This document shows positions 1-64,000 of a stretch of DNA of 64,000 nucleotides, piece after piece. Made by a program: the position numbers and the translations under genes. How positions within the stretch are numbered: position 1 is the stretch's first letter; each line of letters starts with the position of its first letter. The notes under the pieces are model-generated. The model did no database searches and was not told where the DNA came from. It worked only from the letters and a program-made list of their open reading frames with translations. Source of the stretch: Enchytraeus crypticus (lineage: Eukaryota > Annelida > Clitellata > Enchytraeida > Enchytraeidae); the NCBI GenBank assembly GCA_905160935.1, contig CAJHZI010000268.1:139501-203500 (forward strand). Direction: 5' to 3'.

Positions 1-140
1 TTATTTTTACATTTTCAATTAACATTTTGATTTTATAAAGTTCATCTTTCTCTAAAATCTGTTTTAAATTTTCAATTAGTATCTTTCTGCTTACACAATC
101 AAACGCTTTACTCATATCAACAATATTAATATATTCCTAT
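1..140 (-). mobile_element. Non-LTR retrotransposon reverse-transcriptase fragment, cut by window edge
   Basis: Read on the minus strand, bases near 121-100 encode DMSKAFDCVSRK, the conserved D-x-SKAFD block of the reverse-transcriptase palm in LINE-type elements, followed by an open frame of about 25 residues to the window edge. The match stops near base 135, so this is a 5'-truncated or eroded copy whose remainder lies left of the window. The clade cannot be told from this length. Confidence 0.6.
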
Positions 141-1076
141 TAATTGCAACATTTTACAGATGCGGAATAATGAAGCATCAAAAACGAAATTAAGCCTAAT
201 AGCAACAAAAAATCCAACCTCCTTTTCCTTGCGGTGAGTGGTATCTGCCGAATATGCTACTCTATAAGAAAATAAAAAGGGAATAAAAAATAAGAATTAG
301 TTAGCCTATTCGATACTTTAAAGCATAGTATGAATGACTCTGTGTTGGGCAGCCTAGACCTCTTTAGATACATGTATGCTATACTTTAAATATGAACAAA
401 ATAATGTCGCATGTTTTCAATTACTATTACGCTCTGGAAATCTCTGTGCGTCTATCTTCTCTTAAGAAAATTTGTTTCTACATATTTATATTCAATTTTA
501 GTTTTTAGTCGACGATAGTAATTTATTATCTTTTCTACTATTAATTTTTAATAGCAGATTTCATATTTATTAATCGGTCTCAGCCGAGTTTTAGGCCTAC
601 AGCAATGATAGTTGATACTATATTGGATATTCGTTAGCAAATACATTAATTTAAACATATTAAACGTACATTTATGCCTACAGGGATTAATTATCAATAA
701 AGATGGCCACAAATCCTTCTACACCAGAAATATTCTAATATCCAGTAGCTAAGTTAATCTCAGTGCCCCATGTCAACTTATACTTAATTTACTAAAATAA
801 CTTAGTGCCAGGTCTTGCAATATTTAAAGGGTTTTCAAAAGGATCTTTCAGATGCTAGTTGATAATAATGTTATACTTAAACAAATGTCTAAGAATGAAC
901 AAAGCAAGAAGGCTATATTAAGCTTCTGATATCATCATTCAGAATAAGTGAGTGCTATGTTAATTTCTTACTCTTGGAAAGTCGGATAGTGTCGCTTATC
1001 CAAACTAGTATAAAATCACAAGTACGGACATTAAGTACATTCTCTGCTTTATTATTTTAGTAATAAGAAATAATAG
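141..1076. other. AT-rich DNA with no recognised gene
   Basis: No frame of useful length, no splice-bounded exon and no repeat family could be recognised here. A copy of the palindrome TAGGCCTA lies near 592. Confidence 0.5.
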
Positions 1077-1541
1077 TTAATAAAAATTTACAAGTAATAT
1101 ATTGTTTACAAACCCGTTGTGAGATACATCCAGGAACCTGAACGTAGTTATAAGAGACGTTATCAAACACTTCACATCTCTGCGATGATTGGTAATAAGT
1201 GAAACTGAGCAACTGGGTAGCAGAGAGACACTCCGGTGTAGACAGTCCATCTGTGAACCTCCATAAGTTGTAGGTAGACTTCCGTATTCTGCTGTGCAGA
1301 GAGCAACACCGAGAAAGTTTGTTACAGTCGAAAACTCCAATCCTACGTTACATTGGCCTTTGTCAACCGATCCCTTGATAACTGAGCCACACGTAATGGT
1401 AAAGGGAAATAATGCCATCAACACTTTCAATGGATATGTACTTACGTGCATCTCAGTGTTTAATGCAGACCTGCATATTGTAAAAATATTGTTAAAGTTA
1501 AAAGAATATTTTTTTACAATATTTCTACTAGGATTTTCCAT
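1077..1541 (-). pseudogene. Broken copy of the PAN/apple-like exon found at 15547-15901
   Basis: The minus-strand frame from about 1450 downward matches the intact exon at 15547-15901: it shares a hydrophobic leader, the block LGVALCTAEYGSLPTTY (LGTALCTADKGSLPATY in the intact copy) and DCLHR..SLLP. A cysteine after DCLHR is replaced by serine. Near 1195-1205 a one-base deletion relative to the other copy shifts the frame, so the expected S-R-C-E-V-F-D end of the domain is read out of frame as RRDVKCL. The exon border is also not preserved. It is best read as a dead duplicate of the neighbouring gene; a sequencing error at the single deleted base is the alternative. Confidence 0.6.
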
Positions 1542-2035
1542 GTTCAGGTATATTTTGAAGGTTTGAAGGATGTAAGCATTAAATTTCTGAATTAAAAACA
1601 GGCCTATTTTAGATTAAATCTCCAAGTTAGATTACATCGACTTTAGCATAAAATTGCATAAGTAGGACTGAGAGTATATTGTAATTCAAGAGAGAAATAA
1701 TGCTTTCTGTTTTTCTGTACTTAAATGCATGTCAGTACTTAAAGTTGGACTATCAGAATAGTTGTAATTTATACTAGAAATACACTAACGAATTCTTTTG
1801 ACTATATCAAACAGGACCCAACATTTCGTTATGAAGAATGTAGAATTTAATTTATATTAATTAGAAATAGAGGCCTAATTAGAAATAGAGGCTATTGTTC
1901 TAAATAAAACAAATTAGAAGGGAATTAGTTAATATAGAATTTAATAAATAAAGTATAATTATAAATCTGTGACTGAGCGATTTTATTTGCAATTTACGAC
2001 GGTAGTGTGTCCCCAGCACTCACTCCAACCTCCGT

Positions 2036-2120
2036 GAAGCAGATGAACATGTGTAGCAGTTCAACATGTGAAGCAGATCAACATGTGAAGCAGATCAACA
2101 TGTGAAGCAGATCAACATGG
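2036..2120. repeat. Short direct repeat, about 18 bp x 5
   Basis: The phrase AGCAGATCAACATGTGA recurs about every 18 bases, the first two copies being diverged. No coding role is visible. Confidence 0.7.
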
Positions 2121-3860
2121 AGTAAGGGAAACAAGTCCATCAGGAATAGGAAGATTTATTTCTGTAATAATTCACTTAAGTTGCACAAGTTCATAAATAT
2201 CTCTTAGCTCTAAGCCTTGTACTGCAAATAGGTCATAAAATTAAGTTTAAACTTTAGAGTACTTTAGAGTATATATAAAGATTCCATTTAATTGAAATGC
2301 TGCAATGTTTTGTAAGACCATTAATGATCATTTTTGCGTGATATATGATTTTGAGTACTCGCCATAATTATAATATAGCCATAATATCGTAGAAGTATTG
2401 CTAAGGGAATTAGCTAAATTTCAATACAACGTTTGATAAATCCTTCATACATACTGGGAATAAAGTTCCTTTTGCATGAAAATTTCAATTTTTTAAAACA
2501 ATAAATTTCATTATTGAGATATAGTATATATACTCTATGGGCATACTCTAAGCATCCATTAACGAGATTAAGTAAGATATTAATATTAGAACTTGAAAAC
2601 AAACTTCGTGTCGCGCATAATGTACTTAACTTTGATAGAAATACTGTGTAGAAATTAATATCTTCTGTAAATATCAAATATTTTACGATTACCTTAAAGT
2701 ATTCTATCTTGCAAGTGAATGTTGCAACACATGGGTTACTGAAGATAAAAATTACTCTATTTAAAGTTCCAGTTATTGTACAAAAGGCTCTATCCCTATA
2801 AAATGAATTTATAACATTATTGACAAATAATGAAACTGACATTACGGGATTTTGCACAAACTTCTAAATTAAGCGTAGTAGTAGCAGGCTGCAAATTTCT
2901 ATGTATTCTTTTGTTATAATTTCCTTTTAAACTGTGAATGACACTACGCGAACATAAATAATTCTCTCCAAACTTTTCTAAGGTTAATGCAGCAATCAAT
3001 TAATTGATGCTCGTTTCCATTCTGACTTTCAGGAATATCTGTATAACTAGTGACTTAACGCATTCTTGAATTTTTAATATCGATGCATTCAAAGCACTTC
3101 CTCTGACATTTGTTATAGAGTTAATAGTTTTATTAACTGAAGGCGGAGTTTTCTGTTGGTCGGAGTTGGCGCATTGATAAAAATATTTGCGCCATAGAAT
3201 CTCGAGTCATAGATTCAAATCTAAGGAAACTAGGAAATTAGGAGGAAAATATTGAAGTAATGGCTCCTTAAATTGTGTGAAAACTATTTTGCACTTCTGT
3301 AACGGCTCCTCGGTTTTAAGCACAAATGTGAATATTTATTTCGTCTAAAATAGGCGACGACAAATATCATTGAGAGGAAAAGCAGTGATGACAGAAATTT
3401 AATCGAAATAGTGACGCAACAGACTAAATCATGTCATCCCAGTGTAATACGATAATTATAGTAATTATCTTGTTCTAGTGCACTACCTAACGGCAGGTCC
3501 ATGGCATATAACTCACCATTTTCTACACCTGTAGTTTCCTGATAGCTTCTTTCTTTAACGTTCAATTTATCAATATCATTAAATCGTCAATATCTGCCTT
3601 GCCTTTCTCATTCCTTTCCAAGGTCGTGTCGTTTTAGGACTGGGCATAATGTGAAATAGGAATAACGTACAAGACCACAGAAATACATTTACTCGATTTG
3701 CAGGACGGAAATGGAAAACATCTCAGGTTTGTGCATTATGCAGGCCTATACTACCTACATATGTTCATGTATAGAGTGACACTGTCATAGGTCTGCGAAA
3801 TCAAGAAAATAGTAGGATTATACGGTATGTTCAGTCGATCTGAGAATTAATAAATTAATT
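2121..3860. other. AT-rich DNA, no confident gene
   Basis: A minus-strand open frame at 2414-2857 (147 codons, AT-rich, several Cys) and another at 2817-2999 were inspected. Neither shows a known domain, and the only splice-like pair in it would leave an intron under 30 bases. I see nothing I can support as a gene. Confidence 0.4.
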
Positions 3861-3867
3861 GAATGTC

Positions 3868-4090
3868 TCAATAGCGTAGTGGTAACGTCATGAAGTATTA
3901 AATGACAGATCCTGAAGTGAATTGAACCCTAGTGGATTTGATTCCCAGCTGCGCTGATCTGGGAGTAAAATCTCGGACATTCGCTGAACTAGCTACACGG
4001 AAAATGATCAAAATTGCTTAACGGTTTAAACCTGTGGTACATGTGGTATTACAAGTGATAGATAATCAACACAGTTTATAATTTCACTAT
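3868..4090 (+). mobile_element. Possible tRNA-derived SINE, single copy seen
   Basis: TAGCGTAGTGGTAACG near 3872 fits an RNA polymerase III A box, and GGATTTGATTCCC near 3935 resembles a B box, but they are farther apart than in a tRNA. No tRNA cloverleaf can be folded by eye. A SINE or decayed tRNA-like sequence is the best guess. Confidence 0.3.
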
Positions 4091-4792
4091 AATGCGTGTT
4101 TACTTTACTTTTCTTTTCACGAAGACATAAACTAGGCCCTATGCGATGAATAAAATTGGGTTATGACTGAAGGAGGTATTGAAACCAGGTTGATTGATGG
4201 CAGAGTATACGAAACAAGTTTAATTTAAAAATCAGAAGAGAGGGACACGAGCCTACATAAATCGTGGTCACGAAATTTAAAGAAATATGAAATAGTCCTA
4301 ATTCGAATCCGCTTTAAAATGTATTAAAGACGACAAAAGAAAGATCGCTTAATAATTGCTTTCGAAAACTTGAAACACGTGTTAAATTGTCATAGTGGGC
4401 TGAGAGAGCGAATATGGAAAATTTTAAAACATTAGTACGCGGAACGTATGAAAGAGATATTAGCATTGAACAAGGAACCTCTACCTGGAACTGAGAAAGA
4501 AAGAGAACAAAATGACAAATGTGATGAATTAGCAGAACATGAATAATTAGGTAACCGCCGGTCTGTTATATCTGTTATATCAAGAGCTCAAAAACTGATA
4601 AGCCAATAGGTCTAAGCCTACATCGAACGTGTAACGACGCATTAGAAATAATATTAAAAAGAGTGAATCGAACCATGGTTGAGAGAAACAATGGAAAGAT
4701 AAAAATACGCTGAGATCTAGGAAAAGGAACAGAAATTAAAAAATTCGAGCAAGTAAAAATTGAAAATAAATTAGGCCTTAAATATAGACTTC

Positions 4793-4862
4793 ATGTCATC
4801 TTTATCATCATCTTCCCTTAAATCCCAGTTTAACCAGGGTCTGAATACGAATAGACGGTTCC
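4793..4862 (-). mobile_element. 3' end of an RTE-like LINE (family R)
   Basis: On the minus strand this reads TCTATTCGTATTCAGACC and then CTGGTTAAACTGGGATTTAA, followed by a GATGATGAT tail. The same ending occurs at 54575-54742 and 25638-25770 on the plus strand, where it is the end of an open frame (LVKLGFKRR then stop at 54735). Confidence 0.6.
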
Positions 4863-5114
4863 TACATACGGTTGGTTTAAGTTTTTGTAGCAATTTCTGG
4901 AGCCCGGGCGCTCACCAACCGAATACCCTTTCTGATGTTGATTTTGATATTGTTTTTTGTCGCCTTCTACGATACGTGCATATTTACATGTTGGTCTATT
5001 CTTCAAACAACTCGGACATACCACGGGGAAAATCGACTTCATGTAAAGTACAAGTAAAATACTTTAGAAATTGATCTCGTTGAATTTGGTATAATGAAGG
5101 ACGGAGTAAAAAAC

Positions 5115-5256
5115 CTAAGGTAACGATAATGCTAACATCAGTTTCCTCACTCGAAAGCGATGTCGGTGACGGGCGAGCACAGGATTTGAACCCCTCTAAT
5201 ACTGATCCGCGGTCGAATATTCTACCGACATCACCACAGGCTCAAGCCTGTGGCGA
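5115..5256 (-). mobile_element. tRNA-derived SINE, family A
   Basis: This is one of eleven copies in the window of a repeat of about 140 bp. The consensus has an A-box-like start (TGGCGATGTCGGTAAG), a B-box-like GGGGTTCAAATCCTGG about 40 bases on, then CACTGACATCGCTTTCGAGT and GAGGAAACTGACGTTAACAT. This copy is on the minus strand and nearly full length. Spacing of the A and B boxes is as in tRNA, hence the tRNA-derived call. Confidence 0.75.
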
Positions 5257-6377
5257 AGTACTTGAGACAAATAAAAACATGAGACAAATAGACATACACT
5301 ATGTTAACAGTAGAAACACTGCATGGATTAATAAGCTTAAATCAGCATTTCCAACATTTCATCTTAGATATACCATAAAAATCATTTGAAATTAATTATA
5401 GAAGCGCAAAATATCTACATTTTGCCAAAAGATTCCATTAAGAAAGTGATGATTCTTCTTTCTAGAGCAGTTGAGAGTTAATAATGATGAAAGTTGGGTA
5501 AAACTGGTGAAAGAGTTTATTATTTTATTAAAACTGGAATATATAGGTAGCCTAAAGAGGCTACATATATGAAATTATATATTTTAACAAAAAAGTGCTT
5601 AATTTTCCAGTAAGTCCTAATTCGAACAATAATAACACAACAATAAGATATTTGATAGGAAGCTCGTGGTAGCTACAGGCCGTTACGCTCTGACAATTAC
5701 ATACATTGTAACTGACCTCAGTGGGGTCATCGTATATATATGGGGCTTCCTTTATATTCGTGATCAACGGGCCGTTAGCTTAAAGTGCACGTGTGTCTAC
5801 AGCTTCAATCTAAATCTGTATCGTACATATTTGTGTGGATTTTATTCTACCATTTAAAAGGGGCCTTTACAATTGCTGCTACTTAATTGGTCCACTTCCT
5901 ACTGTTTGCTCAAGATCGCGCCACGATACATTTCGTGTTCTCACTAAATTCGGGACAATAGAGATAAAACTTGAAAGTTTTTGGTTCTTTCGATTCGTCT
6001 GACCTGGAGTTAAACTTGACGCGTTTGTGATAAGAAATTTATTAGAATATCTTGGAATAGCCGGTGGGTTAATATGCCTCACCAATTGAACTTATTTCGT
6101 TCCTCTTGAATAATATGAAACAGTATTGTATGGGTGTAATAAAGCCGCTGTTTGTGGTGATTAGCCTAATTAGCAAATATTATCTAGCTAGGTTTTTCCA
6201 TAGGTCTAACTTATTTTTTCGAGATTAAACTTTTAAACCGGTAGTTTGTCTTCATCTTCATAGTTAAGTGCACTTAACTGGATTAAAATGCCTTGACTGT
6301 TTATTTTTAAAATGTTTAAAAATTAATTTAGTTTAATTATTAATCAATTTAAGTCGTTAATTAATTCTACTTCTTTA
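5257..6377. other. AT-rich DNA, no recognised gene
   Basis: Only short open frames without domain or splice support are present. Confidence 0.45.
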
Positions 6378-6512
6378 TTGGCTGAAGCCAATGGCGATGT
6401 CGGTAAGGTATTCGACCGCTGGTCAGTATGTGCGGGGTTAAAATCCTAGGCACTCCCGTCACTGACATCGCTTTAGAGTGAGGAAACTGACATTAACATT
6501 AACTATAGCTTT
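6378..6512 (+). mobile_element. tRNA-derived SINE, family A
   Basis: A plus-strand copy with the A-box-like TGGCGATGTCGGTAAG, a mutated B box (GGGGTTAAAATCCTAG) and the GAGGAAACTGACATTAACAT end. It lies about 190 bases upstream of the mucin-like gene start. Confidence 0.75.
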
Positions 6513-6701
6513 TAGAATTTAAGCAAAGCCTTAAAGTAGGTTAACTATTTGCATATACACGCGTATGTTGCCAAAATTGCCCAACTAAAACTAGCTCAAA
6601 TCATCCTTGATGCTTTAACTAATATGTTTTATATTTACGCTAAATGTACATTATTGTATCGGGTTGATTGACTGACATTATATTTATATTTTCAGACCAT
6701 T

Positions 6702-9700
6702 ATGACTTCTAAATCAATTTATAATTTGCTGGTGCAACTTCTGATGACACAGAAACTGATTTCAGCACAAGGTAAGTGCGTTAATTATTATCCTTTCTCA
6801 TGTAGTGGCAGCTTTGCACAGAAAATAAACAAAGTCAGGCGGGGCAGTGGTGGAGGAGTGAGGAGTAGCGTGTGCTTATGTTAAAGGCAGGCAATGTCTA
6901 CTATATACGCATATATTTATTCGATATTTCTACATTTATCAGCACAAATAACACTAGTGACATGAAATAAATTCTAAAGGGTTTAGGTTAGGGTTAGTGT
7001 TAGTGTTAGGTTAGGGTTAGAGGTTAGGGTTAAGGTTAGGTTAGGTTAGGTTAGGGTTAGGGTTAGGTTAGGTTAGGGTTAGGGTTAGGTAACCCTAACC
7101 CTAACCCTAACCCTAACCCAAAACAAAAAATTAAAGCTGAAGCAAAGGTTAACGTCAGTTTCCTGCTTGCGAATGCATATGAGTGACGGGGAGCAGCAGA
7201 TTTGAATCCTGGAGCTATACTGCTCCGTTGTCGAACGACATTTAAAAAAGCCACCGGCTCATCTAGCATGTGAACATAAATAAATAATAATAAATGGTTG
7301 AACGTCCGTTTCATCACACAAGGATGATGTTGGGGACAAATAGCGGAACAAGTGACATAGTGAACATTTCAGGCATTAGATGAAGCCTCATACCTTATAG
7401 ATTAAAAAAAATTAATTAATTAATTAGGCAATTTACAAAACGGGGAATGCCACTGGGTTAGATGACTATCTGGTATTGATGTCGATGCATGAAGATGGAG
7501 ATAGGTCTACATGTAGACTGTGTCGTGTCTCTTACTGGCTGATTTACTGATCAGCTAACACGGTGACAAAAAACATTCGACTAGTTCTGTGTTATACGAC
7601 ACGAGTCAGAGGTCATTACAGCGCTACCGTCAGCCATAGTTCAAAGCATTCACTGATTTTAATACAAGAAAGTAGACCTTAGTGTAAGACTAAGGTATTT
7701 TTGGATTCATTCATTTCGCCCACATCACGTTCCCTGATTTTCCACTAAACCGAACTAAAAGCTTTTCACATAGCGTCACATGCAACCCGTTATAGCATTG
7801 ACCTGTCACCTGCACTGGACGTTCAGTTACCGATCAATTAATCAATCAATCAATAAGAATTTAACGTCTGGCTCCTCGCCATAAGGCAGTGTCAGGGACG
7901 TCTCTTGCGGACTGTACACAAACAGGCGCCAAAGCACCACATGATGGCGGCTGAGTACACAGAGACTACAAGAGAAAGCGAGATCAAAACAGTGCTAGTC
8001 CAAGATCCATGGCAAGCGGGTCAAAATGCTATCAGTTAGAATTTTCATCGTGTATAAATTCCTGCCCATTAGAAGATGACGTGACTTTTATTGATTGATT
8101 CGTTTGACCACATAGGCTATTGATGAGGTCAATAAGACATCATAGTTCTTGTCTTGTAAAACCAGCAAAGTATTGAATGTTGACCAAAAAGTCCTTCACA
8201 TGAGGCCTAATCAACCTGAGCGGTGTGCAAGATACTTTCAATCATGTGTTAAATTACTTAATTGATTAATGAATGAATTAATTAACTAACTAACTAATGC
8301 CGTACTGTTAAGCACTGAGGCCGGGAAATTACATGTATACATGTATAATACAGTATACATGTACAATTACTCCCTGATATCATCCCTGGGTAAGGAACGG
8401 TGGTTAAACCTTTACATGTACATTTATTATTACATGTACATTTACATCTGACTAGTATTTTATTTATAAATGTTTATGCAATTCTAATGCGGCATAATAC
8501 CAGCAAGGCTTTGTGATTGGTACATTTAGGGAGTGATTTTTAATTTTTTGCTTTCATTGTATTTTAAATATACATGTACACAGCAATGACCTCGTTTTCA
8601 TTGTTAATGCAATCTATTTCTACCACAGAATCATTTTCACAACCGAGCACAACTACTGGAATATTTTCTCAAAAAAGCTCAATCACGGGATTGTCTTCTC
8701 AAGCAAGTGCAACAAAGAGACCCTTTTCTGCACCTAGTACAAAAACTGGATCGTTTTCATTGCCTAGTACAACCACTGGGCCATTCTCTCAACCTAGTAC
8801 AACCACTGGATCATTCACTCAACCTAGTACAACTACTGGGCTATTCTCTCCACCTAGTACAACCACTGGACCATTCTCTCAACCTAGTACAACCACTGGA
8901 TCATTCTCTCAACCCAGTAGAACCACTGGACCATTCTCTCCACCTAGTACAACCACTGGACCATTCTCTCCACCTAGTACAACCACTGGACCATTCTCTC
9001 AACCTAGTACAACCACTGGGCCATTCTCTCAACCAAGTACAACCACTGGACCAATTTCTCCACCTAGTACAAGCCCGGGACCATTATCTTCATCTAGCAC
9101 AAGCACGGGATCATTCTCAGAGCTCCGTTCTACGATAGAAGCATTCACCCAGTCTCATGAAGTCTCTGGTCGCAGCGCTACACTAGAGATAGAAACAGGA
9201 TCTCCATCATCAACCACACACATTCCACATTCCACTCTTTCCTTCTCCACATCCGAAACACTGGAACAATCTACAGAAGCGAAAGAATTGACAACTTCGA
9301 AAATAATAGTGATTACTAAACCAAGTGAATCTTTTGAAACTACGGAAACTACTGAACCTTTTGAATTTTCTGAACCTACTGAACCTACTGAACCTACTGA
9401 ACCTACTGAATCTACTGAACTTACTGAATCTACTGAACTTACTGAACCTACTGAACCTACTGAACCTACTGAACCTACTGAATCTACTGAACTTACTGAA
9501 TCTACTGAACTTACTGAACCTACTGAATCTACTGAATCTACTGAACTTACTGAATCTACTGAACTTACTGAACTTATTGAATCTAGAGAATCTACTGAAC
9601 TTACTAAACCTACTGAACATACTGAACATACAGATGATACTGAAACTACTGCGTCTACTGAACATACAAATCATACTGAACACCCGTCAAAGTCTTCATT

Positions 9701-10719
9701 TCGAATCATTTCTTCCACTAAACATTACGCAACTACTGAACCATCAACAGAACTTATGGTGGATACTACAACATCGGCAAAGCTTGGAGTGGATACTACA
9801 CCATCGGTAAAGCCTGGTGCACTAACTTACCCTTCCACGGATCCAAGTGTAGTTAACCAAACATCAGCTAAATCTACAGCAGCTTCTGATGCATCAACTG
9901 CATCTGGTCCTAGTAATGGATCAACGACCAAATATGACATAACGTCATCGTCTGTGTCTTCCTCAGTAAATACAACTAGTGACACAATCCATAGCACTCG
10001 ATGGTCCTCACAATCCAATCCAGGCCCGGCATCCACTACTCCAGTCAATGCTGAGTCATCGTCTCTCGGGTGGCTTCATTCAACTCCTGGTGCAGTTGGT
10101 TTGTGCTCTGATATTTTATTTCATTTTATTTTTATCATAATTTGCAGACAAAATAAAAGTTTTCTAAAAAATATCGCTAATAATGACCTTCCTATTTTGT
10201 ACTTTTCTGTTTATTTACGGCAGAACGTGATTATTGAAAGATTTTCTCATTGTACCATTTATTGGCAGTAACATATAATAATTGTATTTTTTTATAATAA
10301 TTTTATATTCTTACTTTAGAGTATCTATATTTTAAGTCATATTTTTAATTCCTTTATTTGATAAATTATTTTATTTTATTTTCTATAACTAATATTTTTA
10401 CAATTATGTTTAAATGTGAATTTGAATAATTAATTATGAACTTGGAGATTTTAAGATGTTATTACATGTAACCTTTTGAACAACCAATAGGATGATAAAT
10501 TGACTTTATTTTTATTGTCCATTTTAATATTTGTTATTATTCCATTCTATTATTACTTGTTATTATCGTTATTTTGTTACTTCATTTTACTATTTGTTTT
10601 ATTATCCAGCAACTGTGAGCCGAGAACTGAAGTTAACAAGAATTATCCTCTCAGCTGCTGTGCCAGCTGCTGCGCTGCTGCTGATTTGCTTCATTTGCTT
10701 CTGTTGTCAGAAAATTTAG
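6702..10719 (+). CDS. Predicted secreted/transmembrane mucin-like protein, three exons
   Basis: Exons 6702-6771, 8584-10089 and 10610-10719 join to 561 codons plus stop. Exon 1 follows a TTTTCAG acceptor and encodes MTSKSIYNLLVQLLMTQKLI, a moderately hydrophobic leader, before CAAG|GTAAGT. Exon 2 opens after ACACAG and is almost wholly Ser/Thr/Pro: about 12 copies of a 10-residue unit (PSTTTGPFSQ type), then dozens of T-E-P / T-E-S / T-E-L triplets, then an S/T-rich stalk. Exon 3 encodes a membrane helix (PAAALLLICFICFCC) and stops after QKI. All three joints are phase 1 and give alanine codons, which supports the model. The design (leader, O-glycosylation-type repeats, one C-terminal helix, tiny cytoplasmic tail) is that of a cell-surface mucin. 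No SEA or other domain is visible. The final donor CCTG|GTGCAG is weak; unspliced read-through ends at 10271. The 5' UTR may have its own intron. Confidence 0.7.
6978..7119. repeat. Interstitial telomere-type repeats, head to head
   Basis: From 6978 to about 7090 the plus strand is degenerate (TTAGGG)n with TTAGG and TTAGTG variants. At 7090 it flips to (CCCTAA)n, which runs to 7119. The order TTAGGG then CCCTAA is that of two chromosome ends joined. The tract lies inside intron 1 of the mucin-like gene. Confidence 0.85.
7127..7265 (-). mobile_element. tRNA-derived SINE, family A, diverged
   Basis: A minus-strand copy whose 3' end abuts the telomere-type tract at 7119. Family words AACGTCAGTTTCCT and GATTTGAATCCTGG are recognisable, but the copy is among the most diverged. 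Confidence 0.65.
7270..7375 (-). mobile_element. SINE/LINE 3' tail, family C type
   Basis: On the minus strand this reads CATCATCCTTGTGTGATGAA then ACGGACGTTCAACC and a (TTATTA)n tail. The same ending occurs on the plus strand at 8362-8440 and 48395-48470, and it resembles the end of LINE family C (CCTCGCC...GGACGTTAAA). Confidence 0.5.
7838..8050 (-). mobile_element. LINE family C, 3' untranslated end
   Basis: Minus-strand copy of the 3' end shared with 13075-13400, 33253-33500 and 58510-58580: CGTCCCTGACACTGCCTTAT, then GGCGAGGAGCCAGACGTTAA, then a TTGATTGATTGATT tail visible on the plus strand as AATCAATCAATCAA at 7838-7855. Confidence 0.65.
8362..8440 (+). mobile_element. SINE/LINE 3' tail, family C type
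   Basis: Plus-strand CTCCCTGATATCATCCCTGG then GTAAGGAACGGTGGTTAAAC, a diverged copy of the ending described at 7270-7375. Confidence 0.45.
8760..9080 (+). repeat. Coding 30-bp tandem repeat in the mucin-like gene
   Basis: About 11 units of 30 bp, built on CCTAGTACAACCACTGGACC, encode a 10-residue Ser/Thr/Pro unit. The period is a multiple of three, so copy number can change without breaking the frame. Confidence 0.9.
9358..9660 (+). repeat. Coding 9-bp tandem repeat in the mucin-like gene
   Basis: About 30 units of ACTGAACCT with ACTGAATCT and ACTGAACTT variants encode Thr-Glu-X triplets with X = Pro, Ser or Leu. The long open frames on both strands here are by-products of this period. Confidence 0.9.
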
Positions 10720-12499
10720 CATAAGCTTACACTGCACAAGTCAAAGTACTGAAGCATCCGATGATAATTTATATGATACGTGTAAAGGGGACGGGATTTG
10801 GCTTTGTTTTATTTACTCTTAACTCTGTAATGGCTTCAATAGATGCGCTATCAAAACTCAACGATTAGGCCTATTAATAACCACATACAACACTAATAAC
10901 CACGTTAATAACCACATACAACACTAATAGCCACATTAATAATCACATACACATACGATCATATAAAACAATACAAATGCATCATAAGAAACTTAAATAG
11001 AGTTCATACTAATTTCAACACTAGCATTAAATGCTTCGTAAATTAAATACCCGCTTCTACCATTTTACACTATCTTGTCCAGAACCATCGAACAAGTTAG
11101 AGGCATTCTAAAGCAATCATACAGTTTATCTAATTCACTCAGTACATGTCAAGTTACAAATTGCTTTAAAATTGTATTTCTACTAACTCTATTTAGGCTG
11201 TTTCTAAAGAAATTAAACAAAACTCTAATATGCTTAAAATCCATCATAGCCAACCCTGTCATAATTGGCCTAACAGATTCCCATTTGTGACAGTTAAATA
11301 GCATTCTGTAAAAACTTTTCCAGGCAACATTTACATGTATAACATTAATTTGATCGTTTCTAAGTGAAATACTAACAATGGCATTGGTTAAAATGGGCAA
11401 GCAATAGAACTTCAAAAAATGTTGGCTAATCTGGCCAGTTTAGCTGATTTACTCAACATATTATTGCAACTACAGTAAAATTTTCTAATCATCAAATTGG
11501 TATCAACAATTAGATTATGAGTTTAGATTTTAATTTATAAAGTATTTAAACAATTGAAAACCACACTGCTGATGGTGATATTAGATATTTTATCAAATGA
11601 GCTATTCACAGTATTGTGGTCTGCATCTTGAAAGAGCCGTAGGGGGCCTATACACGTAGGCCCAGATTTATGCTATGCCTTTCTTTTTAAAGAAAGGCAT
11701 AGCATAAATCTTTTCTATTTAGAATTTTAATGAGACTTGCATTAAACAAGAAATCATTTAACAGACTGTCTCGTTTTTATTCCTCATTAAGCAACTGCGT
11801 TGGTTAGATCAACCTTTGTCTCAACTGGAAATTTTTCCACTAAACTTCAATTGGAAGTTCTTCAAACTGTACGTCATCTAACGTTTCTCCTGGAATAATA
11901 AAATCCATAAAATGTGTCACAAATTTTCCTTTGGAAATATTGATAGGCCCTATTTGAAATAAAATTGTCAAAGTTCACTCGGAAACTGACTTGAGATGGT
12001 CTAATTATAAATAAGCATTTGGGCAGTTCACATTCCAGAGACTGATAAAACGAAACTGCCATGAACTCATTTTGGTATTCAAACAGAAGTTTAGTCTAAT
12101 TAATATATTTCAAATAATAAAACCAGCAGTCGACATTTCTATTAAATAAACGTGAGTTAAGAACAATAAACAATAAAATAAATAAATTCCTACTTCAAAT
12201 GAAAATGAGTTAAATGTGTATTTAAGTTCAGCAGAAAGTTAACTGTAAATTAATTATAATTATATTAATGTCTGACAAAATAACCATGGCTATTTGCCAA
12301 TGAATTTGCTTTTTCATTATTCTACGTAACCAGGGACAATATATGATAACAAATTGTCTGCTAATATTTCATATAGGCCTAAGGCCGCCAATAACTATTA
12401 AATAAGATAGTTTTATATACTGTATATCAATATACATGTTATTCACTGATTTAACTTTCAAGAGATGGAATTTAATGATTAAATAACTATAATTACATC
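10720..12499. other. AT-rich DNA with one perfect hairpin, no recognised gene
   Basis: No exon could be supported. A perfect 46-base inverted repeat lies at 11665-11710, and a short repeated phrase (ACCACATACAACACTAATA) at 10877-10950. Confidence 0.45.
11665..11710. repeat. Perfect 22-bp inverted repeat, 2-base loop
   Basis: The left arm GATTTATGCTATGCCTTTCT (plus two T) is exactly mirrored after a TT loop. It is not flanked by a T run or a recognisable gene. Confidence 0.9.
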
Positions 12500-12731
12500 A
12501 ATACATTTACCTCATACTGTTATATTCATCGGTAACGCTGGCGTATTCGCCGTCAACCCTCTGCTGATTTTGAATATAGTCTTGTAAGGATTGCCCATTT
12601 GCATGATCCACACGAATTTACCGAACTGGTTAAATATTGTATCGTTGAGCATCGGTATGCCCAGCTTAGTGAAGAAAGGACAGGCTGGGTAGAGATTGTC
12701 GTGTGGCTCAGCAGCCGTCACAGCCAATACT
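12500..12731 (-). CDS. Possible exon of an unidentified minus-strand gene
   Basis: Downstream (leftward) of a TAGGTGATAG acceptor the minus strand is open for about 70 codons with ordinary composition, including ACPFFTKLGIPMLNDT and GKFVWIMQMGNPYK, unlike the low-complexity frames around it. It reaches a stop a few bases before a GTAAAT donor. The acceptor lies inside a 24-bp minisatellite whose units each repeat CCTAGGTGATAG. I do not recognise the family. It could be a terminal or decayed exon of the PAN gene to its right, or chance. Confidence 0.3.
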
Positions 12732-12942
12732 ATCACCTAGGACAATCACAGTACTATCACCTAGGACAATCACAGTACTATCCCCTAGGACAATCACAGT
12801 ACTATAACCTAGGACAATCACAGTACTATCACCTAGGACAATCACAGTACTATCACCTAGGACAATCACAGTACTATCACCTAGGACAATCACAGTACTA
12901 TCACCTAGGACAATCACAGTACTATCACCTAGGACAATCATC
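12722..12942. repeat. 24-bp minisatellite x 9
   Basis: Units are built on CACCTAGGACAATCACAGTA and are nearly identical. On the minus strand every unit ends in CCTAGGTGATAG, the same string that precedes the possible exon at 12500-12731. Confidence 0.9.
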
Positions 12943-13074
12943 GTAATATTCGTTTTACATTTGTATTTAATTAGCTAGTGAATCGATAGTATATGTGTTA
13001 TTTATAATGAATACATATATATATAATATATATATATGCATAATTATAGGTACTATAAATCAATTACTTGTAAT

Positions 13075-13400
13075 TTTACCTCCGATTCCTCGCCATAAGG
13101 CAGTGTCAGGGACTTCTCTTACAGACTCTGCACCAACAGACGCCACGACATCACACGACGACGATTGAGTATACAAAGACTACATGTATATAAGAGAAAA
13201 CGAGATCAAAACAGTGCAAGTCCAGGACCCATGGTAAGGATGCATATTTTTAGTCCAATGGCGGAAAGAGGTGGGTTTTAAGCTTGCCCAGAAAAGTACC
13301 AATGCTATTGTAAGGTCAAAGATCTTGTGGCAGAGAGTTCCAAATTGTCTGAGCATAAAACCAAAAGGAGCTTTCTGCTCATGGCAGATCCATTGTACAT
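13075..13400 (-). mobile_element. LINE family C, ORF end and 3' UTR
   Basis: The minus strand reads QTIWNSLPQDL and then GKLKTHLFPPLD-stop. The WNSLP...LKTHLF pattern is typical of the C-terminal end of CR1/L2-type LINE ORF2, although a stop interrupts it. The downstream 3' UTR ends in the family C tail near 13080. The piece is 5'-truncated. Confidence 0.65.
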
Positions 13401-13737
13401 GTATATTTTAGTATATTTTCTTAATTTTTATAATGTGTATTTGATATGTTTTTAACTTAAGTAATGTTTTTAAAATCCTCAGTAAATTGATTTCAAAACT
13501 TTGAATTTCATACCTTTGGAGGCACGCTAGACAAATATGAGACTAGTCGATCTGCTTCAGAAACACCCGTGTAACGAAGTTCAAAACGTACAGTTGATTG
13601 AATTCTGCAGGTTTCAAAATTGAATACAAGTATGTGCACTCCACGATGAATACCTTCATATACACCTGTAACAATGAATTTTCAGTCAGATCCTATGATA
13701 ATTGGAGCTATCGACGGCAAAGATTTGATATTTAAAA

Positions 13738-13862
13738 AAGCTGGTAAAGCTAAGGTTAACGTCAGTTTCCTCACTCGAAAGCGATGTCAGTGAAGGGGGA
13801 GACCAGGATTTGAACCCGCACCTACTGATCCGCGGTCGAATATCTTACCGAAATAATCCATA
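13738..13862 (-). mobile_element. tRNA-derived SINE, family A
   Basis: A well-preserved minus-strand copy from AGCTGGTAAAGCTAAGG through TCGAAAGCGATGTCAGTG to the A-box region, where it is cut at about 13850. Confidence 0.75.
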
Positions 13863-14306
13863 ATAATCCATTTCCTTTAATTCATCACAATCTAACAACT
13901 GCAGAGAGTTACAATATAGCATATTATAAAACGGTTGCGAGATTTGCTGGAATTAAACATCAAAAAGACAACAACGTGCCATATACACATGTAAATCAGT
14001 CTCCAAGACTTATCACCGTTCATATTTCTGCTATAGAAATGTCTGTTCCAAAAATTACATGTATATAAAACTCAAAAACGTCACACTATAGGCTAGTCGT
14101 CAATTTCAAAGATAGCTTACAAATTAAATTACTAATTAAATTAATTCACATAGTCCAATAAAGTGATTCCATCGTCCATCCCATCACATAATGTTATCTG
14201 TTTCTTGTACTTCGTAAAATATCACAACTCCATTTAAATAACAAAGGCTACACATTATATTTGGGACGTCTACAGGTTATGTTTTGATGTAATCGACTTA
14301 CCAGGT

Positions 14307-15901
14307 TTAGGTAGGTTCAAAACGTCCGCTAATGTTGTAATGCCATTCTTCATTTATCTTTACATAACCATCAGCTAGCCATGGCTTGTCATCGTTTCCC
14401 CAACTCAGCATTTTAATATTACAGTCTACAATAAAAATAAGAATCAAAATTAAAGTTGCAGCTAGGGTTTTATTAAATATTCCAAACAATTAAATGATTT
14501 ACTCCTTCATATTTTGGCTTATGCGTATATTAAAATTAGAAACTATATAATCTTATAACTACAATTAATGTTAGTGCATGATTGTTTGGAAAACAATTTA
14601 GTTCATGACAATAATTAGCTTATAATTATAATTAGGTTCTGACTGCAGACGGTATAGGTAATTTTTGTCTGCTGCTCAAAGATGAATTCATACCAATGGT
14701 TGAATTATTATTTTGTGAGCAGAGTAGCTTCATAATCATTCTCATTTAACTTAGCCATATGTATAGTCTACTTTTTATATTGATCTACGTGACACATTTG
14801 CTTCATATTTCTAATTTTGAATTAAAACAACACATACGGGCATAAAACTAAAAGTCTAACCGCCTTTGTTTCTGGGTGGGTCATACCGGCCAAATACACT
14901 TCTCTGTAAAATATCAGAGCAATAATCATAAATTGAACACTTTTATACCGGAAAAATAAGCAACTGAACTAGACTGAATCTAACTGTGAAGTTGATTACT
15001 ATATTACAGGAATTGCTACAGAGTTGCAGCCAGAGGCGAAGTCGGTAAGATACTCCACCGAGGATCAGTATGTGCGGGGGTTAAAACCATAGGATGACTG
15101 GTAATCTCTGTCTTTTTGCAGCACAATGACAGATACCGCGGAAATAAGAGTGGCATCATAACAGGCTGATATTATTTAAATTCTTTCAAAGTTGTCAACA
15201 ACCGTCTTTGTGGACGCTTTTTAATGAATTTAGAGTTGGTCCTCCATTAAAATACTAAACGAGCTAACCTTTGCTTAGTTTTGATTATGACGCTCTCGTT
15301 CTATACTACGTCCGGTAACCAAACATGATAATTAATGATGTGATTTAAGAAGCAAGTGAGGGCATTAGTTGCAATAGGCTATTTAGGCCTACAGGAATTC
15401 AAAGTTATTTTCAGAAAGGAATGACGAGGTATGCCTTTGGTACAATAAGCAAATATTTAGTAAATAATATTACGCTAGCATAATAATCAGAAAACGTAAT
15501 TCGTTAGCCAACAGAGAGTGGAAATGTTTGAAGTATAAACGGTTACAAAACCTTTGTGAGATGCATCCAGGCCTGCGGTAATAGTTATACGTAACGTTGT
15601 CAAACACTTCACATCTCGACGTTGTTGTGTAGTAAGTGAAAGCCGAGCAGTTGTTGGGTAGTAGAGAGACACAGCGATGTAGACAGTCCACGAGTGTCTC
15701 TGCATACGTGGCGGGTAGACTTCCCTTGTCTGCTGTACACAGAGCCGTTCCGAGCACATCTCTAACGTAGGCGAATTTCCAGGCCACGCTGCATTGCTGT
15801 GTCCCAACTGATCCATAGCTAACCAGAACTGAGCCACAGAGACTAAATATTGCTAATAGCTTCATTAGAAATACGCGAAACTGATAATGTTTCAATTTCA
15901 T
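14307..15901 (-). CDS. Small secreted PAN/apple-like protein, two-exon model
   Basis: Exon 1 (15901-15547) has a leader, most likely starting at the second Met (15865: MKLLAIFSLCGSVLVSYGS). A Cys-rich module follows: GTALCTADKGSLPATY, DCLHRCVSLLPNNCSAF and SRCEVFDN, the alternating C-x(n)-C pattern of PAN/apple domains used in adhesion or protease binding. It ends at TTTT|GTAACC, a weak donor. Exon 2 (14425-14307) follows a strong TTTTTATTGTAG acceptor in matching phase, encodes MLSWGNDDKPWLADG and NEEWHYNISG, and stops at TAA. A consensus GTAAGT lies just after that stop, so the 3' UTR may be spliced or the end may be wrong. A dead copy of exon 1 is at 1077-1541. The protein would be about 157 residues from the first Met. 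The family call is moderate and the exon join is inferred. Confidence 0.5.
15016..15110 (+). mobile_element. tRNA-derived SINE, family A, 3'-truncated
   Basis: Contains the A-box-like AAGTCGGTAAGATACTCC and B-box-like GGGGGTTAAAACCATAG regions, then the match is lost. It lies in the intron of the PAN-like gene, antisense to it. Confidence 0.65.
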
Positions 15902-17104
15902 TTAAAAATGATAATTACAATAAGCACACCATTAAATAATTATTTTACAATATATATATACATGTATATTCTAAAATATCGTCTATGCACATGCAGTATC
16001 CAAGTACACAAAAATATATAATATTAATCCATATGTTAAATTAAATCAAGATGTATTTTTATTACTGAATATTTTCTAATGTAAAGGTTTGGTGACCGGT
16101 TTTGGAAATACTCACTAATGTGCTTTAATTCATCTTTTAAATTTAGAGTTTCACTGTTGCTTGAACACAGAACTGATTAGAATTCATTCGTGGATGTTTT
16201 GTTCAAGTTGTAACACACGAGGTTTTGTTCCACACGCAGTTGATTCTCTCCTCCAGCGATCTTAGAGGCGATAGTCAGAAATGATATAAAGGCTGCTTAG
16301 CTTTTAAAACACTATAACATTGCAATAGTTTACTGACATTTGATTTCACAGTAGTAGGTCTTGAAGGTTATTAGCCTACTTAAATTAACAAGAGTTCACT
16401 CCTCTTTGAAAATGGGTCAGGGTCTTTAGCAGAACATATTTACTGTAATTATTAAACAAATTCTGTGTCGGCCCAATCAATACATAAATTAATAGACTAG
16501 CGAAGGACCCCGACATCAACATTAGCACCCTCTAGAGTCGCTTCTCATAATGGGCATGACTCTATTAATAGTGGCGGGTGTTATAAATAATAAATGTCGG
16601 TATTCATCATCTTTATCCTATGCTGTTGTTTGAGCTATTGTTTGTTGTTTTCAATTTGAACATAGGGTCTATTCTGTTATTTTCTCCGAATAGATCTAAT
16701 AGAATAGATCTATTTTAGTGTTTGTTGTCGTTAATCGATGATAGGAAGCAATTTCTTCCTATAGTAGAAATTTATTCTTAAACTTGACTAGGTCTATCAT
16801 GTTCACAACTGTCAATGAAATTAAAATACATGGAGTTTAGAAGAAAAGACAATCGAGGTCTCTAGCTGTTGCTTATCTCATCTTATATACTTAATTTTAA
16901 CAAAATTGCTTCTTATAATGTATCAACTATACTGAGGGTAAAATTGTGCATTCAAATGATTCCTCCGTCTTAGAGTTCCTTATTGGTCAAATTGCAATAT
17001 ATGCCACAGGTGTGCTACAGGTTACTTATAAGCCTATATTAGTCCAAGTTCATATGTCTCAATTCAAGGATAGGCCTATTATGAATTCCTCGTAAAAGTG
17101 TGAC
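15902..17104. other. AT-rich DNA, no recognised gene
   Basis: No exon, promoter or repeat family could be supported. AT-rich runs and a TACATGTAT word occur near 15955. Confidence 0.45.
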
Positions 17105-17605
17105 GATTCATTGTCAAGGTTAAACGCCGGCTTGATTTTATCTCAGTTGTGCTCGATGTTCTCAGTGAGGGCTGTCATAGCACTCCGATTAACTCTACAA
17201 CGCCGATTATATTAATACCTGATTAGAGCCAGCTTAGTAAGTACGAGCATTAGTTCTGTTATTCACGCTCTAAGATATCATCCAATCATCGGAAATCTTC
17301 ATTTGAAGCACATCTGCCTTTGCTTTCCTATGATCAATTCCATAGGCAGTTGAAGACCTATCTTTTCCATCTCTCTTCCCCATCCAGTGCCCGTGAGCAG
17401 CGACCAGCGCATTAACCTCGTTTTCTTTAACTCCTTTCACTTTGGACTGAATTTCTGGATTTTGGAATTTGCACCATTTTTGGACCTTCTTTTTGCTCGC
17501 GGGCTTGACTTTGTCTCAATATTGCTCGATGTTGTCATTGATACCTGCATGTAGCACTCCAATTGTTGTTATTAGTATTTTTTATTGTTATTGTTATTAT
17601 TAGGC
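17105..17605 (+). mobile_element. LINE family D, 3' ends
   Basis: The plus strand matches the reverse complement of 39120-39460: AGTTGAAGACCTATCTTTTC, CGTGAGCAGCGACCAGC, TTTGGACTGAATTTCTGG and the end GCTCGATGTTGTCATTGAT followed by a (TTGTTATTA)n tail. A second, shorter match to the same 3' end (GCTCGATGTTCTCAGTGAGG) lies just before it at about 17120-17210, so two copies abut. Confidence 0.7.
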
Positions 17606-18282
17606 TATTTTTGGTTTAGATCTGCACTTTCCCACTACGATCAGGCTTAGGAACTTTGTCAGCTTTTGCTTTCCCCTTTGCGAAACCATTTTCAATTCGA
17701 CTTCGTTTATAAGGAGAAGAAGTGACAACTACAGCTGACTCAGCTCTCCGGGTTCTTGCACGGGCTGCTGAGATCCTTTGGGCGAGGTCTCAGTATTCTT
17801 ATCAACCTGCGTTCAGTATCTCTGCTTTTGGTTTCTTTAATCTGGACTTCATCGAATTGATCAGCAGCAGGTTAGACTTCATTGATTTGTTCAATGGCAG
17901 ACTGAACTTCAGTACCTTACATAACTAAAACTGATAGATTTCAACATAGTTGACTACTTTACTATAATGCGTGTTTACGTTTACTTTTACGTTACTAAAA
18001 CAACTTTTCTTTCCTTTTTATTGGAATTGGCTAACTTGATTTAGAAATTATTTGCGTTTTAGTCTAGTTTAATATTTAGTCGTTATTTTTTAATTTGATT
18101 TAATGCTGCTCTATGTTTACACTTTATTCTATGGTTTACACTGACATAGCCAGCTGCTTAATTGTTGTTGTTGTTTTGCTGTTCGCTTGCGTTAAACAAA
18201 ATGAACAGTGGTTATTTATATTGGTGAACTTGATAAAGTTTTGTTCTAATTTAACGAAAACAAGGAAATATTTTGATAGAAA
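17606..18282. other. Upstream region of the synaptogyrin gene
   Basis: An open frame at 17722-17928 has internal repetition (LDFIELISSRLDFIDLFNGR) but no recognised domain. No TATA box can be assigned with confidence. A match to GCGTGTTTACTTTACTTTT-type sequence also seen near 4090 suggests a low-level repeat at 17955-18000. Confidence 0.35.
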
Positions 18283-21200
18283 ATGGACGGTGGCGGCTTT
18301 GATTCTCGTGACACCGGGGGCGCCTACCCGGGGGCATCCTACTCGGAGTATCCCGGAGGTGCCTACGGTTCACCAGGGGCGGGTGCCCCTTTCAACCCCG
18401 TCGAGTTCATCAAGAAACCTCAAGTGATACTGCGTATATTATCCTGGGTATGATAAAACCGCTTGTATCGCTCGCTTCTTTTAACCCATTTTACCACATA
18501 TTTCAATTCTTGTTCAATTATTCTGAACTTTACAGACAGTTTCTGTTTGTACAAATCTTTAAAATCGTTTGCGAATCAGTGTATTTTTTGTCGATTTAGA
18601 ATTATTTTAGTTTAATGTATCTTGCTTATAATCATATGATCTGACATTTCTGATTGTTACTCATAGTTTGCTAAATTAATCGACTCTTTCAAATCACAAA
18701 ACAGGAATTAATATTTATAAATTTATCCTGTGATCTCTAGTAATACTGTCAAACATTACCATTTTTGACTGATAAAGGCATATCTATGTCAGTGGTATTA
18801 ATTAATTCCTTCCAGAGTCATCATTAGGAAACGAAATTAGGTAGAGACTTGAACTCTTCCCCGAGAGATCTGCAAGCAGAAAATTTTATGATAATGTACC
18901 ACTGGGTTTATGTTAATGATTGCCTAAATTTTATAATTTTAAGTAAATAAAATTATTTTTTTCAGTACTCTATTTAGCATTTTGAGATTAGACCATTTAG
19001 TGTACTAAAACTATTGTAGACCCGAATTAAGCAAAGATTTACGCAGATGTACATGACTTGAAAGTCTAATACTCAGTAACTAAATTTAATTGGCTACTAA
19101 TGGGAGCATACAATTACTCTATTTCATTTATTAAAGCCACAGTATTGTTCTGACTTTACGTCAGAAAGCTAAATAAGTGGTTTAAGTCTCAAACTATCTG
19201 GTGTCTAATAGTTTTAAGCATAGGCTAGGTTCAATCTAAAATGTAATACATTTGCTCGAGGTTGTACGATTAGTGACTAAAGTGCGATTGAACGGTTATT
19301 GATTGTTGAACGATTTGTAACTGATTTGTGACTGATACGTGGATGACATTGAGAATCATATTGAACGTCTCCAGAAAGATACCCAGGTAGAAGATGATCA
19401 CTCTGTGATAGTATATGTAGATATTCTATCAATGTGTTAGTATGTGTAGAAGTAGTCTCAATGTGTTTGTATGTGTAGATGTTCCATTGCTCATTTTGTT
19501 TGTATGTGTAGATGTTCTACTGATTAGTGTGTTTGTATGTGTAGATGTTCTACTGATCAGTGTGTTTGTATGTGGAGCTGTTCTACTGATCAGTGTGTTT
19601 GTATGTGTAGCTGTTCTATTGCTCAGTGTGTATGTACGTGTAGCTGTTCTACTAATCAGTGTGTTTGTATGTGTAGCTGTTCTATTGCTCAGTGTGTATG
19701 TACGTGTAGCTGTTCTACTAATCAGTGTGTTTGTATGTGTAGATGTTCTACTGATTAGTGTGTTTGTATGTGTAGATGTTCTGCTGATCAGTGTTTGTAT
19801 GTGTAGATGTTCTACTGATTAGTGTGTTTGTATGTGTAGATGTTCTGCTGATCAGTGTGTTTGTATGTGTAGCTGTTCTACTGATCAGTGTGTTTGTATG
19901 TGTAGCTGTTCTATTGCTCAGTGTGTATGTATGTGTAGCTGTTCTACTAATCAGTGTGTTTGTATGTGTAGATGTTTACTGATCAGTGTGTATGTGTAGA
20001 TGTTCTACTGATCAGCGTGTTTGTATGTGTAGATGTTCTCGGTGATAGTGTTTGGCTGTATATCAAGCTCAGCGTGGGACTTTGGTCACTGCTACTATGG
20101 CACTCAGCCCGATGGAGACCCGGGGGCGTGTGGCTACGGCACATTTGTGGGAGTCCTGGCATTCCTGGTGCTGATGGTGTTCCTGGCCCTGGACGCTGTG
20201 TTTGAGAGCCTCAGCAACGCTCTGCATAGGAAGTACATCGTCATAGCCGATATCTGCGCCTCAGGTCTGCAGCGTTCTGTTGTTTTCGCTAATTACTGTA
20301 GAATTACATAGCATCGGTCCATGCTGCTGCAGTGCTACTGTGTTTAACTGCATCACACATTGTCATTGCACTTTAGTTAAATGGCCAGGGTAGACGCAGT
20401 TATATTCTGTAAGTTATTACTGTGCTGCTCTATTTGCTTTTTATATAATAGATATCACAGATGTTCCAGTAGTTTGTTTCTGTTACCTGTCATGTTACCT
20501 GTTCCACAGGTGTGCTGTCGTTCCTGTGGTTCGTTTGTTTCTGTTACCTGTCATGTTACCTGTTCCACAGGTGTGCTGTCGTTCCTGTGGTTCGTTTGTT
20601 TCTGTTACCTGTCGTGTTACCTGTTCCACAGGTGTGCTGTCGTTTCTGTGGTTCGTTTGTTTCTGTTACCTGACTCATGCTTGGAGACACAGCACTCCTC
20701 CTCCAGATCGTGACTACTATAGAGGCTCCAGCCCTATGGAGGCGGCCATTGCTTTCTCCTTCTTCTCCATCGCTACCTCTGTAAGTGTCACATATAGAAA
20801 CCTGCAAACAAACACACACACACACACGCACATACACACGTGTATGTTAGCATGCACATAAATCTTTTAGTGGCTACTCTGTGGTAACATTAATATTCAC
20901 TTGTCGTGTATTGGCAAAATCTGCCTAAACTTCAACATAATGATGTCATACCTTTAGCTACATGGACTGGTCCTACAAAACACTGCAGCTGTGCTGACTG
21001 AGTTACACACATGGGTGTAGGTTCACCCAACATATAGTGTCACTAATGTTCTCTATTCTAAACAATCATCAGTGATGAGAGTTCATTAGGTCATCAATAT
21101 TCACTAGGTCTTCAGAGTTCACTAGGTCATCAGAGTTCATTAGGTAATCAGAGTTCACTAGGTCTCAAAATTCACTAGGGCATCAGAGTTCACTAGGTCG

Positions 21201-21831
21201 TCAGAGTTCACTAGGTCGTCAGAATTCACTAGGTCGTCAGAGTTCACTAGGTCGTCAGAGTTCACTAGGTCGTCAGAGTTCACTAGGTCGTCAGAGTTCA
21301 CTAGGCCATCAGAGTTCACTAGGTCGTCAGAGTTCACTAGGTCGTCAGAGTTCACTAGGTCATCAGAGTTCACTAGGCCATCAGAGTTCACTAGGCCATC
21401 AGAGTTCACTAGGCCATCAGAGTTCACTAGGTCATCAGAGTTCACTAGGTCATCAGAGTTCACTAGGCCATCAGAGTTCACTAGGTTATCAGAGTTCTCT
21501 AGAACGTCAGATCGAAGCTTTACAAAGCTTTTTTGCAACTACTGACATACTATTAATCTAAATCACTATGTTTCAGTAGATACAGACAAGGCTCTCCACT
21601 CATCTCTAAGTGTATGTGTGTATTAGTAGATTGCGCTGACGGTATTAGCAGTGCTTAGATACAGACAAGGCTCTCCACTCATCTCTAAGTGTATGCGTGT
21701 ATTTGTAGATTGCGCTGACGGTATTAGCAGTGCTTAGATACAGACAAGGCTCTCCCACTCATCTCTCGTCTAACTACAACTCTGATCCATTCGGAGGATT
21801 CGACACGGCTGAGTCATCACAGCCCCGCTAA
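18283..21831 (+). CDS. SYNGR: Synaptogyrin, four exons
   Basis: Exons 18283-18447, 20033-20264, 20632-20780 and 21709-21831 join in phases 0/1/0 to 222 codons plus stop, the usual synaptogyrin length. Exon 1 has a Gly/Tyr-rich N-terminus then FNPVEFIKKPQVILRILSW. Exon 2 has VFGCISSSAWDFGHCYYG and a second hydrophobic stretch (TFVGVLAFLVLMVFLALDA). Exon 3 has GVLSFLWFVCFCYLTHAW and AAIAFSFFSIATS. Exon 4 has IALTVLAVLRYRQG and a cytosolic tail. This is the four-helix MARVEL layout of synaptogyrins, synaptic-vesicle membrane proteins with both ends in the cytosol. Exon 1 start: ATG after GATAGAAA, before the Gly-rich N-terminus. The 3' splice sites of exons 2, 3 and 4 each lie at the right end of a tandem array that repeats the acceptor. 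I chose the last copy in each case because only it keeps the frame into the remaining exon. Confidence 0.9.
19438..20040. repeat. 33-bp minisatellite carrying the exon 2 acceptor
   Basis: About 18 units, each with TTTGTATGTGTAGATGTTCT. The last unit is the real junction TATGTGTAG|ATGTTCTCGG of synaptogyrin exon 2, so every unit holds the acceptor AG and the first seven exon bases. The long open frames here (VDVLLISVFVC repeats) are a by-product of a 33-base period. Confidence 0.9.
20465..20680. repeat. 61-bp repeat x 3 spanning the exon 3 acceptor
   Basis: TGTTCCACAG|GTGTGCTGTC occurs at 20510, 20571 and 20632, each followed by the first 40 or so bases of synaptogyrin exon 3. Since 61 is not a multiple of three, only the third copy reads on into THAWRH. 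Confidence 0.9.
21065..21510. repeat. 18-bp minisatellite, about 24 copies, intronic
   Basis: Units of GTCGTCAGAGTTCACTAG, with GTCATC and GCCATC variants, fill intron 3 of synaptogyrin. Confidence 0.9.
21570..21790. repeat. 79-bp repeat x 3 spanning the exon 4 acceptor
   Basis: TAGATACAGACAAGGCTCTC starts at 21577, 21656 and 21735. The acceptor TGTAG|ATTGCGCTGACGG of synaptogyrin exon 4 is at 21709, with an earlier copy (TTAGTAG|ATTGCG) 79 bases upstream. Confidence 0.9.
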
Positions 21832-21939
21832 CTCCTCCCCCATTTGCATCCCCATTTCTCTCTCTCTCCACTCTTCCCCAGGCTTGGTCTAATGAAATTC
21901 GCTGAACTCTCTTTATTCTGATTTATCATGTGAGATATA

Positions 21940-22150
21940 TCATGTGATATACAGCTGAGAGAGAGAGATACAGCTGTATCACGTGATATACAGCTGTATC
22001 ACATGATATACTGCTGTATATCACGTGATATACGGCTGTGCCATGTGATATACAGCGGTGTCATGTGATATACAGCTGTGTATCACGTGATACAGCTGTA
22101 TATCACGTGATATACAGCTGTATCATGTGATATACAGCTGTGTCACATCT
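21940..22150. repeat. Palindrome-rich tandem repeat in the synaptogyrin 3' region
   Basis: About nine units of a 20-24 bp phrase combine TATCACGTGATATACAGCTG. Both TATCACGTGATA and CAGCTG are palindromic E-box words. It starts about 110 bases after the stop codon and may lie in the 3' UTR. Confidence 0.8.
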
Positions 22151-22554
22151 TCTTTGCTGCTTTCTTACATCTTCTTAATATGATAACTTATATCTCCTAC
22201 ACGCTCTATACTATGCACTGTGCTGCTGCTGTGTTATGTGCTGATACAATGGAATGGGTGGATAAATGGTTTCTTCGTGTGTGGTGTTCCTCACTTATCT
22301 CTATTCTCATGACAGAGATAGGATTGGCAGGAGCTGACGTAGTAAAGACTTGTTGTTTTAATGTTGTTCTCACGTGACATTACTGATTTCTGGTTGATAT
22401 GTCAACAGTATTTGATTTAAATGACGAGAGTCTAATGTTGCTGCACTTGTGCTAGATAGGTTTTAACTCTGTGTAGATACAGGTGAAAAAATGTGAACAT
22501 AACCGCTGTGTGAAATATAAGCAATAAGACTAGCTAACTCCTCATGTAATGTAA
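22151..22554. other. No recognised feature
   Basis: Unique-looking sequence downstream of synaptogyrin; no exon or repeat family is recognised. Confidence 0.4.
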
Positions 22555-22682
22555 CTTACTGATGTCAGTAAGATATTTGATCGCGGATCAGTATGGGCGT
22601 GGTTCAAATCTTGGACTCGCCCGTCACTAACATCGCTTTCGAGTGAGGAAACTGATGTTAACATTAGCTCTACCAGCTTTAA
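22555..22682 (+). mobile_element. tRNA-derived SINE, family A
   Basis: A well-preserved plus-strand copy that starts inside the A box (GATGTCAGTAAGATATTTG) and ends GTTAACATTAGCTCTACCAG. Confidence 0.75.
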
Positions 22683-23194
22683 TGTGTCTCTGTTTGCTCT
22701 AATGTGAACTATTGGTACTTCAGTCAGTATTCATCATATGCTTTAATATTAACTGTTCACTATTGTTGATTGAACGACAGAAATGTCTCTAATTTTCTTC
22801 TTTTTCTAGTCTTCTGATAGTCTAATGGAAATTTCCTCTATTACAAAATGGCTACAGTAGTTTAGGTTTGTCTCAAAGCCTAGGTCTTCCTCAGGTAGCT
22901 ATTGTGACTCAATATCTCTAAACTGTTGAAGGTGTATATTATTGTGTTCACATGATCATTTCATCTTAATGCTGTAGTTTAACTTGCTAAAGGCTGCATG
23001 TTATGTGTTCTAATAAGCTAGATTGTTCGGGTATTTACAGATATTATGTGCTCATGTCGTATGTAGCATAGTGGTTTGAAGTCAGTGCTTCAGTGGGTCT
23101 AGACTAGTTGTGTGGTTGTGGCTCTTGTAGCATAGTATTGTGAGTCAATGCTTCATTGGGTCTAGTCTAGTTGTGTGGTTGTGGCTCTAGAGTG

Positions 23195-23632
23195 TATCCA
23201 GGCTTTGGTTTCTATGACAACTCAAGGCCTCCATGCTTTTGTTTCTATGACAACTCAATGGCTCCAGGCTTTGGTTTCTATGACAACTCAAGGCCTCCAT
23301 GCTTTAGTTTCTATGACAACTCAAGGCCTCCATGCTTTGGTTTCTATGACAACTCAAGGCCTCCGGGCTCTGGTTTCTATGACAACTCAATGGCTCCAGG
23401 CTTTGGTTTCTATGACAACTCAATGGCTCCAGGCTTTGGTTTCTATGACAACTCAAGGCCTCTGGGCTCTGGTTTCTATAACAACTCAAGGCCTCCATGC
23501 TATGGTTTATATGACAACTCAAGGCCTCCAGGCTTTGGTTTCTATGACAACTCAATGGCTCCAGGCTTTGGTTTCTATGACAACTCAATGGCTCCAGGCT
23601 TTGGTTTCTATGACAACTCAAAGCAACCCTGA
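23195..23632. repeat. 33-bp minisatellite, about 13 copies
   Basis: Units carry GGTTTCTATGACAACTCAAG or ...CAATG, then GCCTCCATGCTTT or GGCTCCAGGCTTT. All frames stay open because the period is 33. I found no flanking exon. Confidence 0.9.
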
Positions 23633-23821
23633 TACTTTGAGGAGAGGACACAGATATATAGACTTTATATCACCAGTATGTGGTAGATTCTTGATATTAT
23701 GTCATTACATTGTTCTGATGTTGTTTCTGCTCTAGTTTTAATTCTCCCTGTTTGAGATGGTTGAAGGTCTCACCTGATTCAGACTTGATGTAGACTTTGC
23801 TCTGAGGTGTAGATAGCCTAG

Positions 23822-23946
23822 CCTGACTGGAGCCAGTGGCCATGTCAGTAAGATACTCGACCGCGGATCAGTATGTGCAGGGTTCAAATCCTGGACTCAG
23901 CAGAGGAAATTGAGGAAACTGACGTTAACATTAACTTTATCAGTTA
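23822..23946 (+). mobile_element. tRNA-derived SINE, family A
   Basis: Plus-strand copy with intact A-box-like and B-box-like (AGGGTTCAAATCCTGG) parts and a short internal deletion before GAGGAAACTGACGTTAACAT. Confidence 0.75.
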
Positions 23947-24487
23947 TATACGGTTTTTTACTGGAGAACATGTGGCTATAGAGTGGTTTTGTTTATGTCT
24001 AGGTGTAAGTTGATGTGTATTTATGTTGTATATGATTTCATAGTGGAGTGCTCTATGCACTACACTACACTGTTGTGCTCTCGTCATTGTCTCTGCTTAA
24101 CTATTGCTTCGTGCTCGTCCTGATTGATATTGATTTCTCATTTAATCGGATTTATTGATTTGCTCAGAGTCATTGATTGATTAATGTGCTTAGTGTGTTA
24201 TTAATTTATTGATTGATATTAGTAGTCCTGCTTATTAATTGAATTTGATTAAACTGTCCATTGATTGATTGATGATTGATTTATTTATTTATTGATTGAT
24301 TTGATTTATTGATTGAGTGGTTTACATGATCTAGGTGTAAAGAGTTTTTCTGTTTCAAGGATACTGCTAGAATTTGAACCTTGACCTCGCACTCATGCTT
24401 GCTGTAACTACCATGTCAACATTGACTCTCTCTCTCTCTCTGTTAATCGCTATTTAATTATATTAATGCTGATATTAATGCTAGTGT

Positions 24488-24715
24488 GGAGACTGGTGGC
24501 CGAGCTGATAGAGTGCTCGGCTGACAAGCTATAGGCTGTACAGTGTCTTACTGTAACGTGTCTATTTGATCAGACATCTTAACGTCGCTATAACTCTAAT
24601 GCTTTAGAGCTTTCAGTCATTTCCTCTTATCTCCCTAGTGTGTGAAGAACTGAACGTTAAATCATAATTGATTGATTGACTGATTGATTGATTGATTGAT
24701 TGACTCGTTGATTTC
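24488..24715 (+). mobile_element. tRNA-like SINE with TTGA tail
   Basis: It begins TGGTGGCCGAGCTGATAGAG and TGCTCGGCTGACAAGC, resembling a tRNA A-box region, and ends GAACTGAACGTTAAATCATA followed by (ATTG)n. The ACGTTAAA plus TTGA tail matches the end of LINE family C, suggesting a SINE using that LINE's machinery. Only one full copy is in the window. Confidence 0.45.
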
Positions 24716-24844
24716 TCTAAGGTTGTCCTCAGTGACGTATTAATTGATTGAATAATTAAGTAACTTTGATTATTTTTCTATTTAATTAATTTCTGTGCCT
24801 TTATTCGCATTTCTCTCATACATTTTCTCTGCACTTTTCTTCGT

Positions 24845-24849
<5 letters not shown>

Positions 24850-24907
<58 letters not shown>

Positions 24908-25169
24908 CTCTTTCTCTCTCTGTCTCTCTCTCTTTCTCCATGTATGTCTCATTTTCTCTCTCTATGTGTGTCTCTTTCTATCTCCGTAGGTGTCTCTTTC
25001 TGTCTGTCTGTCTCTCTCTCTCTCTCTTTCTCTCTCTCTATGTGTGTCTCTTTCTATCTCTGTAGGTGTCTCTATTTCTCTCTCTTTCTCTCTCTAGACT
25101 CTCTCTCTCTCTATGTCTGTCTCTCTCTCTCTCTATGTGTGTGTCTCTATCTATCTCTGTAGGTGTCTC

Positions 25170-25232
<63 letters not shown>

Positions 25233-25235
25233 ATG
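24850..25235. repeat. (CT)n microsatellite block
   Basis: Two long pure CT runs (24850-24902 and 25163-25221) are separated by CT-rich sequence in which CTATGTGTGTCTCTTTCTAT recurs. Confidence 0.95.
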
Positions 25236-25484
25236 CTACTGTGATGGGTTATAGTGACTAGATGTATTAAACGTGTGTACCGTTAGTGACTTTAAACTTG
25301 CTCATCTCTGGTAACGTTAGAAACAAAACTACAAAGAACTGAGAACATTCACTTCTCGTTGATGTTAGTAACAGATTAATGCTTCCGGTTCTGTCACCAG
25401 TACACAGCAGATAAATAGTCTCTATAAATAACAGTGTAGCTTTTGTTTCATTTTATCCCTCCTAATTGATAGCGATGTTGTGCC

Positions 25485-25640
25485 CCGTGTTGTGTCCGGG
25501 TTGTTTGAAGAATTGAGCAACCGGTGACTGCACGTGTCGTAGAAGGCGACTCAAGCACTAAGATTCATACCAACGTCAGAAAGGGCAAACGGTTGGTGAG
25601 CGCCTAGACTCCAGTAATTGCTACATAAATTTAAACGAAT
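25485..25640 (+). mobile_element. Interspersed repeat family S, 5' part
   Basis: CCCGTGTTGTGTCCGG, then CGTGTCGTAGAAGGCGACTC, the start of a repeat of 300-400 bp seen again at 31270, 35935 and 47755. Confidence 0.55.
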
Positions 25641-25770
25641 GGAAAAGTCTCAAATAGGGGATTGGCTGGTGGTGTGGTGTAGGACAGAGAGGATTTGAGA
25701 CAGTCCATTCGTACCCCGACCCTAGTTAAACTGGATTAAAGGGAAGATGATGATGATGATTATGAGGATT
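25638..25770 (+). mobile_element. RTE-like LINE 3' end, family R
   Basis: ATAGGGGATTGGCTGGTGGT, then GACAGTCCATTCGTACCCCG and a GATGATGATGATGAT tail; this matches 54630-54742. The reading frame is broken. Confidence 0.65.
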
Positions 25771-25990
25771 TGATAACGATGTTCAACGTAAATCTCCCTT
25801 GCTGGAGAAGTTTCAATATAATCTCATCTTTCTGTGGTTCAAGGTATAAATTTCTTCCACTCTCTGCATTCTAGTACGTGAAGATCTCACTACAGATCCT
25901 CCGACTTTGTTTAGGGTTGCTTTTGTTTTGAAAAAATGTGGTTTTTTAGGTGGTTTCCCTTTGGCATCTTCGTCCTTACGATTTAGCTCT

Positions 25991-25993
<3 letters not shown>

Positions 25994-26038
<45 letters not shown>
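25994..26038. repeat. (CT)n microsatellite
   Basis: A pure CT run of about 43 bases. Confidence 0.95.
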
Positions 26039-26039
<1 letters not shown>

Positions 26040-26139
26040 AAAAAGAGAGGCAGACCGAGATTTGGAATGTTAGATTATTTAAAGTTCCACTCGGAAAGTA
26101 GACATAGAGAGTAAAACGGAAGACAGAGAAAAGTGGAGG

Positions 26140-26200
26140 CGTTATATGCCATGGACCTACCAGTAGGCAGTGCACTGAGAGACATATTTCACGTGAGCGA
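26140..26200 (+). mobile_element. Interspersed repeat family S, 3' part
   Basis: TATATGCCATGGACCTACCA then GTAGGCAGTGCACTGAGAGA, the recurrent 3' motif of family S. Confidence 0.55.
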
Positions 26201-26329
26201 GAGAGATATGTTTATTTCGACAACATCAGCAGTGTAAAGTCGCATACATACAAAGTGTACAAAAAGAGAAATACAAGTACAAGCTTACAACAAACATAAT
26301 CAAAGATGCATTAATGTTGATCCTCTAGA

Positions 26330-27335
26330 TTATGATCTACCACATCACGTGATGGATTATGATCTACCACATCACGTGATGGATTATGATCTACCACATC
26401 ACGTGATGTATTATGATCTACATCACGTGATGTATTATGATCTACATCACGTGATGTATTATGATCTACATCACGTGATGTATTATGATCTACATCACGT
26501 GATGTATTATGATCTACATCAAATGATGATGGATTATGATCTACATCACGTGATGTATTATGATCTAAATCACGTGATTTATAATGATCTACATCACGTG
26601 ATGGATTATGATCTACATCACCTGATAGATTATGATCTACATCACGTAATTTATAATGATCTACATCACCTGATAGATTATGATCTACATCACGTGATGG
26701 TTTATGATCTACATCACGTGATGTATTATGATCTAAATCACGTGATTTATAATGATCTACATCACGTGATGGATTATGATCTACATCACGTGATGTATTA
26801 TGATCTACATCACGTGATGGGTTATGATCTACATCACGTGATGGATTATGATCTACATTACGTTATGTATTATGATCTACATCACGTGATGGGTTATGAT
26901 CTACATCACGTGATGGATTATGATCTACATCACGTTATGTATTATGATCTAAATCACGTGATTTATAATGATCTACATCACGTGATGGGTTATGATCTAC
27001 ATCACGTGATGTATTATGATCTACATCACGTGATGGGTTATGATCTACATCACCTGATAGATTATGATCTACATCACGTGATGGATTATGATCTACATCA
27101 CGTGATGTATTATGATCTAAATCACGTGATGGATTATGATCTACATCACGTGATGGGTTATTATCTACGACATCACGTGATGGATTATGATCGACATCAC
27201 GTGATGGGTTATTATCTACGACATCACGTGATGGATTATGATCGACATCACGTGATGGGTTATTATCTACGACATCACGTGATGGATTATGATCGACATC
27301 ACGTGATGGATTATCATCTACAACACGTGATTTGG
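26330..27335. repeat. 24-bp minisatellite of TCACGTGA palindromes, about 42 copies
   Basis: Units are CATCACGTGATG + GATTATGATCTA, with TATTATGATC, GGTTATGATC and TTATAATGATC variants and a 27-base variant near each end. Most units hold the palindromic E-box TCACGTGA. The open frame across the whole block (YDLHHVMD repeats, 330 codons) comes from the 24-base period and I do not regard it as a gene. Confidence 0.95.
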
Positions 27336-27929
27336 TGTTGAGATGGAAGCGCTTAGGTGCACGTGGTATATATAGAGCTAGACTACGTCGGCTCTGTCAT
27401 TAGATGAACTGGCTTCATTTAACCGTCATTATACAGACGGCTAGAGCGCTATACTAACAAGTAGAATAATTACTGTCATCTATCCGCATCTGTACAGTCA
27501 TCAACCAGTGAGACCTACTGTATATAGAGCCTTCGTTAACTGCAAATGTAAGTAAACGAACGCCGAACGTTGTGTATTGCGTTATATAGAATAGATTTCT
27601 CTCAAATCTGAAGCTATTTTAGAAATAGGATAATTTCGTGTGTGATTGAGGCACAGATTTTGCTATTAATCCGCTTTTTTGATTTATCGATGATAAGTTC
27701 TCTCTGAGTGACGGGCAATTTTTTTATTTATGTGAATCAGCATTTGTGAGAGGAGCGGCTTAATGCTACGCTGATTTCTGAATGTGTTTTGAGCCTGCGA
27801 TATATTGGAGCACAGTCATAGCTTTACTGTTTCATTTATGCTTGAGTAAATACATGTATATATTTCATGTTGTGTTCGAGAATCTGAAAAAATTAATCTG
27901 TAATTACAAGTACGCCTATACCCAAAGGC
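27336..27929. other. No recognised gene
   Basis: A TATATATAGAGC string at 27368 looks TATA-like, but nothing downstream can be called a gene. Confidence 0.35.
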
Positions 27930-28135
27930 AATTTAGCAAGAAAGAGTAAGGCAAGGGGAAATTCACCTTGAGTCATATTTTTCTAGCTATTGACTACAAT
28001 AAGGTGTGGATAGGCTATGTCTTTTGGGGAGGAATTTACTTGTTGATCGAAGGAGTGCTCCGTGTGTATGATAAAAACAAACTATAAATAGGAATATACG
28101 CAATGGACCTGCCAATTAGCAAAACTCATTAGATA
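27930..28135 (+). mobile_element. Interspersed repeat family S
   Basis: AAGGTGTGGATAGGCTATGT, then CGAAGGAGTGCTCCGTG and GGAATATACGCAATGGACCT, in the same order as at 35935-36265 and 55650-55805. Confidence 0.6.
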
Positions 28136-28189
28136 GAGTAATACTGTACATGTATAACGTAAGTACAACTTAGGCACAATTGACATTAC

Positions 28190-28690
28190 ACGACTGTGAC
28201 ACGTTACTCTCCAACACGTCACTTTGTCACGCTGTCATACATTGTCACGCAGTCATACAGTATATTGACATGCAAGCATACACTGTCACGTAGCCACACT
28301 TTGACAATTCCGTCACACATTGCATACCGTCACACTGTCATACATTGTCACATCAACACACTGTCACATTTTGTCCCACCATTAAAATGTAAAACATTGT
28401 CACACTGTCACATATTGTCCTACTATTAAAATGTAAAACAATGTCACACTGTCACACATTATCACGCTCTCAAACGTCGCGCTGTCACATATTCTCATGT
28501 TGTCACACTTTGTCCCGCTGTCACGCGTCACGTATGTCACGTCCCTCTGTCACACGTCACGTTGTGATATGTCTCGCTGTCACACGTCACGTTTCGACAC
28601 GTCCCGCTGGCACACGTTTCGTTGTGACATGTCCCGCTGTCACACGTCACGTTGTGACACGCTGTCACACATAGTCGCACATCTATCACA
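28190..28690. repeat. Degenerate TGTCACAC repeat
   Basis: About 500 bases built from GTCACACTGTCACACATTGT and, on the right, GTCACACGTCACGTTGTGAC. It is irregular in period, with the CACGT content rising to the right. Confidence 0.8.
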
Positions 28691-28844
28691 CGGAATCTAT
28701 CACATATCTCAACTCATGCGGGACTATTGGAGCAGAAACGAAGCATTAAGCTAATTATCTACGTCTATATATAGCGTAACTTCTACCCCGCAAACATGTT
28801 CACTAGAGGTCAACAATATACCAGAGTGTCAACACTCTATTACA

Positions 28845-29010
28845 TATCTCTCTCTCTCTTTCTCTCTCTCTATCTCTCTCTCTAACTATCTATCTATCTA
28901 TCTATCTCTATCTCTCTCTTTCTCTCTCTATCTCTCTCTCTCTCTCTATCTATCTATCTCTCTCGCTCTCTCTCACTCTCTCTATCTATATATCTCTCTC
29001 GCTCTCTCTG
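28845..29010. repeat. (CT)n/(CTAT)n microsatellite
   Basis: Mixed CTCTCTCT and ATCTATCT runs. Confidence 0.9.
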
Positions 29011-29527
29011 TAGTAGGCCCTCATCTGATATTGGCTGGTTCAATGTATGTATTTATACTATGAGTCTGCTTTCCCGCTCCATATAGAGCACTTCTTGGAT
29101 CATCAAGTGAATACCTTCACACGAAGTTATGTCTTATCTATACCTTGATCTAACGAGCAACAAGCTTGAGAGAGATACGCTTCTGCTGTGGTCTCACGTT
29201 GGTTTCCTCAAGTCATGCTTAGTCGCCTCTTACGACACCTTCAATTAACGGTTAGTCCGTTATTCATTATCCTGAACGTGTCATATACATATATGCTCCT
29301 CGAAAGCTTCTACATTTGAACCACATTTTAGCATAACTTGCTGGTTTGATTGCGTTAAGCAGTTTCATTTGTTAAGTGATATATTCTACTAATCATCTAT
29401 TTGTACTATTAACTTAATAAGCATATTTCACGGTATCAATTCATATTCTTAACCTAATTGTAGATCATAATTACTGTTACACAACCTGTCGTATTGTACA
29501 TCCACTAAGAGAATTCTAGAACAGGAT

Positions 29528-29732
29528 TAAATCTCCTGATATCTCTATAAATCTCATCTCTTGGGGAGAATCTCCTGATATCTCTATATATCTCATCTCT
29601 TGGGAGAATCTCCTGATATCTCTATATATCTCATCTCTTGGGTGAATCTCCTGATATCTCTATAAATCTCATCTCTTGGGGAGAATCTCCTGGTATCTCT
29701 ATAAATCTCATCTCTTGGGTGAATCTCCTATC
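29528..29732. repeat. 38-bp minisatellite x 5
   Basis: TCTCCTGATATCTCTATA then ATCTCATCTCTTGGGGAGAA recurs every 38-39 bases and ends CTCCTATCTCAGACAAG 50 bases before the cysteine-rich gene's start codon. Confidence 0.9.
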
Positions 29733-29780
29733 TCAGACAAGCTAGTCCACTACACTGATCTCGTCAACCAGTCACCCACC

Positions 29781-30039
29781 ATGGATCGACTGACGAAGAT
29801 GATCTTCTATCTACTCTCACTGCAGCTCCTCGGCTCATTAGTGCCGTCAGGTAACAGTGGGCGGGGCCTAGCAGAGGCGTGGCCTGGGGCTATGTACGAA
29901 TGCTGTTGCCCCGAGAACCCTGAGTGTAACGGGTGCTTTATGTGCAGGAACACCCACTACAGCTGCTACTGCAACATCTGCTCCTGCTATCCTCACGAGT
30001 CCATCTTCAAGGATAGATCCACTTCCGCCTCAGATACAG
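29781..30039 (+). CDS. First exon of a secreted cysteine-rich protein
   Basis: An ATG in a strong context (CACCCACCATGG) begins a leader MDRLTKMIFYLLSLQLLGSL with likely cleavage after VPSG. The mature part then packs ten cysteines into 31 residues (ECCCPENPECNGCFMC, YSCYCNICSC) and runs on polar. The exon ends GATACAG|GTAGGC in phase 1, after 86 codons. Without splicing the frame would continue 40 codons of AT-rich low-quality sequence to 30158. I found no second exon with certainty. The spacing does not let me name a family; possibilities include a defence, shell-matrix or signalling peptide. The presence of leader, Cys pattern and good donor makes a real gene likely. Confidence 0.6.
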
Positions 30040-30159
30040 GTAGGCTTAGCCATCAGTCAATCAATCAATTAAAGAATGGGTTGATTAATTATTCAATCGA
30101 ACTTAATTATCAATCAATAGTTTACTTACACATTAGTGCCTTGCGTCCCAAAAAATGAT

Positions 30160-30900
30160 ACGACTAAAAAAATCAAACAATAAATCGATATTAATCAATC
30201 GGACAGTGTAGTATTAAAGAATTAAATAAATATTCACTCTATCAATCGTTCAATCTATCAGCCAGCTAATCAACAAATCTATCTAGAAATAAATCATCAT
30301 ATTCGGTGATGTAGACGCTTTTACATTGCCATTAGGTCTATTTGTTTGTTAATTGATATACTTCTAAATATGACCCACTGCCGTTTATATCATATCTGTG
30401 TTAATTGGATAACCATACAAAGTGAACCCATTGATTAATTTACCACACGTGTAATTACTGCTAGAAAAATATTTTAAAATAATTGTTCAGTTGATTTAAT
30501 TGTAGAGAATGGAATTTTAATGTTCTTTGAATTATAATTCATTTTGCTATATTTGATAGCAATCATGCAGTTGTAAATTTTCATACCGCAGTTTTATATT
30601 TGCTACGTTATACTACGACGCCATGATTTGCTCTGATGCTGCAATTAGTGAATCGAATACTCGGTAATTGTGTCAGAGCGTAGATCTGTTGGATGAGTCA
30701 AGTTCTTGACTAACAGTCGTTCACGTTGTGTGTTTAATGGTCCATTAAGAGCAGTATCTCATAATTGCTCCGTGCTGAACCTCATCAAAACCTCAGCGTA
30801 TTTACGATCGAGTCAACAACATACGTGTACGTACTGATGGAATATGGGTTAGGAGTATTAAAAACATTGCAGATAGCACCCGACTTATCGCGACACCATG
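30160..30900. other. AT-rich DNA, probably intron of the cysteine-rich gene
   Basis: It opens with CAATCAATCAATTAAAG-type repeats. No exon with acceptor and coding sense was found. Confidence 0.35.
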
Positions 30901-30904
30901 ATTT

Positions 30905-31130
30905 TGCAGTTGAGTATGAACGGGGCTATATCATTTGAGTATGAACGGGGCTTAATCAGCTGAGCATGAACGGGGCTTTATCAGTTGATCATTAGTGGGC
31001 TCTATCAGTTGATCATTAGCGGGGCTTTATCAATTGATAATTAGCGGAGCTCTATCAGTAATATATTATTTGATCTTCCACTACGGGGCTATATCACATA
31101 TCAGTTAAGCATTAACGGGGGGGGGGGTTT
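30905..31130. repeat. About 30-bp degenerate tandem repeat x 7
   Basis: GAGTATGAACGGGGCTATAT and TGATCATTAGCGGGGCTTTA variants recur about every 30 bases, ending at a G9 run near 31120. Confidence 0.75.
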
Positions 31131-31269
31131 CCCGAGGCTATATCATGCGTGTGCCTTATGTTACTTACAAACAAATGCTGGGGAGGCTAAGTCCCCAGCT
31201 TCGGTGCTCAAAGCCACAACTTTCAACCCCTATAATCCAGATAAGCCTAAGCTATATAGGGGCTAGACT

Positions 31270-31430
31270 ACAGCTCTCCTCCCGCCTATTCATGACCCGT
31301 GTTGTGTCCATAAAAAAGAATAGACCAACTGTATACTTCATCTGTCGTAGAAGACGACTGAGCAAGAACTTATTAAAAAGAAATCACCTTAGAAGCCATA
31401 TTACTCTCAAGCTATAGGCTACATGCATTA
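31270..31430 (+). mobile_element. Interspersed repeat family S, 5' half
   Basis: CCCGTGTTGTGTCC, CTGTCGTAGAAGACGACTGA, AGAAGCCATATTACTCTCAA and GCTATAGGCTACAT follow in family order, then the match stops. Confidence 0.6.
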
Positions 31431-31899
31431 ATATGATATTCAATGGAGTGTTAATTTGTCACCACGTGAACAGAACGAGAGTTGGAATGTGCTCCGTGAA
31501 CCTGAGAATGTCCTATACACTGGAGATAGAGATAGAGAGAGATAAATAGTAAGAGAGAGACAAAGATTAAGCCAGAGAAAGAGGGAGGGGAATAAAGAGT
31601 AAGAGAGAGTGAGAGAGAAAGTGAGTGTAAATTGCAAAAAACATCGAACCCCTGTGTAAAACTGAGTGAGATATTTTCAGATGCACGCAAGTATGATACT
31701 AAACGTTGGTGGATTGATCCAATGGATTGTGACAGTTCCCTATAGCGTGACGTAATTGTGGGAATTGCTAAACGTTTTGCTAAATTCAATTGAACGTTTT
31801 CTGGGATCCGATGAATCGTTAAGTTAATATTGACAGTTAACAACGACAGGTCTCGTGTCACACCGACACGCTGCGTCAAGAATCTATTGGACCAAAGTT

Positions 31900-32350
31900 G
31901 ACGAAATATTGAAATAAAATAAGGACACTCATTTAAATAAAATAAGGACACTCATTTAAATAAAATAAGGACACTCATTTAAATAAAATAAGGACACTCA
32001 TTTAAATAAAATAAGGACACTCATTTAAATAAAATAAGGACACTCATTTAAATAAGAAAAATGAGACAAGTTTAGAATGTACTTGCTGGATAATGCTAAT
32101 ATGCTAGTTAAGTGTTTTGATGTTATGAGCCTATTATGGCCTTGTATGCCTAATACTATAAGTAATTGTTTTAGGCCTATAGCTCAATTTATTCGCAGAC
32201 TATTTGCTTTTCTGGTTTTGTTGCATTGTTCTATGTGCAAGATTCATGTATGAGTTTTTACGCCTGAAATGAAGAAAAATAAAAATAAAAAGTAAGGACA
32301 CTCATTTAAATAAAATAAGGACACTCATTTAAATAAAATAAGGACAGTCA
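31900..32350. repeat. 23-bp minisatellite split by an insertion
   Basis: Units of AAGGACACTCATTTAAATAA(AAT) run from about 31918 to 32055 and resume at 32297-32345. A retroelement end sits between the two parts (32068-32292). Confidence 0.9.
32068..32292 (+). mobile_element. Retroelement 3' end, family T, inside a minisatellite
   Basis: The sequence from GTTTAGAATGTACTTGCTGG to TTTTTACGCCTGAAATGAAG, then an AAAAATAAAAATAAAAAG tail, matches the reverse complement of 47250-47437. The A-rich tail marks the 3' end. Confidence 0.75.
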
Positions 32351-32524
32351 GTTATATAAAGTTTTAGTGTCTGAACAATGCTAGACGAGCTACATCCTGT
32401 TAATGAATTTATCTTTCACATCACAGACTAAGGAATTAAAGAATTAAAATGATTGTGGCTAAGATCTCGAGGTCTGAAAAATTCCTCATTTATACGAAGT
32501 TGAAAACGTGAGACACTTGCAAAG

Positions 32525-32945
32525 GGAAGAAAATTAAATAGAGAGAAAGAAAGAGAGAAAGAGAGAGAGAGGGAGGGAGGGAGAGAGGGAGGGAGGGAGA
32601 GAGGGAGGGAGAGAGAGAAAGAGAGAGCGAAAGAAAGGAGCGAGCGAGCGAGAGAGAGAAAAGAGAGCGAGAGATATAGATAGAGAGAAATAGAACTAAA
32701 GAATGTGAAAGACAGATTGACAGAGAGATAAAGAGAGAGAGAGAGATAGCGAGAGAATGAGAAAATTGAAGAATGAGAGCTAGAGATAGAGAGACAGACC
32801 TAAAGAATAAGAAAGAGAGCGATAGAGAAAACTAAAGAAGAGAGAGTGAGAGTTACGAAAGATCGAAATCGAGAGTAAAATTACTAAAGATTGATAGTGG
32901 GAGAGAAAGAGCCTGGGAGCGAGACAAAGAGAGAGATGGGGACAC
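32525..32945. repeat. GA-rich low-complexity block
   Basis: Long GAGAGAGAGGGAGGGAGG-type purine runs on the plus strand. Confidence 0.9.
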
Positions 32946-33164
32946 AGACAGACTTAATTATTGGCAGAATTTATATTCTAGAACCTCAAGCTAAGATTCA
33001 TTGCGTGTGTTTAACTGCGGGGGCGCCCTCAGTGTCACTTAGAATTGTTCAGGGAAAAGCATCTATCTCCACTTCCTTCCAAACTTCCACTGCGCCGAGA
33101 AATGTCAGGCTGGCGATTATAAACTTTCGTCCATAAACCTCATCCATAAGTCAAATCACAGTAG

Positions 33165-33255
33165 AAATACACCCTCACCCTGTAGATACACCCTCATCCT
33201 GCAGATACACCCTCACCCTGTAAATACACCCTCACCCTGTAGATACACCCTCAGT
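33165..33255. repeat. 18-bp minisatellite x 5
   Basis: CCTCACCCTGTAGATACA recurs without gaps up to the boundary of the LINE family C piece. Confidence 0.85.
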
Positions 33256-33500
33256 GCAAGTCCAAGATCCAAGGCAAGCGGGGCAAAATTTATACCTAGG
33301 ACGGAAAGAGATGGGTATTTAGCTTGCCAAGCAAAGTACCAATACAATTATAAAGTCAAAGAACTTGTACCAAACCTTAAATATATCGTGGGCAGTCTTT
33401 CCTTCATGTTCTCTGCTCTAACACTATGAAACTCTCTGCCACAAGATCAAAGATGTTGTGGCATATCATGACAGATTTTATGTTTGGTACAGTGGGAAGG
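33253..33500 (-). mobile_element. LINE family C, 3' part
   Basis: CAGTGCAAGTCCAAGATCCA, GCGGGGCAAAATTTATACCT and AAGAGATGGGTATTTAGCTT match 13200-13280. It lacks the final tail. Confidence 0.65.
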
Positions 33501-34628
33501 ATTTTACTAGAGAAGCGAAGACTACGAGAGGGTTGCTAGATTAATAAAATATTAAACTAATTACAATCGAGGTGGCTGCACAACTGCGTAGGCCTATGCA
33601 CAAAGTCTTCAGGATCAATTCTAATTGTCCTGTGTGGAAAATAAAATACATATACAGGCGCTACTTCCTGTGAATATTGTATCCTTGATCCCACAGCACC
33701 ACTCCACAGTCCATGGACTTCCTGGATGAATTTAATGCAATCAATTAGATTTTAACACTTGACACAGTTACCACTGTCATTGATCTTACCTCACTCCTCC
33801 CACTGGGTCAATTAAACGATTCTGCGAAACCTCCGGTTATAAGGTTTCCTATTAATTAAGGCACCGCTATACGAGCAGTATTGTCTTATAAGATCAGAGT
33901 TACTGTACGACAGATTGCAATACTGCAACGCTTTCGTTTGGGATTTTGCTCTGGGGTAATTAAGAAACGTTCAATTACAAACAATCGACATTTCAATTGT
34001 ATTTTTACAATGTTACACGACTACCGTGCAATGTTAATTATACCCACAATGATTTGGAGTGAGATAGTTCGCCTCTGTCGATTCTCTGTTCTCTCTGAGA
34101 GAATTATAATATAGCAATGCGTTCAGAAAGAATTTAGCACAATGTATTCTACCAGGACTTTAAATGCTTCTTGTATCTTATTGTATTTAGATCCTGTTCA
34201 ATTTCAAATTTTGCTTCATCGACATTAGCAAGATCAAGCAAAGAGAGACAGAGAGACAGATAAAGAGAAAGTGAGAAAGGGGAAGATAAAGAGAGAGAGA
34301 GAGGGGGGGAGAGAAAGAGCGAGATAGCGATGGAGTCGCATACATGAAGTCAAATTAAAACTGAGAATTGTCTTACAGGCCAGCGATGCTTATCCTTTCT
34401 CTCGGTTGAATGGATTTACCTTACCTCCGCAACAGTGAATTTTTCACTTCAATAATTTTTGCACAGCTAAATCTAACCAGGATGATCTTCAATTTATAAA
34501 AACATACAAAACTTCTGGTATGAGCTCTTATTTTATATTCCAATCTTGTCATACGACTTCAGAAAACAGAAAAATAGAACAATAACCAATTTTTGAATGC
34601 TAAGCACTCTGACCAATGTTTTAAGTCA
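33501..34628. other. No recognised gene; GA-rich patch
   Basis: An open frame at 33881-34114 (77 codons) has no recognisable domain. A GA-rich run lies at 34235-34330. Confidence 0.4.
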
Positions 34629-34629
34629 T

Positions 34630-34710
34630 CATCATCATCATCAGTTCCTTACGTTCTGTACAGAATATAGGACGGCAACATTCTTCCATTCATTTCTCCA
34701 TTCCATTCAA
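34630..34710 (-). mobile_element. LINE 3' tail with (GAT)n
   Basis: On the minus strand AATGGAAGAATGTTGCCGTC then CTATATTCTGTACAGAACGT is followed by AAGGAACTGATGATGATGAT. It ends like the C-terminus and tail of an RTE-type element, but this is a different subfamily from family R. Confidence 0.45.
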
Positions 34711-35549
34711 TATTTTAAGTAGTTCAATATAAAAGTATTGTCATTATAAGCATTTTCTTGCTTCATAATTGTTATTCCAGTATACAGCGAGCAAGTGCTA
34801 AAGTTGTTCATGACAATATCGAGCACTAAAGTGTATAGAGCTCAGTGTCATGTTTATAATAATGCATTTAATACCAGTTTTATAGAGAACTCAATAACAA
34901 ATGCTTCATTTTTGGTTTCAGAACTAATGAGGCTGTTGCTACGAGGAGGAAAAAAATAAAAGATGAATGAAACTCACCTGGCATGACGTCAGCTATTTCC
35001 TTATAAGGTCACGTGATGTAGGATCTGATGCAGTACATAAGGGTTCGTTTAAGGGTAACGTGAGATCTCAGTTAAGCGCCGCTGAGGTATTACAAACAAC
35101 CCGCTGAGCAGGTTTCCTGTTTGTTTACCTTCACACCGGAAGTACAGGCTACCACTGCGCACGTGACTAAAATACAAAACTAGTCGTTGTTGTTGTTTTA
35201 TTGTTGTAAACTCTTCTGCTAGATATTATTTATTGTCTTATAGTCTAAAATAAACGAGATTATATTAATTCCTCGGATTTGCTTATTCGTTCAAGCTATA
35301 GGGCGATATCCTAATCAAATATCATAACCTGCATGAGCTGTAGTGAAGTCATTGCCTGGTGCAATAACCTCCTGTGTGAACCATTGTAACGTGGTGATTA
35401 TATAACTTCCACTTATGTACTCTTGTGCATTACACTAGAATATATTACATGACATTGTAATATAACGTAAATTATCTCGAAATAAGAATAAAATGACCAT
35501 CTTTCTAAACTTTCATCTTCAATAGCTTAGCTTGTAGTGGCATTGTGGA

Positions 35550-35592
35550 TGCGCTATATGCCATGAACCTGCCAGTAGGCAGTGCAATAGGA
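35550..35592 (+). mobile_element. Interspersed repeat family S, 3' motif
   Basis: GCTATATGCCATGAACCTGC then CAGTAGGCAGTGCAAT; an inverted copy follows at 35740-35762 across the AT run. Confidence 0.55.
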
Positions 35593-35597
35593 TATAA

Positions 35598-35730
<133 letters not shown>

Positions 35731-35934
35731 TGTATATCTTAGTGCACTGCCTACTGCCCATATACAGTATACATGTATATAGGCCTACATGTATACTACC
35801 CGTTGCACATACACCTGAAAAGATAACAGATCGTATAAAAATTATATAGGACCATCATTACTATTAATTTCTAAGCAGTAATTATATCCTTCATAAGCCT
35901 GATGTTAACAGTGTCGCAGTACTGTCATCTATGT

Positions 35935-36265
35935 ATGTCGAAAGTGATCTTCCCCGTGTTGTGCTCGGTGTGGTATTGACCAGTTCAGAATACGGCAACC
36001 AAAACAAGCTGCCGCGTGTACGTAAGAGGCGACTAAGTCAGGAGCTGAGGAAAACAAAGGGGAACCACCTCACCATGACATTTCCCCCAGGATTATTTGA
36101 CAGTTAATCCATCATAGCTATAGGCTACATAAGGTATGGATAAGGCATACACTTTGTGAAGGGGTTAACTTGTTTATCTAAGGAGTGCTCTTATGAACCG
36201 AGAAAGCAGACTTTGAGTATAAATATGTACCATGAACCTGCCACTTAGCAGTGCACTGAAGAAGG
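35935..36265 (+). mobile_element. Interspersed repeat family S, nearly complete
   Basis: This is the most complete copy: CCCCGTGTTGTGCTCGGTG, GTACGTAAGAGGCGACTAAG, AGCTATAGGCTACATAAGG, TGTGAAGGGGTTAACTTG, AAGGAGTGCTCTTATGAACC and ATGAACCTGCCACTTAGCAG in order. No coding potential; likely a SINE or other short interspersed element. A second partial copy follows at 36290-36440. Confidence 0.65.
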
Positions 36266-36417
36266 AGAAGAGAATCCATCATAGAACTGAGGAAGGCAAC
36301 GGGAAACCACCTCAGAAGCCATATTATTTCAGAGCCGTAGGCTATAATAAGGTGCGTATAGGCATATCGATTTGTGAAGGGATTAAATCATTAATCGATT
36401 GTGTGCTCTTCATGGAG

Positions 36418-36478
36418 CGTGAAAGCAGCGTGTGAGTATACACACCGAAGGTGTGTATACTCACACGCTGCTTTCACG
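36418..36478. repeat. Perfect 29-bp inverted repeat, 3-base loop
   Basis: The arm starting CGTGAAAGCAGCGTGTGAGT and ending ATACACACC is exactly mirrored after GAA. The arm includes the GCGTGAAAGCAG end of a family S copy, so a family S end has been duplicated in inverse orientation. Confidence 0.9.
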
Positions 36479-36697
36479 TCATACTGAGCTGTATAGTCAT
36501 ACAGCGCAGTATGACTGATGCTGGTGGTATCCATCTAAATTTAAAAGGAAGAAAGTTTGTTGGTGAGAGAGTTTTCAAGCACCTTGTGAATTTTTTAGAA
36601 TAATGTACACAGAAGGGATGCGAAAAGTAGGTTATGCAGCTATGGCTGATAAAACTCGAAATTGTTATAGTAATTAGATGTTAAAAATAACTTAAAA

Positions 36698-38812
36698 TGT
36701 GTATACTTCAAAGTATTGTAAATAAAATGTCACAACTAGAGTTGTTGATTTAAGATGAAAATATAGATATTTTGGGAATCAGTGAGTCATGGTTGTCTGA
36801 TGACATTAGTGATAGTGAAATTAGTTTTAGTGGATACAGTGTATTTAGATGTGATCGAAATGATTTAGTTAAGAAACGAGGTGAGGGTGTTTTGCTGTAT
36901 GTAAAAAATGAATTGAACCCAAGTCAAGTAAACGATTTATGTGTTTCAAACTTTAAAAAAAGTGTTTGGTGTAATATCAAGTGTAAGAACATTAATCTTA
37001 TTATTGGTGTTATATATAGAGCCCCAGATAGTTCCAAAACTAATGATGAGGCTATGTTTAGTGTGTTTGATAAACTGTATGATAAGAAGGTTGTAGTAAT
37101 TGGTGATTTTAACTATCCTGAATTGGACTGGGAAAATAGAGAAAACATAGACGAATCTCACTTATTTATGAATGTGTAAATAATAATTTTTAGAACAGTA
37201 TTGTAATAAGCCTACTAGAGGCAAAAATTTCCTTGATCTTGTTTTGTGCTCTGAAGAAATAATTAAAGATGTATTTATAGGTGAACCTTTTGAGACAAGT
37301 GATCATCTAACCATTAACTTTATAATTCAGTGCAGTTGGATCTGTAGGAAAGTCCAAAAATTTGAATATTTTAAAGTAAACCATGAAGAAATTAAAAGAA
37401 ATATAGGCCCTACAGCATAGAAATTTATTTATGGTTTTAAGTGATAATGATAATAACGATGACGTAGAGGGCTTATGGAATAATATTAGCAATGCCAATG
37501 TAGTTCCAATACATAAAAAGGGGAATAGGGATAAAGCAGAAAATTATAGGCCTACTAGCTTAACAAGTATAATCGGTAAGATTTTTGAAAGCATTGTTAA
37601 GGATAAATAATTAGTTTCTTGGAAGAATATAACTTAATTAGAAATAGTCAGCATGGTTTTATTAGTGGGCGTTCTTGTTTAACTAATTTGCTAGATTTTT
37701 TAGAATATATTACAAGGGAAGTAGATTATAAAAATAGCATCGATATCTTATATCTAGACTTTGCTAAAGCGTTTGATAAAGTTCCACATAAAAGATTACT
37801 TAGTAAGTTGGAAGCACATGGAATAACGGGTAAACTTTTAAAGTGAATAGGTAATTGGTTAAGCAATAGAAAACAAAGGGTGTGTGTCGAGGACGAGTTC
37901 TCGGAATGGGCAGCAGTGAAGAGTGGTGTGCCACAAGGCTCTGTTTTAGGACCTCTGTTATTTTTAGTTTACATCAATGACATTGACATAGATATTGTAT
38001 CAAAATTTAGTAAATTTGCAGATGATTCTAAAGTGGCAAAGATAGTAAACAACATTGAAGATGCTGAGATTTTGAAGTATGATATAAAAATAGTACAGCA
38101 CTGATCCAGTGATTGGCTAATGGAGTTCAATGCTGAGAAATGTAGAGTTATGCATATAGGGAATAATAATTTAGGAATTGAGTATACTTTGAACAATATA
38201 AAATTAAAATCTACAAACAGTGAGAGAGATTTAGGAGTCTTTGTGGGTAGCTCTTATAAATTTAGTTAAAATTGCAATAAAGTTGTAAGTAGTGCTAATT
38301 GTGTATTAAGAATGATTAAAAGAACAATTACACGTAGAAATAAAGATATTGTGGTAAGGCTATATAAGGCTCTTGTACGGCCCAAACTTGAATACTACGA
38401 TCAGGCTTGGTGCCCATATCTTAAGAAAGATATCGATAAATTAGAAAGGGTACAAGCCAGAGCAACAAGGCTGGTATTTGACTGTCAAAAACTTAGTTAT
38501 AAGAATAGATTAAAATTCGTAGGATTAGCCTCTTTAAGTGAGAGAAGTACTAGAGGAGATTTAATAGAAGTTTTTAAAATACTCAAAGGCTTCAGCAAAG
38601 TTAACCATAGTATTTGGTTTAATTTATCAAACAACAGAAACACTAGGGGACATATTTATAAACTTAGTAAATTTAGAAATAGACTAGATTTAAGGAAATT
38701 TTTCTTTAGTCAGAGAGTTATAAATACTTTGAATAGTTTGCCAAGCGAAGTTGTAGAAGCAGAAGCAGTGAATGCTTTTAAAAACAAATATGATAAACAT
38801 AGGAACATGTAA
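36698..38812 (+). pseudogene. CR1/Jockey-type LINE ORF2, decayed
   Basis: Successive frames give an endonuclease-reverse transcriptase. The endonuclease shows ILGISESWLSDD, GEGVLLYVKN, GVIYRAPDS and VVVIGDFNYP. The reverse transcriptase shows VPIHKKGNRDKAENYRPTSL, NSQHGFISGRSCLTNLL, DILYLDFAKAFDKVPHKRL, SGVPQGSVLGPLLFLVYIND and the catalytic FADD box. The C-terminal region contains LVRPKLEYYDQAWCP and LERVQARATRLV, and ends at 38812. The copy is dead: an in-frame stop in the start region, a frameshift near 37175, loss of the linker between endonuclease and reverse transcriptase near 37480, a TAA near 37607, TGA for a conserved Trp at 37845, and stops near 38101 and 38267. FADD in place of YADD is a known variant. 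It is non-viral and stands between two other repeats. Confidence 0.85.
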
Positions 38813-39057
38813 CTTAGATGCTAATTGCATTTTCAGTGTTATACATATGTATAAATTTGATATGTTGACATGAAGTTTGTATGATTTGAATTATAAAGTA
38901 TGACTAATTAAGTATTTTACGATGTACAGATTGGTGAAATTAGACATTTTATATTGAACTATGAGGTGTTATCAATATTAATTGGTATTGGTTAAGAGTC
39001 TAATGAGTCTTAAACAAGCATATAATTGCTTCCTGACTCTGTAAAGTTATGTTATGA

Positions 39058-39115
39058 GTAGGAATATGTACCTAGGACCTGCCGCTTGGCGGAGCGCTTA
39101 GAGAGTTTTTATGAA
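39058..39115 (+). mobile_element. Interspersed repeat family S, 3' motif
   Basis: GAATATGTACCTAGGACCTG then CCGCTTGGCGGAGCGCTTAG; it ends against LINE family D. Confidence 0.55.
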
Positions 39116-39119
39116 AAGA

Positions 39120-39740
39120 GGCTTAAAAGGCTGCACATGTAATAACAATAACAATAATAATAATAATAATAACAACAATTAGAGTGCTACAGTCATCATT
39201 GACATCATCGAGCACTATTTAGACAAAATCAAGCCGACGAGCAAAAAAAGAAGGTCCAAAAACGCTGCAAATTCCAAAATCCAGAAATTCAGTCTAAAGT
39301 AAAGGGAGTTAAAGAAAAGGTGGTTTAGGCGCAGGTCGCTGCTCATGGACACTGGATGGAAAAGAGAGATGGAAAAGATAGGTCTTCAACTGCTTATGGA
39401 ACTGCTCATAGGAAAGCAAAGGCTGTTGTGATTCAAATGAAGATTTGCGAAGATTGGACGGAAGAGAATTCCAGATCTGAGGTGCAGCATGCTGGAAAGA
39501 ACGATTGGATTGCTTAGAGCGTGAAGGTAAGCTAGGTCTCACAAGAGTAATTAACTTAGAAGACCGAGTAATAGCAGGCTGCATCACTTTAATCAAGTGA
39601 GACATACAAGTTTGTCCAGGGATGGTGATGGACTTATAGGTTAACGAAGCTGTTTTGTAAATGATAATTTTGTAAATGTGCGCGTATCTAGTCAGGATAG
39701 AAGTGAATTCCTTTTCAACTACAGAGTACATGCATATGAA
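39120..39740 (-). mobile_element. LINE family D, ORF end and 3' UTR
   Basis: The minus-strand frame 39731-39309 ends with RSFQHAAPQIWNSLPSNLRK and FHKQLKTYLFHLSFP, the usual C-terminal signature of CR1/L2-type ORF2, uninterrupted for 140 codons. Its 3' UTR runs to an (ATT)n-type tail seen on the plus strand as AATAACAATAACAATAATAA at 39140-39175. The same 3' UTR occurs at 17105-17605. Confidence 0.75.
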
Positions 39741-39876
39741 TCAAACTGATATGGCGAATTTAACTTAGGTCTAGCTTTTATTTTATGTTAGAAATTGAAT
39801 CCATAAACCTTCACTGTACGGAAAGTTTACATACATTAGGATAGGCCGCAGGACGAAATTGTCTATTTACTAGCTG

Positions 39877-39906
39877 TGTTTAACTAGTTTTAAAACTAGT
39901 TAAACA
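39877..39906. repeat. Perfect 30-bp palindrome
   Basis: TGTTTAACTAGTTTT is followed directly by its reverse complement. Confidence 0.9.
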
Positions 39907-40805
39907 GATTCTTGTTAATTAAGTAATAAAGCATGCTGTGTGAGTCTTTTAGCGTTATAATGAACGGAATCCTTTCTTTCAATTACCTTACGTTACGCAG
40001 TTTCTATTCCAACGCCTCTAATTAAATAAAGGAGATCAAGGGGAACATTTCACATTTAAACTATGCTAAAGGCGATAAGATATTGATGAAAGCATTGAAC
40101 CAAATTAATTACGTACATGTAGGCTAAATAAAGTAGTATTAACAAAGTTCTTCCAAAACAATACCAATTCTACTGATCTCTAAGCACCGGATTGCGATAG
40201 TATAATAATAGCCTACTAATAGAGTTGATTTGTTGTAACAGTTAGAGTGTTTGACTCGGATACTCCTGGGTTCAAAGCCCTGGTCAGTCAACGCGCAATC
40301 ATCTTCACGTGAGCGTAGGTTCAACGTACATAACTCAGGACGTGCTCAGTCGAAATATATCACTTCACAAACATGAATATTGTAGAACCTGCCAGTCGGT
40401 CGAATTTAAAGACTAAAAATCTCGTATATATTTCTGTAAACAGCAACTAATGACACATTGAACAGTCAATGGATGTCTAAATGATTCAATGGGTTGAACG
40501 AGAGCGACATAAACAAGAAGAATAACTACAACCATAAACACATATCACGTAGGCCAATGTGAAGCTAATCAGAAATACAAATAATAAAATACAGTGCATG
40601 TACAATTGTATATGATATTGAAGACGTAACTTATACTCAATTACTGTAGCCTATATACAATTTTGTTACTATCAGAAAACTGTTGTAGTAATATAAATAA
40701 TTTTAACAACAATACCAACAATATAATAACAAATACCAAAAATATGTTTCCCGATTCTGCAGTGGTCCAACCACGCCCGAGCAGAACACGGGGGCACAAC
40801 ACAAC
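39907..40805. other. No recognised gene
   Basis: A tRNA-like string (TCGGATACTCCTGGGTTCAA near 40257) resembles a B box but no cloverleaf is visible. Otherwise unremarkable AT-rich DNA. Confidence 0.35.
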
Positions 40806-40807
40806 AC

Positions 40808-40808
40808 A

Positions 40809-40853
<45 letters not shown>

Positions 40854-41235
40854 CACAGGTACATATATTATCATCACAGGTACATACATGTACATTTTCA
40901 TCACAGGCACATATATTATCATCACAGGCACATATATTGTCATCACAGGCACATATATTTTCATCACAGGCACATATAATATCATCACAGGCACATATAT
41001 TATCATCACAGGTACATATATTATCATCACAGGCACATACATTATCATTACAGGCACATATATGATCACAGGTATATACATTATCATCACAGGCACATAT
41101 ATTATCATCACAGGTACATATATTATCATCACAGGCACATACATTATCATCACAGGCACATATATTATCACAGGCACATATATTATCATCACAGGTACAT
41201 ATATTATCATCACAGGCACATACATTATCATCGTC
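40808..41235. repeat. (AT)n followed by a 21-bp minisatellite, about 18 copies
   Basis: After 42 bases of AT, units of TTATCATCACAGGCACATAT (A) run to 41232 with a few 18-base variants. Long open frames on both strands come from the 21-base period. Confidence 0.9.
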
Positions 41236-42320
41236 ATATGTAGATTTGACTCATGTTACGTAACTCTCTCGCTTGTATCACTCTACATTATAGTGATCCC
41301 ATCAGGTGGTGAAACACAATACTAATGTGTAATTTCACAGAAACCACACACTTTTCATTATCAACAAGTGTTACGACCTCAAGTCTCTAAGTTAGGAATG
41401 AAGTTGCAATCTGTAGGGGCCTCTAAAGCAGACACTGCACCGATAGATTACGTGGTCTATATTCCTATAATTAAACGTATATCGACTATAATAACACGCA
41501 TCTCAATGTAACATCCCGGCATTTAAACCACGTCATATGTAGGCCTATTGATATGCATATATGTATGGATACTAATCCAGCCTCATCAGATACAATGATG
41601 TCACTTAAACAATATACAAAACTCCGCCTACCACTTCTGCATTTAAAAATAGACTTAAAGTGGAGAGAAACTGTCCCAGGTGGGTCAATTAGTGTTGCTT
41701 GTTCATTGTGTGTGCGAAATTTATTTACTAACGAATATATACGTGTACATGTAGATTCTAAAAAGTGCAGGTTTCATTCAACTGGCAGACTACGCTAAAT
41801 ACCAAGCGCTTACAATATCGCGCCAACGCAGCCTGACATATTCTAGAATATAACTTGATTTATAAACCACAGGATCAGGAAGATTTTTGTTAATTACTTT
41901 TAATTTTAATTTCCTCAAAGTGCTGCTTTCTCTTCATCGACAGCGACTAAATAAAGTCAAACAACATAAGCAGATAGATTTTATGACTGTAGGGGAGTCT
42001 TCATCCTAACTTATGACGTAAAACCCAACTTAGTGGGGTACAGTACTATAGTGCGACACCCCCTAAGTTTGATTTTCAGGAATACCCGGAGACTTTCGCG
42101 ACCCAAACTCCACTTTAACAATGTGAGCCTTCATTTAGTTAGAAAATCCTTGTGTGCAGGAATATATGCCCTGGATCTACAACTTAATTGTCAATTAACG
42201 AGAGAAAGCCATTCCTACGCCAATATCTTTTAGACTTTCTTTAGTAAGATGGGTCATATTTCAACTAAACGGTTGAATTACTGCCGCAGCTACATCGTAT
42301 CTAACAAATAAGGAAGTGGA
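41236..42320. other. No recognised gene
   Basis: Open frames at 41553-41798 and 42033-42233 have no domain or splice support. Confidence 0.35.
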
Positions 42321-42324
42321 TCAT

Positions 42325-42655
42325 CTAGAAGATTCAGTGGATTATCTGGAAGATTCGGAGGATTATCTGGAAGATTCAGTGGATTATCTGGACGATTCAG
42401 TGGATTATCTGTAAGATTCAGTGGATTATGTGTAAGTTTCAGTGGATTATCGGCAAGTTTAGTGGATTATCTAAAAGATTCAGTGAATTATCTGGAATAT
42501 TCAGTAGATTATCTGTAAGATTCAGTGGATTATCTGAAATATTCATTGCATTATCTAAAAGATTCAGTGGAATATCTGGAAGATTCAGTAGATTATCTGG
42601 AAGATTCAGTAGATTATCTGGAAGATTCAGTGGATTATCTAAAGGATTCAATGGC
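42325..42655. repeat. 21-bp minisatellite, about 16 copies
   Basis: Units of GATTCAGTGGATTATCTGGA (A) with AAA and GTA variants. Confidence 0.9.
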
Positions 42656-43014
42656 GTGCAGTGATTGATGGAGGAGAATAGCGGGGGTGGTCAGTAGTGG
42701 TCAGTACCAGGTGATCAAGAGGTCAAAGGTCAACGATTGAACGCTTCATGGAGTTCAATGCATATATCGATGTAGATGAGGCGAGACCACCCTCACAAAG
42801 CAACATCGTCTTCTTCTAGCCGTGCGTCTAGATGTCTGCCTGCTTGTAGCACTGAGTGTCTCAAGGAGTATCACTGAATATTGCTCTGAGTATGTCTGGT
42901 TGTATCTCTGCGCATATCTCTGTGTGTTCGATTGGATATTCCATTATCTACATGTATGTGCGTAGGTGTCATATTTCATTTATTGTACCTCTTTAGATGT
43001 GTCTGCTTATATCT

Positions 43015-43057
43015 CTGTATGTGTGTGTGTTTGTGTGTGTGTATGTGTGTATGTATG

Positions 43058-43117
<60 letters not shown>

Positions 43118-43128
43118 CATATATATAT
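43015..43128. repeat. (GT)n and (AT)n microsatellite
   Basis: GTGTGTGTGTTTGTGTGTGT passes into about 50 bases of AT and ends ACATGTACATATATATA. Confidence 0.95.
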
Positions 43129-43146
43129 ATCCATATTTACATATAT

Positions 43147-43292
43147 CGGCTGGAACCAGTGGAGATGTCGGTAAGATATTCGAACGCGGGTCATGCAATA
43201 TGCGCTTGGTTCAAATCCTGGTTTGGAACGTCACTGACAACGCTTTCGATCGAATGAGAAAAATTACGTTAACATCAGTTTTTCTAGCCTTT
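43147..43292 (+). mobile_element. tRNA-derived SINE, family A
   Basis: Plus-strand copy with a full 5' end (GGCTGGAACCAGTGGAGATG), B-box-like TTGGTTCAAATCCTGG and a diverged 3' half. Confidence 0.7.
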
Positions 43293-43551
43293 CTTATTTA
43301 TGTACTATTTTAAAATTAAAAATATTAAACTCGAGGTGTTTCAATATCAATTAGAAGAAAACTGTTGGTTATCTAGTTTCGTAGTGGGCAGGAGATGTTT
43401 AGGTTTACGAGAGAAACAGCGAACCGGCCGGGGGCGCGAATTTCGATTTGCTACAATTGTTTACAGTTTAGCACCATACACATGTATTAATATACTCATG
43501 AGTGCTTTTGCTTCTGATTGGTCTAATAGAAATTAACGGATTTAAATTTCT

Positions 43552-43650
43552 GCACGGCTTATTCAGTTTCCGGCTAACTAGCCGGAAATTGATATAGCTA
43601 ACCAGAATCTGACTATAGCTAGCCGGAAACTGATTAAGCCCGTGCAGTGG
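43552..43650. repeat. Imperfect terminal inverted repeat, about 100 bp
   Basis: CTGCACGGCTTATTCAGTTT + CCGGCTA at the left is matched in reverse by TAGCCGGAAACTGATTAAGC + CCGTGCAG at the right, with one extra base. Between them lie two more inverted TAGC(C)GG / CCGGAAATTGA words. No target duplication was recognised. Confidence 0.75.
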
Positions 43651-44254
43651 TTGACCTGGTAGAGCGGTTCAATTCGTTAATTTTCGGCTATATACAATTG
43701 AACTATATTGATTGGTTTGCTAGGTTACTTTATGAAACAAGCTTAGAATATTATGTATCTTTAAAATAAGTTAATTCTAGTGTCCAATTGCGACAAATTT
43801 CAAGAATTGAACTTTGTTAGTTACTTGAGGAATAAAAATCCAAATTATTGCCTTAAATTTAAAATATCCCATGAGGAGAACAGAATATCCCATGACGGGA
43901 ACTTTCAAACTTTACAAAGTTTAGATTATTGAAAAAATCCAACGAAGTATTAGAGAGAACTAGAAGATTCAGTAACACGAACTGCAATATAGTCCCATGG
44001 TAACAAATAAACTCTTTTGTTTACATTAAATTTCGATGAAACTCTGTTAATAATTAAGTCTTTTAATTGTTTTTAATAGGCTTACATCAAACCGAAAGTG
44101 TCGTCATCATTTTATAGGCTGTGGTGTATCTTCTTCTTTTATATCTATGGCAAAATCTAAGTAAGCAACTTGTTACGTGCTCTTTAATATTTACAAACTC
44201 AAATGTAAACAAACCAATTTTAATATTATAAAAATTGTATTTGTGTGTCGCGGA

Positions 44255-47200
44255 ATGTCTGCAGCAACTTTTATGTCTAATAAACCAGTCGATCAGCGGC
44301 AGCATCCTGGTTCTACTGAAGCCATGGCGCCGGGATCTGTTGAGGGGCCGTTGTTTCCAGACCTGCAGAGATTAAGAAATCGAGTTCGGTTCTACAAAGA
44401 TGCGGTTCGCCTAGATACTTATCATTTGAAGTCTATTACTTTATAGACCGACAAAACTAACGTTGATTTTTCAATTTTGGAATAAAATAATCTGAATCTT
44501 TTATTAAGTATGGTAAATGCTAGAAAATTGCGTGACTTAAATTTTTTTCATGTGACTCGGGTGGATTTTTTAAAAAGTTATTTGCCTGCTGTATTATTAC
44601 TTTCCAATTGTTTTATAGTCCTATCTGAATTGTGCTACATTTATTGTATTGTCTATTGATCTTTTGTAGAATCAGCTCGACACGGCAACATTCTGGGCAG
44701 ATAAAGTTGTGTCATTATCTGGAGGTAAGACATAAATCTTATGGTTTACTTAATTTATCTAAACCTTTATAAATGAAGATAATTATGAATACTACCTCAA
44801 AATTCTGACTAAAATAAACTTGCTAACAATGATATGCTGAATGTCGCTGAATCTCCAATAATCAGCAAGACGGATTTTGAGGACTGAAAGGGTATGTGAT
44901 GTGTACGTATAAAAGCTGGTAAAGCTAATGTTAACGTCAGTTTCCTCACTCGAAAGCGATATCAGTGACAGGCGAGCCCAGAATTTGAATCCTGCACTTA
45001 CTGATCCGCGATCGAATATCTTAGCAACATCACCACTGACTCTAGCCAGTTAAGAAACTCTTGCAGCACATTCTGATATGTGTTGGTGAAGCACTTGATG
45101 TGTATGCTAACACGCTCTATCTATCAACACGTTGTGTTATGTGTAGGTGAAGCACGTGATGTGTATGTCTATGTTAACACGCTCTATCTATCAATACGTT
45201 GTGTTATGTGTAGGTGAAGCACGTGATGTGTATGTCTATGTTAACACGCTCTATCTATCAACACGTTGTGTTATGTGTAGGTGAACCACGTGATGTCTAT
45301 GTGTATGCTAACACGCTCTATCTATCAACACGTTGTGTTATGTGTAGGTGAACCACGTGATGTCTATGTGTATGCTAACACGCTCTATCTATCAGGACAA
45401 TATCAGCGCTCTGTACATCTTATCAAATCTCACGGTATTGATAAGGTTTGAGACATTTCTGTACGTCTTATCAAATCTCACGGTATTGATAAGGTTTGAG
45501 CCAATTCTGTACATCTTATCAAATCTCACGGTATTGATAAGGTTTGAGACAATTCTGTACATCTTATCAAATCTCACGGTATTGATAAGGTTTGAGACAA
45601 TTCTGTACATCTTATCAAATCTCACGGTATTGATAAGGTTTGAGACAATTCTGTACATCTTATCAAATCTCACGGTATTGATAAGGTTTGAGACAATTCT
45701 GTACATCTTATCAAATCTCACGGTATTGATAAGGTTTGAGACAATTCTGTACATCTTATCAAATCTCACGGTATTGATAAGGTTTGAGACAATTCTGTAC
45801 ATCTTATCAAATCTCATGGTATTGATAAGGTTTGAGACAATTCTGTACATCTTATCAAATCTCACGGTATTGATAAGGTTTGAGACAATTCTGTACATCT
45901 TATCAAATCTCACGGTATTGATAAGGTTTGAGACAATTCTGTACATCTTATCAAATCTCACGGTATTGATAAGGTTTGAGACAATTCTGTACATCTTATC
46001 AAATCTCACGGTATTGATAAGGTTTGAGACAATTCTGTACATCTTATCAAATCTCACGGTATTGATAAGGTTTGAGACAATTCTGTACTTCTTATCAAAT
46101 CTCACGGTATTGATAAGGTTTGAGACAATTCTGTACATCTTATCAAATCTCACGGTATTGATAAGGTTTGAGACAACTAATTATGCTAATACTTGAAGGT
46201 TGTTTAGTGTATGTTAAACGTCTAATCGGTCCTTTCCCTACACCATATGTTGTCAGTTGGGTGGTCAACTAGATAGGTTACTTGTGACCTTTTTGACGGC
46301 CTTATTTGTGTATGTCACTGCATATTTTTAGTGTATTGAAATAAACATAATATGTTTATTTCAATGCATTATACTATATTAAGTTAGCATTTTATTTCTT
46401 CATTGTCCAGGTGTCGCTCATTTTTTACTACTGGTCTCAATCCAGCTGTGTCTGTAAATATTCTCATTTACTAATTGACATTGTCTTGCTATTCATGTGC
46501 GTTTCGGGTAGACTTGGGATTTCACTGAATTTTCGTGAGTTATATTTTATAATTAATTTTTTATCTAACGGCAAATTGTTCTCACTGTTTTTCTCTTTTT
46601 TATTTTGTAATTTTTAGTAATAATTTGATTGTTAGAATTTGGTGGCATTTGAAAGCAGCCTATCTACAGCCTAGACTCATTTGAATTCCACTCTATAGTC
46701 TGCGAAATTTAATTTTGTTTATTGAATCTTTAAAAATGTATGCCTCAGTTTCTATATTACAAAATATAATAAATGTAACTTATTTTGATTGTTATATTTG
46801 AACAGAAGTACCTGATATGTAGACTACTGGCTGCACAATGTCTGGTATGAAGCTACAACTGAATAGTTGACTCTAGAATCTTAGTTCTGTCGTAATTTAA
46901 CATTCGTTTAAAAATCCAAATCACGGACATTTATGATGTTTACTCGAAGCTACTTGGTTGCTCTTAAAGGTTCTCTGAGCTGATGCAGCTCTTCTGATAT
47001 TCTCTCCTCTCTAACGGTACACCTGTGTTGTACGCTAAACAATTGATGTGCATAGAATAGATATAGTAATCGTTTAGTACCAGTCTGTTATCTATATTAT
47101 TAGTATGTATTGTATTATTTGCTATTCAGTATCATTTACAGCATAAGCATCATCCATATCGTCTTTTTGAACAGACTCAGCTGGTTTGGATTATGGACTG

Positions 47201-50200
47201 GCATTGTTTTTGGTGTCTACTCTTAATGTGGGCTGATGTTTATTGCTTTATTTCAGGCGTAATAACCCTTGCACATACAACAATGCAGCAAAAACCAGAA
47301 AAGCAAATTGACTGTGCATAAATTGAGCTATAAGACAATTAATTTTAGAATTAGGCATACAAAGCTATAATAAGCTCAGAACACAAAACACTTAACTAAC
47401 GTATTAGCATTATCCAGCAAGCACATTCTAAACTGTTGTTATATTCTGACAGGAATGTTCCTAACATCTCTCTCTGTTGAGGAACTAGACGTTAAATATC
47501 CTGTTTAGTTTACTTCTGCATTCAAAACGTTGTTGTTGATTCTAATTTGATTTAATCACAAGAATTAATTAATTGATTGATTGAACAGTTTGCCAGTAAG
47601 GAGTACCAGGAAGCTCTTACATTATTAGATCAGTCTGAGGCTAAACTTGAACCTGCACCTCCTGACTCTAACTCCCAGCCTGTTACCATGGTCTGAGCTT
47701 CCTCTGCTAGTCATGTTATACTTACCTTGTTAGTTACTGGGCAACTGAAGTATAGACCAACCTGAACTGTACGTGTCGTAGGAGGCAACTAAGCAACGAT
47801 TGAGGAAGACAATAGGAAACCACTTTTATAAGCCATATTCCCATGCTATTGGCTATATTAACGTTTTGGCACATCATATCCTCTGTGATATGATCAACTG
47901 ATTGATCAATGGAGTGCTCTGTCGAAAGCGCCAAGGAAGACTTTAGGAACATGTACCTTTGACCTGATGTTTGGCAAAAACAACAGAAAAAGGGAGATTT
48001 TACATTGTCTCTCATTTGTTACTATGTAACCCTTAATCAGTTAGATTGTTGACATTAGCATTTATCTCTTCACTGAAAGTAGTAGAGTTTCTTGGTGAAA
48101 ATATCCTCTATCCACCTCCATGATGTCATCTTTAATTGATTATCAGTTAGAATGTTTGTCTGGCTGTATACGTGCTTCTGTGTGTGTATATGTGTGTGTG
48201 TGTGTTTATATGTGCTGCTTGATTGTGTGACTTCCTACGTGCAGTCACGTAATGGTTCGTGTAAACTGACTCTGATATTGAATATGTACCTTGGACCAGG
48301 AATTTGACAGTACACTGGAGAGAGAGGAGAGAGAGAGATGTATATGTATACCCGTATTTTTAATATTGGCATATACATGTGTATGTTTGTATATGTGTGT
48401 TCTTGACGTCCCTGACATCATCCTTGCATGAGGAAACGGACGTTAAACCTTTATTATTATTTATTTATATGCATGTTTGTATTGATCAGGATAAGGTACA
48501 GAGCTGTATCAAGCTGTTAAAGGGTCACATATATGTGACACATGTGTAGGATCAGGTAGAGAGCTGTATCAAGCTGTTAAAGGGTCACATATATGTGTAC
48601 ACATGTGTAGGATCAGGTAGAGAGCTGTATCAAGCTGTTAAAGGGTCACATATATGTGTACACATATGTAGGGTCAGGTAGAGAGCTGTATCAAGCTGTT
48701 AAAGGGTCACATATGTGTACACATGTATAGGATCAGGTACAGAGCTGTATCAAGTTGTTATGATCACATATATGTGTACACATGTGTAGGATCAGGTAGA
48801 GAGCTGTATCAAGCTGTTAAAAGGTCACATATATGAGGCTCTAGACAACAGAATACCTGCCTCAGACCTCTATCATCAAGCTTTGCTCTCTGATGTCTAC
48901 AACTACGAGGCCTTCAGCTCCATCGTACAGCATCACATGCTCACTGCCACTGAGGGTCCGTAGCATATATTAACTGTTAAAAAAAGTTAATGTTAACGTC
49001 AGTTTCCTCGCTTGAAAGCGATGTCAGTGATGGGCGAGCCCACGATTTGAACCCCGCACATACTGATCCGCGGTTGAATAACTTACCGATATCTCCACTG
49101 GCTCCAGTCAGTGGCGATATATGCTAACATTTTCTAATTAAGATCATTTTGCTGTTTATCTAACCTCAATTCGAACCAAAAATTGAATGCCACCAAATCA
49201 AACGACCAAGGAGAATACTAAGAATCAGTTACATAGAGCATATAACAATCGAGAACATTAGGATAAGGAAAAAGCAACAAATGGTCAGTGAACTCTTCAA
49301 GAAAAACAGAATAAAATGAGCTGGACACGTGTTGCACATAGAAAAAATAAATCCTCAAAATATATTTGACTAGAAAGATGATGGTAAAAAAACTGCGGAA
49401 GAATAAAAGAAGATGGAAGGACTGCCTCGAAGAAGACCTGATTGCTGCTGGAGTTAGAATTTCTGGTAAACGGAGCGAAGAAAAGGAGTGAATATCCAGG
49501 AAATAAGAAAGGAAGAAGAATGGAGTTTTTTGGAGGAATATCACAGAGAAATCTTTGGCTGAAACCAGCCCCAGGATGATCACATGACATGACAGGCTAT
49601 TTTCATTTGCACATATTATATACATATATCTCTATGCAACTCCAAATGTGCCTAAAAATCACCTGAATAAAGATATTTTGGTAAATATAATGTTATCTAA
49701 GATACTTTTCAACTAAGTAAGAAATTATGTGCTTAAAGTATTCGTACATCTGGCATATTTAGTAGAATTTTAAATTTTTATTGTAATCTATATTAAGGAA
49801 GTTAAGAGTTGTAAAAAATTAATATTTTATGGTTATGTAGTTCTCTCTAGCAGTTATTTACTGGTACAATCATTGCCTTTGAGTACCGCTGCTTTGAAGA
49901 GATGTTTGTGGTTTTGATGTTGTTGACGTAGAGCGAGATTTACTGCAGAGTTTAGCGTGGAACAAATACCCAGCAGAGGATGTTCAGGTGGTCAGGGGCC
50001 TCTACGACAATCTGCTTAAAAAGGTTCAGAGTCTGCAATTCTTGTCAATCTCCTAACTGTTGTATTCATTTCTCACTCTTGTTAGATTGTGCTTCAAACA
50101 GAGAGCAATAAAAGATTTAGTCTCTGTTCAGATTCATTGAATTCACTGTGACGTGGTAAATAAATATTAATGACAAAACGCATCAAGAATTAAAATAAAT

Positions 50201-50999
50201 AGTAATCTATGGCCAATTTCTTAATTGCTTCATTTTATCGAGTTAATCTTAGTCTAGTTTATATTTTGTCTTGAGTTGATCGAGCGATAGGTTGTTCTAC
50301 ACGATCAGTCTTCTGCTCTGTAATATCAACTGTTTGATTTATTTGTTTTATTGATTTAGCTATTGATTGATTAAGTACAGTGATTGATTGATTAATTGAT
50401 TGATTGACTAATTGATTCATTGATCTATCCTTGATTTCTTTTTCTATTATTTGATCTATTGATTGATTAATTGATTGATTGATTCATTAACTGAATGACT
50501 GATTAATTAATTTATTGATTGATTCATTGTTGTAGTATGACAAACCTGCGGCAGGCTCTCTTGCTCCACTGTTGCCACAGCTTGGATCTAACTATGACAT
50601 GCTCGTCTGTCTGGCAGAGAGACATTACTACAACTGTAACTTTAACTCTGCTCTCAAGATAACAACATAGTAAGACTTGTTAACACTACAACTGTAGCTT
50701 TAACTCAGCTCTCAAGATAATAACATAGTAAGACTTGTTAACACTACAACTGTAGCTTTAACTCAGCTCTCAAGATAATAACATAGTAAGACTTGTTAAC
50801 ACTACAACTGTAGCTTTAACTCTGAACTCAAGATAACAACATAGTAAGACTTGTTAACACTACAACTGTAACTTTAACTCTCCACTCAAGATAACAACAT
50901 AGTAAGACTTGTTAACACTACAACTGTAGCTTTCTGTATGTTCCTGTGTATATAAATATGTGTAGTGTATATGTGTGTGTATGCGTGCGTGTCTGTGGG

Positions 51000-51048
<49 letters not shown>

Positions 51049-52323
51049 AAATGTTTGTTTGTGTGTAGATGTTGTGTTCAGTAGTGCATAAAATTAACTA
51101 ATTTAGCGCTACTGTGACTTATTGCATAAAGCGACGCTGATGTAAATTCACTTATTGTTATTTATGATAATTATTATGTGATATATATGTATGTGTATAT
51201 ATATATGTGTGTTTATGTGTAGCGTATTGAATTGTGACACATACAATTCTTCGTGTCTATCTCTTCATGTTACTCTTCTTATATGTGTGTATATGTGTAT
51301 ACGTATGTGTATTTATGTGTGTTACAGTGTGTATGTATGTGTGTATGTATGTGTAGTGTATTGAAATGTGACGCCTACAACTCTTCTTGTCTACCTCTAC
51401 ACATCGCTCTTCTCGTTGAGCTCAATAAATTCAACGGTTTGTAACTATGTTTCAATGTGTCGCTAACACACGCATCTGTTTTCAGCTAGAAAGATACCAA
51501 CAGAAAGCAGCTATTCCCTAATAACGTATTTGATAACACGTCAGAATAATGACGTATCTTTTATGACGTATTTCATCGTTTAGATAATAGGTCAGAATAA
51601 TGACGTATCTTTAATGACGTATTTCATCGTTTAGATAACACGTCAGATAGTTCATTTCTGTTGATTTTATGTGATATTCACCAAAATTTTGCTTTCCTTC
51701 AGCTTATTTAGTTTTTATAGTATTTTAGTTTAATTGTTGAATGCGACACTTTAATGCTTTTAGCGAACTCGTTATTGTATGAATGAGCGTTTTCATTGAA
51801 TTTTTCATTCACTTCATTTTACAAACTTTAAAATTTAAAAAAAGTATATTCTAAATATGTTTTAATGTCCTCAGCTGATGTTTTATATAATAATTATAAG
51901 GTATTTTCTGTGGAATTTTTTTTACTATTTTATCATTATAGCATCATATTGCAAATTAATTAAGCAAGACTGTGATACTTCGTTTACCTGTCTAAATTCT
52001 CTGAACTAGCCCACATGTTTTGAATCAATAATGTTTCTATTACATGTATATTTGAGTAGGGCAATTGTGTGTAGAATTTGTATTATTTTTAGTAAACATA
52101 TTTTGTGAGTTTTTAGAATTGTTCTACTTGGCACACAAGCTCGTGGACCTGTATCCTACCAAAGCTGTGAGTGTCTTACTTCTTATTGCCCTGTTTGCTT
52201 AACTTCAGCTTTATGTTTTCTTATTTAGATGTTTTTCCACACTCACTCTGTGATTTTACTTGTAATGTCATGTAGACAAACTCCAGTTGTAGGATTGCTA
52301 ATGCCTCTCTCTCTATTTATCTC

Positions 52324-52368
<45 letters not shown>

Positions 52369-52374
52369 TATATC

Positions 52375-52407
<33 letters not shown>

Positions 52408-55400
52408 TATATCTCCCTCGTTCTCTCTCTCTCTCTCTCTATCTCTTCTATATATCTCTCTTTCTCTCTCTCGCTCTCTCTCTCTCCCTGTCTTTGAATT
52501 TTTTTTTTAAGGTCATAGTGTTCAGACAGTACTGTAGTGCAATAACTTATCAAATTGATCGATCGATTAGTCAAGTAATAGATTGATAAATTGATCGATT
52601 GATTGATTGATTGATTGATTGTATTATGATTGATTGATTGACTGATTGATGGAGTAGATCTCGTGGTTTGCGGTGGGGTGCTACTACTACCTGGGAGGCA
52701 AGCAGGACCAGGCGAGGAGGTTTCTCAGCAAGGCCACGAGTCTCAGCCGACAGTTTGGAGCCGCCTGGCTGACCTATGGACACTCATTCGCCGCTGAGAA
52801 CGAGCATGACCAGGCCATGGCTGCCTACTTCACTGCCTCTCAGATCATGCGCGGGTATGCTTGCTTGTGTGTGTGCCTGTTTGTCTCTTTGACTTATTGT
52901 ATGTGTCACTCTTAATGATTGTATGTGTTTATTTCTCTTAATCAATGGATGTATAATTCTGACTGTTATTTCTAAATATTCTCAGGATTGTAAGTAGTCT
53001 AGAATATTATGTGTATACCAGACGTGCTCTGGTCTAATTGATACTTCTATATGTTACTAAAAGTTAATTAATATGTTTACATTTGTAATTTGATTATGTA
53101 TTCTTCATAAGCTTTAAATTACATTAACAAGTGGTTAAGGCTTTTTGTGAAGAGATTTAACTTTGTTGAATGCTCCATATAGAGCGTGATAGCAGAATGA
53201 GCAGTGATATGTCCCATGGACCTGCCAACAGGCAGACCGTTTGACAGAGGTAGAGCATTGAGAGTGCTGCAGTCATCATGGATGTTGTATATGTAGATGT
53301 CACCTGCCCAAGCTCTACATTGGACTGGAGTATGGACTGACTAACAACTCTAAGCTAGCGGAGAGGTTTTTCTCTCAGGCCCAACAGATGGCTCCAGATG
53401 ATCCATTCGTCCTCCACGAGATGGGAGTCATAGCTTTCCATAGCAAAGAGTTCGTATCAGTGCTTGATGTCATCATGATCTATACAGTTGATCAGTCGTT
53501 ATCTCTTAGAGGACGACTAAATGAGACATGGCTATTCTTATCAGTGCTTGGTGTCATCATGATCCATACAGTCAATCTGTCGTCTCTTAGAGAGCGACTA
53601 ACTGATATATGGTTATTCTTTCGGTCTGCTCTGGATTGTAGTGTTACAATTATTCACAAATCTCTAGTTGCATTCCATGTCTGTAAATACTTAATCCAAT
53701 CAATCTGCTTTTATTGACTATTTAACTGACTGATTGCCTGTATGATTAATGGATTGATATATTGAAGAACTGATTGATTGATTGATTGATTGATTGAGGA
53801 ACTGATTGGTTGATTGATTGACTGATTGCTTTAATGTTAGATTGATTCCCTTTTGATTTATTAATTGATTGATATTAGTGACTAATTGACTGACCGAGGA
53901 TTTTCTTGCCCTGTAACTGATTGATTCTTGATTAATTGACCATCAGCTGATTCACTATTGATTGATTGATTGATTGCTTGATTGATTGATTGATTGATCA
54001 GATACGAGACTGCTGAAGGCCACTTCCTGGCTGCTCTACAGAAGCTGCAGACAGTTAACTCAGGCTCAGGGGGTAGACAACAACAACAACAGATGCAGGT
54101 GGCTGTGAAGTGGGAGCCTCTACTCAATAACCTGGGTCATGTCTGCAGAAAACTCAAGTTAGCTCCAGCTTTGATTGATTGATTGATTGATATCAGTGTT
54201 CATTTCATCTCGGTCTATTTCTATTTCCATTAATCCTTTGATTCGCTTTTACGCTGGAACATATTTGTACTGTTTTATCTTTTAAATTTTCTGCTCTTTC
54301 TTTTTGTATATTTAATATCAAAATTCAAGCAAATGATTAAAGAAGTCTGGACAAGTTTGGAGCTAGTTTAATTTGTAGACTTGCCTCCATTATTTAATGA
54401 CACAACCCCTGATCATATCAGTTGATTTGTACCGGCTCCCTATCCACATAACCACTCTACTGCTCTCTGCTTCTCTCACGCAATTACTACATCATTAAAG
54501 CTCTTGAACTCTGGAAACATGTAGGAGACTACTGTTCGGCATTGTATTTTATTCTATTGTATTGTATTGTATTGCTAGCCTAGAGAGAAGTAGACCACAA
54601 TTGACATGGGATGCGGTAATTACGAAGGACATGAAAAATAGGGGATTGACTGATGATATGGTGTGGGACCGGGAGGACTGGAGAAAGTCTATTCGTATCC
54701 CGACCCTGGTTAAACTGGGATTTAAGAGAAGATGATGATGATGTATTGTATTGTATTGTATTGTATTGTATTGTATTGTATTGTAGGAAGTATGACGAAT
54801 CAATACTCTACCACAGACAGTCGCTGGTGCTGGAGCCACGCAGCACTTCCACTCTATCAGCTCTTGGCTACGTGTACGCTCTCAAGGGAGACTTTCATCA
54901 GTCCATCACCTACTTCCATAAAGTAAGTACACCACCTCGTAGCTCTAGTATTAGATCTTCTGGCTCATTGAGTTAAGTTATTGACTTGCCACAAATGTTA
55001 TTTTCTGTTTTGGATTTCGTCCTTTTTGCTATTTCTTTCTCTCTCCTTGAATATTGCTAATCGTTGCCTTTTGATTTTGTGCATTGCAGCTAGCGCAGAT
55101 TTATTAATCATCTTCCAATAGCCAATAACATACGGAAAACTTAGAACTTGCCGAGAATTGTTCAGGAATTGATTGATCAATTGACTGATTGATTGTTTGA
55201 CTGATAGATTGACTGCTTGACTGATTGATTATGATTGATTGATTGATTGACTGACTGACTGATTGATTGAGTGACTGATTGATTGATGGAGTGACTGATT
55301 AATTGACTGATTGATTGATTGACTGAATGATTGATTGATTGATTGATTAATAGGCACTGGCTCTGCGCAAGGACGACACATTCTCCACTACTATGCTCGC

Positions 55401-57346
55401 TAGTTCACTGGAACATATCATCAGTGACTACGCTCCCATACCTGGTCTCTTGTACTCCTAAATCTCTCTCTCTCTCTCTCTCGCTCTCTCACTCTCACGC
55501 TTTCTTTTTCTTTGTATGTGTCACGCACACTCATACACACATTCTTCTCACCCTAATTGAATGACTTACATGTATATCTCTCTTTATCGCGTACTAGTGC
55601 AAATCTTGTATGCATGAATCTGCATGACACCCCATGATTCATTGATCTTTATATGTCGAATCATTGAAGCCATGTTATTCCCAAGCTATAGGCTAAATTA
55701 AGGTGTGGATAAGGCCTAGCCATTTGTGAAGGGACTAACTCGCTAATCGATGGTGTGCTTTTATTGGAGCATGAAAAGCAGCAGATGAGTAGGAATATAT
55801 ATAGCTTTTATTTCACCACACAGGTAGGAAGACAAGAAACAAACTACAATACAATCATACAAGTAAACACACACGTAGTGCTGAAAAAATAGACGCAAGC
55901 ATACACTCAATCAATAAACTAAAAATGAATAACTAAACAATAATTGATTTCAAGCGAACATTCAAAATAGTTTCGCAATAACGACTTAAAGTCAAGTCTC
56001 TCAACTTGTAAGCTCCCTGGCAAGGTACAGGTAGGCCTATTAATTACGTTGACGCAGTATTTATCGCGTAATATGTACCTTGGACCTGCCATTTGGCAGA
56101 ACACTAGAGAGAGAGTGAATCAATGCCGTGTAAATCATCCTGGTTCTTCATAAAACTTCTCAGATAAGGTTTTATTTGTTAAAATTTAGTGAATTAGTCA
56201 AAGTCTAGTTTAATATATAGTATTCACTGGGTGAATAAAGTCACGATATATTTGTATTATTTTATATTTATTTGTGACCATGTTATAATTACTAGAGTGT
56301 CCTCACTAAAGGAGTCATCGAAATGCCTCAGCTGTGATGCTACTGATTGATTGATTGACCCAGGAGTACCACATTGATAATTTGTATTGATTGATTGACC
56401 CAAGAGTACCACATTGATAATTTGTATTGATTGATTGACCCAAGAGTACCACATTGATAATTTGTATTGATTGATTGACCCAGGAGTAGCACATTGATAA
56501 TTTGTATTGATTGATTGACCCTGGAGTAGCATATTGATAATTTGTATTGATTGATTGACCCAGGAGTAGCACATTGATAATTTGTATTGATTGATTGACC
56601 CTGGAGTAGCATATTGATAATTTGTATTGATTGATTGACCCAGGAGTAGCACATTGATAATTTGTATTGATTGATTGACCCTGGAGTAGCATATTGATAA
56701 TTTGTATTGATTGATTGACCCAGGTGTACCGGATGTTCTACCACCACACAGCTACGATAAACCTCTTAAAATCTCTCAACCCACAGCTGCTCAAGCAGCT
56801 GCTGCAGCTACTGACCCAGCTGCTGCAGCTGCTAACCCAGCTGCTGAGTACAACGACAGCTATGACATGGAGGACTTGGAGATCTCTCTGCCTGAACTAC
56901 CTGAACTAAGAGCAGACTATTCGTATGAACTAGCGCTGACGCTGAGGCGTGACCAATCAGAGACACAGCCAGCAGCTACTGCTTCTCAGCAGCTCACAGC
57001 TGCTGACTCTTATAGATCAGCTGCTGTGCAGCAGCGACCAGACATCGCTAGTGAGTCATCGGGTGTGTCGTATATACTCGCAGCTGCTGAGTCATTGTCA
57101 CGTGATCAGACAGCTGCTGAGTCACTGTCACGTGATTTGACAGCTGGTGAGTTACTGTCACGTGATAAGACGGCTGCTGAGTCACTGTCACGTGATCTGA
57201 CAGCTGGTGAGTCACTGTCACGTGATCAGACAGCTGGTGAGTCACTGTCACGTGATCAGACAGCTGCTGAGTCATTGTCACGTAACCAGACAGCTGCTGA
57301 GTCATCGTCACTGGTTGACATGAGTATAGAGGAAATGGAAGACTAA
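44255..57346 (+). CDS. CDC16: CDC16 / APC6, TPR subunit of the anaphase-promoting complex
   Basis: Sixteen exons join in frame to 773 codons plus stop: 44255-44404, 44670-44724, 45348-45445, 46806-46844, 47589-47690, 48790-48955, 49932-50023, 50536-50669, 51357-51436, 52117-52166, 52658-52854, 53297-53449, 54002-54157, 54787-54922, 55354-55444, 56724-57346. CDC16 is a TPR scaffold subunit of the APC/C ubiquitin ligase that drives mitotic exit. Conserved blocks in order: RLRNRVRFYKDA, TATFWADKVVSLSG, YEALDNR, EAFSSIVQHHMLTA, LAERHYYNCNF, HIALLVELNKFN, YLAHKLVDLYP, AAWLTYGHSFAAENEHDQAM, YIGLEYGLTNNSKLAERFFS, KWEPLLNNLGHVCRKLK, ALALRKDDTFSTTML. Alignment to the known family from exon 2 to 15 is nearly gap-free. 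The last exon adds about 200 residues, poly-Ala and Ser-rich, longer than usual. The start is ambiguous: ATGs at 44177, 44276 and 44324 share the frame. Several introns have repeat-duplicated splice sites. Confidence 0.93.
44911..45052 (-). mobile_element. tRNA-derived SINE, family A, in CDC16 intron 2
   Basis: A full-length minus-strand copy from AAAAGCTGGTAAAGCTAATG to ACTGACTCTAGCCAG. Confidence 0.8.
45085..45405. repeat. About 66-bp repeat x 5 carrying the CDC16 exon 3 acceptor
   Basis: GTGTTATGTGTAG|GTGAAGCACG or GTGAACCACG recurs at about 45144, 45212, 45280 and 45348, with a decayed first copy near 45085 (GTGTTGGTGAAG). Each unit contains the acceptor and the first 40 or so bases of exon 3, to CTCTATCTATCA. 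Only the last continues into GGACAATATCAG. Confidence 0.9.
45410..46176. repeat. 48-bp minisatellite, about 16 copies, carrying the CDC16 exon 3 donor
   Basis: Each unit reads CTGTACATCTTATCAAATCT, then CACGGTATTGATAAG|GTTTGA. The first unit is the true end of exon 3 (encoding SVHLIKSHGIDK) plus the start of intron 3. The later units are almost identical (one C-to-T, few other changes). The 282- and 253-codon open frames over the array are artefacts of the 48-base period. Confidence 0.95.
46335..46365. repeat. Perfect 15-bp inverted repeat in CDC16 intron 3
   Basis: ATTGAAATAAACATA, one A, then its exact reverse complement. Confidence 0.85.
46806..46844 (+). other. CDC16: CDC16 microexon 4 (39 nt)
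   Basis: TTTGAACAG|AAGTACCTGATATG ... CAATGTCTG|GTATGA encodes KYLICRLLAAQCL, phase 0 at both ends. It fills exactly the gap between exon 3 (ends HGIDK) and exon 5 (starts FASKEYQEAL) relative to the family pattern in which an LDK motif is followed by CRYLAARC and then the AAKEHQQAL motif. Confidence 0.85.
47250..47437 (-). mobile_element. Retroelement 3' end, family T
   Basis: Reverse complement of the element at 32068-32292, about 85 percent alike by eye, in CDC16 intron 4. Its 3' end is TTTATTGCTTTATTTCAGGC on the plus strand. Confidence 0.7.
47755..47980 (+). mobile_element. Interspersed repeat family S in CDC16 intron 5
   Basis: GTACGTGTCGTAGGAGGCAA, AGGAAACCACTTTTATAAGC, TCAATGGAGTGCTCTGTCG and GAACATGTACCTTTGACCTG follow in family order. 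Confidence 0.65.
48283..48472 (+). mobile_element. Family S 3' motif and family C-type tail
   Basis: GAATATGTACCTTGGACC near 48283 is a family S end. Further on, GTCCCTGACATCATCCTTGC then ATGAGGAAACGGACGTTAAA and TTATTATTTATT form a C-type SINE tail. Confidence 0.5.
48490..48850. repeat. About 60-bp repeat x 6 carrying the CDC16 exon 6 acceptor
   Basis: Each unit has CACATGTGTAG|GATCAGGTAG then AGAGCTGTATCAAGCTGTTA. The sixth unit, at 48790, is the real exon 6 start and continues into YEALDNR. Earlier units turn into GGTCACATATATGTGTACAC after about 45 exon-like bases. Confidence 0.9.
48978..49117 (-). mobile_element. tRNA-derived SINE, family A, in CDC16 intron 6
   Basis: A well-preserved full-length minus-strand copy, with an A-rich stretch (AAAAAAAGTTAATG) at its 3' side. 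Confidence 0.8.
49195..49600 (+). mobile_element. LINE ORF2 C-terminal fragment in CDC16 intron 6
   Basis: Broken plus-strand frames give RWAGHV-like AGHVLHIEK, KKRRWKDCLEEDLIAAG and ITEKSLAETSPRM, the C-terminal pattern of RTE/L1-like ORF2 proteins (RWxGHVxR...RWxDCVExDL). Several stops and frameshifts. Confidence 0.6.
50626..50945. repeat. 58-bp repeat x 5 carrying the CDC16 exon 8 donor
   Basis: The end of exon 8 (ACTACAACTGTAACTTTAAC ... AACAACATA|GTAAGAC) at 50669/50670 is repeated with donors about every 58 bases (50728, 50786, ...). Each unit holds about 41 exon-like bases and 17 intron bases (ACTTGTTAACAC). Confidence 0.9.
51005..51050. repeat. (AT)n(GT)n microsatellite
   Basis: TATATATATATATATATATA then GTGTGTGTGTGTGTG. 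Confidence 0.9.
51222..51285 (+). pseudogene. Decayed duplicate of CDC16 exon 9
   Basis: After TTTATGTGTAG| the sequence encodes (Y)VLNCDTYNSSCLSLHVTLL, aligning without gaps to the real exon 9 at 51357-51436, (Y)VLKCDAYNSSCLPLHIALL. The splice phase is the same. It loses the match before VELNKFN and has no donor, so it could not replace exon 9. About 80 percent identical at DNA level by eye. Confidence 0.75.
52325..52490. repeat. (AT)n and (CT)n microsatellites in CDC16 intron 10
   Basis: About 75 bases of AT with one interruption, then CT-rich runs. Confidence 0.95.
52575..52650. repeat. (TTGA)n tract next to the CDC16 exon 11 acceptor
   Basis: GATTGATTGATTGATTGATT runs to within 10 bases of ATGGAGTAG|ATCTCGTGG. 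It takes the place of a normal pyrimidine tract. Confidence 0.85.
53130..53285 (+). mobile_element. Interspersed repeat family S in CDC16 intron 11
   Basis: AAGGCTTTTTGTGAAGAG, GAATGCTCCATATAGAGCGT, TGTCCCATGGACCTGCCAAC and GAGAGTGCTGCAGTCATCAT. The last word is also found, as TAGAGTGCTACAGTCATCAT, at the 3' end of LINE family D (39180). Confidence 0.6.
53450..53640. repeat. About 93-bp direct duplication next to the exon 12 donor
   Basis: TATCAGTGCTTGATGTCATC at 53455 recurs as TATCAGTGCTTGGTGTCATC at 53548, starting six bases into intron 12. The donor itself is not included. Confidence 0.8.
53765..54000. repeat. (TTGA)n tracts ending at the CDC16 exon 13 acceptor
   Basis: GATTGATTGATTGATTGATT blocks run directly into GATCAG|ATACGAGAC. 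Confidence 0.85.
54547..54786. repeat. (TATTG)n array at the CDC16 exon 14 acceptor, split by a LINE end
   Basis: TATTGTATTGTATTGTATTG occurs at 54551-54573 and again at 54743-54782, where it ends in TTGTAG|GAAGTATG, the exon 14 junction. A family R LINE end sits between. Confidence 0.85.
54575..54742 (+). mobile_element. RTE-like LINE 3' end, family R, intact frame
   Basis: An unbroken plus-strand frame of about 54 codons encodes RPQLTWDAVITKDMKNRGLT, DREDWRKSIRIPTLVKLG and a stop at about 54735, then GATGATGATGATG. The DWRK...I(P) ending and GAT tail resemble RTE-type elements. The clean frame suggests a recent insertion. Confidence 0.7.
55160..55352. repeat. (TTGA)n tract ending at the CDC16 exon 15 acceptor
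   Basis: About 180 bases of TTGATTGA/CTGATTGA run into ATTAATAG|GCACTGG. Confidence 0.85.
55650..55805 (+). mobile_element. Interspersed repeat family S in CDC16 intron 15
   Basis: AGCCATGTTATTCCCAAGCT, ATTAAGGTGTGGATAAGGCC and CATGAAAAGCAGCAGATGAG in order; the matching 3' motif (TGTACCTTGGACCTGCCATT) is at 56073, after about 260 inserted bases. Confidence 0.6.
56340..56730. repeat. 40-bp minisatellite x 10 carrying the CDC16 exon 16 acceptor
   Basis: Units read TTGATTGATTGACCCAG|GAGTA then CCACATTGATAATTTGTA. The last is the real junction GACCCAG|GTGTACCGG. Each unit therefore holds the acceptor and about seven exon-like bases. Confidence 0.95.
57080..57305 (+). repeat. Coding 30-bp repeat in the CDC16 tail
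   Basis: About eight units of GCTGAGTCACTGTCACGTGA encode AESLSRDQTA-type decapeptides. The period is a multiple of three. Each unit contains the E-box word TCACGTGA or a one-base variant of it. Confidence 0.9.
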
Positions 57347-57460
57347 AGATCTAAGCTGGGATAATAGGAGATTGTTTTGTGTTCAGGCAAATCACAATTT
57401 TTTTTACTTTTCTCAGATATTGAACTATTGACAAATTATATTAACCGCCACTACTGACAA

Positions 57461-57466
57461 AATAAA
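57461..57466 (+). promoter_or_regulatory. CDC16: Likely CDC16 polyadenylation signal
   Basis: AATAAA 115 bases after the stop codon, the first canonical hexamer downstream. Confidence 0.5.
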
Positions 57467-57925
57467 ACTAAATCTGAACTTCATAACTCACCCAATGGAA
57501 GTTAAATATCTGGCGACTGAGAAGCATTAGGACCCCGGGTACTGTAGGCTGGAGCAGCAGTGGTTCAGTGTAGAAGCAGAATATAATTAGTAACTAAAAA
57601 GTGAATTAATATTAAGATATTGCAATATAGTTGATTCATCGTTGTTTTCTACCTATAGGTTGTTTATTTACTCAAGACACTTAATTCAAACATCAGACTG
57701 ACCTTAACAATCCAGTAGGCTACAGTTTAAATGAATATTAACATTGTTGAATAATAACATGGTTAACGTGTTAATATTTCAACCTAAGATTTCCGTTCTT
57801 GCTCCACAAGAAACCCCTGCTTCATTAGCCACCTCGTTTATCCACTTTTATGAATTGTGACGCTACTGTTCAGTAAATTACCGTACTTGTTGTTGCGCTA
57901 CTACATCGTAAAAACGTGCTTTTCA

Positions 57926-58060
57926 GTTGATGTCGGTAAGATATTCGAACGCAGATCAGTGTGTTCGGGGTTCAAATTTTGGGCTCGTCCGTCACTGACA
58001 TCGCTTTCGAGTGAGGAAACTGACGTTAACTTTAGCATTACCAGATTTTTAAATCAACTT
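57926..58060 (+). mobile_element. tRNA-derived SINE, family A
   Basis: Plus-strand copy from GATGTCGGTAAGATATTC to TTAGCATTACCAGATTTTT, well preserved except for the 5' end. Confidence 0.8.
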
Positions 58061-58509
58061 ATATTAAGCTCAGAAACGATTTAATATCAAGAAATGAATA
58101 TCACTGGTATAATATCTGAATATCACTGACAGCGTAATTTACTTAGACATTCATACATGTACTTACATAATGCTCGCTTTCCAGTGTATGTTAAACCCCT
58201 ATGAGTCAGTCATACGTCAAACTTTAAATATTAGCAATCAAAGGTGTTAAATCTCTGTTAGAATAAAATCGACAGCGAAAAATTTACGATTAATAGTACA
58301 TCTTATCATATATTTAAGACTTGCAAATTAATTTACATTATACATCATTCGGCCTACCTAATTAAAGTAGTCTGTGCATCACAGCCGTGTTAGTTGATTC
58401 AATGTTTCACTGTCATCTGAGACAAAGTCTAAACACACAATTACACTTATTTGTGTGTTTAAACCTTACAGACACTGCTTTCAAATTTCTCATTTCAATC
58501 AGTTAATAA

Positions 58510-58580
58510 ATAAGAATATAACGTCCGGTTCCTCGCCGTAAGGAAATATCAGGGACGTCTCTTGCAGACTCTGGTAATAT
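58510..58580 (-). mobile_element. LINE family C, 3' tail only
   Basis: AATATAACGTCCGGTTCCTC then GCCGTAAGGAAATATCAGGG, the reverse of the family C ending. Confidence 0.6.
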
Positions 58581-58647
58581 CTGTTTTAAGGCAACAGAAA
58601 TGGTTTTAGGCACAAGTTCAGTAGATCCTGTATCGTATCCTGTGAAG

Positions 58648-61600
58648 CTAATTACCTGCTTGTGGTTTGGGTGTGAAGTAGAGAGCTTTAGTGAGCATCG
58701 ACATGAAAGACGGAGCCTGTTTCTTGTTGTTATAGTCTTGATTTCTACTGCGTGATGAGAACTCGTATGAGACCATGTGATTGACTCGAGTCATCAGCTG
58801 CAGCAGCTCCATAGAGTAAGCGTGTTCAGTGAACACTTTGTAGATAGCCTGAATGAACCATGCGCCGTCTCTATCATTTCTGAACGAGTAGTAACCTAAA
58901 AGAAATAAACGGTAGGCCTATTATCTGCAATAACCTGAATATTTTTTTTATTCATGAAATACCTTTAATAATTTATAAATAACGATAAGGCCCTACTGTA
59001 GCATTTTGTGAGGGGACGATCTAATTGACCTGTGGAGTGGTTGTTCGAAGCTTCATAGCAGACTGCGTGTATTAATGGGTATCTTGTACCTGCGTACCAT
59101 ATGGCAGAATAACATACTAGAGATACAGAGAGAGAAAGAGAGAATAGACACGGTTTAAAGTTATTCCATCACTAGTATGCACTTTTAATTTAATCATTGT
59201 TCTCATCTCCCCTTGAAGAGGTACAAAATGATTTCAGCTCCAATGTGCCTGCTGCCTATTTCTCAAAATTGAAACAAGTTATACTCACATTCAGGGTTGG
59301 AATATCTAGGGGGTTCGACCCCTCTTGGCAGATATGTGACCCCTTGACTAAATTTGGAACCTCCGCCCCCCCCCCTCCTATTGCAAATCCATGATGACCC
59401 CCTGACAAGCTTTCAACAACCCCTCTTGAAAAATTTACAGTCTAACCCTGCTCACATATGTTCTAGTTAAGTAATCATCAGTGATGATATCTGTCACTTT
59501 TAACATCACGTGTTTTACCATTAGACAGTTTAGTAAATTGTCCATGTTACCAGTCCTGTGAATATCCACGACTATAGCCTACTCTCTGATCAGCCGTACC
59601 GGGAATTGATCCCAGGACCTAAGGAGCAGTCGTTCAAGAATGCATGACGTTACCTAACGTACGTGAGCACAAAGCCATTTATTTAATAATGTTAATACCT
59701 ATTTTTTCGGTATGACACAAATCCTCACGAACTCGATAAATAATATTTACGTATATTCCACATGATCAGCAAAACTGATGTTCATTAGCCTACAGTAGGC
59801 CCCTATTTAAATCACTAACTCTCTTCGAGATTAGTAGGTTTGATTTAGTTTTTAACTTTGAGATTGTCGCCTAAACATTGACTTTAGCTAATAACTTATA
59901 ACTTTATTTCATTTACTTATTAATTTAATTATGACAACAAAATTTGACTTACAAGTTAACTTTCCATTAATTTGAACAACACTGTGAATCTACAATGATG
60001 TTATTGTATGTAATCACAGTCGATAGGAACAAATAGTCTCACCAGGTGGTGTGCTGTAGGCGTAGAAGAAGTCTGCCTCCATTGGTAGGACATGAGGAGC
60101 TGGAAAAGATTCTGGTTCATCTCCTCCGTCCGTCTCGATATCTTCAATCAGTTCAACTCCTTCATCAATCTTTTCTCCTCGACATGCCTACATCGTGTAA
60201 CCACATAATAAAACAGTGAAGCTATTTATATTATCTTTATTTCAGCAGGTGCATGATAGATAAAACATACTGAGATAAAGAAAATGTTTACATTTAAACA
60301 AGTGAACCTATATAACATATAAAATCTGCAATTGAAATTAATCACAAGCTTCACCTTTAACTAATTATCAATCAAGCTAGATAGAGAGATAGTCTTTTAT
60401 TTTCACGAAATCATAAAGACATAGCCTAATGCAATGTGCAAGAAAGACGTAAAAAATGACATTGTGGGCCCAACTGCTCTGAGGTATGCCCATCAAGACT
60501 ACAAAAATATTTAAAACAGTTTAAAGTCAAAAAAATTCTTTAAATGTTTTGATAGATAAAATAAAGGTCAGGTTATAATTGTAATGAAATATTAATCTTT
60601 GACTAAATTACGTCTGCAAATATAAAGCTACTCATAGCAACAAGAATAAAGTCTAGAGTATTAAATACTTTTAAAATTAAAGCTTGACCTAGATTTAAGC
60701 GACTCGAAGATAAAGTTTGATGGAGTACCTGAACAAAGAAGAGCTTGGGTTTCCCCACGAGACTCTTGCATTGTTTCAGAGGAGCGAAGATGTCTTCCAG
60801 TTTTAGTTCTTCATCCACACCCCAGACAACTCCGAAATCTCCTCCGTGACTGAGGATAACCATCGCGAAACAATCGTTCTCAGACTGGTCGAACTTACTG
60901 GATACTGTAGAAACAAACATAGATACCTATATAGTAGGTATAATTCAACATGTTTTAATAAAAATTAGTATGTGTCCAATATATCAGTTATGAATATTAT
61001 TTAGATCACCGGACCGGCTTTCATTTAGGACCTTACTTCCCTTCAGCGCATTTCTTTTGCAGGTCGGTCTGGGTGAATTGATTTGCAATAAATATTTGCA
61101 AAGCCGTAGAAAGCCTTTGCCAGAGAAAAGAGGTCTCTTTGCTTATCGCCGGTTTGTTCTGTAATAAGCCTTCCTATGCCATAATGAAGTCAACTCCATC
61201 GGTTTTCATAGAGCCCATGTTTTCAATTGCCGCCGGAACAATCACATACCGTAATGACAGATAGCGGTACTTACCCATTTTTAGAGGCGGCAAGATTATC
61301 ATCTACACCAACAGTGACTTAAGTTGTACTCTGGTAAGAGTTTGCCATAGTGTGAATGATCGTGACGTCCCACACGGCACATTTACCGTTGCACCAGGAC
61401 ACTAAAGTTCTGCGGTCCGGGCGCTTGCTACGTGACCTGGAGAACAATTAAATTTGGTTTCTTCGAGGAAGGGATGCCTGCTCGCGAAAGGGCTCGCCAA
61501 CATGTCGTTCAAATTGTGATGGCGAGACGTTCTACCTGAGCTGCGTTTGCAGGAGAGGCCATGGAGACCTAAAGCGTCGACTTCATGACCGCAGGGGCAA

Positions 61601-62304
61601 ATGTGAGGTTCGCAAGTTTTCGTCCTTAAACGGCAACTGACAGCCACTCGAATTGCCTCATTGTCCAAGAAAAGACCGTAAGAGGTAATAGGGCGAGTTT
61701 GAAGCCAGTCGCTGCTTCCTTTAGATGACACATTTATGGGACATTACGTGAATACATATATCAGTGCATACATTTGCTGATGCTCAACATATCTCTCTAC
61801 TTGAATTTCATACAATTGTTCAAAACAGCTTTCAGATCGCAATAATTTTCGTTGTCCACGACACAGTTTAATAGCACTACCTTTAACATGTCGAATGATC
61901 TTGACATTAATCGTGATGCACATGACTCAAGAGAACCTTTCATTCATCAGTTGACCGCATCAGATCATTCTGCATGTTTCTATATCACAACGAATAAAAT
62001 GAATCCCTGACTTACCATCCATGACTATCTGTCTCATCTGCGCGGCTGTTTGGTTTCTCTTGTTTATCACTTGAAACCCGAGTGAATTGAATAGCGTCGT
62101 CATGTTCTTAGCGTCGACGTCTGAACCGGGTCTGTCAGGCAGTTTTACCCCCAGGTACTTGTGACGGTTGACGGAGAAATTCACGTTGTTCACTATGATG
62201 CAGACACCTCTCCATCGATGACTCATGTTGTACTTGAATTCAGCCATTTTTTCTATCCGGTGGTTTCTGGTTTCTATGACTGTAATACTATTGATCCTAT
62301 GCAT
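58648..62304 (-). CDS. Executioner-type caspase, at least four exons
   Basis: Exons 62304-62016, 60904-60729, 60187-60043 and 58895-58648 join in phases 1/0/1. From Met at 62247 this gives 266 residues; from 62304, 285. Caspases are cysteine proteases that cut after Asp and carry out apoptosis. Visible: WRGVCIIVNNVNF and GSDVDAKNMTTLFNSLGF (p20 start), catalytic His in MVILSHGGDFG, catalytic Cys in KLFFVQ|ACRGEK split by an intron, the linker EDIETDGG with an IETD cleavage site, MEADFFYAYSTPPGYYSFRN and DGAWFIQAI (p10), and a C-terminus TKALYFTPK. This is the caspase-3/7 pattern. An ATTACAG acceptor lies upstream of the second Met, in frame, so a prodomain exon may exist further right. The stop at 58648 directly follows CAAGCAG|GTAATT, a good donor, so an extended C-terminus is possible. 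Confidence 0.88.
59292..59450. mobile_element. Probable hAT-type MITE in caspase intron
   Basis: The 159-bp element begins CAGGGTTGGA and ends TCTAACCCTG, 10-base inverted ends with one mismatch. It is flanked by CTCACATT (59284-59291) and CTCACATA (59451-59458), an 8-base target duplication with one change. CAGGG ends and 8-base duplications are features of hAT transposons. It has no transposase gene and contains a C-rich run. Confidence 0.7.
61060..61735 (-). mobile_element. Non-LTR retrotransposon ORF end, family X, in caspase intron
   Basis: The minus strand has an open frame 61731-61402 with SDWLQTRPITSYGLFLDNEA, IRVAVSCRLRTKTCEPHICP, CGHEVDALGLHGLSCKRSSG and RTSRHHNLNDML, a zinc-binding-like C/H region found near the C-terminus of many invertebrate retrotransposon polyproteins. 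Decayed frames follow to about 61060 (CAVWDVTIIHTMANSYQSTT; RDLFSLAKAF). It is 5'-truncated and broken after 61402. Confidence 0.65.
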
Positions 62305-62459
62305 AAGTGTGTAACTGAAATAGCATAACTTAAATAATATAACTGTTCAACTGCATGCTCATAACAAACACAGATAATTGCTGAATCACTTTAAAAGATT
62401 CAGTAGGGGTAGACTGGGAGGGGGGTTTATTAAACCAAACCTGTCAAGTTGCAATCTTG

Positions 62460-62471
62460 AATAATAATAAT

Positions 62472-62514
<43 letters not shown>

Positions 62515-62515
62515 T
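62460..62515. repeat. (AAT)n microsatellite
   Basis: About 52 bases of AATAAT with one interruption. It ends within ten bases of the family X copy at 62522. Confidence 0.95.
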
Positions 62516-62519
62516 TTTC

Positions 62520-62735
62520 TGTGGCAGCGACTGTCTATTGCTCTCCAGCGATTCAATGCAGTCTGCTTCAGTGGCACTTTGGCTAAAGCGGCTTCCCAGA
62601 GTGCAGAGGAATTATTTTAATCGCTTTTTTAAAAACTTTTAATTAAATAAAGTCTCTTTTATCTTATTTTTTGGCCCAGGGCCCTCTACAGCCCAGGGCA
62701 TTAAAATAATAATAATAATAATAAAGTCATAATAA
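62520..62735 (+). mobile_element. Retrotransposon family X, 3' end
   Basis: WQRLSIALQRFNAVCFSGTL then AKAASQSAEELF-stop, followed by a 3' UTR with TTGGCCCAGGGCCCTCTACA and a (TAA)n tail. The protein ending matches the expected continuation of the 61060-61735 fragment (RDLFSLAKAF). Confidence 0.75.
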
Positions 62736-62779
62736 CAGTAATGAGACATACTAAACATGTGCATACAGCAATAAGCCAT

Positions 62780-62785
62780 ACTAAT

Positions 62786-62820
<35 letters not shown>

Positions 62821-62845
62821 TAATAACGAAAACAAATATGATGAT
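62780..62845. repeat. (AAT)n microsatellite
   Basis: AATAATAATAATAATAATAA run next to the inverted family X copy. Confidence 0.9.
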
Positions 62846-62867
62846 TATGATGATTATGATTATTATT

Positions 62868-63000
62868 ATTTTTATTTTTTTAATTTTTTTTATAATTGCC
62901 CTGGGCTATATAAGGCCCTGGGCTAAAATATAAGATAAAAGAGAGACTTTATTTAATTAAAAGAAAGATGACAAATATTTAAAATAGTTCCTCTACGCTC
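62868..63000 (-). mobile_element. Retrotransposon family X, 3' UTR, inverted copy
   Basis: Minus strand: GCGTAGAGGAACTATTTTAA, TTAATTAAATAAAGTCTCTC and TTTTAGCCCAGGGCCTTATA, matching 62605-62705 in the opposite direction. Confidence 0.75.
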
Positions 63001-63040
<40 letters not shown>

Positions 63041-63180
63041 TATTATTATTATTATTATTATTATGACTAGTAGCAGTAGTAGTAGTAGTATTTTTGTTAT
63101 TATGATTATTATTAATATTATTATGATTATTATTATGATTATTATTATTAGTATTAGTATTAGTATTACATGTAGCATTA
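63001..63180. repeat. (ATT)n microsatellite block
   Basis: TTATTATTATTATTATTATT with GTAGTAGTAGTA and GATTATTATTAT parts. It passes into TATTAGTATTAGTATTA and its inverse at 63165-63275. Confidence 0.95.
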
Positions 63181-63275
63181 GTATTAGACCAATACTAATA
63201 TTAATATTAATACTAGCCTAATTAATACTAATACGAATACTATCAGTATTAGTACTAGTACTAATATCAGTATTA

Positions 63276-64000
63276 GTTTTATGAGTAGGCTACTAGTATT
63301 ATTTATAGTGTACACTCTAATAAAAAACTATATCATAGGCCTACATTTGCTAATTATTCCCCAAGGTTTTAAAATTACTTAAAAGTACAATGTAATGATG
63401 CAACACCGTCGATTATAATGGGCCTATATGTTCATAGGGCGGGCTATAAAAGTTATAAAGCTAAGCTGTGAGCTAAATGTACAAGTAAGAGTGACTAAAA
63501 GTACGGATGAGCTAAGCAAAACATTCTGCCTACTATCTAGTCTACAGAGCTGACTGACTGACTGACTGCCTCAATAGCACTATTAATTCACACTTGCAAT
63601 TTCTCATTCCGGAAAATTTTCTCATGATTGTAAGAAATTATTTGGTAGGCTCACATAGTCACATAATGAAATAGCTACTTATCCACAGCGTTTAGTAGTG
63701 TAGGCTACGCTACATAGAGTTTTATGATTAGTCGGTAAGTTTTTATATTCAACATACACGAATAATAGGCTAATCTGGCTGCTAGTTTCACTATAGCCCA
63801 ATCACTCCTGATGGCCGAGAGCCTGTATTACAGAATCAGGCGTGCAGCTGTTTACGATGTAGCTGAGCTCACAGATCCTGGGCTGAAGGCTACGTTACCT
63901 ATAGCCTACTGCACAGACAGTGAGGAATTGTTGAGGGGCTGATGGAAGGACCCAGACCCGAGCTTAAACTGATATACCGGTGACATTAGAGTACGGATAG
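63276..64000. other. No recognised gene
   Basis: No coding exon, including a caspase prodomain exon on the minus strand, could be identified with confidence. GACTGACTGACTGACTG occurs at 63551. Confidence 0.35.

Follow-up and report, generated by a model that had tools for sequence, protein, structure and literature searches.

Several amphioxus genes (Adh3, globin, troponin C and PGBD5) contain tandem repeats that lie over exon-intron boundaries and have been named mirages (PMC3087553, PMC3902484). In the sections of these papers considered here, the cases come from individual lancelet genes, found one at a time; their units span donor or acceptor boundaries and measure from tens to more than 150 bases, both 5′ and 3′ boundaries are affected, and the splice signals are kept in many, not all, copies. 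According to the globin study, the Adh3 data and its own RT-PCR suggest normal splicing, and the Adh3 array is even somatically unstable (PMC3087553, PMC3902484). Other described systems share part of these features. The minisatellite of a 1995 study, as summarized in the relevant passage of PMC4526556, has units that carry the donor site at the end of an exon, as here; its downstream units, however, serve as alternative donors, whereas in our case the extra copies that could be placed in the window genes would break the reading frame. Internal tandem repeats also occur at the exon-intron boundaries of human genes within segmental duplications (PMC2812944). According to the part of that report used here, they were found through variation among recent paralogues and give rise to novel introns and alternative splicing, whereas in the genes studied here the coding sequence is unchanged. 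Finally, intron gain by tandem genomic duplication, in the portion of PMC3443670 dealing with the model, likewise begins with a duplicated gene sequence bearing splice-like signals but needs both splice sites, whereas the arrays analyzed here carry one.

The repeats reported below display the features of mirages, namely boundary-spanning units, an occurrence at both boundary types (7 donors and 9 acceptors in 76 introns) and AG or GT in most arrays. Boundary tandem repeats are therefore already a described kind, and what we add is their wider occurrence in another animal lineage. The CDC16 and synaptogyrin proteins are 54% and 50% identical, respectively, to those of Branchiostoma lanceolatum, and judging from these two proteins the animal is not a cephalochordate. 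In contrast to the amphioxus cases, the arrays were counted here over introns chosen regardless of repeats, so that a frequency and an enrichment can be given. On the other hand, RT-PCR and copy-number polymorphism belong to the amphioxus data as presented in the sections considered, while our analysis uses sequence alone, with a reading-frame argument and the copy numbers of paralogues.

The window, i.e., the whole stretch of 64 kb that was analyzed, corresponds to bases 139501–203500 of one contig (C186) in an assembly of 524 Mb and 802 contigs. Two genes were modelled in it and form the window test; both lie on the + strand and both are animal genes by their homologues. The synaptogyrin (SYNGR) model has four exons (18283–18447, 20033–20264, 20632–20780 and 21709–21831). 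Exon 1 is an open frame ending in ILRILSW directly before GT, with a phase 0 join to exon 2; the latter is supported by the gene model, by the MARVEL domain (E 9e-20) and by homologues, and exons 3 and 4 come from the gene model. The best named matches of this protein reach 53% identity, and unnamed metagenome proteins reach 68%. The CDC16 (APC6) gene (44255–57346) was modelled as 16 exons forming a single open frame of 773 aa, which aligns with human CDC16 in one stretch (residues 36–567, E 8e-187). Among the best 120 of 732 matches, its homologues come from many phyla with identities of 48–56%. A quick tree placed the CDC16 sequence with Helobdella (support 0.976) and next to Ridgeia (support 0.251); this hints at an annelid, with long-branch attraction as a possible cause of the grouping. 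Within exon 16, a 30-bp array of 7.7 copies (57081–57311) encodes an in-frame 10-residue repeat. The window has 50 open frames of 110 aa or more, of which 10 were tried in a search for further genes. On the − strand, 61963–62346 matches a caspase domain (E 2e-12). On the + strand, 36754–37176 matches an endonuclease/exonuclease/phosphatase domain of the type present in some retroelements (E 3e-6), and on the − strand 15473–15901 is weakly PAN-like, narrowly missing the cut-off.

A first-pass annotation of this DNA had named eight splice junctions of synaptogyrin and CDC16 as lying at the edge of a tandem array. Tandem Repeats Finder, which returns 113 repeat rows across the window, placed all eight of them on the + strand; six of the periods originally given were recovered exactly, while the CDC16 exon 3 acceptor array has a period of 67 rather than 66 and that of exon 6 a period of 61 rather than 60. 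In synaptogyrin, a 33-bp array of 17.8 copies (19458–20039) abuts the exon 2 acceptor, with 7 exon bases and a recurrence score of 44. The exon 3 acceptor is covered by a 61-bp array of 3.3 copies (20472–20672), each unit holding 41 exon and 20 intron bases, and the exon 4 acceptor by a 79-bp array of 2.4 copies (21577–21766; 58 exon and 21 intron bases). In CDC16, both ends of exon 3 are involved: a 67-bp array of 4.4 copies lies over the acceptor (45098–45394; 47 exon and 20 intron bases) and a 48-bp array of 16.0 copies over the donor (45410–46176; 36 exon and 12 intron bases). Further downstream are a 61-bp array of 5.8 copies over the exon 6 acceptor (48488–48835; 46 exon and 15 intron bases), a 58-bp array of 5.3 copies over the exon 8 donor (50627–50933; 43 exon and 15 intron bases) and a 40-bp array of 9.6 copies (56346–56728), which abuts the exon 16 acceptor with 5 exon bases. 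Overall, the units of six of the eight arrays combine 36–58 exon bases with 12–21 intron bases, and the arrays at SYNGR exon 2 and CDC16 exon 16 are better termed abutting than exon-carrying.

All junctions of the two genes were also approached with a detector working without Tandem Repeats Finder, in which 28 bases centred on each junction are searched for recurrence within 1.5 kb. With this probe, a further copy in the neighbouring intron was detected for 9 of the 36 window junctions, namely 7 acceptors and 2 donors, and no recurrence was seen in shuffled introns (0/672, with probes from all sets). The ninth case, absent from the earlier list, is the CDC16 exon 9 acceptor, where a single diverged copy of the acceptor and exon start (original at 51332–51413) lies upstream on the + strand at 51200–51279 (score 85). 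Each of the window arrays carries one splice site of its intron, the partner site being elsewhere. The earlier reading that the units are unrelated and do not belong to a single spreading family agrees with whole-genome searches made with three of the eight units, those of SYNGR exon 3, the CDC16 exon 3 acceptor and the CDC16 exon 3 donor. These searches, which skip very common words, found no match outside the array of origin in the 524-Mb genome; therefore, the three arrays look born in place. Introner-like elements, in which one repeat is found over many genes, were also considered and do not fit the three units searched.

The first-pass annotation had held that, for the longer acceptor units, only the copy next to the exon body can be used in frame, and for donors only the first copy. 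Across the eight arrays, the register of 22 extra copies could be established, and the use of any of them would lead to an earlier stop; the test covered part of the copies of each array, and 9 further copies could not be placed in register. With an extra copy, synaptogyrin would measure 58–217 aa against the normal 222, and CDC16 91–570 aa against 773. The mildest case is SYNGR exon 4, in which only 5 residues are lost, yet the frame is shifted. It follows, within the limits of this test, that the functional copy must be the exon-proximal one. By inspection of the window and of the independent introns described below, AG or GT and the neighbouring bases are kept in most of the arrays listed; in some copies, e.g., in kin_C689 and myo_C735, the signal is lost or out of register.

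Independent introns were then sampled from the same 524-Mb genome as those lying between two consecutive exon matches of one Pfam domain, chosen blind to their sequence. The first set consists of 85 introns from myosin, kinesin and SNF2 genes. The reading frame, the profile position and the splice consensus together served to locate the junctions, which gave 76 introns of high confidence, while the other 9 were set apart on account of low-confidence junctions. The exon rows entered for pairing were 81 of 81 for myosin, 122 of 128 for kinesin and 54 of 71 for SNF2; in a second list they were 52 of 57 for chaperonin, 22 of 24 for synthetase and 24 of 137 for kinase. Intronless frames, stop-filled matches and lone matches were dropped prior to any inspection of sequence. 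From the 46 introns of the second list, 9 were fetched, all from chaperonin and tRNA-synthetase genes and none from kinases. Among the family members, contig C252 stands apart by carrying two long kinesin frames and one SNF2 frame that all lack introns, whereas the other members of these families mostly consist of several exons; it is possibly a contaminant from an intron-poor eukaryote. Other SNF2 frames, for instance on C320, are also whole.

An array was counted as spanning when it holds at least 8 exon bases and has a period of at least 20, microsatellites being excluded, and the null was obtained by placing the single unit of each array at random. The 76 introns contain 42 arrays, of which 26 are intronic and 16 span a junction (7 donors and 9 acceptors), against 7.28 expected (P 3e-4). 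For periods of 30–130 the spanning arrays are 15 against 4.7 expected. Over nine parameter settings applied to the same introns, with thresholds of 5 or 12 exon bases and narrower period ranges among them, the rate ratio ranges from 2.6 to 8.8 and P from 0.015 to below 1e-5; with a minimum of 12 exon bases the excess is smaller, at 12 spanning arrays for 6.7 expected (P 0.015), and when the low-confidence introns are added it becomes 19 against 7.7. In the window itself, 6 of 11 arrays span a junction with at least 8 exon bases (17 of the 18 introns, SYNGR intron 1 being left out). Before the second set was seen, we fixed the prediction that about 10% of junctions would be spanned by period-30 arrays with a rate ratio above 3; in these 9 introns, 4 of 18 junctions recur with the 28-base probe and 2 of 18 are spanned according to our own reading of the table of repeats, at a threshold of 8 exon bases.

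The junction probe gives a picture that depends on the unit of counting. The sample here is the 76 introns plus the 9 of the second set, 85 in all, and so covers genes for myosin, kinesin, SNF2, chaperonin and tRNA synthetases; recurrence is seen at 20 of 85 acceptors and at 9 of 84 donors. Points in the intron interior recur in 16.4% of cases when taken raw, and in 3.8% (CI 2.6–5.1) when each array is counted once. Against this collapsed interior, recurrence is 6.1-fold higher at acceptors (CI 3.8–9.0) and 2.8-fold higher at donors (CI 1.2–4.8); in the window alone the donor enrichment is not significant (ratio 2.2, CI 0–5.5). Bins of intron near the junction did not serve as control, given that an array collapsed on its copy number is shared out among several of them. 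The over-representation of junctions originally put forward thus stands per event (16 against 7.3, P 3e-4) and fails per base: set against shuffled positions, as first proposed, junctions are not richer overall (29 of 169, 17%, against 16.4%), and with another probe the figures are 29 of 188 against 12.1%. The absence of a base-by-base excess is due to the long arrays, which fill much of the intron sequence. Since a junction is one place whatever number of copies adjoins it, event counting is the proper null for the starts of duplications. The junction preference rests on event counts, which depend on the correct collapsing of arrays, and not on bases; its main weakness is that raw counts show no effect.

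The position and the age of the arrays add further details. In the window and the 85 introns of the first set, 9 arrays with a period of at least 30 extend across a donor, and a single one begins inside the intron less than 60 bases from it. The acceptor side is crowded: 13 of 36 intronic arrays, with fewer than 8 exon bases, end in the last 60 bases of the intron against 3.8 expected, while the corresponding 60 bases on the donor side have 4 against 3.8. Acceptors may therefore be hot spots through some cause independent of the exon. For periods of at least 30 and over all sets, the median identity among copies is 94% in junction arrays (n = 24) and 86% in interior ones (n = 21; P 0.006); without the window the values are 91% (n = 18) and 82% (n = 17; P 0.04). 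This lower divergence argues against a mere longer survival beside exons, as survivors should be older. Array periods show no preference for the frame (6, 10 and 8 by remainder modulo 3). As for paralogues, two kinesin genes (C405 and C617) have a common 41-bp acceptor unit in the same intron, with 3.8 and 18.7 copies, respectively, attributable either to common descent or to exchange between the copies. In two myosin genes (C131 and C193) the coding sequence is interrupted by an intron at one and the same position, after IDK or IEK and before PMG, and a donor array is listed only in C131. The array thus either formed within an intron already present or disappeared from one of the two, and the intron is not owed to the array.

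Most likely, these arrays are mirage-type minisatellites, i.e., local tandem duplications masked by splicing, with a raised birth or turnover at junctions and above all at acceptors. A segment of about 30–130 bases that by chance straddles a splice site would be duplicated in tandem at the DNA level, and the array would then grow or shrink by unequal exchange or slippage. Splicing would discard all copies except the one adjoining the exon body, which exon definition would favour. As the extra copies would be spliced out, the duplication would be masked, whereas a wholly exonic duplication would usually break the protein. Per collapsed base, events are several-fold commoner at junctions than deep in introns, mostly at 3′ splice sites, which would reflect the raised birth or turnover. 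Three units match only their own array, most listed copies have intact signals, many unrelated genes are affected, and the need for the exon-proximal copy was established where tested in the two window genes. From these observations we infer the mutational steps, the choice of the copy by exon definition, and birth rather than selection as the source of the rise.

It could be objected that junctions are not preferred at all, and that in a minisatellite-rich genome arrays are placed at random and those in exons are purged by selection. The abundance of arrays (113 rows in 64 kb), the raw interior recurrence, which equals that of junctions, and the random placement of seeds, which by itself predicts 7.3 of the 16 spanning arrays in the 76 introns, speak for this reading; however, the excess of events holds at P ≤ 0.015 under 9 of 9 settings in these independent introns and appears also in the detector independent of Tandem Repeats Finder, and we regard a lack of preference as unlikely. 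An equally unlikely source of the rise is selection instead of mutation, the extra splice signals being fixed more often through helping the splicing of long introns or persisting as harmless decoys. That most arrays retain AG or GT along with adjacent bases is consistent with it, but the low divergence of the copies could by itself account for intact signals, and every extra copy placed in the two window genes breaks the frame, so that such copies look costly. A second acceptor-anchored repeat, the sense-strand (ATTG)n described below, also speaks for selection, though it was located in 21 against 4 introns only, and branch-site-like words are hardly enriched outside its runs.

Two other explanations are far less probable than these. 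The arrays might be relics of introns that originated when an exon segment bearing AGGT was duplicated in tandem, a model established in PMC3443670 and proposed for amphioxus mirages in the relevant part of PMC3087553; this is very improbable, as each window array has just one of the two splice sites of its intron, and at the intron position common to C131 and C193 the donor array is listed only in the former. An assembly artefact, with copies wrongly added or collapsed, would be conceivable for an array of sixteen near-identical copies, which are hard to count, and according to the section of PMC3087553 considered one amphioxus mirage was wrongly assembled in a draft. The private substitutions between copies, the many unrelated loci and the contigs of up to several Mb make it the most improbable reading of all. 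A bolder and rather doubtful proposal goes beyond masked duplication: tandem duplication could be initiated at the splice signals themselves, perhaps via R-loops or other intermediates of transcription or splicing, amplifying 5′ and 3′ sites together with (ATTG)n and driving intron growth genome-wide. With mirages at about one fifth of the sampled acceptors, their origin becomes countable across a genome, that is, whether duplication is begun at junctions or merely hidden there. Moreover, the arrays offer a natural series of near-identical splice sites on which the copy choice of the spliceosome can be tested. A caution is also due for genomes of this type, where gene prediction and read mapping may put junctions in the wrong place.

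A separate feature of these introns is the presence of (ATTG)n on the sense strand. Perfect runs of at least 11 bases number 106 on the sense strand against 9 on the antisense strand of the 94 introns, and were located in 21 and 4 introns, respectively; in CDC16 (44255–57346) there are 29 sense runs and no antisense run. Their density climbs toward the acceptor from 0.08 to 4.9 runs per kb, and the first 50 bases past the donor contain none in the 94 introns and one near a window donor. Runs near an acceptor show no clear link with the recurrence of that acceptor (8/24 against 21/88). That the runs are amplified branch sites is a guess, weakly backed by the enrichment of branch-site-like words outside the runs, where TTGAT occurs 16 times against 8.7 and YTRAY is flat.

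Other repeats of the window lie outside the two genes. An open frame of 567 residues on the + strand (8568–10268), about 45% of which consists of 30-bp and 9/54-bp tandem repeats, matches no Pfam family at E 0.01. Interstitial telomere-like repeats are found at 6978–7119, with AGGGTT up to about 7090 and TAACCC beyond, in head-to-head arrangement. Finally, a dispersed element with a tRNA-like GGTTCAAAT box, probably a SINE, was recognized by eye on either strand at 22600–22680, 44900–45040, 48990–49110 and 57940–58050, and elsewhere.
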